Source: Brienomyrus brachyistius (lineage: Eukaryota > Chordata > Actinopteri > Osteoglossiformes > Mormyridae). Taken from it: a DNA stretch of 64,000 nucleotides. The notes beneath the pieces are model-generated. The model ran no database searches, was not told the origin of the DNA, and worked only from the letters and a program-made list of their open reading frames with translations. This document shows positions 1 to 64,000 of this stretch, piece after piece. A program made the position numbers and the translations under genes. Positions within the stretch are counted from its first letter, which is position 1; each line of letters opens with the position of its first letter. The DNA is taken from NCBI RefSeq assembly GCF_023856365.1, contig NW_026042414.1, positions 248,001 through 312,000 of the forward strand, written 5' to 3'.

Positions 1-622
1 AAGGCAGCTCAGACACAAATTGAAGACAGTTCTTCACCCCCCTTTATACCCAAAAAGGCCCTCCCCACCAAGGTGTTGTGTGTAGGTGTTGTGAGTGAAT
101 TTACATATAAAGAGTGACCCCCTGGAGTGTGAGGATCCTGAGACGGGGACAGGACAGAACAGGGTAGAGACTTTTATGATCATTGTAATTAAATTCTTAT
201 CACCTTATCTTATCCTTATCACCCTAGTGGTGCCAACTGGAACCCCCATTCTCTCCCTGGCTTCCCCCATGATCATAAATTCCTAACATTGTCTGCATTC
301 AAATGATCAACCAAGAACCTTGGGACATTTTTACCACTTTTCCTTACAAAGGGAAGCCCGGTCCTGACCTCGAGGTGTCAGCCTCTCAGTCGAACTCGGC
401 CAACTTCGAAAAAGGAACTCCCCTCGCAGTGTCTTTTATTGAGGTACACAAACAGGATATGCAACTGACATTGAACATTGTTTGTCACCATATATGGGGT
501 GGAAATATTCAAGCGACAGTTCTTGAGACGTGTTATTGCTCAATTAAGATCAAGCTGCGGCAGGGTGTTGTTTCCAAGCGTCTAGCAAAATGATAATAAA
601 AAAAGTACATATTTCTCTAACA
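1..622 (-). mobile_element. LTR, left-arm copy, cut by the window edge
   Basis: Read on the minus strand this is the first 622 bp of the 828-bp LTR that is complete at 43773-44600. It begins TGTTAGAG at 622 and still contains the TATA-type promoter, but the polyadenylation signal and 3' end lie outside the window. It sits in the same L2 LINE sequence as its right-hand copy. It differs from that copy by one substitution (position 325). Confidence 0.85.
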
Positions 623-1190
623 AGATACTCCAATGATTTTCTCACCTGTCATCACTATCTGTTGTAGGGACTTGCGATCTGAGGCGACATAGTTCCCAAA
701 GCAGACTGTGATGCAGCTGCTCAGGGTGCTTTCAACAGTTCCCCAATAGAGTGTGAGGATGGGAGATGGGCTTTTCTGAGCTTCCGTGGAGAGTAGAGGT
801 GCTGCTGTGCTTTCCTTACTATGGAGCTGATGTTGAAGGACCTGGTGAGATTCTCCGCCAGATGGACAACAAGGAATCTGGTACTCTCTACGATCTCCAC
901 AGATGAGCCATCGATGTGCAGCAGAGAGTGGTCACTCTGTGCTTTGTGTTCTTCTAAAGTCAACAACCATTTCTTTGGTCAACATTCAGAGACAGGTTGT
1001 TGGCTCTGCAGCAGTCCGATAGTCATCACACTTCCTCTTTGTATGCTGAGTCACCGTTTTTATTGACGAGACCCACAGTCTTGTCATCAGCCTGATGTTG
1101 ATGATGTGATTCGAAATGTGCATTGCTGCTCAGTTGTGAGTCATCGGAGTTAACAGCAGTGGGCTGAGCATAAAGTCCTGGGTTCCTGCT
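623..1190 (-). pseudogene. L2-type LINE reverse transcriptase fragment, left arm
   Basis: Minus-strand translation gives the thumb/C-terminal part of an L2-type LINE reverse transcriptase, with phrases such as LHIDGSSVEIVEST and SIVRKAQQHLYSPRKLRKAH that are typical of fish L2 elements. Frameshifts and stops break it. It is the mirror of 43205-43772. The LTR at 1-622 interrupts it, and its far end abuts the proline-rich repeat starting near 1191. Confidence 0.75.
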
Positions 1191-1657
1191 ACAGCGTCTG
1201 AGCAGCCGCCTTCGTCGCCCGTAGCTCCTGCGCAGCCCGAGCAGCCGCCTCCGCTGCCCCCTGCGGCCCTAGAACCCGAGGCGCTCCCTCTGCCTCAAAT
1301 GACTGTGCCCCCTGGGGCTCTTGTTCCTGGCCCCACTCCTGTCCCTGACCCAGCTCCAGACTTTCCTGCCCTAGTCCCCGAGGAGGTCCCGGACAGTCCG
1401 ACCACCGTGTGTGCCACGCCCCCTGATTATCCACGTGTGCTTCCCTGATCGTACCCAGCTGTGTCCGATTATTTTCAATCAGTCCTGTCTATTTGAGTCC
1501 ATGTCTTACTAGAGTTCAGTGTCCGTCATTGAAGTCCGTCTGCGTGAGATGTTTCCTGCACCCCGTGTTCCTAATAAATCCCTGTATTTCCCCGTATCCT
1601 GCCTGCCTTGCCTGTTTCCTGCCCGTCCGCCGCTCCCGTTAAACGGCGATCGTGACA
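1191..1657 (+). mobile_element. Proline-rich/LTR-like repeat, short copy, left arm
   Basis: The first ~220 bp are GC-rich and read as a proline/alanine-rich tail on the plus strand. From 1410 (TGTGCCACG) to 1657 (CGTGACA) there is a 248-bp block with TG...CA ends, a TATTTGAG element and AATAAA at 1573-1578, which looks like a small LTR. The same proline-rich plus TGTGCCACGCCCCCTGATTA arrangement recurs at 20147-21391, so this is a family. I infer the 3' end of a gypsy-type element, but no integrase is present here to prove it. It lies inside the L2 LINE. Confidence 0.55.
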
Positions 1658-2281
1658 CAAGGCACACGCACATCAACAAGTACCAATGCAGCAAATACAG
1701 ATGAACAATTTAGGAGGAATACTAGTCAAAGGAAGGAAGAAAAGCAGCCCACCCTATCTCATGGTCACGGACACAAACATCAGGGAGTGTTATGAAGAAG
1801 ACACCACACTTAGCACCATTGGTTTTACGCAGTGAATTACACCAGAGAGAGTTTTTACATTCTAGCTGTGTTACATAACATTCCTCAGCCTTCAGGTTTT
1901 TTCCACACAATGCAGGACACGCAGGGGTGCCAAACAAAACAGCGGAACTGCAGTGTAGCCAATTATTTGTTTCAGTAGTTTTAAGAAAACTAGAACATAA
2001 AATGTTTGTTTTACTTAGGTAAAAGTCCAGTTGAAACAGACTTTATTTTTAAAAAGTTAGATTGGCTTTAAGTGATGAAACATGTTACTTGTGTTAATAT
2101 TGCTTAATGAAGTGTAGGTGACATAGAAGCATGCAGTTTGATGTTTGGGGGCTGTAGTTTTTAATGGGACTATTTGAATATGGAGTACTAGTGTTGTACT
2201 TTTTAAGGGTACAGCACACGAAAAAAATACAGAGTATTAAAAGTGCCTCTCTTTAAAGGAACTGAGTTATCTTAGTGTATT
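1658..2281. other. No gene seen
   Basis: Mostly AT-rich sequence with short unconvincing ORFs on both strands and no recognisable element. The mirror segment is 42115-42737. Confidence 0.5.
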
Positions 2282-2786
2282 TTACATCACATACACTCTC
2301 GGTCCGCTGGGGGAGTCCATCCCGCTGTAGTTGGAGAATGCTGCCATCAGTCGCTCGGTGTAGCACTCGCAGGATTTACCAGGCTCCTGTTTAAACTGAT
2401 GCATCATGCCCCAGTCCATGCGCAGGAGGACCAGTCTCTGAAGGGCTGTCGCATGGTGAGGTCTGTTCTGCCTGGGATCCAGCAGGTCACTGGCAATGTC
2501 CTTCAACTCCTTCATCTACAGTGTCAGATGAGCAAACCTCATCTCCCCCTTGAGGATTTGGACAAACCAACATAGGGGCAAGAATTTCTGCTACCTCGTC
2601 CTGCTGCCTGAGTGTTTCGCCACGGCACTTCATCACCGAGAAGGAGGTAGAGTCGGGTGCTGAATGGTTATGATCCTCGTCTGCAGGGGGGAGAGGGGAA
2701 GGGGCAGGGGAACCACTTGCTACTCCTCCCTCGGCGGCATAAGGAGGAAGCTGCTGTTTGGGCAGCAATGCTTGGGCAGGAGCCAC
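2282..2786 (-). pseudogene. gag-like fragment of a retroelement, left arm
   Basis: Two overlapping minus-strand ORFs in different frames (2487-2786, then 2282-2515) together resemble a retroelement Gag: an acidic, proline-rich stretch followed by a helical region containing LKDIASDLLDP and YTERLMAAFSNYSGMD. The frame change shows it is broken. The right-arm copy lacks 6 bp near left position 2366, which removes two residues without another frameshift. No pol or LTR adjoins it, so the parent element is unknown. Confidence 0.4.
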
Positions 2787-3346
2787 ACAGTTTATTTCTG
2801 GGTATCTAATTAGCGGACACCATTAGGTCCCTTCAGGGGCTCCACAGACAAACTCATTGACATAATAGAATTGTCACAGAAAAATTCTTTGTCACATTCT
2901 CAGTCGACATAGACTGTGTGCTGTTTACATATTTTTGGCACAAACGAAATCTCATATGCATATTGACATATCTTTGGCACAAGTGGACCTCCATCACTTT
3001 AAAGAGGGTAAACTCTGGTCAGGAAATTTACGACGTCAGAATAAACTGATTTTTAACAGAAGTAACTGACATGCCCTAATAAGGAAATGCATACAATCAG
3101 AATACAATATCTGTGGTTTTTAACAGTGGTAACAATCTGATAATGAAAGGAATCAGATCAACATTTCTATAGCATGTAACAGAGCTTGCTCCCCTCCAGA
3201 ACTCATTGTTCCAGTAGTTATCTGAAATCATCTGCAGGAGCTATTCTTTTATTTGTATATTAAGCGTAATTATTCATGAATATTATTGATGATGTTTATT
3301 TGTTCAATGTTTTTATTTATTCGTATTTATTGTTTATAATATAATG

Positions 3347-3347
<1 letters not shown>
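2787..3347. other. No gene seen
   Basis: AT-rich sequence without a recognisable gene or element; it ends in the (AT)n tract at 3348. Mirror: 41055-41615. Confidence 0.5.

Positions 3348-3397
<50 letters not shown>
3348..3397. repeat. (AT)n microsatellite, left arm
   Basis: About 25 AT units directly before a SINE. The right-arm copy is about 8 bp longer, one of the few length differences between the arms. Confidence 0.95.
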
Positions 3398-3400
<3 letters not shown>

Positions 3401-3408
3401 TTGTAATA

Positions 3409-3770
3409 GGGGTGGCATGGTGGTGCAGTGGTTAGCACTGTTGCCTCACACCTCTGGGACCTGGGTTCGAGTCTCCGCCTGGGTCACATGTGTGTGGAGT
3501 TTGCATGTTCTCCCCGTGTCGTCGTGGGGTTTCCTCCGGGTACTCCGGTTTCCCCCCACAGTCCAAAAACATGCTGAGGCTAATTGGAATCACTGAATTG
3601 CCCATAGGTGTGCATGTGTGAGTGAATGGTGTGTGAGTGTGCCCTGCGATGGGCTGGCCCCCCATCCTGGGTTGTTCCCTGCCTCGTGCCCATTGCTTCC
3701 GGGATAGGCTCCGGACCCCCCGCGACCCAGTAGGATAAGCGGTTTGGAAAATGGATGGATGGATGGATGG
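3409..3770 (+). mobile_element. tRNA-like SINE with (GGAT)n tail, left arm
   Basis: The element starts GGGGTGGCATGGTGGTGCAG and carries RNA polymerase III-like boxes: an A box around GTGCAGTGGTTAGCAC and a B box in GGGTTCGAGTCTCC. It ends in (GGAT)n. Perfect 14-bp target duplications ATAGTATTGTAATA flank it at 3395-3408 and 3771-3784, so it arrived by target-primed reverse transcription. Relatives lie near 11040, 45973, 48424, 50077 and 60862. Confidence 0.85.
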
Positions 3771-3784
3771 ATAGTATTGTAATA

Positions 3785-4320
3785 CTTGAAACGAGAGGTA
3801 CTGCCTGCCTTAGTGATCTTTACTATTGTGTAAGTGTATTCCCACCTGTAGGGGGCAGCAATGGTTGTTATTAGAGGTGCTGAGATTACGCGGCTCAGGG
3901 CTGAAGGTGCAAAGTGAAACAGTCATTGACCGTATTTGCCGTGTGTGATGGTGTCTGCATATCGACCCTTTCGAGCCAAACAAACCAGTTCAAAGTACTG
4001 TGCGTTAATATATCATATGAATAAATCCACTCAAGAACTAAACTCAATATCGTATCCTCATCATTCAACGCGTCCGACTTTTCCACCTCTTACCACAAGG
4101 CAGTGGATTACATGGGGAAATTACAAACAAGGAGAATTTAATCTGTTTTTCCTCTACATTGTCGTTATTCAGAATATTACAGACTATGAACAAAAACGGA
4201 CAATGTAAGAAAATAAAAAAATGTGTATGAAAGCTAGAGTATTTTTGCAGTGGTGAACACTAGCTGGTTTATGTACTAGCTCACACTCAAGAAACAGCAT
4301 AAATGCTACTCATACACAGT
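3785..4320. other. No gene seen
   Basis: Short ORFs occur on both strands (for example 3936-4208 plus and 3895-4086 minus), but none has a recognisable domain, a start context or splice support. Mirror: 40082-40617. Confidence 0.45.
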
Positions 4321-4545
4321 TGGGGGGCAGGGGTCAGTCCTTGTGCCTGTAATGAGAAGGTCACCAGTTGAAACTAACCCAGCCACAGCACGTCTGTGGG
4401 TCCTTGAGCAAGGCCCTTAACCCCCAGCTCCCTGGGCGCCCCAACAGGCAGCTGCACTTCGCGGACAATTTACTCCACAAAGAGTAAGTTGAGGGAGACA
4501 TAAAAAACAATTTCCCCACAGGGATTAATAAAGTCCATCCATCTA
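4321..4545 (+). mobile_element. V-SINE-like element, left arm
   Basis: The conserved core CCTTGAGCAAGGCCCTTAAC followed by CCCCAGCTCCCTGGGCGCC is typical of fish tRNA-derived SINEs of the V-SINE sort. The tRNA-like head is degenerate and the tail runs into GGGATTAATAAAGTCC. A better preserved relative is at 49788-50046. Confidence 0.7.
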
Positions 4546-5431
4546 TGGAATATTATTTAGCACTATCTAACGTAGAATATAAGAATTATGATTTTATAAA
4601 AAGTATGCCAAATATCCATGATATAATCATTACAATGTAAACATTGTAATGTAATCAACACAATGGAACCAACTGAGTATGTATTTGCACCTTTTGTTAG
4701 TCTAAGTTTCTGTTAGCTACTTTATGTTAGTCATGAATCTATGAATATTCACTTTTATTAGCGTATATTTCATCATTATGTAAAAGGACAAATATATTAT
4801 CAACCTTTTAGTGAGACAATGTGTAAACGGCTGAAAATACCAAGGTTTACTACTGAAGGAAGGGATTCACCTGAGTTCACCAGAAGTTCATGGCTGAGTA
4901 TTTTTAAAAAACCAAGTGGAGCTGCTCGCGCCACTATTATGTTCAACCGAGAGACCAAACGGTAAAAGAAATGACTATCAAACTTATCACCTAGAGGTGA
5001 ACATAAATCTATACAAATATCACCTGCATGCACATTACTTCTTTTACAATAACCAACTCCTGATCCATACTGTTAGTCGTGAAAAAAATAACTATTGTGT
5101 ACATAGAGGCCCTGTGTAAAAAGATAACTGCCAAGGAAAAGATCAAAAACATTTATTTCAAGGATTCAAAGTTTTTATGGTCATGTACAGTGTACAGTGC
5201 AGTTCTTATTTGATTAACTTGAATGTCTTCACAGACAAGACGATTAAACAAATAAAGCAGCGCAACATTACAGTAACTAACAACAAACAAACAAAGTTCA
5301 CGAGTACTATTACAGTATTCATATCATTTATTTAAATTTAATTTTACCAAGTAAATTAATTGAAAAGCAGTTACCACTGCTTTACCTGCTTCTCGGGAGA
5401 AATAGCAGATATACAAACGTCATGTATGTAA
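4546..5431. other. AT-rich spacer with a LINE 3'-end-like scrap
   Basis: No gene is apparent. At about 5150-5295 there is a segment (TTTATTTCAAGGATTCAAAG, then TATGGTCATGTACAGTGTAC) like the antisense 3' end of fish LINEs. The remainder is unassigned. Mirror: 38971-39856. Confidence 0.35.
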
Positions 5432-5833
5432 CTAAAATCTTAAGCCAATAAGGGCAAAGTTGTGTCGTAATGCCCACGCTCGCCTCTCCTGCTCCTGTTT
5501 CTCTCCCTCTTTTCTCCACTTTCCCCGTTGTAACACCCTCGCTTTCACTAGCTCGCGTCCTGCCTCGTCTTTCAGGCCGCTATGCTCCTTTACCTTACGC
5601 CATAAAAGTGCTCCTAATGATTGCCTATCCTCCGGTTTGTATCCTGCACATTTCACTGCAATCCCCATACGCTTCCACGCATCTGCCGTCTCTCTCTCTC
5701 GGCCCTTTTCCTGAGCTGTTTTTCCCACTGCTATTTTTAACAGCTGTATCTGTTCACACAGAGGCTTCCACCGCCCGCGCACTGGTGGACCCCAGCCCCC
5801 GTCATCCAATTCTCTATCAAATTCGTGATCCAT
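5432..5833 (-). CDS. Small ORF downstream of the ERV leader (gag-position), left arm
   Basis: A 133-codon minus-strand ORF, identical in frame to the right-arm copy at 38569-38970. It is hydrophilic, rich in Lys/Arg/Glu in its second half, with a helical charged C-terminus. It lies about 770 bp downstream of the tRNA-Pro primer site, where Gag normally begins, but I recognise no Gag domain. The retroviral sequence seems to stop soon after it, so it is a truncated gag or accessory ORF. Confidence 0.45.
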   Translation of the reverse strand: MDHEFDRELDDGGWGPPVRGRWKPLCEQIQLLKIAVGKTAQEKGRERETADAWKRMGIAVKCAGYKPEDRQSLGALLWRKVKEHSGLKDEAGRELVKARVLQRGKWRKEGEKQEQERRAWALRHNFALIGLRF

Positions 5834-6605
5834 GTTTTAGCTTATCTGACCTACACTTCTCCTGATCCAACAACCCCTGTGCCTCAGGGGATGGATTTAT
5901 CCACCCACACTTAGTACACCTCTTAGTTGTCTCTGAGTGCCCCACTAACAAACACCACCAAAACCTAAACCCACACTCACACACAATCACCGAACCACGC
6001 AAAACAGTAAATAGTAAATGGTAAACCCACTCACACTGGAATAGTGAATAGTAAACACGCACTTACACACGCGAAATAGTAAATAGCGCTGTGTACACTT
6101 TTTGGTACCTTGGGACCCCACGTCTCGGGACTTTTTAGCCCGATGCTTTGAGTACTCTAATCTCGGGACTTTAACCCAATACTTTGAGGACTTTCACCTC
6201 GGGACTTCAACCCGTTTTAAGGAGGATGAACCTTACTCCTCCGACCAATTTAGCTGTTCGGGGGTCCTGAATTTCCCGGGACGCTCAATCCCAGCTGTCC
6301 TACTGCTCATCAGCAGTAGGTGGGTTGCCAAACCAAGGACACGACAGTGGACTTAAATCCTCCGCCAATAGGTTCTACTACGGGGTCCCGTACCCTCTGT
6401 TCACAGGCCGTCAGAGCTACGCACAACAGGCCCTCGCCACAATATTGGTCGACAGATCCTGAGACACTTCCAGCCACTTTATTTAGCAATCGCCAATATG
6501 CAGAATTCGATAAAACAGGCTCTGCTCACCTAATTGCTGGGCGCCCGTGGCTCTCTGCGTCCCCAAGACCTCGTCTCTGGTTCCAATCCAAACAACCTTC
6601 TCCTC

Positions 6606-6623
6606 ATCCCGGACGAGCCCCCA
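6606..6623 (-). promoter_or_regulatory. Retroviral primer binding site, tRNA-Pro type, left arm
   Basis: The minus strand reads TGGGGGCTCGTCCGGGAT, the 18-nt site for tRNA-Pro priming used by murine leukaemia-type retroviruses. It lies three bases after the LTR end. Confidence 0.9.
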
Positions 6624-6626
6624 AAT

Positions 6627-7118
6627 TGTTGGAGTTAGACTCCACCGAGTCCGTTGATGAGGAAAAGATGCATTCGTGAGGCAAAGGATGGTTGTAAGTC
6701 AGCTCTCTTTATTTGTTGTACAGATCGATCCGGGAGCCACTCTCAGATGCACAAAAGTACACACCAAGGGAAGCTCAGCTCCCTGTTGTCTGTGTCTAAC
6801 TTTTATACCCCGTTTAGGGCGTCTACTGTTCTTGTTGGTATCTTTCCAGTTGACGTAACATATAACTATTGTTTGGACATTGCTGGCGTTAGTCCCCACA
6901 CCCGTTCCCTTTGATCTTATCTTGTTATGTTGCAATTTAGCAGCGTCAGCGACCCCCTCCCTTGTCATGTCCCCGCAGGTCAAGCGTAAGCTTAATGTCA
7001 CCACGAGCCTGTCAATGTACCTTCTGCTTTCCGGAATTTACTTACACAACGAGGAGGGCTGGAGCCCCCCTTCTCTTCCTGCCTGTGTTCCAGTTTGTTC
7101 CCCTTTCTCAGTGTGACA
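6627..7118 (-). mobile_element. Endogenous retrovirus 5' LTR, left arm
   Basis: A 492-bp LTR on the minus strand running from TGTCACAC (7118) to CCAACA (6627), with a TATAAAA promoter and an AATAAA signal. The primer site at 6606-6623 shows this is a 5' LTR. No 3' LTR, pol or env of the same insertion is seen in the arm, so the provirus is truncated. It is the mirror of 37284-37775. Confidence 0.9.
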
Positions 7119-9639
7119 AAGTTTAGCACGCAACCTAGCCCCCCTTCATTCGCCATTTATATTTTCCGCCGGGCACCCGAAATGCTGCCACACAAAAGAT
7201 TTAAAAGTGTCTGGGGTATCTACTATAGTAATTTAGTCAGATGCCAACATATTCACAGCAGCTAATTTGCAGCGCATTCGTGAAACCGCTTTTCGCTCCA
7301 ACGAGAAACTCATGTTGTAATATCGCGAGATCTCGTGACACGCGTTTCACTCCCACTTCTTAGTAACAGTCATGATTTGATAAAGTGACAACCTGCGTAA
7401 TAATTGGTAATACATAGAGTTTGCTATTGTTCAGGCTAGCAGACTGTTATGGCTTGAGGTTAATGGTGCCTGTTACTTGTGAATTTTCACATTTGCAGGG
7501 ATCTTCTGCCTCGTGAACGTGAAACGGATAATTATGCTAAAAGAAGAAAAAAGCAGAACTGCAATGTGTGTAAGGCTGGTGCTGATTTTTCAGTCTGAAC
7601 ACAGTAAAATTTATACAAATTACCTGTATTCAAACTTGTATTCTTTATATAGTTTGGTTAATTACTATTTAAAAGTTTTATCTGCGCTCCATTGTATAAC
7701 TTGTACTGGAGATTTGTATGTACTTTTTGATTGGAAATGGTTAGTTGTATATACATTGAATATTTTTATGATTAATTTCTTTGTTTATTTAATTTGGCAA
7801 CAGATTTGCACTTTTAGAAGTATTGCTGTTCATTTTTGTGAAAGTTGTTACTAAAAAAAACAAAAGAAGCAGACTTGTGTAAATCCTATATTGGCCGTGT
7901 ATTCTTCCTGTAGCGTAGTGACAGCTTTTTGTACGGAAGCCGTGAACGGCTGTGCTTGCAAATATATTTTCTTCTGAATAATTAGAAGGATAAGCATATT
8001 TTGTCGCCGCCGCGAGATAGTCATGCCATACACAGCTCTGCTCGTTTTTGTACTGTTACTGTGTTACTTAATTTGCGCATCCATGAATTTAACGTTGACA
8101 TTAAGTCAACATTGACATTGACAACGTTGACATTAAGTGTTGCACCTATCTAGTGTTTTACTGTGAAGGGCATGTTATATCTCGTCTCTAAGTCGCACTA
8201 TGGTCCAGGGGAATGCTATGTCATATCAGAACATGTGTCGATTATGTGGCAATATAAATATTTTATATTACTGTCAGTTTTAGTTTCAGAAATCCATCAT
8301 TTGAGAAAAAAGGCCAGTCACGACAAATATATATGGAATATAACAACAGAGTTTAGGCAGCTGTATTTGTTTAAGTGTAAAGATGCACATAGAAACATGC
8401 ATGAGCTCATCTGAGAATAAACTGAATGCAATGAAGATTTGTGACTCCTGCTGGAAAATGCGAATAGTGGCAGGGTCTTCAAGTAGTACATTTGTCTGAG
8501 AGTCAATTAATATTAGGAAAGGCACAGTTTTTTTTCAATGGCGCTAATTATCAAGAAGGAAATGGAGTACCCCAGCACCTGGTTTACGGGCACTGGAAGC
8601 TCCAGTATCAGTCAGACTTTCATGTAAGTATATGTGTGTTTAATGACTTAGCAGTTGGTTAAAAAGTAGACTTGTGCATGTTTCATCTTTACCAGGGGCA
8701 GAGGGGAAACTCAATAAATAGCCTTCTCTCACACTTCCAGACCTGCAGAACTGAGCATGTCCCCTGGTTTTGTGCATATGTCTGTAGGCTTTGAGTTTTT
8801 CCTATGGGGGCTTCAATTTCCTCCCAGAGTACAAATACGTGCAGATCAGTTGCATTGGGGAGTCCATACTGTGATGCTGAGTGGGTGTAGGAGGAGATTG
8901 AGAGATGAAACTCCGGATGATTTACTCCCTCGGCTAACTAACCAGAACAGGATCGTACCAATACCAAAATGATAAGTTTATAAATGTTTTTCACTACCCT
9001 GATTCATTCAGTTATTTATGTTTGTTAATTCCACCTCCCAAGCAAATACATAAATAAACAAACAAACAAATATTCAGGGGGAATGTGTCATAGGTGATAG
9101 AATCAGTGGATGAATCTAAAGAAAAAAAGTTATGATTTCTTTCTCTCCAAAACACAATGCAAAAAACTCTTAAGTTAGGTAAGACATTGAAATTTTATGA
9201 CAGTAGCATGATGCAGAGGAACAACAGAAGGAAAAATCTAACTAAACCTGAGTCAACTAGGACTAATTACACTAAATTAAGTGGAACACACAAAATACCT
9301 AAAACCACTTAATAAACAAGCAAGAAATATTACATTTGATTAACTATACTGATGCCTGAGGGAAGTTCTTGTGCTTAATGCAGCAAGTATGTACAGCTGC
9401 AGAGACACTACACATAGTGCAAATAAATTAAAAAGTATACAGTACACACACTGATTCCTGAAAAATCAAAATACCATGGAATACTAATGAAATACTTATC
9501 AGGATGATGATGACGATGATGATGATAATAATAGAAATAATAATGAATTAGTTTAGGGTATTATGCAATTGACATGTACAATTAAAAAAGAAATTGCACC
9601 AGACATTTCCTGTGGCAAAGAAGGGTTGCTTTGTGCCAC
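7119..9639. other. 2.5 kb without a recognised gene
   Basis: AT-rich DNA with short ORFs only. There is a small repeat of TTGACATTAAGT around 8090-8140 and a (GAT)n-rich stretch at about 9503-9545. The 113-codon ORF at 7513-7854 is AT-driven, lacks a recognisable domain and has no splice context. Mirror: 34763-37283. Confidence 0.45.
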
Positions 9640-9870
9640 GTTACTCAAGTCAATTCACTTTATTTTGTATAGTGCATTTTCACAGCCTTACATAGTCTCA
9701 AAGCACTTTACTTTGTCCCTGCCCAATTGTCCCAGTGAGCAATATCAAGCCTGAAAAATTATAAAGCCACATTGGCAAGGATAAACTCAGTCATAGTAAG
9801 AAACCTTTGGAGGAACCAGAGTGAAAGGGGGAGCCCATCCTCCACAGGGCAGAAGTCAGGTTAACAAAGT
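9640..9870. repeat. Fish interspersed repeat, left arm
   Basis: Contains CACTTTATTTTGTATAGTGC and CAAAGCACTTTACTTTGTCC, then AGAAACCTTTGGAGGAACCA and AAAGGGGGAGCCCATCCTCC. The latter block recurs at 17285-17440 (left arm) and its mirror. I recognise the wording as a common fish interspersed repeat but cannot name the family. A G/C-rich degenerate minisatellite follows at about 9945-10050. Confidence 0.5.
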
Positions 9871-10240
9871 CCTGATCTATATGGTTCAATTAGTTAAGTC
9901 CGGATGTAAATACAGAATAACTGGCAGCAGGGCACACAGGAAAGACGTCACAGGCAGGAGGGCAGGCAGGAGGGTGGCACAGGCAGGACGTAATGGGCAG
10001 GAGGGCGGGCAGGCAGGGCAGCACAGGCAGAAGGGCTGGCGGGTAGCCAGAACTGTTTTGCCACTGCAGTCTGTTTTACAGTTTCATCTGCATTTGTTCC
10101 CACAAGGAATAACAACAGCTAATTTATGAACATGCTGCTTTTCAGAAAAGAAGTTTAATTTCTAGGAACATGACCAGTGCAAACATTTAGTGTTGACGGT
10201 TCTTTGTAAAATGGATGTTCTGTACTTTTATTGATCTGTC

Positions 10241-10290
10241 CGTCCATCCATCCATCCATCCATCCATCCATCCATCCATCCATCCATCCA
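10241..10290. repeat. (CATC)n microsatellite, left arm
   Basis: A run of CATC units. The right-arm copy near 34126-34160 is about 16 bp shorter, which shifts the arm register. Confidence 0.9.
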
Positions 10291-10370
10291 TTTTCTAACT
10301 ACTTCTGATGAAGTTCCGGGTTATGAGGTATCCTGAAGCCCAGGCAATATGGGACACACACACACACATA

Positions 10371-10632
10371 GGGTATACCTATCTTTATGGGGCCCGCTCA
10401 TTCACTTCTATGGGATAAATGCTAACGCTAACTATGACAAGCTTAACCCCCACCCTGCCCTAACCATAACCATAAGTAACCCAGCAAAATACAAGAGGTT
10501 TTGCATTTTTAGTTTTTCCATAGCAGTCACAGATTTTTATAAAATAGAGTTTTCCTGGTTTTCGGTTTCGTGGTCCCCATAAGGGAAAAAAAACAGGTAT
10601 TTATCACGTTATGGGGTAGGATAGGTATACCC
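10371..10632. mobile_element. MITE with 13-bp perfect terminal inverted repeats, left arm
   Basis: A 262-bp element starts GGGTATACCTATC (10371-10383) and ends GATAGGTATACCC (10620-10632). It has no coding capacity and sits between two CA-rich tracts. It is a non-autonomous DNA transposon; the superfamily is not assignable because the flanking CA repeats hide the target duplication. Confidence 0.8.
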
Positions 10633-10633
10633 G

Positions 10634-10665
<32 letters not shown>

Positions 10666-11039
10666 TGCACACAAATGGATAGATCAACACAGTTACTATG
10701 GATGTCGATCCTGCAATAATGAGACAGAACTATCATACTTAATAGGATCATATCCCTAGTTCTACATATGCATAATTATATTTTAAAAAGATCCCACGCA
10801 CCCAGCACATGAGATGTTTGAACTTCTGCTCTCTGGTAAACGTTACCGCAGTATGCATTGCAGAACAACCAGATTTAATAAGACCTTCTACCCCCAAAGC
10901 CATCAGAATACTAAATGCTAATGAACATAAGTTTATGTGAAACCCTACTCTCTCTTCCTCTCTGTGCACTTTATTACCACAACTGGTATTAAGTTTACTT
11001 TTTATTTATACAGTATAGTGCAATAATATAATCACGAAT

Positions 11040-11179
11040 GGTGTGTGTGTGTGCCCTGTGATGGGCTGGCCCCCCATCCTGGGTTGTTCCCTGCCTCGTG
11101 CCCATTCCACATTCCGGGATAGGCTCCGGACCACCCGCGACCCAGTAGGATAAGCAGTTTGGAAAATGGATGGATGGAT
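11040..11179 (+). mobile_element. SINE 3' half, left arm
   Basis: The 3' half of the GGAT-tailed SINE family (TGATGGGCTGGCCCCCCATC through to ATGGATGGATGGATA); the tRNA-like head is missing. It abuts a partial CR1-type LINE copy. Confidence 0.75.
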
Positions 11180-11390
11180 ATAACTAACATAAGACAGACA
11201 TTACACCTAACAAACAATAAACACGAAATAAAGGAGTGGACACAAAAAAAATGTAATGCAATGACCAGATTTAACACCTGGATTATGTCCCCCCTTAGTC
11301 TCCTTTGCTCGAGGCTAAACAGATTCAGCTCAGCTAACCTCTCCTCATTAGACATTCCTCTAAGACCAGGAATCATTCTCCCAGCTAAGC
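11180..11390 (-). mobile_element. Internally deleted CR1-type LINE copy, left arm
   Basis: Repeats the sequence of 13890-14388 but skips from the motif CCAGATTTAA straight to CACCTGGATTATGTCC, deleting about 285 bp of the reverse-transcriptase end. It shares the same 3' non-coding tail as the longer copy. Confidence 0.7.
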
Positions 11391-12131
11391 AAGCCTGAGT
11401 CCGGCTTCCACTCCCCCGATTCCCAGCAATGTTAACTTGGAAGGGCGTGTTCTGTATGCACAACTGAGACAACCCAGGTGGAGCTCAGCTTATCGGCTGG
11501 CAAAATTGCCTTCAGGTATCACCCACCCTAGTGAGAGTCCAAGCTAGGGCTGTTCTCAGAACTCACCCTAAACGAGGTCCTGCTCAAAAGTTGTAATGAC
11601 CGCCTGAGGTACCTGTGAGCCTTGCCCGTAATGAGTCAGTGGGTGTAGCCGAGCTGACACGCTTTTGGGCGTCCAATTGCTGAGAACTCCCCTTCGGTTT
11701 TGACAAACTGTACGATCGCAAGCAGTGACAGCAGAGCCACAGACAAGCTCAACCAGCAGAGAGCGAATGGTAAGCACCCAACACCCGAAGGGCTCAACTG
11801 ATCACATCCAAACGACTTCCTGATGGGATTGTGTACGTAACTGGTTTACTGTTGTTAATAGTGGTTGAACTTCTATGCAAGTCCCCTTGTTGGGGGAGAG
11901 GGAATGAATGAAAGCATAAGGTGAAATAAAACCTAAAATAAATCAAAAAGGTTAAACAGAAATCAAACCAAATGAATTGTGTTTCTTCTTCAATTGTAAA
12001 CATAAATTAGTTATGCAACAATAACCTAATTGGATGTTAATGTATTGTGATCAAATTGATTTAGTCCATGAAGTTAATTCCTGCTTTCAGGCAAGAACCT
12101 GTGTGTCCAATTATGCGTGTTGTATCACCGC
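11391..12131. other. No gene seen
   Basis: Unassigned sequence between LINE debris and the minisatellite; ORFs are short and featureless. Mirror: 32283-33023. Confidence 0.45.
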
Positions 12132-12833
12132 AGTTGACCACCAGAGACCCAACTCAGATGTTGTTAACCTACTATGGCGGACCACTAGAGGTGCAATTTC
12201 AATGGAGTGGCACTGCTATGGCTTGCCACTAGAAGCGCAATTTCAAAATGGAGTGGTAGTTCTATGCCTGACCATCAGGGGAGCAATATCGAAATGGGGT
12301 CGTAGTTCTATGCCTGACCACTGGAGGCGCGATTTCGAAATGGAGTGGTAGTTCTATGCCTGACCACTAGAGGCGCAATTTCGAACTGGAGTGGTAGTTC
12401 TATGCCTGACCACTAGGGGCGCAATATCGAAATGGAGTGGTAGTTCTATGCCTGACCACCGGGGGCGCAATATCGAAATGGAGTGGTAGTTCTATGCCTG
12501 ACCACTAGAGGCGCGATTTCGAAATGGAGTGTTAGTTCTATGCCTGACCACTAGAGGCGCAATTTCGAAATGGAGTGGTAGTTCTATGCCTGACCACCGG
12601 GGGCGCAATATCGAAATGGAGTGGTAGTTCTATGCCTGACCACCGGGGGCGCAATATCGAAATGGAGTGGTAGTTCTATGCCTGACCACCGGGGGCGCAA
12701 TATTGAAATGGAGTGGTAGTTCTATGCCTGACCACCGGGGGCGCAATATCGAAATGGAGTGGTAGTTCTATGCCTGGCCACTGGAGGCGCAATTTCGAAA
12801 TGGAGTGGAAGTTCTATGCCTGACCACTAGAGG
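12132..12833. repeat. 46-bp minisatellite, left arm
   Basis: About 15 tandem units, each built from GACCACTAGAGGCGCAATTT then CGAAATGGAGTGGTAGTTCT then ATGCCT. Units differ at a few sites (CTAGAGG versus CCGGGGG, AATTTCG versus AATATCG). The array has the same length in both arms with one substitution seen (12475). Confidence 0.92.
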
Positions 12834-13889
12834 TAACCAAACGGTTGCCGACGCAAGATGAGTGACACACACATTTAATGCATGCGCATGCCGCTTGCGG
12901 CCTTCTTCTGTGCCTTGCACAGTATAAACCCCCTTAAAACAATTACTGAAGCGAGACGGCGCTCGCGTTACGGCGACGGATTTAAATTGTGAGTGCACTA
13001 TAATTTGTCGCAAATGGTGCTTAACCACGGTGGGTCTCAAGCACAGGAGACTCCCAATTTCTAAATGACACACTCACAGCGCAAAGTTGTGTTAAACTTG
13101 CTTTGTCTACAGCAGGCACACACATACGAGTATGATCCTGATAGGTAACTAAGCTATCGGTCTTATGTCCAAGCGCAACATAATTTAGGTTAGAACCTCG
13201 TAACAAGTATTCCCGTTTGCTAATAGAGAGATCTCTCCCAGGATATATAGAAACGGAGAAACTCCGAATCGAACCTGGAAACAAAGCGCTACATCTGAGA
13301 ATTTCGTCAGACATATGGTTAAGGGTCACTGCAGTTTAATACGAAAGAACTACAATGAAATAACCGAAAATAAAACAAAATAATATAACTACTAATAATA
13401 GAAATAAAAATAACTATAATAAGCCCTTATGATCCCGCTTAAATGCCTTCAGATTGCCATGAGTGCGACTTTGGCAACCAGTTCACAGTAGCGCTTCTTC
13501 ACTGCACGTTCGGTCATAAAAAATTTAAATTGTGTGCTCAGAATAAGTTTAAACCTTCTGCCTTGTGATTATTAACCAATTGTTATGCCGAATGGTCGGC
13601 TCCTCCAAACTCAATTGCGAAACACTGTGAGTCTGTTAATGTGTGACTTAAATGGAACTCATTAATAACCAGTATCGCGTAATAACCTGGGTTAGAATAG
13701 AAGGCTCATACAACAAGCTGCGTCACCAGGTAATGTAAACGATCGGTAGCGAAGCTCCCCTCACGGCCAACGAGAGAGAGTCTCGCGATATTTCAGGCGA
13801 ATTTGAGGTTTCAGAGCGTAGATCGCACAGGCAGGGATTCTTGTGAGCACTCAATGAACAGAGGCTGAAGTTGTGTAAAAGACATGCAT
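12834..13889. other. Unassigned 1 kb
   Basis: Contains a 102-codon minus-strand ORF (13021-13329) with no recognisable domain and several CpG-bearing stretches. It could be the leader of an unidentified retroelement; nothing supports a gene. Mirror: 30525-31580. Confidence 0.35.
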
Positions 13890-14545
13890 TTATTCCTATA
13901 ACTAACATAAGACAGACATTACACCTAACAAACAATAAACACGAAATAACGGAGTGGACACAAACAATGTAATCATGAAAATGCAATGACCAGATTTAAA
14001 ATGAGTAACCTTAAAAGGGAAAATACTGTTCTGCAATGCAAGCAATTTTGCAAAAAATCTTATCTAGCTCTGATTTAAAAGAACCCAGGGTTTTAGCTTG
14101 TGTTACAATAACAGGAAGACTATTCCATACTCTAACTACACGCTGTGTACAGAAATGCTTCATCAAATTCGTTTTAAAATGTTCTCCAGCTAATTTCCAC
14201 TTATGGCCACGAGTTCTGGTATTTAAACTAACATTGAAATAGTCATTTGGCTGAAAAGCATCCAGACCTGTTAGAATCTTAAACACCTGGATTATGTCCC
14301 CCCTTAGTCTCCTTTGCTCGAGGCTAAACAGATTCAGCTCAGCTAACCTCTCCTCATTAGACATTCCTCTAAGACCAGGAATCATTCTCGTTGCCCTACG
14401 TTGCACCTTTTCCAAGGCAGCAATGTCCTTCTTAAGGTATGGTAACCAAACCCGCACACAATATTCTAGGTGGGGTCTTACCAAGGAATTATGTTATCGT
14501 AGCATCACTTGCCTTGTCTTAAACTCCACACACCTAGAGATGCAA
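13890..14545 (-). pseudogene. CR1-type LINE 3' end, left arm
   Basis: The minus-strand ORF 14011-14484 (157 codons) matches the C-terminal third of a CR1-type reverse transcriptase: VRPHLEYCVRVW, LEKVQRRATRMIPGLRGMS, RTRGHKWKLAGEHF, RVVRVWNSLP. The full-length-like relative on the right flank is at 56930-57634. A 3' non-coding tail with AATAAA follows towards 13890. It lies within an L2-type LINE fragment. Confidence 0.85.
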
Positions 14546-14870
14546 TGTGCCTTCTCGCGTGGTGTTCCTGCAGAGGGAGTCTGTGAGTGCTGGAGATTGG
14601 GGGAGGGGGCAGTGTGGCTATGTCTGCTCTGTGTTCCTCCAGACGAGCAAAGAAGCTGTTTAGCTCCTTTGCTAAAAGGGCGTTGCTGTTAACAGTGACG
14701 GTGTTGTTGCCTTTGAAGTTTGTAATGTGTTGTATTCCCTGCCACACCCACTGTGGGTTGTTGTATGTGAAGTAGACCTCTATTTTCTGTTTCTCTGCCT
14801 GCCTGGCAACCTTGATGCCCCTATTCAGGTTAGCTCTGGCTGCACTCTGTGTTCTTGACTGCGCTGTCTT
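14546..14870 (-). pseudogene. L2-type LINE, endonuclease-to-RT linker region, left arm
   Basis: Minus-strand translation includes NPQWVWQGIQHITNFKGNNT and ELNSFFARLEEHRAD, wording characteristic of fish L2-type elements just upstream of the reverse transcriptase. It is cut on one side by the CR1-type insertion. Confidence 0.75.
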
Positions 14871-15095
14871 GTCCTGTAGTATTGTATTGTTGCTCTTGTG
14901 TTTATCTTGCACTTTCTCCCTCTGTTTGTGCTCCTTTCACTCTGTATAGTTCTATCTTGCCCGCACTTGTGTCATCTTGTGTTGTTTCTGTTTTTCTTCT
15001 TTGTCTTGCACCGTGGTCCAGGAGGAACAATGTTTCCTTTCACTGTGTACTGTGTATATTGCTGAAATAACAATAAACCCACTTGACCACCTGCC
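14871..15095 (+). mobile_element. L2-type LINE 3' non-coding end, left arm
   Basis: CACCGTGGTCCAGGAGGAAC through AATAAACCCACTTGACC resembles the 3' end seen at 44830-45190 (also ending in ACTTGAC). It is opposite in orientation to the neighbouring L2 coding piece, so the two fragments come from separate events. Confidence 0.55.
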
Positions 15096-15236
15096 TCGAT
15101 TCATCCTGAAGAGTTTTCCAATGTTGTTCAAAGGTCTGTTTGTTTCGGGTGAAGGACACGCCCCTGGACGTGCTGGATAAGGGGACCACAGATCAGTGTC
15201 CTCAGTCCTGCTTCTCCCTTCAAAGCTGAGAGGAAG

Positions 15237-17229
15237 ATGACCCGCCTGCTGGTTCTGGTTTTGGCTTATGGAGCTCTGCTTATCTCCACAGAGGCCCAGC
15301 AAGATTACCACAGTCTCCCTGCACTCTACAAGACGGCCATTAAACTCGCAGTCGAAAATGCTCATCAAGGAACCCGTCAGCACATGAATTTCTATAACAT
15401 CCAGGGCCGTCCGAAGGTAACTGCTGAGAAAGTGTTTACAAAAGTGTGAAACTTTCATCATCTGCAAGCTGAACTAATGAGAATCACATTGATTTTGATG
15501 TTTTAATTTCAATGCATATGATGCTTAATGTCTCTTCACAATGAAAGTGATGGTTGTATATCTCAGCCCTGGTCAATTTTACCTTCTCACAGTTTCTCTC
15601 TGAATCTGCTGCAGTCAAGTCTGTGACAGTTTGCCATTTTTTGGGTGATTATTGTTTGTTATATTGCCTTTAAAACAGTTGTAGGCAATTTTGTATATAA
15701 CGTGTTTATGTGATTTAGATCAGCAGTGAATACATTGACATTGAGATTCTCTTGAGAGCAACAAAATGTCCAAAGTCAACTGCAACAGACCATCGGGCTG
15801 ACTGTATTTTCATGGACAAGAGGGTAAGTAAAGAGTCACTGTGACTGTGAGCATTGGACATATCAGTTAGCAAATTAATTTAGGTTCATGTTAACTTTTT
15901 TGATGCCCTGCGGAGGAAAGTTAGCCAACAATAAAGTAACAAATAGATAGGTGGCCTCAAACAGCCAGTTCCATCACCTTATTCTCAAATTTTAGTAGGT
16001 TTACAGGCTTAAAGGCTGGATTACCAGGCAGTTGAAATCAGCCTTAAATGGCAGTGTGGTGTTTTGTGGTGAAAGGGCAATTAAATCTGGTCAGAGCAGG
16101 GTAGATGCGCAGTGTGAATTACCCTTTAAATTTACCTCTTTAAATAGTGAACTACAGGACCACTTAGCTTGATCGGAGGACAGTATTTTAATACAGAGCA
16201 GTGTTCAGTTAAACGGGATTTGTTGTTCATACTTTTAGATGAACTTGCTTTGTATAATATAGCCTTAAGGTGACCCTGCTTTGGAAGCTCTTTCCTCTAA
16301 AATTGTTCTGTGTCATTAAACCCTGCAGTCCAGCAGCTCTGCCTTAAATCTTTAGATATATCTTTACTACACCTTCTCTCACTGTATTTATTGCCCACCA
16401 CTCTTTAAATACTGTTTTTGTGTGTCTGTGTGTTTTTGCAGCCATTCATTAACTGTAGAGTTTGCAGCAGACGGTCTGGTAATAATCTTACACATCCATC
16501 AATTGACTGTGTACCAAACAAGAAAGTGGATGAAGTAAGTGTAGAGAGTCTTAGCATTATGGAAATGTAACAGGTGTGTGAATTGTGTCTAAACATGTGG
16601 TTAAACTTTGATTGTGTTTGTACATGCAAAAATTTGATCAGAGTACTGTTTATTAATGACAAGGTTACTTTTAATCTGAACAACAGTGGCAGCACCAGGG
16701 AAAAGCTTGGGGGGGGGGCTCTAGCTCCTCCTCCAATGACCATAGTACCCCCACAGCACCCCCAAAATATTGGTTTCATTTTTTCTTTAACTATCTGTAA
16801 AATCTGTATATTGTGTAAGACATTTTTGCGGTTTTTATAGCATACTTGTAGTGTATTTTTTCTTCAAAGTACACATAGAGGCTCTGTGAGCTAGACGTTA
16901 GAATTTCATATTTTATCATATTTTATCCATGCTGTAGCTTATCGTGCTGTGTGCTTCTATACAGCATCTACATAAGCTGAAAAGCTAAAGCACCCGCTCT
17001 AAATAATCTCACTCCCCTATAGCACCTGTAGCATTAAGTCACTGGCGCTGCCACTGCTGAATAAACGACTCCAATCTGACTAAACCGCTTAACTTTTCCT
17101 CCCCATGTTACATTTCAGGACAAACGACGTAATATGTGTCCTTCTGATAAACCTCCTCTCAGATCTAAAACTGCCTTGGCTTCCAAGGACACTAAAGAAG
17201 CTGAAGGAGACTGTCTGGGCTGTTTCTGA
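15237..17229 (+). CDS. rarres2: Chemerin-like secreted protein (rarres2-like), four coding exons, left-arm copy
   Basis: Exons: 15237-15416, 15719-15823, 16442-16534, 17119-17229; all introns are GT-AG and phase 0, giving 162 residues (human chemerin is 163). Residues 1-20 are a signal peptide (MTRLLVLVLAYGALLISTEA). Six cysteines fall at 77, 89, 100, 103, 118 and 133, almost the same places as the three disulphides of mammalian chemerin, including the CxxC pair (NCRVC). Two further cysteines lie near the C-terminus (DCLGCF). Chemerin is a cystatin-fold secreted precursor that, after C-terminal cleavage, attracts leukocytes through G-protein-coupled receptors and acts as an adipokine. The C-terminal peptide here differs from mammals, so receptor activity is uncertain. 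It converges tail to tail with its twin at 27185-29177. An alternative is another cystatin-fold paralogue. Confidence 0.8.
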
Positions 17230-17284
17230 TGGCTGATGGTCCTGCAATGTGGACCAGAGGAGGAAACTGGAAGGGAAAATGCTT

Positions 17285-17440
17285 TGCTTTATATCATGCC
17301 CACCCAAAGCCCCCAGTGAGTAAGCCATAGGCGCCGATAGCATGGAAAAACTCCCAAGAAGGAAGAAACCTTGGGAGGGACCAAACTCAAAGGGGGAGCC
17401 CATCCTCCTGGGGCCGGCAAAGTGTAGGTGCAGGATCACA
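17285..17440. repeat. Interspersed repeat just after the chemerin-like gene, left arm
   Basis: Contains GGGAGGGACCAAACTCAAAG and AGGGGGAGCCCATCCTCCTG, the same family as 9640-9870. It starts about 55 bp after the stop codon and so probably lies in, or replaced, the 3' untranslated region. Confidence 0.5.
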
Positions 17441-19126
17441 AAAAACTTAACGAGAGAATTCGACTGTCCCTCACAAAAACTGTAAAGTTTTAGTGGCTAA
17501 ATTGCTTTTTCTATGCCTTTTCAAACAGGAGGAGATTTGTTTGGCTATATGTAGAAATTTTCTATACAATTTAGACAGCACAGAATCATTAACCTACTTT
17601 AATGAATTTATTTATACAACCACATATTTCACACATTTTGACATCAGTCATGCAGTGAAGATACAGTCTCTTTATTTCTTGACGCCAACCCTCCCCATTA
17701 ATCCGGGCTTGGGACCGACACCTAGTTGAGCTGGCTTGCTCCCTTAAGTGGCTGGGTTAGGCTAAACTATGTACATATTTATAAAGACTACAATAAATTT
17801 ATAAAGACCTCCCTAAATATGTAGTCTAACAAAACGCAGTTTAAAGAAGGTAGCCTACCTGGTAAACAAAGAAATTAAAAGGCCCACAGCATATAATCGG
17901 GCTATATTCCAAGCAGTTTTTAAGAACGTAACCTACATGGCGAAATTGAATTACTTTCTGGACCAACAAACGCAACCAGGCATGAACATTATGCACCTTC
18001 CTAGTCTTGATGTAAGTCGTCCTACAGATGAGGACGTTAGGCAGCCTTTAGATCCGACCCATCATGCACTGCAGTTTTTTGCAAATTCCTCAGACGGAAA
18101 ACCATTAAATACCTCTTCTATTACCTTATATTACCTTATATTCATGTAATAAATATACAAATATCAATTAGTTGGAAATCAGCCAGACAGACGTAATTAC
18201 TACAAATGGTTTCCACTGTATTTGTGACTCTGAGTGCCGCAGGCTTGGATGCAGTGCCGCACCATTTTGTAAGGCATGCACTGGCCAATCATGTAGCACT
18301 TCTCTCAGAAATATTAATGAGACATCACCTACCACCCTGCAAAAAAGAAATTTGCCGCTTGTCCCCCTGCACATGAGCCAACTTGGCTGCGTCAACCAGC
18401 GGAGCTCCGGAGCCTCTGGAGAAACACGCGGCAAAAAAGGCTCGCATGCGGTCTTCCAAAGTTTGGGAATACTTCAGTCATGACACCTTTTCTGCGCCTC
18501 TACTGTAGCTGGCGTTAATGATGCTGTTTCAGCCATTTTATATTTTCTGTTTACTTATTCTGTCATGTAAGACTGAGACAAATTATCGTTTACGACAATT
18601 CTTACACACTGTAGCCTGACTTGCTGACTTAAGTAAGTTTAACTATAAGCTACCTTTGCTAGTGTTTGTGAATAACATGTTTCTCTAGTTATGAAATTAT
18701 TCCATGTTTTAGCATCTGTTTCAACATTAAAGTCAAATTGGTATACTGAAATATATAAAAACTATTGAACTATTAACTTAAGTCTAACATAGAAAATCCT
18801 ACTGAATCTCTTAAGATTTTCCTTTTTTGTTAATGCACTAATGTTTAAGAAGTGTCTTAATAAATTGAATTTCAGATTTGTGTGTGGGTGGGAGTGGGTG
18901 AATTGTATTAAATTCATACATTCATTCTTTTGGCTCAGACATTACTGACCTAAAACAAATTGAGGCATTGGGTAAGTGCTTAAATTAGCTACTAAATGGC
19001 AAAAAATATTCTAAATATCACATTTTCCATTCTTCGGTATAATTTTAACGAATCACCTATGCTGCCAAACATTAACGCATAGATTGTCACAACACTCTAT
19101 GTTTTAGTTCTTCTTTATGTGTATAG
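17441..19126. other. No gene seen between the chemerin-like gene and the next exon
   Basis: AT-rich, mostly unassigned. The short ORF at 18172-18483 is cysteine-bearing but has no splice support or recognisable domain. Mirror: 25288-26973. Confidence 0.4.
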
Positions 19127-19418
19127 GACGGTGTGATGGTTCTGGTGGTGGGTGTGGCCGACGCTGCTCGCGATGTTTGGCTATGCTGCAGTCCCAGGGA
19201 CCAAGTTGGAACACATTTCCACCTTCAAGCTTAGGTGGAAAAACGGCACCGAGACCCAGCAGCAGGACAACTTCACTTGTCCAGACAACCAGCCCTGCTT
19301 CATCATTGAAGTAAGCCCTGTGAACAGGAGCGAGATGTACTTCTGCAGTGGATGTTATAGCGGAAAGAACATCCCCATCCTCACGTCTGCCGGAGTGCCC
19401 CCTCAAGTGGGTGTGTGA
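19127..19418 (+). CDS. Unidentified extracellular-type exon, left arm
   Basis: Open frame from 19137 (first in-frame Met at 19173) to a stop at 19416. It encodes a hydrophobic lead (WPTLLAMFGYAAVPG), then an ectodomain-like stretch with three N-glycosylation sequons (NGT, NFT, NRS) and paired cysteines (FTCPDNQPC, YFCSGCYSG). A possible 3' splice site (TATAG) ends at 19126 and a possible donor (GTGGGT) starts at 19407. With that acceptor the frame meets a TGA at 19134, so the start is unclear. Codon use and sequon density look like a real secreted or membrane protein; I do not recognise the family. No partner exon was found nearby. Confidence 0.4.
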
Positions 19419-19457
19419 CTTAACTCGATGGATGAATTGGACAGAATGTACTGTTAC

Positions 19458-20110
19458 TAGAGGTCGACCGATATGGGTTTTTCAATAGCCGATGCCGATA
19501 TTTAGGAGTCAGGGTCAGGCGATGGCCGATATATGCTGCTGATTTTTTTTGGCCGATAATTGGACGTTTTCCCCTCTATTTGCATGGTAAAATATCACAC
19601 TAATAATAACAAACGATACACAAAATTTCTCAATTTAGCATTTATTGAATACTCAACTTGGAAACAATAACACATTTATAAACAATAAAAATAGCAGCAT
19701 CAGAATCTCTGTTAGTGCACAATATAGCAGCAAACTCCTCATGTTTGACGGAAGGAAATTTGTAAACAATACAAAAAGGAATAAGCATGTTATCTTCAGT
19801 TGTAATCCCACTTCCAGTCCCTGAGTCTTACTCACCACACTCATACTTCACAGCAATCAGACAGCAGTTAATTAACCAGAAGAGAAAAATGCAAAAACAC
19901 AACAGAACTTGTAAATAATAACAAACTAATAGACAATAAAAATAGCAGCATCAGAATCTCTATTAGTGCCAAATATAGCAGCAAACTCCTCATGTCTGAC
20001 GGAAGGAAAATTTGTAAATACACAAAGGAATGAGCACATCTTCAGTTTTAATCCCATTTCCAGTCCCTGAGTCTTCCTCATCCCACAAGCAGGCAAGGCA
20101 TGTCACCCCG
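19458..20110 (+). mobile_element. hAT-type repeat end, left arm
   Basis: Starts TAGAGGTCGACCGATA and continues with CCGATGCCGATATTTAGG, the terminal sequence of a widespread vertebrate hAT-type repeat. The opposite terminus is not found. Internally a ~145-bp segment is duplicated (19682-19826 and 19934-20078, both with AATAAAAATAGCAGCATCAG). Confidence 0.7.
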
Positions 20111-20119
20111 GTTGTGTGA

Positions 20120-20146
20120 CACTTATTTTATATAATAAAATAAGTG
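20120..20146. other. Perfect 11-bp hairpin
   Basis: CACTTATTTTA, loop TATAA, TAAAATAAGTG. It marks the junction between the hAT-type repeat and the proline-rich repeat. The mirror copy is at 24268-24294. Confidence 0.8.
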
Positions 20147-21391
20147 CCCCCTGCGGCCCCAGAGCCCGAGCAGCCGTCTCCGCTGCCTGCAGCTACCGCG
20201 CCCACGTCCGAGGCGCTTTCCCTGCCTGCAGCTCCCGGGCAGGCGCCCCCTCTGCAGCCTGCAGCTCCAGTCCCTGGCCCCACTCCAGTCCCTTCTCCCC
20301 CTGTGACTCTGGTACCCTCACCCCGACGAGCCCGACCCCGGCCGCAGGTCCTTATGTCTGTGTCCCATAAGGGGAGAGGACACAGACGCACGGCTGGGGT
20401 CCCACCCGCCCAGCCCCCTGGCTCGCCCTCCCTCGCCGGCGCTAGGGCTTGGTCGGCACCTGCGGGTCCTGGCCCTCCGGGTCGGCTGTCGTCTGCGGGT
20501 CCCCCTCCGCGGCCTCGTCGCCCTGCCTCGGTCCCTCCTCCGGCGTCTTATCGGTTGCCTGCGGGCCCCCCGACGGCGGCTCCTCATTCGCCTGCTGGTC
20601 CTCCCGCTCTGGCGTGTCGGAGGACGTCGCCGTCTGCTGCGGCTCCCCCTCTCTCCTTGCCCTCGCCAGGGTCCCTTCCAGCTCCTTCGTCCCCTTCCCT
20701 GGTCTCCCCTCCGACTCCCTCCTTCGTCCCTGCGTCTGTCCCTCACCCCGTCTCCTCGGCCCCTCCGGCTCCGGCCTCCCGGCCGCCTGCAGCCCTTCCG
20801 GCTGCCTCCCGTCGCCCGCTGGGTCTCCCTCGGGCTCCTCTTGGTTCCCCCTCCTTCTCTCCCTGGCCTCCCGTCTTTGTCCCTCCTGCCTCTGCTCCCC
20901 CTCGCTTTGTTCCTCCTGTCTCTGTCCCTCCTCTCTTTGTCCCTCGTCCCTCTGGCTTCTGCTCCTCTTTCCCCGATGTTCCCTTCGTTCACTCCCGGTC
21001 CTTTTGTCCTGCCTGTTCCCTCCGTGTCCCCCTTTCTGATCTGTTTCTCTGCCTTTCCTGTTTTATGTCAAGTCTTGTCCTGGCTCCTTCCCCTGTGCCA
21101 GTTCTGTCTGTCCGTTCTGTTCCCTGTCCCTCATTAATGAGGTTTTATATAGATATACATATATGCCCGGCTTGTCCGCTCCTCGTGTGTGCCACGCCCC
21201 CTGATTACCCACGTGTGCTTCCCTGATCGTCTCCTGCTTTGCCCGATTACTTTGATTAGTCATGACCTATTTTAAGTTCTGGTCTTACCTGTTTGCCCTG
21301 TCCGTCATTGTAGTTTGTCAATGCCTGCGTTCCGTCCTGCTCTACCCGCTCCGTTTCCCCGATTAAAGACCCGTTTTCACAAACACAAAAA
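20147..21391 (+). mobile_element. Proline-rich/LTR-like repeat, long copy, left arm
   Basis: An open frame of 360 codons (20144-21226) encodes a Pro/Ala/Ser-rich, low-complexity protein tail; the DNA is strongly C/T-rich on the plus strand. From 21188 (TGTGCCACG) it runs into the same LTR-like block as 1410-1657, with ATTAAA at 21362-21367, and is cut by the 29-bp array at 21392. I infer the 3' end of a gypsy-type element and not a host gene: no start context, no domain, and a second copy exists at 1191-1657. Confidence 0.5.
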
Positions 21392-22583
21392 ATTGGTTCA
21401 GATAGGCGACGGACAATCTGATTGGCTCAGATAGGCGACGGACAATCTGATTGGCTCAGATAGGCGACGGACAATCTGATTGGCTCAGATAGGCGACGGA
21501 CAATCTGATTGGCTCAGATAGGCGACGGACAATCTGATTGGCTCAGATAGGCGACGGACAATCTGATTGGCTCAGATAGGCGACGGACAATCTGATTGGC
21601 TCAGATAGGCGACGGACAATCTGATTGGCTCAGATAGGCGACGGACAATCTGATTGGTTCAGATAGGCGACGGACAATCTGATTGGTTCAGATAGGCGAC
21701 GGACAATCTGATTGGTTCAGATAGGCGACGGACAATCTGATTGGTTCAGATAGGCGACGGACAATCTGATTGGTTCAGATAGGCGACGGACAATCTGATT
21801 GGTTCAGATAGGCGACGGACAATCTGATTGGTTCAGATAGGCGACGGACAATCTGATTGGTTCAGATAGGCGACGGACAATCTGATTGGTTCAGATAGGC
21901 GACGGACAATCTGATTGGTTCAGATAGGCGACGGACAATCTGATTGGTTCAGATAGGCGACGGACAATCTGATTGGTTCAGATAGGCGACGGACAATCTG
22001 ATTGGTTCAGATAGGCGACGGACAATCTGATTGGTTCAGATAGGCGACGGACAATCTGATTGGTTCAGATAGGCGACGGACAATCTGATTGGTTCAGATA
22101 GGCGACGGACAATCTGATTGGTTCAGATAGGCGACGGACAATCTGATTGGTTCAGATAGGCGACGGACAATCTGATTGGTTCAGATAGGCGACGGACAAT
22201 CTGATTGGTTCAGATAGGCGACGGACAATCTGATTGGTTCAGATAGGCGACGGACAATCTGATTGGTTCAGATAGGCGACGGACAATCTGATTGGTTCAG
22301 ATAGGCGACGGACAATCTGATTGGTTCAGATAGGCGACGGACAATCTGATTGGTTCAGATAGGCGACGGACAATCTGATTGGTTCAGATAGGCGACGGAC
22401 AATCTGATTGGTTCAGATAGGCGACGGACAATCTGATTGGTTCAGATAGGCGACGGACAATCTGATTGGTTCAGATAGGCGACGGACAATCTGATTGGTT
22501 CAGATAGGCGACGGACAATCTGATTGGTTCAGATAGGCGACGGACAATCTGATTGGTTCAGATAGGCGACGGACAATCTGATT
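21392..22583 (+). repeat. 29-bp tandem array, plus orientation (~41 units)
   Basis: Unit: ATTGGYTCAGATAGGCGACG followed by GACAATCTG. Unit 1 has GGTT, the next eight or so have GGCT, and from about 21655 almost all have GGTT. Apart from that C/T site the units look identical, so expansion is recent. 29 is not a multiple of 3 and no ORF spans it. Confidence 0.97.
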
Positions 22584-22597
22584 GGCTCAGATTGTCC
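22571..22597. other. Palindrome hinge: array orientation switch
   Basis: GGACAATCTGA - TTGGC - TCAGATTGTCC: an 11-bp perfect stem here, continuing outward through the repeat units, with a 5-nt loop at 22582-22586. Array units read plus to the left and minus to the right. Confidence 0.95.
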
Positions 22598-23022
22598 GTC
22601 GCCTATCTGAGCCAATCAGATTGTCCGTCGCCTATCTGAGCCAATCAGATTGTCCGTCGCCTATCTGAGCCAATCAGATTGTCCGTCGCCTATCTGAGCC
22701 AATCAGATTGTCCGTCGCCTATCTGAGCCAATCAGATTGTCCGTCGCCTATCTGAGCCAATCAGATTGTCCGTCGCCTATCTGAGCCAATCAGATTGTCC
22801 GTCGCCTATCTGAGCCAATCAGATTGTCCGTCGCCTATCTGAGCCAATCAGATTGTCCGTCGCCTATCTGAGCCAATCAGATTGTCCGTCGCCTATCTGA
22901 GCCAATCAGATTGTCCGTCGCCTATCTGAGCCAATCAGATTGTCCGTCGCCTATCTGAGCCAATCAGATTGTCCGTCGCCTATCTGAGCCAATCAGATTG
23001 TCCGTCGCCTATCTGAACCAAT
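22584..23022 (-). repeat. 29-bp tandem array, minus orientation (~15 units)
   Basis: Same unit as the left array but inverted. All units are the GGCT variant except the outermost, which is GGTT as on the left. It is about 750 bp shorter than the plus-oriented half, so the geometric centre of the arms (~22207) does not coincide with the hinge. Confidence 0.97.
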
Positions 23023-24267
23023 TTTTTGTGTTTGTGAAAACGGGTCTTTAATCGGGGAAACGGAGCGGGTAGAGCAGGACGGAACGCAGGCATTGACAAA
23101 CTACAATGACGGACAGGGCAAACAGGTAAGACCAGAACTTAAAATAGGTCATGACTAATCAAAGTAATCGGGCAAAGCAGGAGACGATCAGGGAAGCACA
23201 CGTGGGTAATCAGGGGGCGTGGCACACACGAGGAGCGGACAAGCCGGGCATATATGTATATCTATATAAAACCTCATTAATGAGGGACAGGGAACAGAAC
23301 GGACAGACAGAACTGGCACAGGGGAAGGAGCCAGGACAAGACTTGACATAAAACAGGAAAGGCAGAGAAACAGATCAGAAAGGGGGACACGGAGGGAACA
23401 GGCAGGACAAAAGGACCGGGAGTGAACGAAGGGAACATCGGGGAAAGAGGAGCAGAAGCCAGAGGGACGAGGGACAAAGAGAGGAGGGACAGAGACAGGA
23501 GGAACAAAGCGAGGGGGAGCAGAGGCAGGAGGGACAAAGACGGGAGGCCAGGGAGAGAAGGAGGGGGAACCAAGAGGAGCCCGAGGGAGACCCAGCGGGC
23601 GACGGGAGGCAGCCGGAAGGGCTGCAGGCGGCCGGGAGGCCGGAGCCGGAGGGGCCGAGGAGACGGGGTGAGGGACAGACGCAGGGACGAAGGAGGGAGT
23701 CGGAGGGGAGACCAGGGAAGGGGACGAAGGAGCTGGAAGGGACCCTGGCGAGGGCAAGGAGAGAGGGGGAGCCGCAGCAGACGGCGACGTCCTCCGACAC
23801 GCCAGAGCGGGAGGACCAGCAGGCGAATGAGGAGCCGCCGTCGGGGGGCCCGCAGGCAACCGATAAGACGCCGGAGGAGGGACCGAGGCAGGGCGACGAG
23901 GCCGCGGAGGGGGACCCGCAGACGACAGCCGACCCGGAGGGCCAGGACCCGCAGGTGCCGACCAAGCCCTAGCGCCGGCGAGGGAGGGCGAGCCAGGGGG
24001 CTGGGCGGGTGGGACCCCAGCCGTGCGTCTGTGTCCTCTCCCCTTATGGGACACAGACATAAGGACCTGCGGCCGGGGTCGGGCTCGTCGGGGTGAGGGT
24101 ACCAGAGTCACAGGGGGAGAAGGGACTGGAGTGGGGCCAGGGACTGGAGCTGCAGGCTGCAGAGGGGGCGCCTGCCCGGGAGCTGCAGGCAGGGAAAGCG
24201 CCTCGGACGTGGGCGCGGTAGCTGCAGGCAGCGGAGACGGCTGCTCGGGCTCTGGGGCCGCAGGGGG
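23023..24267 (-). mobile_element. Proline-rich/LTR-like repeat, long copy, right arm
   Basis: Reverse complement of 20147-21391. The minus strand encodes the same Pro-rich tail (23188-24270), and the LTR-like block adjoins the array. The plus strand is therefore strongly purine-rich. Confidence 0.5.
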
Positions 24268-24294
24268 CACTTATTTTATTATATAAAATAAGTG
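24268..24294. other. Perfect 11-bp hairpin, right-arm copy
   Basis: Identical palindromic motif to 20120-20146, marking the same element junction in the right arm. Confidence 0.8.
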
Positions 24295-24303
24295 TCACAC
24301 AAC

Positions 24304-24956
24304 CGGGGTGACATGCCTTGCCTGCTTGTGGGATGAGGAAGACTCAGGGACTGGAAATGGGATTAAAACTGAAGATGTGCTCATTCCTTTGTGTATTTAC
24401 AAATTTTCCTTCCGTCAGACATGAGGAGTTTGCTGCTATATTTGGCACTAATAGAGATTCTGATGCTGCTATTTTTATTGTCTATTAGTTTGTTATTATT
24501 TACAAGTTCTGTTGTGTTTTTGCATTTTTCTCTTCTGGTTAATTAACTGCTGTCTGATTGCTGTGAAGTATGAGTGTGGTGAGTAAGACTCAGGGACTGG
24601 AAGTGGGATTACAACTGAAGATAACATGCTTATTCCTTTTTGTATTGTTTACAAATTTCCTTCCGTCAAACATGAGGAGTTTGCTGCTATATTGTGCACT
24701 AACAGAGATTCTGATGCTGCTATTTTTATTGTTTATAAATGTGTTATTGTTTCCAAGTTGAGTATTCAATAAATGCTAAATTGAGAAATTTTGTGTATCG
24801 TTTGTTATTATTAGTGTGATATTTTACCATGCAAATAGAGGGGAAAACGTCCAATTATCGGCCAAAAAAAATCAGCAGCATATATCGGCCATCGCCTGAC
24901 CCTGACTCCTAAATATCGGCATCGGCTATTGAAAAACCCATATCGGTCGACCTCTA
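24304..24956 (-). mobile_element. hAT-type repeat end, right arm
   Basis: Mirror of 19458-20110, terminating at 24956 with TATCGGTCGACCTCTA on the plus strand. Confidence 0.7.
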
Positions 24957-24995
24957 GTAACAGTACATTCTGTCCAATTCATCCATCGAGTTAAG

Positions 24996-25287
24996 TCACA
25001 CACCCACTTGAGGGGGCACTCCGGCAGACGTGAGGATGGGGATGTTCTTTCCGCTATAACATCCACTGCAGAAGTACATCTCGCTCCTGTTCACAGGGCT
25101 TACTTCAATGATGAAGCAGGGCTGGTTGTCTGGACAAGTGAAGTTGTCCTGCTGCTGGGTCTCGGTGCCGTTTTTCCACCTAAGCTTGAAGGTGGAAATG
25201 TGTTCCAACTTGGTCCCTGGGACTGCAGCATAGCCAAACATCGCGAGCAGCGTCGGCCACACCCACCACCAGAACCATCACACCGTC
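24996..25287 (-). CDS. Unidentified extracellular-type exon, right arm
   Basis: Mirror copy of 19127-19418 with the same translation: hydrophobic lead, three N-glycosylation sequons, two cysteine pairs. Possible acceptor just above 25287 and donor near 25007 on the minus strand. Function unknown. Confidence 0.4.
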
Positions 25288-26973
25288 CTATACACATAAA
25301 GAAGAACTAAAACATAGAGTGTTGTGACAATCTATGCGTTAATGTTTGGCAGCATAGGTGATTCGTTAAAATTATACCGAAGAATGGAAAATGTGATATT
25401 TAGAATATTTTTTGCCATTTAGTAGCTAATTTAAGCACTTACCCAATGCCTCAATTTGTTTTAGGTCAGTAATGTCTGAGCCAAAAGAATGAATGTATGA
25501 ATTTAATACAATTCACCCACTCCCACCCACACACAAATCTGAAATTCAATTTATTAAGACACTTCTTAAACATTAGTGCATTAACAAAAAAGGAAAATCT
25601 TAAGAGATTCAGTAGGATTTTCTATGTTAGACTTAAGTTAATAGTTCAATAGTTTTTATATATTTCAGTATACCAATTTGACTTTAATGTTGAAACAGAT
25701 GCTAAAACATGGAATAATTTCATAACTAGAGAAACATGTTATTCACAAACACTAGCAAAGGTAGCTTATAGTTAAACTTACTTAAGTCAGCAAGTCAGGC
25801 TACAGTGTGTAAGAATTGTCGTAAACGATAATTTGTCTCAGTCTTACATGACAGAATAAGTAAACAGAAAATATAAAATGGCTGAAACAGCATCATTAAC
25901 GCCAGCTACAGTAGAGGCGCAGAAAAGGTGTCATGACTGAAGTATTCCCAAACTTTGGAAGACCGCATGCGAGCCTTTTTTGCCGCGTGTTTCTCCAGAG
26001 GCTCCGGAGCTCCGCTGGTTGACGCAGCCAAGTTGGCTCATGTGCAGGGGGACAAGCGGCAAATTTCTTTTTTGCAGGGTGGTAGGTGATGTCTCATTAA
26101 TATTTCTGAGAGAAGTGCTACATGATTGGCCAGTGCATGCCTTACAAAATGGTGCGGCACTGCATCCAAGCCTGCGGCACTCAGAGTCACAAATACAGTG
26201 GAAACCATTTGTAGTAATTACGTCTGTCTGGCTGATTTCCAACTAATTGATATTTGTATATTTATTACATGAATATAAGGTAATATAAGGTAATAGAAGA
26301 GGTATTTAATGGTTTTCCGTCTGAGGAATTTGCAAAAAACTGCAGTGCATGATGGGTCGGATCTAAAGGCTGCCTAACGTCCTCATCTGTAGGACGACTT
26401 ACATCAAGACTAGGAAGGTGCATAATGTTCATGCCTGGTTGCGTTTGTTGGTCCAGAAAGTAATTCAATTTCGCCATGTAGGTTACGTTCTTAAAAACTG
26501 CTTGGAATATAGCCCGATTATATGCTGTGGGCCTTTTAATTTCTTTGTTTACCAGGTAGGCTACCTTCTTTAAACTGCGTTTTGTTAGACTACATATTTA
26601 GGGAGGTCTTTATAAATTTATTGTAGTCTTTATAAATATGTACATAGTTTAGCCTAACCCAGCCACTTAAGGGAGCAAGCCAGCTCAACTAGGTGTCGGT
26701 CCCAAGCCCGGATTAATGGGGAGGGTTGGCGTCAAGAAATAAAGAGACTGTATCTTCACTGCATGACTGATGTCAAAATGTGTGAAATATGTGGTTGTAT
26801 AAATAAATTCATTAAAGTAGGTTAATGATTCTGTGCTGTCTAAATTGTATAGAAAATTTCTACATATAGCCAAACAAATCTCCTCCTGTTTGAAAAGGCA
26901 TAGAAAAAGCAATTTAGCCACTAAAACTTTACAGTTTTTGTGAGGGACAGTCGAATTCTCTCGTTAAGTTTTT

Positions 26974-27129
26974 TGTGATCCTGCACCTACACTTTGCCGG
27001 CCCCAGGAGGATGGGCTCCCCCTTTGAGTTTGGTCCCTCCCAAGGTTTCTTCCTTCTTGGGAGTTTTTCCATGCTATCGGCGCCTATGGCTTACTCACTG
27101 GGGGCTTTGGGTGGGCATGATATAAAGCA
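26974..27129. repeat. Interspersed repeat next to the chemerin-like gene, right arm
   Basis: Mirror of 17285-17440; again immediately downstream of the stop codon of the chemerin-like gene. Confidence 0.5.
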
Positions 27130-27184
27130 AAGCATTTTCCCTTCCAGTTTCCTCCTCTGGTCCACATTGCAGGACCATCAGCCA

Positions 27185-29177
27185 TCAGAAACAGCCCAGA
27201 CAGTCTCCTTCAGCTTCTTTAGTGTCCTTGGAAGCCAAGGCAGTTTTAGATCTGAGAGGAGGTTTATCAGAAGGACACATATTACGTCGTTTGTCCTGAA
27301 ATGTAACATGGGGAGGAAAAGTTAAGCGGTTTAGTCAGATTGGAGTCGTTTATTCAGCAGTGGCAGCGCCAGTGACTTAATGCTACAGGTGCTATAGGGG
27401 AGTGAGATTATTTAGAGCGGGTGCTTTAGCTTTTCAGCTTATGTAGATGCTGTATAGAAGCACACAGCACGATAAGCTACAGCATGGATAAAATATGATA
27501 AAATATGAAATTCTAACGTCTAGCTCACAGAGCCTCTATGTGTACTTTGAAGAAAAAATACACTACAAGTATGCCAAAAAAACCGCAAAAATGTCTTACA
27601 CAATATACAGATTTTACAGATAGTTAAAGAAAAAATGAAACCAATATTTTGGGGGTGCTGTGGGGGTACTATGGTCATTGGAGGAGGAGCTAGAGCCCCC
27701 CCCCCAAGCTTTTCCCTGGTGCTGCCACTGTTGTTCAGATTAAAAGTAACCTTGTCATTAATAAACAGTACTCTGATCAAATTTTTGCATGTACAAACAC
27801 AATCAAAGTTTAACCACATGTTTAGACACAATTCACACACCTGTTACATTTCCATAATGCTAAGACTCTCTACACTTACTTCATCCACTTTCTTGTTTGG
27901 TACACAGTCAATTGATGGATGTGTAAGATTATTACCAGACCGTCTGCTGCAAACTCTACAGTTAATGAATGGCTGCAAAAACACACAGACACACAAAAAC
28001 AGTATTTAAAGAGTGGTGGGCAATAAATACAGTGAGAGAAGGTGTAGTAAAGATATATCTAAAGATTTAAGGCAGAGCTGCTGGACTGCAGGGTTTAATG
28101 ACACAGAACAATTTTAGAGGAAAGAGCTTCCAAAGCAGGGTCACCTTAAGGCTATATTATACAAAGCAAGTTCATCTAAAAGTATGAACAACAAATCCCG
28201 TTTAACTGAACACTGCTCTGTATTAAAATACTGTCCTCCGATCAAGCTAAGTGGTCCTGTAGTTCACTATTTAAAGAGGTAAATTTAAAGGGTAATTCAC
28301 ACTGCGCATCTACCCTGCTCTGACCAGATTTAATTGCCCTTTCACCACAAAACACCACACTGCCATTTAAGGCTGATTTCAACTGCCTGGTAATCCAGCC
28401 TTTAAGCCTGTAAACCTACTAAAATTTGAGAATAAGGTGATGGAACTGGCTGTTTGAGGCCACCTATCTATTTGTTACTTTATTGTTGGCTAACTTTCCT
28501 CCGCAGGGCATCAAAAAAGTTAACATGAACCTAAATTAATTTGCTAACTGATATGTCCAATGCTCACAGTCACAGTGACTCTTTACTTACCCTCTTGTCC
28601 ATGAAAATACAGTCAGCCCGATGGTCTGTTGCAGTTGACTTTGGACATTTTGTTGCTCTCAAGAGAATCTCAATGTCAATGTATTCACTGCTGATCTAAA
28701 TCACATAAACACGTTATATACAAAATTGCCTACAACTGTTTTAAAGGCAATATAACAAACAATAATCACCCAAAAAATGGCAAACTGTCACAGACTTGAC
28801 TGCAGCAGATTCAGAGAGAAACTGTGAGAAGGTAAAATTGACCAGGGCTGAGATATACAACCATCACTTTCATTGTGAAGAGACATTAAGCATCATATGC
28901 ATTGAAATTAAAACATCAAAATCAATGTGATTCTCATTAGTTCAGCTTGCAGATGATGAAAGTTTCACACTTTTGTAAACACTTTCTCAGCAGTTACCTT
29001 CGGACGGCCCTGGATGTTATAGAAATTCATGTGCTGACGGGTTCCTTGATGAGCATTTTCGACTGCGAGTTTAATGGCCGTCTTGTAGAGTGCAGGGAGA
29101 CTGTGGTAATCTTGCTGGGCCTCTGTGGAGATAAGCAGAGCTCCATAAGCCAAAACCAGAACCAGCAGGCGGGTCAT
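27185..29177 (-). CDS. rarres2: Chemerin-like secreted protein (rarres2-like), right-arm copy
   Basis: Exons in transcription order: 28998-29177, 28591-28695, 27880-27972, 27185-27295 (minus strand). I see no difference from the left copy in any exon, and splice sites are conserved: the intron after exon 3 begins just below 27880, and the stop is at 27185-27187. The product is the same 162-residue precursor with signal peptide and chemerin-type cysteine spacing. Both copies look equally intact, so neither is a decayed duplicate. The upstream region of each copy is also shared, so both would be under the same local control if the palindrome is real. Confidence 0.78.
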
Positions 29178-29318
29178 CTTCCTCTCAGCTTTGAAGGGAG
29201 AAGCAGGACTGAGGACACTGATCTGTGGTCCCCTTATCCAGCACGTCCAGGGGCGTGTCCTTCACCCGAAACAAACAGACCTTTGAACAACATTGGAAAA
29301 CTCTTCAGGATGAATCGA

Positions 29319-29543
29319 GGCAGGTGGTCAAGTGGGTTTATTGTTATTTCAGCAATATACACAGTACACAGTGAAAGGAAACATTGTTCCTCCTGGACCA
29401 CGGTGCAAGACAAAGAAGAAAAACAGAAACAACACAAGATGACACAAGTGCGGGCAAGATAGAACTATACAGAGTGAAAGGAGCACAAACAGAGGGAGAA
29501 AGTGCAAGATAAACACAAGAGCAACAATACAATACTACAGGAC
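29319..29543 (-). mobile_element. L2-type LINE 3' non-coding end, right arm
   Basis: Mirror of 14871-15095. Confidence 0.55.
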
Positions 29544-29868
29544 AAGACAGCGCAGTCAAGAACACAGAGTGCAGCCAGAGCTAACCTGAATAGGGGCATC
29601 AAGGTTGCCAGGCAGGCAGAGAAACAGAAAATAGAGGTCTACTTCACATACAACAACCCACAGTGGGTGTGGCAGGGAATACAACACATTACAAACTTCA
29701 AAGGCAACAACACCGTCACTGTTAACAGCAACGCCCTTTTAGCAAAGGAGCTAAACAGCTTCTTTGCTCGTCTGGAGGAACACAGAGCAGACATAGCCAC
29801 ACTGCCCCCTCCCCCAATCTCCAGCACTCACAGACTCCCTCTGCAGGAACACCACGCGAGAAGGCACA
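29544..29868 (+). pseudogene. L2-type LINE linker region, right arm
   Basis: Mirror of 14546-14870; part of a 135-codon plus-strand ORF (29502-29909) that contains the L2-type VWQGIQHITN motif. Confidence 0.75.
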
Positions 29869-30524
29869 TTGCATCTCTAGGTGTGTGGAGTTTAAGACAA
29901 GGCAAGTGATGCTACGATAACATAATTCCTTGGTAAGACCCCACCTAGAATATTGTGTGCGGGTTTGGTTACCATACCTTAAGAAGGACATTGCTGCCTT
30001 GGAAAAGGTGCAACGTAGGGCAACGAGAATGATTCCTGGTCTTAGAGGAATGTCTAATGAGGAGAGGTTAGCTGAGCTGAATCTGTTTAGCCTCGAGCAA
30101 AGGAGACTAAGGGGGGACATAATCCAGGTGTTTAAGATTCTAACAGGTCTGGATGCTTTTCAGCCAAATGACTATTTCAATGTTAGTTTAAATACCAGAA
30201 CTCGTGGCCATAAGTGGAAATTAGCTGGAGAACATTTTAAAACGAATTTGATGAAGCATTTCTGTACACAGCGTGTAGTTAGAGTATGGAATAGTCTTCC
30301 TGTTATTGTAACACAAGCTAAAACCCTGGGTTCTTTTAAATCAGAGCTAGATAAGATTTTTTGCAAAATTGCTTGCATTGCAGAACAGTATTTTCCCTTT
30401 TAAGGTTACTCATTTTAAATCTGGTCATTGCATTTTCATGATTACATTGTTTGTGTCCACTCCGTTATTTCGTGTTTATTGTTTGTTAGGTGTAATGTCT
30501 GTCTTATGTTAGTTATAGGAATAA
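29869..30524 (+). pseudogene. CR1-type LINE 3' end, right arm
   Basis: Mirror of 13890-14545. The plus-strand ORF 29930-30403 gives the reverse-transcriptase C-terminus, followed by a 3' tail with AATAAA near 30520. Confidence 0.85.
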
Positions 30525-31580
30525 ATGCATGTCTTTTACACAACTTCAGCCTCTGTTCATTGAGTGCTCACAAGAATCCCTGCCTGTGCGATCTACGCTC
30601 TGAAACCTCAAATTCGCCTGAAATATCGCGAGACTCTCTCTCGTTGGCCGTGAGGGGAGCTTCGCTACCGATCGTTTACATTACCTGGTGACGCAGCTTG
30701 TTGTATGAGCCTTCTATTCTAACCCAGGTTATTACGCGATACTGGTTATTAATGAGTTCCATTTAAGTCACACATTAACAGACTCACAGTGTTTCGCAAT
30801 TGAGTTTGGAGGAGCCGACCATTCGGCATAACAATTGGTTAATAATCACAAGGCAGAAGGTTTAAACTTATTCTGAGCACACAATTTAAATTTTTTATGA
30901 CCGAACGTGCAGTGAAGAAGCGCTACTGTGAACTGGTTGCCAAAGTCGCACTCATGGCAATCTGAAGGCATTTAAGCGGGATCATAAGGGCTTATTATAG
31001 TTATTTTTATTTCTATTATTAGTAGTTATATTATTTTGTTTTATTTTCGGTTATTTCATTGTAGTTCTTTCGTATTAAACTGCAGTGACCCTTAACCATA
31101 TGTCTGACGAAATTCTCAGATGTAGCGCTTTGTTTCCAGGTTCGATTCGGAGTTTCTCCGTTTCTATATATCCTGGGAGAGATCTCTCTATTAGCAAACG
31201 GGAATACTTGTTACGAGGTTCTAACCTAAATTATGTTGCGCTTGGACATAAGACCGATAGCTTAGTTACCTATCAGGATCATACTCGTATGTGTGTGCCT
31301 GCTGTAGACAAAGCAAGTTTAACACAACTTTGCGCTGTGAGTGTGTCATTTAGAAATTGGGAGTCTCCTGTGCTTGAGACCCACCGTGGTTAAGCACCAT
31401 TTGCGACAAATTATAGTGCACTCACAATTTAAATCCGTCGCCGTAACGCGAGCGCCGTCTCGCTTCAGTAATTGTTTTAAGGGGGTTTATACTGTGCAAG
31501 GCACAGAAGAAGGCCGCAAGCGGCATGCGCATGCATTAAATGTGTGTGTCACTCATCTTGCGTCGGCAACCGTTTGGTTA

Positions 31581-32282
31581 CCTCTAGTGGTCAGGCATAG
31601 AACTTCCACTCCATTTCGAAATTGCGCCTCCAGTGGCCAGGCATAGAACTACCACTCCATTTCGATATTGCGCCCCCGGTGGTCAGGCATAGAACTACCA
31701 CTCCATTTCAATATTGCGCCCCCGGTGGTCAGGCATAGAACTACCACTCCATTTCGATATTGCGCCCCCGGTGGTCAGGCATAGAACTACCACTCCATTT
31801 CGATATTGCGCCCCCGGTGGTCAGGCATAGAACTACCACTCCATTTCGAAATTGCGCCTCTAGTGGTCAGGCATAGAACTAACACTCCATTTCGAAATCG
31901 CGCCTCTAGTGGTCAGGCATAGAACTACCACTCCATTTTGATATTGCGCCCCCGGTGGTCAGGCATAGAACTACCACTCCATTTCGATATTGCGCCCCTA
32001 GTGGTCAGGCATAGAACTACCACTCCAGTTCGAAATTGCGCCTCTAGTGGTCAGGCATAGAACTACCACTCCATTTCGAAATCGCGCCTCCAGTGGTCAG
32101 GCATAGAACTACGACCCCATTTCGATATTGCTCCCCTGATGGTCAGGCATAGAACTACCACTCCATTTTGAAATTGCGCTTCTAGTGGCAAGCCATAGCA
32201 GTGCCACTCCATTGAAATTGCACCTCTAGTGGTCCGCCATAGTAGGTTAACAACATCTGAGTTGGGTCTCTGGTGGTCAACT
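31581..32282. repeat. 46-bp minisatellite, right arm
   Basis: Mirror of 12132-12833 with the same unit number and one visible substitution (at 31939). Confidence 0.92.
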
Positions 32283-33023
32283 GCGGTGATACAACACGCA
32301 TAATTGGACACACAGGTTCTTGCCTGAAAGCAGGAATTAACTTCATGGACTAAATCAATTTGATCACAATACATTAACATCCAATTAGGTTATTGTTGCA
32401 TAACTAATTTATGTTTACAATTGAAGAAGAAACACAATTCATTTGGTTTGATTTCTGTTTAACCTTTTTGATTTATTTTAGGTTTTATTTCACCTTATGC
32501 TTTCATTCATTCCCTCTCCCCCAACAAGGGGACTTGCATAGAAGTTCAACCACTATTAACAACAGTAAACCAGTTACGTACACAATCCCATCAGGAAGTC
32601 GTTTGGATGTGATCAGTTGAGCCCTTCGGGTGTTGGGTGCTTACCATTCGCTCTCTGCTGGTTGAGCTTGTCTGTGGCTCTGCTGTCACTGCTTGCGATC
32701 GTACAGTTTGTCAAAACCGAAGGGGAGTTCTCAGCAATTGGACGCCCAAAAGCGTGTCAGCTCGGCTACACCCACTGACTCATTACGGGCAAGGCTCACA
32801 GGTACCTCAGGCGGTCATTACAACTTTTGAGCAGGACCTCGTTTAGGGTGAGTTCTGAGAACAGCCCTAGCTTGGACTCTCACTAGGGTGGGTGATACCT
32901 GAAGGCAATTTTGCCAGCCGATAAGCTGAGCTCCACCTGGGTTGTCTCAGTTGTGCATACAGAACACGCCCTTCCAAGTTAACATTGCTGGGAATCGGGG
33001 GAGTGGAAGCCGGACTCAGGCTT

Positions 33024-33234
33024 GCTTAGCTGGGAGAATGATTCCTGGTCTTAGAGGAATGTCTAATGAGGAGAGGTTAGCTGAGCTGAATCTGTTTAGC
33101 CTCGAGCAAAGGAGACTAAGGGGGGACATAATCCAGGTGTTAAATCTGGTCATTGCATTACATTTTTTTTGTGTCCACTCCTTTATTTCGTGTTTATTGT
33201 TTGTTAGGTGTAATGTCTGTCTTATGTTAGTTAT
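33024..33234 (+). mobile_element. Internally deleted CR1-type LINE copy, right arm
   Basis: Mirror of 11180-11390. Confidence 0.7.
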
Positions 33235-33374
33235 ATCCATCCATCCATTTTCCAAACTGCTTATCCTACTGGGTCGCGGGTGGTCCGGAGCCTATCCCGG
33301 AATGTGGAATGGGCACGAGGCAGGGAACAACCCAGGATGGGGGGCCAGCCCATCACAGGGCACACACACACACC
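33235..33374 (-). mobile_element. SINE 3' half, right arm
   Basis: Mirror of 11040-11179, with CCATCCATCCATTTTCC at its tail end. Confidence 0.75.
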
Positions 33375-33746
33375 ATTCGTGATTATATTATTGCACTATA
33401 CTGTATAAATAAAAAGTAAACTTAATACCAGTTGTGGTAATAAAGTGCACAGAGAGGAAGAGAGAGTAGGGTTTCACATAAACTTATGTTCATTAGCATT
33501 TAGTATTCTGATGGCTTTGGGGGTAGAAGGTCTTATTAAATCTGGTTGTTCTGCAATGCATACTGCGGTAACGTTTACCAGAGAGCAGAAGTTCAAACAT
33601 CTCATGTGCTGGGTGCGTGGGATCTTTTTAAAATATAATTATGCATATGTAGAACTAGGGATATGATCCTATTAAGTATGATAGTTCTGTCTCATTATTG
33701 CAGGATCGACATCCATAGTAACTGTGTTGATCTATCCATTTGTGTG

Positions 33747-33784
<38 letters not shown>

Positions 33785-33785
33785 C

Positions 33786-34047
33786 GGGTATACCTATCCT
33801 ACCCCATAACGTGATAAATACCTGTTTTTTTTCCCTTATGGGGACCACGAAACCGAAAACCAGGAAAACTCTATTTTATAAAAATCTGTGACTGCTATGG
33901 AAAAACTAAAAATGCAAAACCTCTTGTATTTTGCTGGGTTACTTATGGTTATGGTTAGGGCAGGGTGGGGGTTAAGCTTGTCATAGTTAGCGTTAGCATT
34001 TATCCCATAGAAGTGAATGAGCGGGCCCCATAAAGATAGGTATACCC
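33786..34047. mobile_element. MITE with 13-bp terminal inverted repeats, right arm
   Basis: Mirror of 10371-10632, same length and same perfect termini. The neighbouring (GT)n tract (about 33748-33780) is 4 bp longer than its left partner. Confidence 0.8.
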
Positions 34048-34531
34048 TATGTGTGTGTGTGTGTCCCATATTGCCTGGGCTTCAGGATACCTCATAACCC
34101 GGAACTTCATCAGAAGTAGTTAGAAAATGGATGGATGGATGGATGGATGGATGGATGGACGGACAGATCAATAAAAGTACAGAACATCCATTTTACAAAG
34201 AACCGTCAACACTAAATGTTTGCACTGGTCATGTTCCTAGAAATTAAACTTCTTTTCTGAAAAGCAGCATGTTCATAAATTAGCTGTTGTTATTCCTTGT
34301 GGGAACAAATGCAGATGAAACTGTAAAACAGACTGCAGTGGCAAAACAGTTCTGGCTACCCGCCAGCCCTTCTGCCTGTGCTGCCCTGCCTGCCCGCCCT
34401 CCTGCCCATTACGTCCTGCCTGTGCCACCCTCCTGCCTGCCCTCCTGCCTGTGACGTCTTTCCTGTGTGCCCTGCTGCCAGTTATTCTGTATTTACATCC
34501 GGACTTAACTAATTGAACCATATAGATCAGG

Positions 34532-34762
34532 ACTTTGTTAACCTGACTTCTGCCCTGTGGAGGATGGGCTCCCCCTTTCACTCTGGTTCCTCCAAAGGTT
34601 TCTTACTATGACTGAGTTTATCCTTGCCAATGTGGCTTTATAATTTTTCAGGCTTGATATTGCTCACTGGGACAATTGGGCAGGGACAAAGTAAAGTGCT
34701 TTGAGACTATGTAAGGCTGTGAAAATGCACTATACAAAATAAAGTGAATTGACTTGAGTAAC
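34532..34762. repeat. Fish interspersed repeat, right arm
   Basis: Mirror of 9640-9870. Confidence 0.5.
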
Positions 34763-37283
34763 GTGGCACAAAGCAACCCTTCTTTGCCACAGGAAATGTC
34801 TGGTGCAATTTCTTTTTTAATTGTACATGTCAATTGCATAATACCCTAAACTAATTCATTATTATTTCTATTATTATCATCATCATCGTCATCATCATCC
34901 TGATAAGTATTTCATTAGTATTCCATGGTATTTTGATTTTTCAGGAATCAGTGTGTGTACTGTATACTTTTTAATTTATTTGCACTATGTGTAGTGTCTC
35001 TGCAGCTGTACATACTTGCTGCATTAAGCACAAGAACTTCCCTCAGGCATCAGTATAGTTAATCAAATGTAATATTTCTTGCTTGTTTATTAAGTGGTTT
35101 TAGGTATTTTGTGTGTTCCACTTAATTTAGTGTAATTAGTCCTAGTTGACTCAGGTTTAGTTAGATTTTTCCTTCTGTTGTTCCTCTGCATCATGCTACT
35201 GTCATAAAATTTCAATGTCTTACCTAACTTAAGAGTTTTTTGCATTGTGTTTTGGAGAGAAAGAAATCACAACTTTTTTTCTTTAGATTCATCCACTGAT
35301 TCTATCACCTATGACACATTCCCCCTGAATATTTGTTTGTTTGTTTATTTATGTATTTGCTTGGGAGGTGGAATTAACAAACATAAATAACTGAATGAAT
35401 CAGGGTAGTGAAAAACATTTATAAACTTATCATTTTGGTATTGGTACGATCCTGTTCTGGTTAGTTAGCCGAGGGAGTAAATCATCCGGAGTTTCATCTC
35501 TCAATCTCCTCCTACACCCACTCAGCATCACAGTATGGACTCCCCAATGCAACTGATCTGCACGTATTTGTACTCTGGGAGGAAATTGAAGCCCCCATAG
35601 GAAAAACTCAAAGCCTACAGACATATGCACAAAACCAGGGGACATGCTCAGTTCTGCAGGTCTGGAAGTGTGAGAGAAGGCTATTTATTGAGTTTCCCCT
35701 CTGCCCCTGGTAAAGATGAAACATGCACAAGTCTACTTTTTAACCAACTGCTAAGTCATTAAACACACATATACTTACATGAAAGTCTGACTGATACTGG
35801 AGCTTCCAGTGCCCGTAAACCAGGTGCTGGGGTACTCCATTTCCTTCTTGATAATTAGCGCCATTGAAAAAAAACTGTGCCTTTCCTAATATTAATTGAC
35901 TCTCAGACAAATGTACTACTTGAAGACCCTGCCACTATTCGCATTTTCCAGCAGGAGTCACAAATCTTCATTGCATTCAGTTTATTCTCAGATGAGCTCA
36001 TGCATGTTTCTATGTGCATCTTTACACTTAAACAAATACAGCTGCCTAAACTCTGTTGTTATATTCCATATATATTTGTCGTGACTGGCCTTTTTTCTCA
36101 AATGATGGATTTCTGAAACTAAAACTGACAGTAATATAAAATATTTATATTGCCACATAATCGACACATGTTCTGATATGACATAGCATTCCCCTGGACC
36201 ATAGTGCGACTTAGAGACGAGATATAACATGCCCTTCACAGTAAAACACTAGATAGGTGCAACACTTAATGTCAACGTTGTCAATGTCAATGTTGACTTA
36301 ATGTCAACGTTAAATTCATGGATGCGCAAATTAAGTAACACAGTAACAGTACAAAAACGAGCAGAGCTGTGTATGGCATGACTATCTCGCGGCGGCGACA
36401 AAATATGCTTATCCTTCTAATTATTCAGAAGAAAATATATTTGCAAGCACAGCCGTTCACGGCTTCCGTACAAAAAGCTGTCACTACGCTACAGGAAGAA
36501 TACACGGCCAATATAGGATTTACACAAGTCTGCTTCTTTTGTTTTTTTTAGTAACAACTTTCACAAAAATGAACAGCAATACTTCTAAAAGTGCAAATCT
36601 GTTGCCAAATTAAATAAACAAAGAAATTAATCATAAAAATATTCAATGTATATACAACTAACCATTTCCAATCAAAAAGTACATACAAATCTCCAGTACA
36701 AGTTATACAATGGAGCGCAGATAAAACTTTTAAATAGTAATTAACCAAACTATATAAAGAATACAAGTTTGAATACAGGTAATTTGTATAAATTTTACTG
36801 TGTTCAGACTGAAAAATCAGCACCAGCCTTACACACATTGCAGTTCTGCTTTTTTCTTCTTTTAGCATAATTATCCGTTTCACGTTCACGAGGCAGAAGA
36901 TCCCTGCAAATGTGAAAATTCACAAGTAACAGGCACCATTAACCTCAAGCCATAACAGTCTGCTAGCCTGAACAATAGCAAACTCTATGTATTACCAATT
37001 ATTACGCAGGTTGTCACTTTATCAAATCATGACTGTTACTAAGAAGTGGGAGTGAAACGCGTGTCACGAGATCTCGCGATATTACAACATGAGTTTCTCG
37101 TTGGAGCGAAAAGCGGTTTCACGAATGCGCTGCAAATTAGCTGCTGTGAATATGTTGGCATCTGACTAAATTACTATAGTAGATACCCCAGACACTTTTA
37201 AATCTTTTGTGTGGCAGCATTTCGGGTGCCCGGCGGAAAATATAAATGGCGAATGAAGGGGGGCTAGGTTGCGTGCTAAACTT

Positions 37284-37775
37284 TGTCACACTGAGAAAGG
37301 GGAACAAACTGGAACACAGGCAGGAAGAGAAGGGGGGCTCCAGCCCTCCTCGTTGTGTAAGTAAATTCCGGAAAGCAGAAGGTACATTGACAGGCTCGTG
37401 GTGACATTAAGCTTACGCTTGACCTGCGGGGACATGACAAGGGAGGGGGTCGCTGACGCTGCTAAATTGCAACATAACAAGATAAGATCAAAGGGAACGG
37501 GTGTGGGGACTAACGCCAGCAATGTCCAAACAATAGTTATATGTTACGTCAACTGGAAAGATACCAACAAGAACAGTAGACGCCCTAAACGGGGTATAAA
37601 AGTTAGACACAGACAACAGGGAGCTGAGCTTCCCTTGGTGTGTACTTTTGTGCATCTGAGAGTGGCTCCCGGATCGATCTGTACAACAAATAAAGAGAGC
37701 TGACTTACAACCATCCTTTGCCTCACGAATGCATCTTTTCCTCATCAACGGACTCGGTGGAGTCTAACTCCAACA
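37284..37775 (+). mobile_element. Endogenous retrovirus 5' LTR, right arm
   Basis: 492 bp from TGTCACAC to CTCCAACA. TATAAAA at 37595-37601 and AATAAA at 37689-37694 place the U3-R-U5 order on the plus strand. The primer site follows three bases later. No matching 3' LTR lies in the window, so this is a truncated provirus. Confidence 0.9.
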
Positions 37776-37778
37776 ATT

Positions 37779-37796
37779 TGGGGGCTCGTCCGGGAT
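37779..37796 (+). promoter_or_regulatory. Retroviral primer binding site, tRNA-Pro type, right arm
   Basis: TGGGGGCTCGTCCGGGAT, an exact 18-nt tRNA-Pro complement of the murine-leukaemia type. The following 770-bp leader contains a possible splice donor (TTAG/GTGAGC near 37870) and several TTTACTATT-type repeats at 38320-38400. Confidence 0.92.
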
Positions 37797-38568
37797 GAGG
37801 AGAAGGTTGTTTGGATTGGAACCAGAGACGAGGTCTTGGGGACGCAGAGAGCCACGGGCGCCCAGCAATTAGGTGAGCAGAGCCTGTTTTATCGAATTCT
37901 GCATATTGGCGATTGCTAAATAAAGTGGCTGGAAGTGTCTCAGGATCTGTCGACCAATATTGTGGCGAGGGCCTGTTGTGCGTAGCTCTGACGGCCTGTG
38001 AACAGAGGGTACAGGACCCCGTAGTAGAACCTATTGGCGGAGGATTTAAGTCCACTGTCGTGTCCTTGGTTTGGCAACCCACCTACTGCTGATGAGCAGT
38101 AGGACAGCTGGGATTGAGCGTCCCGGGAAATTCAGGACCCCCGAACAGCTAAATTGGTCGGAGGAGTAAGGTTCATCCTCCTTAAAACGGGTTGAAGTCC
38201 CGAGGTGAAAGTCCTCAAAGTATTGGGTTAAAGTCCCGAGATTAGAGTACTCAAAGCATCGGGCTAAAAAGTCCCGAGACGTGGGGTCCCAAGGTACCAA
38301 AAAGTGTACACAGCGCTATTTACTATTTCGCGTGTGTAAGTGCGTGTTTACTATTCACTATTCCAGTGTGAGTGGGTTTACCATTTACTATTTACTGTTT
38401 TGCGTGGTTCGGTGATTGTGTGTGAGTGTGGGTTTAGGTTTTGGTGGTGTTTGTTAGTGGGGCACTCAGAGACAACTAAGAGGTGTACTAAGTGTGGGTG
38501 GATAAATCCATCCCCTGAGGCACAGGGGTTGTTGGATCAGGAGAAGTGTAGGTCAGATAAGCTAAAAC

Positions 38569-38970
38569 ATGGATCACGAATTTGATAGAGAATTGGATGA
38601 CGGGGGCTGGGGTCCACCAGTGCGCGGGCGGTGGAAGCCTCTGTGTGAACAGATACAGCTGTTAAAAATAGCAGTGGGAAAAACAGCTCAGGAAAAGGGC
38701 CGAGAGAGAGAGACGGCAGATGCGTGGAAGCGTATGGGGATTGCAGTGAAATGTGCAGGATACAAACCGGAGGATAGGCAATCATTAGGAGCACTTTTAT
38801 GGCGTAAGGTAAAGGAGCATAGCGGCCTGAAAGACGAGGCAGGACGCGAGCTAGTGAAAGCGAGGGTGTTACAACGGGGAAAGTGGAGAAAAGAGGGAGA
38901 GAAACAGGAGCAGGAGAGGCGAGCGTGGGCATTACGACACAACTTTGCCCTTATTGGCTTAAGATTTTAG
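38569..38970 (+). CDS. Small ORF downstream of the ERV leader (gag-position), right arm
   Basis: 133 codons from an ATG in a fair context (AACATGG) to TAG. It starts with an acidic stretch (MDHEFDRELDDGGWG) and becomes strongly charged, with an R/K/E-rich C-terminal helix. Its position after primer site and leader is that of gag, but no matrix, capsid or zinc-knuckle motif follows; sequence after 38970 is unrelated AT-rich DNA. Likely a 5'-truncated gag or unusual accessory reading frame. Confidence 0.45.
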   Translation: MDHEFDRELDDGGWGPPVRGRWKPLCEQIQLLKIAVGKTAQEKGRERETADAWKRMGIAVKCAGYKPEDRQSLGALLWRKVKEHSGLKDEAGRELVKARVLQRGKWRKEGEKQEQERRAWALRHNFALIGLRF

Positions 38971-39856
38971 TTACATACATGACGTTTGTATATCTGCTAT
39001 TTCTCCCGAGAAGCAGGTAAAGCAGTGGTAACTGCTTTTCAATTAATTTACTTGGTAAAATTAAATTTAAATAAATGATATGAATACTGTAATAGTACTC
39101 GTGAACTTTGTTTGTTTGTTGTTAGTTACTGTAATGTTGCGCTGCTTTATTTGTTTAATCGTCTTGTCTGTGAAGACATTCAAGTTAATCAAATAAGAAC
39201 TGCACTGTACACTGTACATGACCATAAAAACTTTGAATCCTTGAAATAAATGTTTTTGATCTTTTCCTTGGCAGTTATCTTTTTACACAGGGCCTCTATG
39301 TACACAATAGTTATTTTTTTCACAACTAACAGTATGGATCAGGAGTTGGTTATTGTAAAAGAAGTAATGTGCATGCAGGTGATATTTGTATAGATTTATG
39401 TTCACCTCTAGGTGATAAGTTTGATAGTCATTTCTTTTACCGTTTGGTCTCTCGGTTGAACATAATAGTGGCGCGAGCAGCTCCACTTGGTTTTTTAAAA
39501 ATACTCAGCCATGAACTTCTGGTGAACTCAGGTGAATCCCTTCCTTCAGTAGTAAACCTTGGTATTTTCAGCCGTTTACACATTGTCTCACTAAAAGGTT
39601 GATAATATATTTGTCCTTTTACATAATGATGAAATATACGCTAATAAAAGTGAATATTCATAGATTCATGACTAACATAAAGTAGCTAACAGAAACTTAG
39701 ACTAACAAAAGGTGCAAATACATACTCAGTTGGTTCCATTGTGTTGATTACATTACAATGTTTACATTGTAATGATTATATCATGGATATTTGGCATACT
39801 TTTTATAAAATCATAATTCTTATATTCTACGTTAGATAGTGCTAAATAATATTCCA

Positions 39857-40081
39857 TAGATGGATGGACTTTATTAATCCCTGTGGGGAAATTGTTTTTT
39901 ATGTCTCCCTCAACTTACTCTTTGTGGAGTAAATTGTCCGCGAAGTGCAGCTGCCTGTTGGGGCGCCCAGGGAGCTGGGGGTTAAGGGCCTTGCTCAAGG
40001 ACCCACAGACGTGCTGTGGCTGGGTTAGTTTCAACTGGTGACCTTCTCATTACAGGCACAAGGACTGACCCCTGCCCCCCA
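39857..40081 (-). mobile_element. V-SINE-like element, right arm
   Basis: Mirror of 4321-4545. Confidence 0.7.
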
Positions 40082-40631
40082 ACTGTGTATGAGTAGCATT
40101 TATGCTGTTTCTTGAGTGTGAGCTAGTACATAAACCAGCTAGTGTTCACCACTGCAAAAATACTCTAGCTTTCATACACATTTTTTTATTTTCTTACATT
40201 GTCCGTTTTTGTTCATAGTCTGTAATATTCTGAATAACGACAATGTAGAGGAAAAACAGATTAAATTCTCCTTGTTTGTAATTTCCCCATGTAATCCACT
40301 GCCTTGTGGTAAGAGGTGGAAAAGTCGGACGCGTTGAATGATGAGGATACGATATTGAGTTTAGTTCTTGAGTGGATTTATTCATATGATATATTAACGC
40401 ACAGTACTTTGAACTGGTTTGTTTGGCTCGAAAGGGTCGATATGCAGACACCATCACACACGGCAAATACGGTCAATGACTGTTTCACTTTGCACCTTCA
40501 GCCCTGAGCCGCGTAATCTCAGCACCTCTAATAACAACCATTGCTGCCCCCTACAGGTGGGAATACACTTACACAATAGTAAAGATCACTAAGGCAGGCA
40601 GTACCTCTCGTTTCAAGTATTACAATACTAT

Positions 40632-40985
40632 CCATCCATCCATTTTCCAAACCGCTTATCCTACTGGGTCGCGGGGGGTCCGGAGCCTATCCCGGAAGCA
40701 ATGGGCACGAGGCAGGGAACAACCCAGGATGGGGGGCCAGCCCATCGCAGGGCACACTCACACACCATTCACTCACACATGCACACCTATGGGCAATTCA
40801 GTGATTCCAATTAGCCTCAGCATGTTTTTGGACTGTGGGGGGAAACCGGAGTACCCGGAGGAAACCCCACGACGACACGGGGAGAACATGCAAACTCCAC
40901 ACACATGTGACCCAGGCGGAGACTCGAACCCAGGTCCCAGAGGTGTGAGGCAACAGTGCTAACCACTGCACCACCATGCCACCCC
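40632..40985 (-). mobile_element. tRNA-like SINE, right arm
   Basis: Mirror of 3409-3770, with a shorter CCAT tail (8 bp less) and the same 14-bp target duplications (40618-40631 and 40986-40999). Confidence 0.85.
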
Positions 40986-40993
40986 TATTACAA

Positions 40994-40997
<4 letters not shown>

Positions 40998-41054
<57 letters not shown>
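40998..41054. repeat. (AT)n microsatellite, right arm
   Basis: Mirror of 3348-3397, about 8 bp longer. Confidence 0.95.
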
Positions 41055-41055
<1 letters not shown>

Positions 41056-41615
41056 CATTATATTATAAACAATAAATACGAATAAATAAAAACATTGAAC
41101 AAATAAACATCATCAATAATATTCATGAATAATTACGCTTAATATACAAATAAAAGAATAGCTCCTGCAGATGATTTCAGATAACTACTGGAACAATGAG
41201 TTCTGGAGGGGAGCAAGCTCTGTTACATGCTATAGAAATGTTGATCTGATTCCTTTCATTATCAGATTGTTACCACTGTTAAAAACCACAGATATTGTAT
41301 TCTGATTGTATGCATTTCCTTATTAGGGCATGTCAGTTACTTCTGTTAAAAATCAGTTTATTCTGACGTCGTAAATTTCCTGACCAGAGTTTACCCTCTT
41401 TAAAGTGATGGAGGTCCACTTGTGCCAAAGATATGTCAATATGCATATGAGATTTCGTTTGTGCCAAAAATATGTAAACAGCACACAGTCTATGTCGACT
41501 GAGAATGTGACAAAGAATTTTTCTGTGACAATTCTATTATGTCAATGAGTTTGTCTGTGGAGCCCCTGAAGGGACCTAATGGTGTCCGCTAATTAGATAC
41601 CCAGAAATAAACTGT

Positions 41616-42114
41616 GTGGCTCCTGCCCAAGCATTGCTGCCCAAACAGCAGCTTCCTCCTTATGCCGCCGAGGGAGGAGTAGCAAGTGGTTCCCCTGCCC
41701 CTTCCCCTCTCCCCCCTGCAGACGAGGATCATAACCATTCAGCACCCGACTCTACCTCCTTCTCGGTGATGAAGTGCCGTGGCGAAACACTCAGGCAGCA
41801 GGACGAGGTAGCAGAAATTCTTGCCCCTATGTTGGTTTGTCCAAATCCTCAAGGGGGAGATGAGGTTTGCTCATCTGACACTGTAGATGAAGGAGTTGAA
41901 GGACATTGCCAGTGACCTGCTGGATCCCAGGCAGAACAGACCTCACCATGCGACAGCCCTTCAGAGACTGGTCCTCCTGCGCATGGACTGGGGCATGATG
42001 CATCAGTTTAAACAGGAGCCTGGTAAATCCTGCTACACCGAGCGACTGATGGCAGCATTCTCCAACTACAGCGGGATGGACTCCCCCAGCGGACCGAGAG
42101 TGTATGTGATGTAA
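41616..42114 (+). pseudogene. gag-like fragment, right arm
   Basis: Mirror of 2282-2786: ORF 41616-41915 then 41887-42114 in another frame. Six bases are missing relative to the left arm near 42030. Confidence 0.4.
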
Positions 42115-42737
42115 AATACATAAGATAACTCAGTTCCTTTAAAGAGAGGCACTTTTAATACTCTGTATTTTTTTCGTGTGCTGTACCCTTAAAAAGTACA
42201 ACACTAGTACTCCATATTCAAATAGTCCCATTAAAAACTACAGCCCCCAAACATCAAACTGCATGCTTCTATGTCACCTACACTTCATTAAGCAATATTA
42301 ACACAAGTAACATGTTTCATCACTTAAAGCCAATCTAACTTTTTAAAAATAAAGTCTGTTTCAACTGGACTTTTACCTAAGTAAAACAAACATTTTATGT
42401 TCTAGTTTTCTTAAAACTACTGAAACAAATAATTGGCTACACTGCAGTTCCGCTGTTTTGTTTGGCACCCCTGCGTGTCCTGCATTGTGTGGAAAAAACC
42501 TGAAGGCTGAGGAATGTTATGTAACACAGCTAGAATGTAAAAACTCTCTCTGGTGTAATTCACTGCGTAAAACCAATGGTGCTAAGTGTGGTGTCTTCTT
42601 CATAACACTCCCTGATGTTTGTGTCCGTGACCATGAGATAGGGTGGGCTGCTTTTCTTCCTTCCTTTGACTAGTATTCCTCCTAAATTGTTCATCTGTAT
42701 TTGCTGCATTGGTACTTGTTGATGTGCGTGTGCCTTG

Positions 42738-43204
42738 TGTCACGATCGCCGTTTAACGGGAGCGGCGGACGGGCAGGAAACAGGCAAGGCAGGCAGGATA
42801 CGGGGAAATACGGGGATTTATTAGGAACACGGGGTGCAGGAAACATCTCACGCAGACGGACTTCAATGACGGACACTGAACTCTAGTAAGACATGGACTC
42901 AAATAGACAGGACTGATTGAAAATAATCGGACACAGCTGGGTACGATCAGGGAAGCACACGTGGATAATCAGGGGGCGTGGCACACACGGTGGTCGGACT
43001 GTCCGGGACCTCCTCGGGGACTAGGGCAGGAAAGTCTGGAGCTGGGTCAGGGACAGGAGTGGGGCCAGGAACAAGAGCCCCAGGGGGCACAGTCATTTGA
43101 GGCAGAGGGAGCGCCTCGGGTTCTAGGGCCGCAGGGGGCAGCGGAGGCGGCTGCTCGGGCTGCGCAGGAGCTACGGGCGACGAAGGCGGCTGCTCAGACG
43201 CTGT
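42738..43204 (-). mobile_element. Proline-rich/LTR-like repeat, short copy, right arm
   Basis: Mirror of 1191-1657. On the plus strand it begins TGTCACGATCGCC at 42738 and joins the L2 LINE near 43205. Confidence 0.55.
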
Positions 43205-45190
43205 AGCAGGAACCCAGGACTTTATGCTCAGCCCACTGCTGTTAACTCCGATGACTCACAACTGAGCAGCAATGCACATTTCGAATCACATCATCAACAT
43301 CAGGCTGATGACAAGACTGTGGGTCTCGTCAATAAAAACGGTGACTCAGCATACAAAGAGGAAGTGTGATGACTATCGGACTGCTGCAGAGCCAACAACC
43401 TGTCTCTGAATGTTGACCAAAGAAATGGTTGTTGACTTTAGAAGAACACAAAGCACAGAGTGACCACTCTCTGCTGCACATCGATGGCTCATCTGTGGAG
43501 ATCGTAGAGAGTACCGGATTCCTTGTTGTCCATCTGGCGGAGAATCTCACCAGGTCCTTCAACATCAGCTCCATAGTAAGGAAAGCACAGCAGCACCTCT
43601 ACTCTCCACGGAAGCTCAGAAAAGCCCATCTCCCATCCTCACACTCTATTGGGGAACTGTTGAAAGCACCCTGAGCAGCTGCATCACAGTCTGCTTTGGG
43701 AACTATGTCGCCTCAGATCGCAAGTCCCTACAACAGATAGTGATGACAGGTGAGAAAATCATTGGAGTATCTTGTTAGAGAAATATGTACTTTTTTTATT
43801 ATCATTTTGCTAGACGCTTGGAAACAACACCCTGCCGCAGCTTGATCTTAATTGAGCAATAACACGTCTCAAGAACTGTCGCTTGAATATTTCCACCCCA
43901 TATATGGTGACAAACAATGTTCAATGTCAGTTGCATATCCTGTTTGTGTACCTCAATAAAAGACACTGCGAGGGGAGTTCCTTTTTCGAAGTTGGCCGAG
44001 TTCGACTGAGAGGCTGACACCTCGAGGTCAGGACCGGGCTTCCCTTTGTAAGGAAAAGTGGTAAAAATGCCCCAAGGTTCTTGGTTGATCATTTGAATGC
44101 AGACAATGTTAGGAATTTATGATCATGGGGGAAGCCAGGGAGAGAATGGGGGTTCCAGTTGGCACCACTAGGGTGATAAGGATAAGATAAGGTGATAAGA
44201 ATTTAATTACAATGATCATAAAAGTCTCTACCCTGTTCTGTCCTGTCCCCGTCTCAGGATCCTCACACTCCAGGGGGTCACTCTTTATATGTAAATTCAC
44301 TCACAACACCTACACACAACACCTTGGTGGGGAGGGCCTTTTTGGGTATAAAGGGGGGTGAAGAACTGTCTTCAATTTGTGTCTGAGCTGCCTTTCAGTA
44401 CCCGGTGTGTCTCTACACTGTATTACATTGTATTATTTTTGCTGTTCAATAAACCATCATTTTGCTGAAACTGCGGAGACTCTGCAAGTGGATTCCCTAC
44501 ACCTTGCAGCAAGTAAAACGTCATCACAGCTGTCTGTGTTGTTCTGTGTTCAGAGACTGGTTTGTTTCCAGCGCATCTTCAGAAGAAGATAACCCTAACA
44601 TATCTCTCCCCTCCATCACGGATATTCACACCACACACTGCATCCGCAAAGCCACCACCATTGTGGATGACCCCACCCACCCCTCACATTATCGTTTCAC
44701 CCTCCTGCCTTCTGGAAATAGGTCCCGGAGCATTCGGGCCTTTACAGCCAGACTCAAACAGCTTTATCCCCCATGCCGTCAGACTACTGAACTCTCAGGG
44801 ACTAATCTGATACCACACACACATACACTCATTAACACACTTTATTATTTAACTACTATTTTTTTATCTTATTGTAGCCATGTTTACAGTTACTTTTATT
44901 TATTTTTATTGCTACCTCATTGCACAACCAAACTGCACCTTATCAGTATTGGGTTTACTGTGCTGTTTGTGCTCGTTGGTGTCAGTTGTCCTCTCTTTTT
45001 GCACTGTCCTGCAATGTTTGCACAGTTTTTGCTCATTATGCACCATACAGTATGTTGCTAGGTTGGTATGTGTTAGTCTTGTGTTAATTTAAGTAGCACC
45101 TTGGTCCGAGGGAAACAGTTTCTTTTGTAACTGTACTATACTCAACTGTGTAAAGTTAAAAATAACATTAAAGACCTACTTGACTTGACT
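43205..45190 (+). pseudogene. L2-type LINE 3' half, split by a solo LTR
   Basis: 43205-43772 gives the end of the reverse transcriptase (HIDGSSVEIVES, SIVRKAQQHLYS) and 44606-44810 continues it with SLPSITDIHTTHCIRKATTI, DDPTHPSHYRFTLLPSGNR and RAFTARLKQLYPP, the standard L2-type C-terminus. The 3' untranslated region runs to about 45190 and ends in ACTTGACTTGACTT. The split is an LTR insertion at 43773-44600. Stops and frameshifts make it dead. The part from 44395 onward is outside the visible palindrome. Confidence 0.85.
43773..44600 (+). mobile_element. Solo LTR (828 bp) with 5-bp target duplications
   Basis: Starts TGTTAGAG and ends CCCTAACA (short inverted ends TGTTAG/CTAACA). TATCT is duplicated at 43768-43772 and 44601-44605, which proves an integrase-type insertion into the L2 LINE. 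TATAAA at 44347-44352 and AATAAA at 44448-44453 give plus orientation. No internal region is present, so the proviral body was lost by LTR-LTR recombination. Family not identified. Confidence 0.9.
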
Positions 45191-45724
45191 TTTACTGATA
45201 ACAGGTGCTAAAGTGAAGTGACTTGCTTCTGGGAAAGATCTCCAGCTGAAATTCTCTACAACAATTATGGGAGAAATATGGGAAGGACGCGGCGTCAGAC
45301 CTGCCCCAGTGGGACGAATGTGGTTTTCCTAGAAACAGCAGCTTCAGTCCCAATCAGATAAGCCAGATGCGTTTGAAATTAGAGGAACAGGATCAGACTG
45401 GTTGCTCAGGTATTAATGTGGTAGAACTAAAACGGAGACAAATTGGAAGGTGTTTCAATTGTGGGAAAATGAGACAAAGCAGGCAGAGGAGATGCGGGTG
45501 GCAAAAAAGCATGAGATAAGGAATGCAGAGAATGTGGATGAGGGTGAGACTCCTGTGAAAACTGTGTATTGAAAATTAGGGCCACAGTATTGTCATCCAT
45601 CCTGTCAGGGTATGTGGAAATACACTGAGGGTAAATGGCCTAATGCAGGAAGTGTCTTAATCCTATAACATCCAGCTGATTCAGGCTGTTGGGACAGTGT
45701 GGGACTGCACTCTTCTGGCTGGGA
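45191..45724 (+). other. Possible retroelement remnant with CFNCGK motif
   Basis: One frame reads RRQIGRCFNCGKMRQSRQRR, suggestive of a decayed Gag zinc knuckle (the His and last Cys are not in place). Stops follow. No other retroelement feature adjoins, so this is weak. Confidence 0.25.
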
Positions 45725-45960
45725 CCTCGAATAAATGAATGAATGTTACATGTATACAGCCCTTTTCTAAGATACACAAAGAGCTTTACAGAGGCAATGG
45801 GGAGCCACTTCAACCCAAAGGTGAGGCAGCAGGAGAGGGGGCCCAGGCAGAGAGAACAGCCAACAAGAGGGGTGCTTCCACAGACAGGACGGGGGCCCCG
45901 GCAGACCAACGCTGACGACTCCTGGGACCAAGTCAACAGAGCAGCTGTTGTCATTGTGAC
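45725..45960. repeat. Interspersed repeat fragment
   Basis: CAGCCCTTTTCTAAGATACA then CAAAGAGCTTTACAGAGGCA and ATGGGGAGCCACTTCAACCC is a phrase common to fish interspersed repeats. ORFs here are repeat-derived. Confidence 0.45.
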
Positions 45961-45972
45961 TCACCCTCATAC

Positions 45973-46264
45973 ATCCATCCATCCATTGTCCAAACCGTTT
46001 ATCCTACTGGGTCGCGGGGGGTCCGGAGCCTATCCTGCAAACAATGGGCACAAGGCAGGGAACAACCCAGGATGGGGGCCAGCCCATCGGAGGGCACATT
46101 CACACACCATTCACACACCATTCACACACACATGCACTCCTACGGCCAATTTAGCAAGAGAGAACATGCAAACTCCACACACATGTGACCCAGGCAGAGA
46201 CTCAAACCGGGGTCCCAGAAGTGTGAGGCAACAGTGCTAACCGCTGCACCACCATGCCGCCCCA
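45973..46264 (-). mobile_element. tRNA-like SINE, minus strand
   Basis: Reads from CATCCATCCATCCATTGTCC to CCACCATGCCGCCCC, the reverse complement of the SINE family. An internal segment is deleted between GGCCAATTTAGCA and AGAGAACATGCAAACTCC. Confidence 0.8.
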
Positions 46265-46479
46265 CTGTTGGTTACATGTGTACATATTTTGTCTGATCTC
46301 TTCACCACCAGGTGGCAATATAGCAGCTCCAGAGTTGTTGATGGCTAGAGTAAAAATAAAAACACAGTAGCACAGAGGTGTAGCTAAAAATTCTGGGCCC
46401 CTGACAGAATGTCACCTTGCGCCCCTCTATCGAATTTTACATACTGGGAGAGAGATTTGTTGAGCCATCTTCCAATCTA

Positions 46480-47411
46480 ATCCAATCCAGCTTTATTTAA
46501 AAAGCACTTTAAACAACCTTATCGACCAAAGTGCTGCACAAAGGAATAAATAAAAATATTCACAAACTTAAAAACGAATTAAAATAAATTTAATAAAAAC
46601 CAAAACATTAAATGTAAGTAAATGGCCATTAAAATAAAAATATTATATTAATAATTATTTATGAATATATAAAAATTTATATTAATAAAGAAAAGGCTAA
46701 GATTGAAATAAAATTTACTATTAAAGTTAATATCTCACAAGGTGTCCAAGGAGAAGAGATGAGTTTTAAAAAGAGATTTAAAGATTTAAAGAGAAGAGGC
46801 CTCTCTAATGTGAAAAGGCAAATCATTCCACATTTTAGGAGCTGCGAATGCAAAAGCTCGATCCCCTCTAAGCTCACGCTGAGTCTTAGGAACCATCAGG
46901 AGCAGCTGATCAGCTGACCTGAGAGAGCAGGTGGGGGTGTAAGGGTGAAGCAGCTCACAGAGGTCAGGTGGAGCAAGACCCTTGAGGGCTTTAAAAGCAA
47001 ATAACAGAATTTTAAAATGAATCCTAAAATGTACGGGCAGCCAGTGGAGTGAGTCTAAAATGGGGGAGACATGCTCATATTTCCATGTGCGGCAGTATTT
47101 TGAACCTTCTGGAGGTGAACAATAGTGGAGCCTCTAACCCCAACATAGAGGGCGTTACAGTGGTCCAAACTAGTACCGACAAAAGAGTGGATTACTGTCT
47201 CAAAGTGCTGCTTAGAAAGAATTGGCTTTATTTTGGCCAACTGCCTCAATTGTAAAAAGCTTGACTTGACAACTGATCTTATCTGCGTGTCAAACTTAAG
47301 GTTGGTGTCGACTTTAACCCCTAGGTGTGTGATGACTGGTTTACAATATTGTTCCAAGGAACCTAAAATTACAGTGGAGGTCAGAGGAGTGGAGTTACCA
47401 AAAACCAACAC
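46480..47411 (-). pseudogene. L2-type LINE 3' end, minus strand
   Basis: Minus-strand ORF 47055-47411 covers the late reverse-transcriptase region (VITHLGVKVDTNLKFDTQI, RQLAKIKPILSKQHFETVIH, LDHCNALYVGV). The C-terminus continues to about 46745 (FKALKGLAPPDLCELL, DRAFAFAAPKMWNDLPF) with a stop just before the final helix, then an AT-rich 3' tail to 46480. It is a different L2-type subfamily from the one at 43205-45190. Confidence 0.85.
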
Positions 47412-47586
47412 TTCTGTCCATTACCTCCCCACTTCCTTGTTAGTTACATTATTTGTTCTGCATTACTGTACTGCTTTGGAGCCTTTTGATATTAAGGTGA
47501 ATAACACAGTGAAAAAAAGAGACAGATGCATTGACAGCAGTTGTGGCCACACTTTGGACTGGGAGTGTAAGAGCAAAGGAAACTGA
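47412..47586 (+). CDS. Possible small terminal exon of a secreted protein
   Basis: An open frame with hydrophobic SLLVTLFVLHYCTALEP followed by a basic stretch and four cysteines (RCIDSSCGHTLDWECKSKGN), ending in TGA, with ATTAAA shortly after (about 47617). The upstream side is LINE sequence without an ATG, and a pyrimidine-rich TTGTTAG could be an acceptor. It may be the last exon of a small cysteine-rich secreted protein, or chance. Confidence 0.22.
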
Positions 47587-48423
47587 ATCCACTATGTTCT
47601 GTCCTGTAAATTTTTATTAAACAACACATGACACACATACGAGTCCTGTTTTAACTTTCAGGGCTGATGGTCTGCAGCCTGGCTTGTGGTCTACAGTGCA
47701 GCGCAGGTGCAGTCACTGTGCTGAGCCCGGCGTTATAGTAATGATGCAGCCTTTCACACTGACCAGTGAGAAATAACCTTGAAAATGACTGTGCTCTTTG
47801 TGGTTCTCCTTTTGGAAACATCTTACCACCAAGCAACAGACATTTGACAACAGACTTCTACTCATCAATTATCAGAAATGTCATGCAGTAATCAGAGGTT
47901 AGACGGAAAAAATGACTTTTGTATTTTTCATCTTTTATCTTGGAGCAAACAGTTTTAATTGATGTACATGAGAGTAAATGGTGAATCAGTTTATTTGCTT
48001 TCTAGCTTTCTAGCACTTGGCTACCCAACCATTCATCAGTATGTGACCACTGCCATCTGGCTGAGTAAGTCTACTGTAATACTATTATTACAGTAGTATT
48101 ATTAGTATTATTATCAGCTTATTGTGAGAATGGGGTGTGGGAAAAATGTCTTAAATGCAGACTGGTTACGGTGATCAGGAGCTTACTAATGAAAATGAGA
48201 AGAGCAAAGGGTTTGAACATCATAGTGGTTCCACTTGTTTTGAATCAGCCAGTGAGAAACTGACAAAGGGACCGGAAACAGGGAGGTACATGCTACAGAG
48301 CAGGCTGATCTGATTGGCTGTTCACACAGGTTTGCACGGCACTGCAGTGATTTACATTTTAATTTTTCTGGGTGTCTGTTAGCTTAACCCTAATAAATCA
48401 GTTTCACTTGTTGGATTTCCACT
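47587..48423. other. No gene seen
   Basis: AT-rich, unassigned; includes an (ATT)n-like palindromic patch near 48080-48115. Confidence 0.5.
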
Positions 48424-48715
48424 TATGGTCCAGCATGGTGGTGCAATGGTTAGCACTATTGCCTCACACTTCTGGGAGCTGGGTTTGAGTCACGGCCATA
48501 ACACCATGTGTGTAAAGTTTGCATGTTCTTCCTGTGTTGTTGTGGGGTTTCCTCAAGGTTCTCTGGTTTCCCCCCCCCCCCCAGTCCAAAAACATACTGA
48601 GGCTAATTGGAGTTACCAAATTGCCTGTAGGTGTGACTGGTATCTGTGCCCTGCGATATGCTGGTGGCCCATGCTGGGTTGTTCCTTGCCTCACACCCAT
48701 ATCCTCCAGGACAAT
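48424..48715 (+). mobile_element. Degenerate tRNA-like SINE
   Basis: CCAGCATGGTGGTGCAATGG through CTTGCCTCACACCCATATCC with many substitutions and a C-run at 48571-48582; an older copy of the SINE family. Confidence 0.75.
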
Positions 48716-48837
48716 GTACGCTACTGTAATACAGAATTGAGATCTTGCAAGTACAAGTATGAGTACGTTGGAGGGCACGTCAGAGGCGGAAATGCTGTAG
48801 GTGACGTCAGACGCCGGAGACTTGGCGGAAAATCTGA

Positions 48838-49665
48838 ATGAACAGCGAGGGGAATTTGGAATCTCTTGTGGAATATATCGACTGGTACTTCAACATTATA
48901 GTCATGAAGAAGAACGCAGATGCATCTTCTCCAGCCAAAAGCGAGACACCGTCCTCCAAAAGAAGTTGCCCGGCAGACTCCCCTGGCACAGCATCGCCGA
49001 CTGGTAAAGACTTTGCCGACATCCTGGATTCAATCGACAAACGATTGTCCAGCTTCGACGAGAGGTTGGCTCTCGTCGAGATTCTACATCAGGAATTCAA
49101 ATCCCCGAGGGAATCTTTGGAATTCAACCAGCAGCAGGTGGAAACACTCGCTGCTGAAAACACCTCACTATGGGACTCGGTTAAGTCTCTAACTGAAAAT
49201 GTGACCCATCTAAATGAAGAAAATAAAAAAATAAAAGAGACTGTCGTCGATCTACAGGCCTGTAGCATGAGAAATAACCTGGTGTTTTCAGGCATCCCAG
49301 AATTACCGTCAAAACCTTTATCAAGAACCACCTGAAGCTTTCAGAGGACACTGAAAAACATCTGCTTTGAGAGAGTCCATCGGCTGGGAGCCAAGAGGCC
49401 TGGTGCACTGAGACCGTATCCTATTGTGGTTAAATTTGGATATTTTAAGCAGAAAAAGCAGGTGAAGAGCCGCGGCTGGGAGCTGAAAGGAACAGACTTT
49501 GTCGTAAACGACCAGTTCCCCAAAGAGATCCTGGAGCGACGCAAAATTCTGTTCCCAATCCGACGCAACTTTATTTAGAAGGGTTCCCGAGCTCTCATCG
49601 CCGTAGACCAGCTCTACGTGGATGGGCAGCTGTACGGCGACCCCAGTACCACTCCCTGGTAGCCA
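48838..49665 (+). pseudogene. L1-type LINE ORF1 (frameshifted)
   Basis: 48838-49335 encodes the N-terminal and coiled-coil part of an L1-type ORF1 nucleic-acid-binding protein (KDFADILDSIDKRLSSFDER, then a heptad-rich stretch ending LQACSMRNNLVFSGI). After a frameshift near 49330 the RRM and C-terminal part continues to 49661 (FERVHRLGAKRPGALRPY, GWELKGTDFVVNDQFPKEI) with one in-frame stop near 49576. It belongs to the same element as the ORF2 remains at 50580-53640. Confidence 0.82.
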
Positions 49666-49787
49666 GCTTAAACTACAGGCAGACGTTTTATTACAAGAGA
49701 CTCATAGACCTGCCAAAGGATGAACTTAAAACACCCGAGTTTCCCAATGTGTTCTCAGCCTGCTATAACTCTAGGCAAAGTGGGCAC

Positions 49788-50009
49788 TAGGGGGCAGCGT
49801 GTGGCTCAGTGGGCTAAGCCTGTATCCTTGTAATCAGAAGGTCGCAGGTTCGAACCCAGCCTCAGCACGTCTGCGGCTCCTTGAGCAAGACCCTTAACCC
49901 CCAGCTCCCTGGGCGCCACTATGAGTGGCAGCCCTTCGTGGTCAACTTACTCCACAAAGAGCAAGTTGAGGAGGCGTAAAGATTATTGATCCCCTGTAGG
50001 GAAATTAAG

Positions 50010-50046
<37 letters not shown>
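49788..50046 (+). mobile_element. V-SINE-like element with (ATT)n tail
   Basis: tRNA-like head with A box in GTGTGGCTCAGTGGGCTAAG and B box in GCAGGTTCGAACCC, then the CCTTGAGCAAGACCCTTAAC core, ending in about ten ATT units. It is inserted in L1-type sequence. Confidence 0.85.
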
Positions 50047-50048
<2 letters not shown>

Positions 50049-50076
50049 ATAAAGAGGGGTAGCAATTCTAATACAT

Positions 50077-50567
50077 CTATCCACCCATCCATTTTTCAAA
50101 GCGCTTATCCTACTGGGTCGTGGGGGGTCCGTAGCCTGTCCCAGAAGCAATGGGCAAGTGGCAGAGAACAACCCAGGATGGGGGGCCAGCCCATCGCAGG
50201 GCACACTCACACACTATTCACTCTCACACGCACACCTAAGGGCAATTTAGCAACTCCAATTAGCCTCAGCATGTTTTTGGACACTGGGGGGAAACCGGAG
50301 TACCCGGAGGAAACCCCACGATGACATGGGGAGAACATTCAAACTTCACACACGTGACCCAGGCGGAGACTCGAACCTGGGTCACCCAGGTGTGAGGCAA
50401 CAGTGCTAACCACTGCACCACCATGCCGCCCCCATGGAACACCATAATACTCAAAATTAAATTAATAAAAATATCCATCCATCCATCCATTTTCCAAACT
50501 GCTAATCCTACTGGGCCGCAGGGGGTCCGGAGCAACAGTGCTAACCACTGCATCACCATGCCTCCCC
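50077..50567 (-). mobile_element. SINE pair inside the L1-type element
   Basis: A complete minus-strand SINE (50079-50434), then a second partial one (50471-50567) sharing its outer end. The composite is flanked by a 12-bp duplication ATTCTAATACAT at 50065-50076 and 50568-50579, so removing it restores a continuous L1 reading frame. Confidence 0.82.
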
Positions 50568-50579
50568 ATTCTAATACAT

Positions 50580-53500
50580 AAAAATGTCAATTTCACAGTA
50601 CTCAACACAATTATAGATCCACAGGGTAGATTTATAATCATTAAATTATCTATACTTAACAAAAAGTTATGTATTGTTAATATATATGGTCCAAATGTTG
50701 ATAACCCCTCATTCTTCCACGTTTTCTTTACCGCACTCTCTGAACACCAGGACTGCGCACTTGTTCTTGTGGGCGACCTCAACTTTGGACTAAATAAAGA
50801 AATGGACAGGCTCAGTACAGCTGCTCAGCGCAATTGGGAATCCACAAACATAGTTAAACAGCACATGAGCGACTATGGACTTTGCGATGCATGGCGTTCT
50901 CTTCACCCCACCCGTAGGGAATATACTTTCTTCTCACATGTCCATCACTCTTACTCTCATCTGGATTATTTCCTAGTCAGTAGCTCTCTGCTGAGTGACA
51001 TTTCAGACACAGAGATACACCCTATAGCTGTCAGCGATCATGCTCCTGTATCTTTAACCCTAATAAATAAGAAGGCCATTCCACCAAGTAGAAACTGGAG
51101 ATTTAATACATCATTGCTTAAAGATGGAGATTTTATTAACTATTTTAAAAAAAGAGTGGGCTTTATATTTAGACTATAATGACCTGCCTGGAACATCAGC
51201 ATCTGTTCTCTGGGAAGCAGGCAAAGCTGTGATGAGAGGTAAAATAATCTCATTCTCATCACATAAAAAGAAGAGAAAACAAGTGTATCCAGGACTTAGA
51301 AGAAACCATGTGTCACGGGAAGGTTCGGGTGGACAGGCGATCGTGCGGGCGGTGGTTCAGAAAACCAGGCTGACGAGCAGGATCGGGGTAATCGGGGTTT
51401 ATTCGGGAAAGGGAGACACGGGAGACAAGCGAGGCTAGATACGATCAGTTAAAAATAAATATGGAAAAAAACAACTATATGTGCTGTTAAAGACTGAAAT
51501 GGGGATACAGTATATGACCCTGACAGAAAAAACAGCACTTTCAGGGACTTTTACAAATCTTTATATTCACCACAGATAAACCCATCTAAAGACAAAATTG
51601 ATCAGTTTCTTGATAGTATAACCCTTCCGAAATTATCAGACAATCAAGCGATGGCACTGGATTCTCCGCTGACACCAGGTGAACTCCAGGAAGCCCTGAA
51701 CGGTATGCCCAATAAAACGGCTCCAGGTCCAGATGGATTTCCAGCAGAATTCTATAAAGAATTCTGGACAATTCTGGCATCAACATTCTGCAGAATGTTG
51801 CAAGAAACCAGGGAAAATGGTCGGCTACCACCAAATATGAATTCTGCAAACATTAGTCTCTTGCTAAAACCAGGCAAAGATCCTACAGTATCTACCAGCT
51901 ATCGTCCAATATCCCTTATAAACGTTGACCTTAAAATAATCTGCAAAGCTCTCTCAAAAAGAATAGAGAAGTTAACCCCTCTCATAATTCATCCTGACCA
52001 AACTGGTTTCATAAGGGAGGCACTCATCAACAAATACACGTAGATTACTTAATCTAGACATAGACTATTCATGCAATAAAAACCTTCAAATTACAATACT
52101 GTCTCTAAATGCAGAAAAAGCATTCGATAGAGTTACAGTAACTGGAATTTTTTATTTGCAGCTTTATGCAAATTTGGTTTCAGAAACTCTTTCATAAACT
52201 GGTTAAAAATATTATATAGTTCACCAACAGCATGCGTCAGGACGAATGACTAAACATCCTCCAGTTTCTGTCTCAAGAGGGGCACCAGCCACGGATGTCC
52301 TCTATCCCCCTCATTGTTTGCGATTTTTATTGAACCACTAGCAGCAGCAATTAGACAGGCTACAGTGATTAAAGGCATTAAATGCAGGAATGTAGAACAT
52401 AAGGTAAGACTTTATGCGGATGATGTGTTACTTTTTCTCCAGCATTCACAAACCACTCTTTCTGAGGTAATTACATTAATAAACTCTTTCTCAAGAGTCT
52501 CAGGTTATTCGATAAACTGGTTAAAATCTACAGTTCTTCCAATTAATTGCTCCTTCCAGAATAATTCTTCCTCTCCACTGTAGTCTGGAGATATTAAATA
52601 TTTAGGAATTAATGTTACACCTAGGCTGGCAGATTCAACTAAACTAGACCATTTCCCACTTTTAAAGAAAGTAGCGGATGATCTGGTTAGGTGGAAGTCC
52701 CTACCCATATCACTTATGGGAAGGGATGCCTCAATAAAAATGATGGTTTTGCCAAGAACTAATTATTTATTTGCAATGATCCCGAGCAAAACATCACCTG
52801 ACTGGTTTAGATCTCTGGACTCCGCTATCTTTCCAGAGGAATTCAGATGAACCCCCACGTATTAGCTTAGAAACACTGCAAAGGACTAAGGATAAAGGAG
52901 GACTAGATCGGCCTAACTTTCACCACTATTTCTTTGCCAACAGGCTCCAAAACATCTCAGGGTGGTTAAAACATACCCTCTTAGATGAGCCTTGGCCAGA
53001 CGTAGAACAGGCACTATGCAATAAGATAGAGATTTCGGATTTACCATTCATTAGCTCAAACATCAAAACGACAGGAATGCTTCAAAAGCATCAGTATCAG
53101 CTCTTTTCTGACAGCGTGCTGGGAGTTTCTAAAAATGACTGAGTCTTCATTAATCCCATGCAAGCGTACTCCCATCTGGAACAACCCTGATGTACTACTA
53201 AACAATAATTGATAAACTTCCCAGATTGGAGTTGTAAAGGTATTAAATACTTGGAACATATATTTGAAGGAATAGACTTTATTCCCTTTGACATATTAAA
53301 CAATATGGGATTAGCAAGAATAGATTTTTAGAATATCAACAAGTTAAATCTATAGTAAAAAAAAAAATAAGGTCTAATCAAATCAAATTACAAATACCGC
53401 AAAGTGTGGCAGAATTCCTTAATCTGAAACCCCCCAAATTACTGTCTAAAATATACAGGACACTTTCTAAAATGGATGACTCATTGCAACATGGGTGGAA

Positions 53501-53640
53501 GATCTATCAGTCAGCTGGGACCACAATTTCTGGTCTAAGATATGTTTAAAAACCTATAAACTGATTAGAAATTCCAGTTTACAGTTAATACAATACAAAA
53601 TCCTGCATAGAGTGTGTAATATTCGTGCAGAAAATATTGC
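50580..53640 (+). pseudogene. L1-type LINE ORF2 (endonuclease and reverse transcriptase), broken
   Basis: 50538-51179 is the APE-type endonuclease C-terminal part (VNIYGPN, VLVGDLNFGL, HLDYFLVS, VSDHAPVSLTL). 51540-52043 is the RT start (NKTAPGPDGFPAEFYKEFW, YRPISLINVDLKI, HPDQTGFI). 52314-52583 holds the catalytic YADDVLLF. Later frames give [20 protein letters not shown] and the tail to about 53600. The endonuclease N-terminus (QETH region) is absent, and several frameshifts and stops follow 52043. Inactive. Confidence 0.88.
51310..51526. mobile_element. Small TGTCACG...CCTGACA insertion in ORF2
   Basis: A GC-rich block unlike its AT-rich L1 surroundings starts TGTCACGGGAAGG and may end at GACCCTGACA. 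It includes GGGGTTTATTCGGG, reminiscent of the minus strand of the LTR-like repeat at 42738. No target duplication was recognised, so the borders are uncertain. Confidence 0.4.
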
Positions 53641-53646
53641 ATAATT

Positions 53647-53864
53647 TGTTAGACACAGAATTGATTATTTAAATGATGTGTACGTGTTAAATAGAAGCTT
53701 TATGTTGATTGGTTAATGCACACGTGATCTGTTTATGCATACTCGCTGAGACTCAGTCGGAGTAGTTCTACCTGCCTGTACGGAGTACAACATAAACTCC
53801 GTGTCATTCAATAAAGATTCTGCACAGCTATCCTGCCGTAATTCTTTATAAACAAGACAAAACA
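53647..53864 (+). mobile_element. Gypsy-like LTR followed by TGGTGCGAG primer site
   Basis: 218 bp from TGTTAGACACAG to GACAAAACA, AATAAA at 53810-53815, followed at 53865 by TGGTGCGAGAG, a usual start for fish gypsy-type primer sites. A 20-codon open start (ATGGACGTCGC at 53899) then stops; the rest of the element is missing. Confidence 0.7.
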
Positions 53865-54026
53865 TGGTGCGAGAGTAAAAGTGAATCACACGGACACAAT
53901 GGACGTCGCTGGTGTTCCGTCGCCCCGCATGGACAAAACAGACAAACAAGACAAAACAGCATAAACGTCAAATTCTCAAAACGAATACTGGAAGATATAA
54001 TCAAGCTTAAAATTGAGTATTATATT

Positions 54027-55160
54027 TGTGACCTTGAGCGAGTACCCCCCTAATCAAGCGGTATCCAAAGCGAGCACACAGGAGAGATTAGGGCTGGATC
54101 ATAAAAGTATTTATTGGTTTTATTAACAATCGCAACAAAAAGGGGAGGGTTCAATAACTCCCGGTGACCTGGTTGATGTTTCCACTGGTGAAGTATATCC
54201 CCCAGTAGGTAGTTTAAAACCCCGGCCCGCGCCACTGGGCAGCCAGAGATATCCTCACAGCAGGCTGGGACCCTATTGCTCGATTAGCACCCCTGGTTTA
54301 AACAAATCAAAATACCATATACTCAAAACAACAAAATAGTCCTCACTGCAGAACAAAATAAAAACCAATACCGACAGCGCACAGCAAATCCACTCCAATA
54401 CGCACACTGGGGTCGTCAGAGCACTGGTCCCAGGCTCCAACTAATAAGCCCAGGGACAGCCTGCTAGAGGGTACGGACAGAGTCACCCGAGAAAGTCCAC
54501 GGTCTCAGCGGAGTTATACATGTGTATCGTTCGCAGATAATTTTACAAAGGCAGTATATACGTTGCGCCCTAAAAGAGGGGAAGAGAAACAGTGGGTACA
54601 ACTTTCCCCAAAGGTTGCGGTTTCCTGCAAATGCCAAAACAGAAATTACAAAACCCACACTCCATTCCTCATAATAAACATAAAACCAACATGTATCCCA
54701 CACAGCAAAAGCGTTTATCTACCTCCAGAGGACCCGCACTCACACCAGCCGATCAGGTTTTCACCTCCGGTCGCTCTTTTATATATTACCATCGCGTCAG
54801 TCAATAATTAAAACTATGTCCGACTCAATAGCAATTAACTATGTTAGGAAAAAGATAAAACCCATACCTTGTCTTTGCAAACAATCTTGTTCTGGATACA
54901 CGACTTCACCCCCTTGTGCCTTTGGGCAAATGCGTTCGTCCCTCACCATCAATGCCCCAAAACTTCACGAAGAGTGGTCCGCCTTATCCAGAGGAAGACT
55001 AGGCTACTTGCCGCACTCCCTCTTCCCAAGAAACCTCCAAGACCAAACAGTACTTCGATTCGAATCGCGAGATTATGCGGGTATAAATCTGATGGAATAC
55101 CGCGCCCCATATCATCATAAAAATCCCCTCGGGGTATCAAAATAAAGGTCCCCTTTTCAG
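54027..55160 (-). mobile_element. Unidentified LTR-like block, minus strand
   Basis: CG-richer than its surroundings. On the minus strand it has a TATA-type element (AATATATAAAAGAG, ~54786), an AATAAA signal (~54120) and a terminus CTCAAGGTCACA at 54027. This suggests a long LTR with its start somewhere near 55000-55160. Target duplications and a primer site were not found. Confidence 0.35.
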
Positions 55161-56218
55161 CTATATGGTCGCTACTCGTACCGGTTATATATTAATTGTT
55201 GTTTGTATTATGGTATAAAATTTAATCAAGAAATTGACTAAAACAACACCTGATGCACTGACAAATATAATACATTTTCATACCCGTAGTATCATATTTG
55301 ATACACACATTTTCAGCACGTTTTTCTATAAAATATTTCATGATATATTAAGTTATTATTAGTTAGTTCACACTAATAAAGACTCATTTTGAAATATAAT
55401 TAATTTTCGCTACATTGCGCTTACTGTAACTGTTCCCAAAATAGGACTTCTTATCCCATGAAAATCCTGCCGGCTACAACGTGTTTGCAGCCGTCAGTGA
55501 TTCTTGAAAAAAAAAAGACGTTTTCCATCTGAACTACATAGGTCATCCACCAGAGGGCAGAATACAGGTATATCATTATATACACCAGGTTTTTGAGGAA
55601 AGGGATAATCGTATTACTGACGTAGAGGTCTTAAATATGATACATGTGGCGTTATAGGGAGTTAATGTAATTTTCTATTCACTCATGCAAATAAATAATT
55701 GTTTGATAACAAAAAAATACATTTGTTTTAATTCTTTTTTCCTGTAAACATATCACTTGTCCCCCCCCCCATGCTCCCACATTCAAAAATGAAACTTTTG
55801 ATAGCACTTTATTGCCATCGGTTCCACGGGAATGCAGACCTCTATTCTTTTCTTCTACCTGGCAAGTCCACCATTATAATAGCAATTCACCAAGGTGCAA
55901 GCGCATGTAGCTCTTAAAGAAATTGTTTGAAAAAATTAGTTTATAGCATGTTTACACCCTAAATACACCAGTGACTGAGTACAACCCTTGTGGACCAGGC
56001 GCCTGGCTTTGACTATTTTTCTGCCATTAAACTAGCAAACATGGGTTGGCCATGAAGTAAAATAACTTGTGCCTTTAAATTGTTAAAAAAAAAGTCCTGT
56101 GTGTTGTAAAGTGAGGTATGAAACAGATACCAGGCTGCTTCAGTGAGGGTCAGCGTAAGTTTTATTCATGTGATTTTGCGGTTTCAACTGTTTCATTGGA
56201 ATCAATCCAAGCAGCAGC
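55161..56218. other. No gene seen
   Basis: AT-rich intergenic DNA with a C-run near 55760. No recognisable element. Confidence 0.5.
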
Positions 56219-56406
56219 ATGAAGACTGTAAACCAAAGAAGTGGGACGATGCCTGAGAAGAACAACTCAGTCAATCCTCACATCTCCTCTCTCCTCAGGC
56301 GATTGATGGACTCTGAGCATGACACATGTACAAAAGATGAGGACTCTTCTCCACTATTCGAATGGAAATTGTTCTTAATCTTTTATTTATACCTTTTGCT
56401 TATACC
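56219..56406 (+). CDS. Possible first exon of a membrane protein
   Basis: ATG at 56219 opens 63 codons: a polar 45-residue head with NNS sequon, SSLLRRLMDSEHDTCTKDED, then a hydrophobic segment FEWKLFLIFYLYLLLIP. A donor-like GTAAGA sits at 56408. The shape resembles a small single-pass subunit, but no family is recognised and no second exon was found. Low confidence. Confidence 0.2.
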
Positions 56407-56929
56407 GTAAGATTTAGGAACACACTGAAAAAGATCAACTTTAATACATTTGAAGGTTGAAGTTATTGGAATTTGTTACGGCTGATTTGGTGGAATATGT
56501 TTTTGGACAGAACTGTCAAAAAATGTGGAATGAAAATGCAGTTTAATGGTTGAATCTGTAGCTTGCCTAACTTGCTATAAATTACACACACATGCAGCAT
56601 TAAAGTAACAGGGAGCTATTAGACCAGAGTTGTTGCATTACATTAACACAGACCAGCAAAAAATATAACATTATTCTAACATTAATGTAATGTTGTTCTG
56701 AATAGATTTCTATGTCCAGTCCTGATTTCAAATTGGGCCTTTAAGCCTAGAATATGGTCAGTTTTAAAAACACTTGACTTTGTTGCAACTCATTTTCATG
56801 TTAATGTCATCTTTCCTGTTAATGTGAGTTTGTTCTGTGTGGGTCTCTGTCTCAGGCTGTCATTTTATTCATAGTTATTCATAAAATACTTGACTTTGTT
56901 GCAACTCTGACTAAGTTGAATTCCATCAA

Positions 56930-57714
56930 GTGGTTAACGGGTGTGAAGATAAATGTAAGGTACTCCATCTAGGGAGCAGAAATATAAAGTACAGGTATTT
57001 CATGGGTGTCACTGAAATAAAGGTAGCTGATCATGAGAAAGACCTTGGTGTGTATGTTGATGCTTCCATGTCCCATTCTCGCCAGTGTGAGGAAGCAATA
57101 AAAAAGGCCAATAGGATGTTGGGGTATATCTCCAGGTGTGTGGAGTTTAAGTCAAGGGAGGTAATGCTAAGATTATACAATTCCTTGGTGAGACCTCACC
57201 TAGAATATTGTGTGCAGGTTTGGTCACCATATCTTAAAAAGGACATTGTGGCCTTAGAAAAGGTGCAGCGTAGGGCCACAAAAATGATTCCTGGTCTTAG
57301 AGGAATGTCATACGAGGAACGGTTACTTGAGCTAAATCTGTTCAGTCTCAAGCAAAGGAGACTGAGGGGGGACATGATCCAGGTATATAAGATTCTAACA
57401 GGTTTGGATGCTGTTCAACCAAACAGTTACTTCAGCATTAGTTTAAATACACGAACTCGTGGCCATAGGTGGAAATTAGCGGGAGAACATTTCAAGCTGG
57501 ATTTAAGGAAGCACTTCTTTACACAGCGTGTAGTCAGAGTATGGAATAGCCTTCCTGATAATGTAGTGCAAGCTGAATCCTTGGGTTCCTTTAAATCAGA
57601 GCTAGATAAGATTTTAACAACTCTGAGCTATTAGTTTAGTTCTCCCCAAGCGAGCTTGATGGGCCGAATGGCCTCCTCTCGTTTGTATAGTTCTTATGTT
57701 CTTATGTTCTTAAG
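56930..57714 (+). pseudogene. CR1-type LINE 3' end
   Basis: ORF 56930-57634 (234 codons) is the C-terminal part of a CR1-type reverse transcriptase: KDLGVYVDASMSHSRQCEEA, KKANRMLGYISRC, VRPHLEYCVQVWSPYLKKDI, LRGDMIQVYKILTGLD, RTRGHRWKLAGEHF. The 3' end has GATGGGCCGAATGGCCTCCT and an (TTCTTATG)n tail at about 57690-57714. It is 5'-truncated but open in its remaining part, the youngest of the CR1-type copies here. Confidence 0.9.
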
Positions 57715-58082
57715 ATTATCCTGAAATTTTCAAGTTAATGTCATTCCAGTTAATGTGAGTTTGCTCTGTGTGGGTCTCTGTCTCAGGCTGTCATTTTCGT
57801 CTTAGTCTCATTTAAACCACTTAACAATATGCATAGATTGCATAGCTGCAAATGTAAAATACAAAAATTAACTTGGAAAGCATTCTACAACAACATTCAG
57901 TATTGTGGAGTATTAATAGCATTTATTGCCAATTCCAGTTGCTAGGTAACTTCTATATTTTGAATAGAATACAAGATAATATTTTAAACTAGATTACAGT
58001 TAATTGTTATTTTTCTGTTTAAAAAAGACAATTGCTGTAATTTACATAGGACAAAACCTGTAAAAGACATTTTGTAATTATT

Positions 58083-58250
58083 TTCTAAATGAAATGAAGA
58101 TGCTTTGTTACTCCCCTTGGGGAAATTCTCTTTTCACCTACCCCATCTTGCTCTACTTGACACACGGGCACAGACAAAGGTAACAGCAAACCTGGCAGCA
58201 AAGGGCAGCCACCTGTAGGGACACCCATGGAGCTGGGGGTTTTACAGTGA
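58083..58250 (-). mobile_element. SINE fragment, minus strand
   Basis: TTGGGGAAATTCTCTTTTCA to CATGGAGCTGGGGGTTTT matches the reverse of the V-SINE-like core and tail, without the tRNA-like head. Confidence 0.55.
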
Positions 58251-58508
58251 TTAACAGCAATTTTGCAATACCTTTCTGGCAGCTTTTTTTTTTTGCTAGG
58301 TATTTACAGTAAATTCCACATTCAATTCTACACCAAAACAGACGTCATTCCTAAGCGCAGCATGGACTGCTTCCAGACACAGTATCATATGCAATTTCCA
58401 GAGTCACTTGAGTAAGCTGGAGATGCCTCATCCCCGGGTAAGAGAGCCTGCAGTAGGCAGCCTACCAAAAGAGGGCCTTTCCTGTTCCCTTCGTGAATTA
58501 TAAAACCA

Positions 58509-58730
58509 GTGGAGAGAGCTCTCCTGTTGCAGTTTCAAAGAGAAGACCAACATGGAGAATTTTGGACTGAGGTTTTGCAGTATGAGGGTGCTGAAGGAAA
58601 AAGGAGTTTCAAAGACATTGGTCTGCCTGTACTGCCGATTTTGTCTCTGGCAATTTCAGATGTTCATGTAGAACGTGAATTTACTAATGTGACATTCCTT
58701 AAATCTGACCACCAAACAGAATGGTTGTAA
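58509..58730 (+). pseudogene. hAT transposase C-terminal (dimerisation) fragment
   Basis: 73 codons with FWTEVLQYEGAEGKRSFKDI followed by LPILSLAISDVHVEREFTNV, the pattern of the hAT C-terminal dimerisation region (small residue-D-x-x-V-E-R-x-F). It could be from a transposon or a transposase-derived host gene. No upstream domain is visible. Confidence 0.6.
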
Positions 58731-60861
58731 ATTTTCTGTCCAGTTTGGTAGATGTACAATTTGGACTGCAAAGAGATGGACTGATGCAGAGGCAGAGCTA
58801 TAGATAGGCCTGGGTGAGCTCTGCTGGGCCCACCCATTCAGATTAATGAAATTACATTTTTTATATGTATTACCGGCTTCTAACTCTGTTCCTGCACATC
58901 ACTGCTGTTACTGTGGCAAGTACGACAGAATGTGTGAGCTCCCTCTAGTGGTGCTCTTTAGGTAGAACACCACAGTCGTGGGTGTATTATTGTTGCAGTC
59001 ACCATGTTGTAAATATCTAAGCCTATATAAGAAAATGTAGGGTAATGAGCTTCACTCAGGCCCACCCAAATTTAATACAGGTCCATCCATCAGCCACTTT
59101 TCCATATTTAAATGCTGCAGGAGGATGCTCACATGAAAAAAAAGACTAATTCATTTCTTTATCCAAAACTATTTCTTTCCTCATTCATTACAAAGAAAAG
59201 AGCTTTAACTTGTGCGTGCATTGCTTAATTTTAAGCAGCATTATGGAGTATTTTTGGAGATAGAAAAGTTTATGAAGGGTCTGATTTTGGGTATCTTTTA
59301 CTTGTGGTTTGGGCTATAAAATTGGAAGGAGTTGCCAACCTTCACTGTGCAGGGTCTGCGCTGTTCTCATCCGTGGACAGTGTGTGAGTTTGTGGGTCAG
59401 TCATAAATATGCGGGGGGGCTGTATTTATTCAAAATAATACAGATAAAATTAATATATCTCATCAATTAATTTAAAGTTATTTTTCACCCCAAGCACACC
59501 TACCCTTCCTGAAAATGGTTTAGTCTACAGTCCTGCTCTGGGGTACGTTTCCTGTACCATGATGCATGTTAGCAAAACACAAAAATATGCCAGGAAAATA
59601 GCAAGAGATCAAAGAAAAAGATACATTCTGTGGGCCATGGCTGCTGCCGCATGGCAGAGCATGTGAGCGGGAAGTGCAGGGACGATGTCAGCATCACCAA
59701 AAGGAGGGCTGCAGCTCTCTGGAGGGAGCAGGAGAAGAGGACTGAGGGAGCACCAGTTTACCTCCTCTCACTCCTGGGGAGGACCGAGTATTGGCCATCC
59801 TAGATCTGAGAGGCACTTGAGGGAATCCCGGGGTGCATAAATCTCTGTAGTCTACCCACCTCCAAGACATCTATGCTTTCTACTCCCCAGCCACTTCCTC
59901 TTGGCCCACCAACATTTGGCCCCCTGTAGTGTAATCACCAGGGTTCCTCAATATGTGGCACCTCCACACCTGGCTCCTCTACATCAGCCATCCCTTGTCT
60001 GGGCCCCTCTACATCAGGCCCCCTCTGACGTGGCCCTCAGTCCCTCAGGGCGACACTGTCCCCTGAGTCCCCAGAATCCCTTTCAGTCTGGGAGATCACC
60101 TAACCCACCCATCCTGCTGCCTAATGCCGGTGTCGTGCTGTAAACTGTCCCCCTGCCACGGAATGTAATCTCTCATTTTAAAGGCAATGTCGCTTCGCTT
60201 CTCCTGCGCGGCAGCAGCGTCCGCTCGCTGTAACATCGGTAGTCTTGTTTAAGCAGACTAAAAACTCACATTTCTTGTTTATTATGATATTTTACAGTCA
60301 AAGTTAAGATTAACATCCTCCTGTAATACGTCGCAAATGTGACACTTACTACTATTTCATTTAAACACGACAATAATGCATTTCTTTTCGACGCTCGTTC
60401 GTGCAAATACAGTCGCCTTCAGTCTCAAGAAGCGATTCATCTACTTGAGTAATATTTTTAATTCTTTGTTGAATTAATTCTGCCTCAATTTCTTTGCTAT
60501 TCTGTCTTCTTTTCATAACTATAATGCGGCGATTAGCTTCATACTGGGCACCGACACACCTGGAAATGACGTAACATCGAACCAAATGGCAAAAGTAATC
60601 AGAAGTCAGCAGCCTGTCCAGAACGCACAGATAACAAGCTACACTGCAAGTCATCCAGCCACGACGTCACCCAGCCACTCGTCTACCATCTAAAATACAG
60701 ATAAATTACATGTGCTCCGTATTTCTGCAGTTGATATTATTTTGAACTGGACCATAAAGACAATATTCTTGGCCTGGAGGGAGGAGTGCTGGGCTATTTT
60801 ATAGGAGGCTACTCTTTCTTAATAACCCCATTTTTAATTCTGAACAATAAGCTTAATAGGA
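58731..60861. other. Unassigned 2.1 kb with transposon-like scraps
   Basis: 58785-58845 (CAGAGGCAGAGCTATAGATA, GGGCCCACCCATTCAG) resembles the end of a DNA transposon. 59640-60150 is C-rich and low-complexity. A 97-codon minus ORF (60361-60654) with a cysteine-rich start has no recognised domain. Confidence 0.35.
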
Positions 60862-61206
60862 TGGGGCGACATGCTGGTGCAGTGGTTAGCACTGTTGCCT
60901 CACACCTCTGCGACCCGGGTTCAAGTCTCCGCCGGGGTCAGATGTGTGTGGAGTTTGCATGTTCTCCCCATGGTATCGTGCGGTTTCCTCTGGGTTTTCC
61001 GGTTCTCCCCCACAGTCTAAAAACATGCTGAGACTAATTGGAGTTGCTAAATTGCCCGTAAGTGTGCATGTGTGAGTGAATGGTGTGTGAGTGTGCCCTG
61101 CAATGGGCTTGACCCCATTCAGGGTTGTTCCCTGCCTCGTGCCCATTGCTTCTGGGATGGGCTCCCGACCCCCGTGACCCAGAAGGATAAGAGGTTTGGA
61201 AAACGG
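60862..61206 (+). mobile_element. tRNA-like SINE
   Basis: GGGGCGACATGCTGGTGCAG through GAGGTTTGGAAAACGGATAA; A and B boxes visible, (GGAT)n tail nearly lost. Confidence 0.85.
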
Positions 61207-62109
61207 ATAAAACTGAAGAGCGATTTAAAATAGGTGATTGTCCAGTAAGAGGATTTAACTTTAGCTACAGTGTTTTTTGTTATACAGGTATATTTTGTTT
61301 TACAAAAACAACATTTACTTCTACACTATACGGTCAATTAAAGTACCTTCTGCATCCTGGAGATGGTCATTACCTTCTGGAGAGTCTATTTCCTCAGCAA
61401 CTCTCTTGTTGCTACCTTCTGGAGACAGATGAATGCTGAAAAGATCTTCCATCTGGTCAGCAGTAATTGTGATTGGCTCAAAGCAGAACAGGTGGCGCAG
61501 AATGTAGACAGTGTTTATAACTCACTTATTAATTATCAATGTGTTACTGGTTACTTTATTAGTTTATATTCAAAGAAATAATAGCAACTTGATCCATGTT
61601 GGTCAAAGGATAAAATTCTGATCCTAACTAACGTACATGTAAACAGAACACAGAATACCTCTGAAATGGACCCTGACCCCTGTGGATGACCTGAAACGTG
61701 ACAATGTCATGTTCCAGCAGATTCCCATCTCTTATTGACCGGATAGGCCTCAGACAACCTGCATTGGCCATGAAGTCAAGCAGAGGTGTCTTTCACTTCT
61801 CAAGGTCCTCCAGAGTTGTACTTTCAGGTACCTGCCATCAAAATGGACTGTTATTGAGGCTACTTGAATTATAACTTTTTAGTAAGAACCCACACACCCA
61901 TATCATGTTTGAAGCCTTTCAATTGCAGCATTAAAATTAGGCAGCATTCGGCAGGTAAAGGAGCAATATTTGCTGGCAGGCACATGGGACGATTAATCTG
62001 CGCAGTAGGGACAACATGAAGAGAGGAAAATTTGCTGTAAAAAAACTCAATTTGTTCGCCATAATATCTTGCTGACCTCCTTCCCAGGGCTTAAACTGCC
62101 CACAATGCT
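61207..62109. other. No gene seen
   Basis: No recognisable coding or repeat content beyond short AT-rich ORFs. Confidence 0.45.
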
Positions 62110-62831
62110 TTTCCACCCTCTATGCATATTTAGTATTTCCCTGATATATCAGACGCTGATATGGGCAGTACGGTATGCGCTCCGTCTGGTTAGATGTGGG
62201 CCTGCACTTTCTTAGGGGCCTGCCCCTCCTGACACAGACTCTTCTAGAATCTCATACTCCTCTCCATTTCCCATTCTTCACACTGTTTATTAGTGTATGG
62301 GAACGGGACAACCCTAACTGAAGGGTCAGGACTTGCACACAACACACACCCCTCCTGCCCTAATGAAGTGGCGGTATACTTAGCCCATTTATACCACCAA
62401 TTTCCAAGTGTACGTTTTGCTAACCCATCCAGGTCTACTTCATCCTGGGCATCCTTCTAAAATTTGCTCACTCTCCTCACTCCCATATCTCCCCCCATTT
62501 CTCTCCGCTTTCGCTCACTGTAATCTGAGAGGTTATTCAGCATCAAAGGACCAGGCTGAGTCAGTGAAGTCAGTTGTCCTGTGCTCACCTGACCTGTGGT
62601 CCTGCTGTGCACCCAGACCTGAAGGGCCTGATAAATCATTAGCATCACTAACATCGTTGCTGTCAGCCGTACCAGAACCCACAGCTTCGTGTCCTGTCTG
62701 GAGTGGCTGGTCTGCTTGCGATGCTCCCTCTTGGCCCTCACTCTGCTCTGATCCTGAAACTGACTCCACCCCAAGCTGTGGAGCTCCTCTGGGAGCTCCA
62801 TCAGGGCCATCTGAGTCAAGGGCAGCTGCAT
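62110..62831 (-). pseudogene. Endogenous retrovirus env 5' part, decayed
   Basis: Minus-strand ORF 62831-62457 has a basic head followed by a hydrophobic, signal-anchor-like segment (LWVLVRLTATMLVMLMIYQA) and overlaps the 3' end of pol in another frame, as env does in gammaretrovirus-like genomes. Past the stop, 62420-62250 reads like an envelope surface region with paired cysteines (CVLCASPDP). Stops interrupt it, and no transmembrane subunit or 3' LTR is seen. Confidence 0.55.
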
Positions 62832-64000
62832 CCTCTGTGTAGTTTTCAGTGACTCTGTCTTTCGTGCGGTACTCTAGTGCAGTGGTTCAAATGGTACCAC
62901 GTATTACTCCCTTCTACCTGCACCGCTGTTGCTGTGGCTCGTGTCACCTTGAAGGGTCCCTTTCGTCGGGGCTCGTGCCACTTTCACCGGAACACTCGCA
63001 GGTAGACTTTATCTCCGGGAAAGATGACTGGCTCCTCCTGGTCTGTGTCTTCTTTCTGTGCTTTCTCCTTTTCCTGTTTGGAAATAGTTTTGTGTATTTT
63101 GGTTAAAGTCCTCATGTACAACTTTAATTCATCCCCCAGCTGATCTAGGCTGGGTCCCTTATATGCCCCCTCAAGTCGATCCAGGCATAGGTCTCCCAGT
63201 CAGCATTTCATGCGGAGACAAATGCATCACCTGTGCGTTTCCATCCGATATGCCATCAAGGCTGTTGACAGGGCATCCACCCAGTTCATTTTCATGGTGG
63301 TGCAAATCTTATTCAGCTTCTGCTTAAGTGTGCCATTCACTCTCTCCACCATACCCTGCAACTGAGGGTGATACACACATGCCAACTTTTGTTTTATTCT
63401 CAGCTGTTAAACCACTAACTTTTAACTTTCCCCACAAAGGCAGCTCCATTATCAGAGCTTATTTCAGTTGGGATCCCAAACCTCGGACTCTCTGATCAGG
63501 AATTTCACCACTGTCATCGCCCCCATGTCCTTGGACGGTATTGTCTCCACCCATCTGCTGAACCTGTCCACAATCACAAGCATATATCGCTTTCCATATG
63601 CTGTTTTTCCCATGTCCACATAGTCCACCACAAGTGTCTGAACGGTCCCTCAGGCACTGGAATGTGCCCTACTGGGGCCGTGATTGCTTTGCGTACATTG
63701 TTCTTAATGCACACCTCATATTCACATTCTGACAACCTTGCATCCATCATTGCTTGCAGCTTGTTGTGTAATTTTCCTTAACTCCTCCCCCCGTGCGCAA
63801 TGGTCAAGACCATGCGCATCCGTTATCAAAATATTCACCAGAGACAGAGGTGCAGCCAAAAGTCCCTCATGGTTGCGATACAGACCATTAGCATCCTTAG
63901 AGGCCCCCCTTTTTAGCCACACTGAGGCCTCATAGGGGCCCGCCCGCTCCTGCAGGGCCACCAGATCAGAAACCTGCTCTGTAGTCACCATAGGTAAAAG
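62533..64000 (-). pseudogene. Endogenous retrovirus pol 3' part (integrase), decayed
   Basis: 63991-63722 is the linker and zinc-binding N-terminus of a retroviral integrase (DAHGLDHCARGEELRK); cysteines follow. 63620-63100 holds catalytic-core phrases (LVIVDRFSRWVET and VERVNGTLKQKLNKIC), and 63030-62880 the C-terminal domain (KWHEPRRKGPF, TWYHLNHCTR) typical of murine-leukaemia-like integrases. Several stops and frameshifts break it. An acidic, Ser/Gly-rich tail ends at 62533. It runs off the window on the right. It may or may not be the same family as the LTR at 37284-37775. Confidence 0.8.

Follow-up and report, generated by a model that had tools for sequence, protein, structure and literature searches.

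The palindromes of mammalian sex chromosomes have long arms, carry gene copies in both arms and are more than 99.9% identical by substitutions. In yeast, fold-back inversions at hairpin stems of 4-15 bp are established; their mirror-image arms join at an inverted repeat that is short and encloses a small loop (PMC7467729, PMC10622511). Where Mre11 and Sae2 are functional, the fold-back loops reported in yeast have a median of 35.5 nt, and loops of about 5 nt are dominant only in mre11 or sae2 mutants (PMC7467729). A template switch at an inverted repeat of roughly 5 nt also gives rise to the unstable palindromic junctions of ODIRA inverted triplications, and the accompanying model of inverted copy-number variants has the initial palindromic junctions usually rearranged away (PMC10766186). 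Head-to-head copies of one locus are, finally, described as artefacts of fold-back reads or of falsely joined haplotypes (PMC12870357).

We analysed a window of 64,000 nucleotides from the mormyrid fish Brienomyrus brachyistius (contig NW_026042414.1, positions 248,001 to 312,000) and found that a palindrome of more than 44 kb is genuinely present in its sequence. The window contains no N, and the palindrome's junction is defined at single-base resolution. Self-BLAST matched positions 1-21827 to 44394-22587 in inverted orientation at 99.734% identity, with 15 mismatches and 43 gap bases. With the tandem array at the hinge left out, end-to-end alignment of the left arm (1-21391, forward strand) to the right arm (44394-23023, reverse strand) gave 99.757% identity, with nine substitutions and six indels. 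From the junction outward the arms are reverse complements at this identity over 21.4 kb, as a fold-back inversion requires. The self-BLAST, the end-to-end alignment and the exon matches described below bear out the initial annotation, which had reported a near-perfect palindrome of this size with two intact gene copies, arms of some 21.4 kb and, between them, about eight substitutions and a small number of mostly microsatellite indels.

The outer boundary proposed at 44394 did not stand, as this position is simply the counterpart of the first base of the window. The two arms are identical over their outermost 324 bases, indicating that the window truncates the palindrome and that the length of its arms is 21.4 kb plus the array or more. 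The true outer end of the left arm thus lies beyond the window, and any mirror of the sequence at 44395-64000 would lie outside it too. Among the matches listed, what this sequence has in common with the left arm is limited to dispersed repeats no longer than 488 bp. The copies in all nine arm-flank repeat pairs listed are 82-92% alike, against 99.96% arm to arm by substitutions, which supports the earlier proposal that the inversion is younger than its repeats or is kept uniform by gene conversion. High arm identity would fit youth as well as it would fit conversion, with nothing to separate the two.

Both arms carry a cystatin-like gene. Copy 1 (15237-17229, forward strand) is an open frame with AG/GT splice sites and four coding exons (15237-15416, 15719-15823, 16442-16534 and 17119-17229) that encode 162 aa. 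Copy 2 (27185-29177, reverse strand) was placed by exact matches of all four exons (28998-29177, 28591-28695, 27880-27972 and 27185-27295) and is likewise complete. Its coding exons are identical to those of copy 1, and the copies, introns included, differ solely at 16837 and 16839. The closest homologue is B. brachyistius LOC125725295, with 87% identity over 100% of the query. Full-length homologues were 87% and 60% identical, and two proteins named cystatin-like showed 46% and 44% identity over 82% and 78% of the query. At E up to 1 the spliced protein matched no Pfam family, hence no cystatin-type domain, and no PDB sequence. A PDB search with exon 1 plus the frame upstream of it yielded a single match, 7ue2_A (RPB_PLP3_R6; E 4.3e-5), in which no stretch passed singly. 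The gene may resemble fish chemerin. For Brienomyrus, several protein forms related to it are on record, each on a contig of the same length, making a local duplication plausible, and the gene family appears to be multi-copy in mormyrid electric fishes. A real palindrome would thus add a further gene copy to this family.

The hinge is no simple mirror. Instead, it is a 1.6-kb tandem array of a 29-bp minisatellite, with a forward part at 21392-22592 (41.4 copies by TRF; 41 exact cores) and an inverted part at 22587-23022 on the reverse strand (15.0 copies; 15 exact cores). A strictly symmetric hinge was rejected on these 41 forward and 15 inverted units. Read from outside in a unit map, the forward unit types run T, C8, T32 and then a partial C-type unit, and the inverted types T, C14. 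Counted from the hinge, they agree at only 2 of 15 positions, and counting from outside raises this to no more than 9 of 15. The sequence beside the junction is therefore not exactly mirrored, possibly through later change. The units adjoining the switch are still able to pair, with one mismatch per 29 bp. A hinge of 1.6 kb could, we infer, be covered by one long read.

Each 29-bp unit carries a 6-bp inverted repeat, TCAGAT/ATCTGA, and the strand switch falls there, at a TCAGAT common to both sides (22587-22592). By chance, six shared bases are expected in 14 of 841 junction phases; this coincidence with the array's intrinsic inverted repeat, like the 1.6-kb hinge itself, lends support to a true duplication. 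DNA folds of 46 nt and 121 nt place a hairpin core at 22563-22605, with a 19-bp stem and the 5-nt loop TTGGC. The 46-nt fold reached -23.6 kcal/mol (z -12.9), and in the longer stretch a 12-nt loop replaces the 5-nt one. Ten array units outfolded 200 of 200 shuffles (z -6.3). The 29-bp unit had no exact match in viral contigs, a set from which the window's own genome records were possibly left out.

We tentatively place first, at a probability of about 0.48, the explanation that this mormyrid carries a true inverted duplication of recent date, made by fold-back template switching. A break or stalled fork within the minisatellite would have yielded a single strand, which could have folded on the 6-bp inverted repeat, the 5 nt between neighbouring units forming the loop. 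Copying primed at this fold would produce the mirror-image arm and double the cystatin-like gene. The centre would later have become asymmetric, with 41 units facing 15 and the 32-unit T-type run confined to one side, and this change may have made the palindrome less unstable. The arms would then have gained about nine point mutations, or conversion may have kept them alike. As in yeast, mirror arms meet here at a short inverted repeat, and the 6-bp repeat and 5-nt loop fall within the stem and loop sizes reported there (PMC7467729, PMC10622511). Unlike the yeast cases, this hinge lies in a minisatellite with unit types that are not mirrored, and no secondary rearrangement or distal loss is visible within the window. 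Short loops in yeast are moreover typical of mre11 or sae2 mutants (PMC7467729), suggesting that normal cells do not favour loops as short as 5 nt. Had the same strand been copied in one step, the unit types ought also to be mirrored, so the agreement of 9 of 15 at best calls for an extra change or another template.

Spacer length weighs on the same question. In mice, a symmetric, nearly spacer-free palindrome was rearranged in about 35% of offspring, and even short spacers stabilise palindromes, as summarised in one review (PMC8701086). The near absence of a spacer thus counts against a real palindrome, since such palindromes are unstable. Also against a genuine duplication are the thinning of differences toward the hinge and an outer end that lies beyond the window. 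We think it unlikely, if conceivable, that a vertebrate germ line has retained a spacer-poor palindrome exceeding 44 kb through one-sided expansion (32 extra T-type units) of a hairpin-forming minisatellite, which would act as a self-stabilising hinge and let a gene-duplicating fold-back inversion survive. If real, the locus would show, in a vertebrate and at base resolution, a natural inverted duplication that arose at a short hairpin and whose centre has since changed.

The strongest competing explanation, which we rate as a serious contender, is that the assembly fused the two alleles of a single locus, head to head, within the hairpin-prone minisatellite, by way of a chimeric or folded-back read or an assembly-graph tangle. 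The arms would then be the maternal and paternal copies, with one gene copy per haplotype here. Head-to-head joins often look like a palindrome that reaches the contig edge. The differences between the arms resemble ordinary allelic mutations. The substitutions are eight transitions and one transversion, two of the nine lying only 2 bp apart, and five of the eight transitions touch a CpG (20% expected, p = 0.010). This excess indicates that the arms descend from two templates, which also speaks for a true duplication, and if CpG is ancestral the derived changes fall in both arms (two left, three right). Four of the indels are whole-unit microsatellite changes (arm against arm, TA 25/29, ATGG 5/3, TCCA 12/8 and CA 14/16 units); the others are of 6 bp and 1 bp. 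The unit patterns at the hinge likewise differ as minisatellite alleles would. Spurious kcna7a duplicates are suspected in the Brienomyrus assembly (PMC12188244), and fold-back reads were reported to make up 0.55-0.6% of nanopore genomic reads and to be able to tangle assembly graphs (PMC12870357). The same report describes such reads as virtually absent from one PacBio HiFi data set, a point for a true duplication, and the read type of the present assembly may differ.

The amount and placement of the differences bear on joined alleles in both directions. Substitution divergence between the arms is 0.042%, about 23 times below the heterozygosity of 0.96% given for a captive-bred Campylomormyrus compressirostris, another mormyrid species (PMC10029256). 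At 0.96%, nine or fewer substitutions between alleles over 21.4 kb would have a probability of 0.048 without recombination and far less with it; inbreeding or a low-diversity stretch would permit such a low count. Differences become rarer toward the hinge, as if one folded molecule had supplied the centre. Their mean position is at 6.1 kb of 21.4 kb and 12 of 14 events lie in the outer half (p = 0.002 for the 14 events, p = 0.03 for substitutions alone). This gradient is weak evidence because all four variable microsatellites sit in the outer half and their placement accounts for part of it. One two-base difference, which counts against joined alleles, lies 4.6 kb from the array. Joining alleles would in addition need a molecule with the inverted junction and unlike unit types on its two sides. 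Low divergence and the base-resolved junction slightly favour a true duplication over joined alleles, whilst the near-absent spacer and the fewer differences near the hinge favour joined alleles. Were the palindrome an artefact, the hairpin-prone minisatellite would mark a spot where assembly joins alleles head to head and inflates gene counts.

A single folded-back read carried into the contig, through a missed adapter or by reading template and then complement, is improbable. Reads of this kind do occur and are nearly perfect palindromes (PMC12870357), but each arm would then derive from one and the same molecule, and the two would be identical apart from random errors. The CpG-type differences, the predominance of transitions and the four whole-unit microsatellite changes oppose this simplest form of the artefact, though not its allelic form. 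The hinge argues in the same direction, with T C8 T32 C facing T C14 and only two of 15 types agreeing from the hinge outward, as does the placement of the switch at the 6-bp inverted repeat. The fold-back read offered in the initial annotation is thus disfavoured.

The suggested link to sex chromosomes, a sex-linked or ampliconic palindrome with arm-to-arm gene conversion as on the mammalian X and Y, is highly improbable: long arms, a substitution identity between them exceeding 99.9% and a gene inside them are shared features, but here the array itself is the only spacer where a large one would be expected, identity cannot tell conversion from youth, neither sex linkage nor conversion has support, and two cytogenetic papers describe the mormyrids they studied as without distinguishable sex chromosomes (PMC8520028, PMC7449985). 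An ODIRA triplication, for which two junctions and three copies are predicted and repeats are 40-80 nt apart (PMC10766186), was rejected, as a single junction and two copies are visible here and the repeats are 5 or 12 nt apart.

The window held no tRNA gene and no Rfam match at gathering score. Protein searches with the frames at 19137-19415 and 5435-5836 found no homologue; in the PDB, the first of these frames drew T-cell receptor chains (E 0.43-0.53) and a further match at E 1.3. Of 174 open frames of at least 80 aa, 20 were searched against Pfam and two matched a family above cut-off, an endonuclease frame at 50469-51176 and a reverse-transcriptase frame at 52254-52580, both in the sequence past the mirror of the window edge. 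The left arm also contains a 46-bp minisatellite found by TRF (12172-12833, forward strand), which is mirrored at 31581-32242.

Comparison of the window with itself returned an inverted match between 1-21827 and 44394-22587. With the central 29-bp minisatellite array, or hinge (21392-23022), left out, the left arm (1-21391, forward strand) and right arm (44394-23023, reverse strand) differ by nine substitutions and six indels (43 gap bases), a substitution divergence of 0.042%. Chance is not a serious explanation for the match. Four of the six indels are whole-unit microsatellite steps (TA 25/29, ATGG 5/3, TCCA 12/8 and CA 14/16 units); the others are 6 bp and 1 bp. This bears out the initial annotation, which by eye had found arms of about 21.4 kb with roughly eight substitutions and a few indels, mostly in microsatellites. 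The palindrome edge it had placed at 44394 has to be given up, as this position merely mirrors window base 1, where the match begins. The outermost 324 bases of the arms are identical. The window thus truncates the palindrome, whose real outer end lies beyond it. If window base 1 were also the first base of the contig, an assembly artefact would gain likelihood.

Repeat copies shared between arm and right flank (44395-64000) were only 82-92% alike in all nine pairs listed (matches of at least 120 bp, minisatellites and right-arm queries left out). Set against the 0.042% divergence of the arms, this indicates that the arms separated well after these repeats had inserted, or else that conversion keeps them alike, as had been proposed from the sequence alone. 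Eight of the nine substitutions are transitions and five touch a CpG, against an expectation of 20% of transitions (p = 0.010). Such a spectrum is typical of mutation in the germ line and not of read error, and we therefore regard the arms as derived from two separate templates. With CpG as the ancestral state, two changes fall in the left arm and three in the right. The arms differ less often the nearer the hinge, the mean position of a difference being 6.1 kb of 21.4 kb (p = 0.002; 14 events, a two-base difference being counted once). This gradient is weaker for substitutions alone (p = 0.03), and it owes something to the placement of the four variable microsatellites, all in the outer half.

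Each arm carries a cystatin-like gene (15237-17229, forward; 27185-29177, reverse) with four coding exons, AG/GT splice sites and exon lengths all divisible by three. Either copy splices to one 162-aa protein and all four exons are identical between arms, confirming two intact copies. Including introns (1,993 bp), the arms differ at 16837 and 16839 only, and the 500 bp upstream show no difference. Judged by eye, the N-terminus resembles a signal peptide; the spliced protein matched no Pfam family and no PDB sequence. Six homologues were found at E up to 0.001: Brienomyrus brachyistius LOC125725295 isoform X7 (the closest, 87% identity, full coverage), two more LOC125725295 isoforms, a Paramormyrops kingsleyae protein (60%) and two proteins named cystatin-like. 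These had no match in the window beyond the two gene copies. None of them is as similar as the gene's own entry in its own assembly should be, and the source is taken to be a mormyrid. The LOC125725295 forms differ among themselves at several places, and the contig given for each has the same length, which suggests a set of related gene units sharing a single contig. Upstream of the start codon, 15128-15217 (mirror 29197-29286) is 97% identical to the annotated N-terminal extension of Paramormyrops protein P0004, which may therefore derive from upstream sequence.

The hinge comprises a forward part (21392-22592, + strand) of 41 full units and one partial, and an inverted part (22587-23022, - strand) of 15 units. 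The unit's 24-bp core is present in the window in 56 exact copies (41 forward, 15 inverted), with no further copy elsewhere in it at up to three mismatches. The strand switches at TCAGAT, which forms with ATCTGA an inverted repeat inside every unit; six shared bases are expected for 14 of 841 possible junction phases and more than six for none. Ten hinge units folded as DNA gave more structure than all 200 shuffles (z = -6.3). The hinge core folds into a 19-bp stem with a 5-nt loop (TTGGC), and a 121-nt stretch around it folds otherwise, into a 53-bp stem with a 12-nt loop. Units are of two types, one base apart, ordered from outside inward as T, C8, T32 and a partial C on the left and T, C14 on the right. 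Counted from the hinge, the types agree between sides in just 2 of 15. A second minisatellite, of 46-bp units (12172-12833; mirror 31581-32242), has 14.4 copies in both arms, whereas the hinge array differs strongly between sides.

We favour, at a probability of roughly 0.48, a real inverted duplication formed by fold-back in the minisatellite, a reading close in standing to a join of two alleles. A strand broken or stalled inside the array would have paired with itself through the 6-bp inverted repeat and been copied back, as in the yeast fold-back inversions described in PMC7467729 and PMC10622511. The 5-nt hinge loop counts against fold-back: the loop data of PMC7467729 give a median of 35.5 nt in yeast proficient for Mre11 and Sae2, loops of about 5 nt being typical of the mutants. 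On this reading the unit types must have changed after fold-back; starting from an array largely of C type, a single C-to-T change, expanded to 32 left units, would suffice, and this expansion would also break the symmetry of the hinge. According to a review (PMC8701086), a symmetric palindromic junction in mice was rearranged in about 35% of offspring, losing the symmetry raised its stability 25-fold in cultured cells, and spacers, even short ones, stabilise palindromes.

The initial annotation had also raised a head-to-head join of two alleles by the assembler, which we consider possible at somewhat below even odds. The allele-like arm differences, the hairpin-prone hinge and the gradient toward it all fit such a join. 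It is also favoured by the kcna7a duplicates of the Brienomyrus assembly, which are suspected to be spurious (PMC12188244), and by the occurrence of fold-back reads in nanopore data, where they make up 0.55-0.6% of genomic reads, although HiFi data studied in the same paper had almost none (PMC12870357). The low arm divergence speaks against it: at the 0.96% heterozygosity given in PMC10029256 for a captive-bred Campylomormyrus compressirostris, 205 differences would be expected against nine observed (probability 0.048 without recombination), although the value is another species' and inbreeding would remove the contrast. A single folded-back read is an unlikely source, because the five CpG-touching transitions look like germ-line mutation rather than read error and the hinge units fail to mirror one another (2 of 15). 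The suggested link to sex chromosomes finds no sign of sex linkage within the 64-kb window, and the cytogenetic papers PMC8520028 (two mormyrid species) and PMC7449985 (four, both sexes examined) report no distinguishable sex chromosomes in the species studied; one of the two mentions supposed heteromorphic ones in the distantly related Asian arowana.

Leaving the right arm aside, a dispersed repeat occupies no fewer than six places (3409-3779, at an ATGG microsatellite; 11036-11182; 45968-46127; 48433-48635; 50063-50432; 60863-61208), 78-94% alike among the pairs listed. LINE-like pieces in separate frames lie at 48838-53546 in the right flank: an endonuclease frame (Exo_endo_phos, above the Pfam cut-off), reverse-transcriptase frames (RVT_1, of which one passes the cut-off and one falls short) and a coiled-coil frame with matches below cut-off only, which we take to be ORF1-like. 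A retroelement-like stretch has two inverted copies, 85% alike, in arm (14054-14541) and flank (57128-57615), neither with a Pfam match for its frame. The open frame at 19137-19415 has spaced cysteines (FTCPDNQPCFIIEV...YFCSGC), with no Pfam family above cut-off and no homologue by protein search. Close to the hinge array on its outer side, G+C-rich DNA at 20144-21223 (mirror 23191-24270) holds an open frame of 360 aa, rich in proline and serine and without a Pfam match; its end shares VCATPPDYPRVLP with the frame at 1140-1445, the DNA there being 80% alike.
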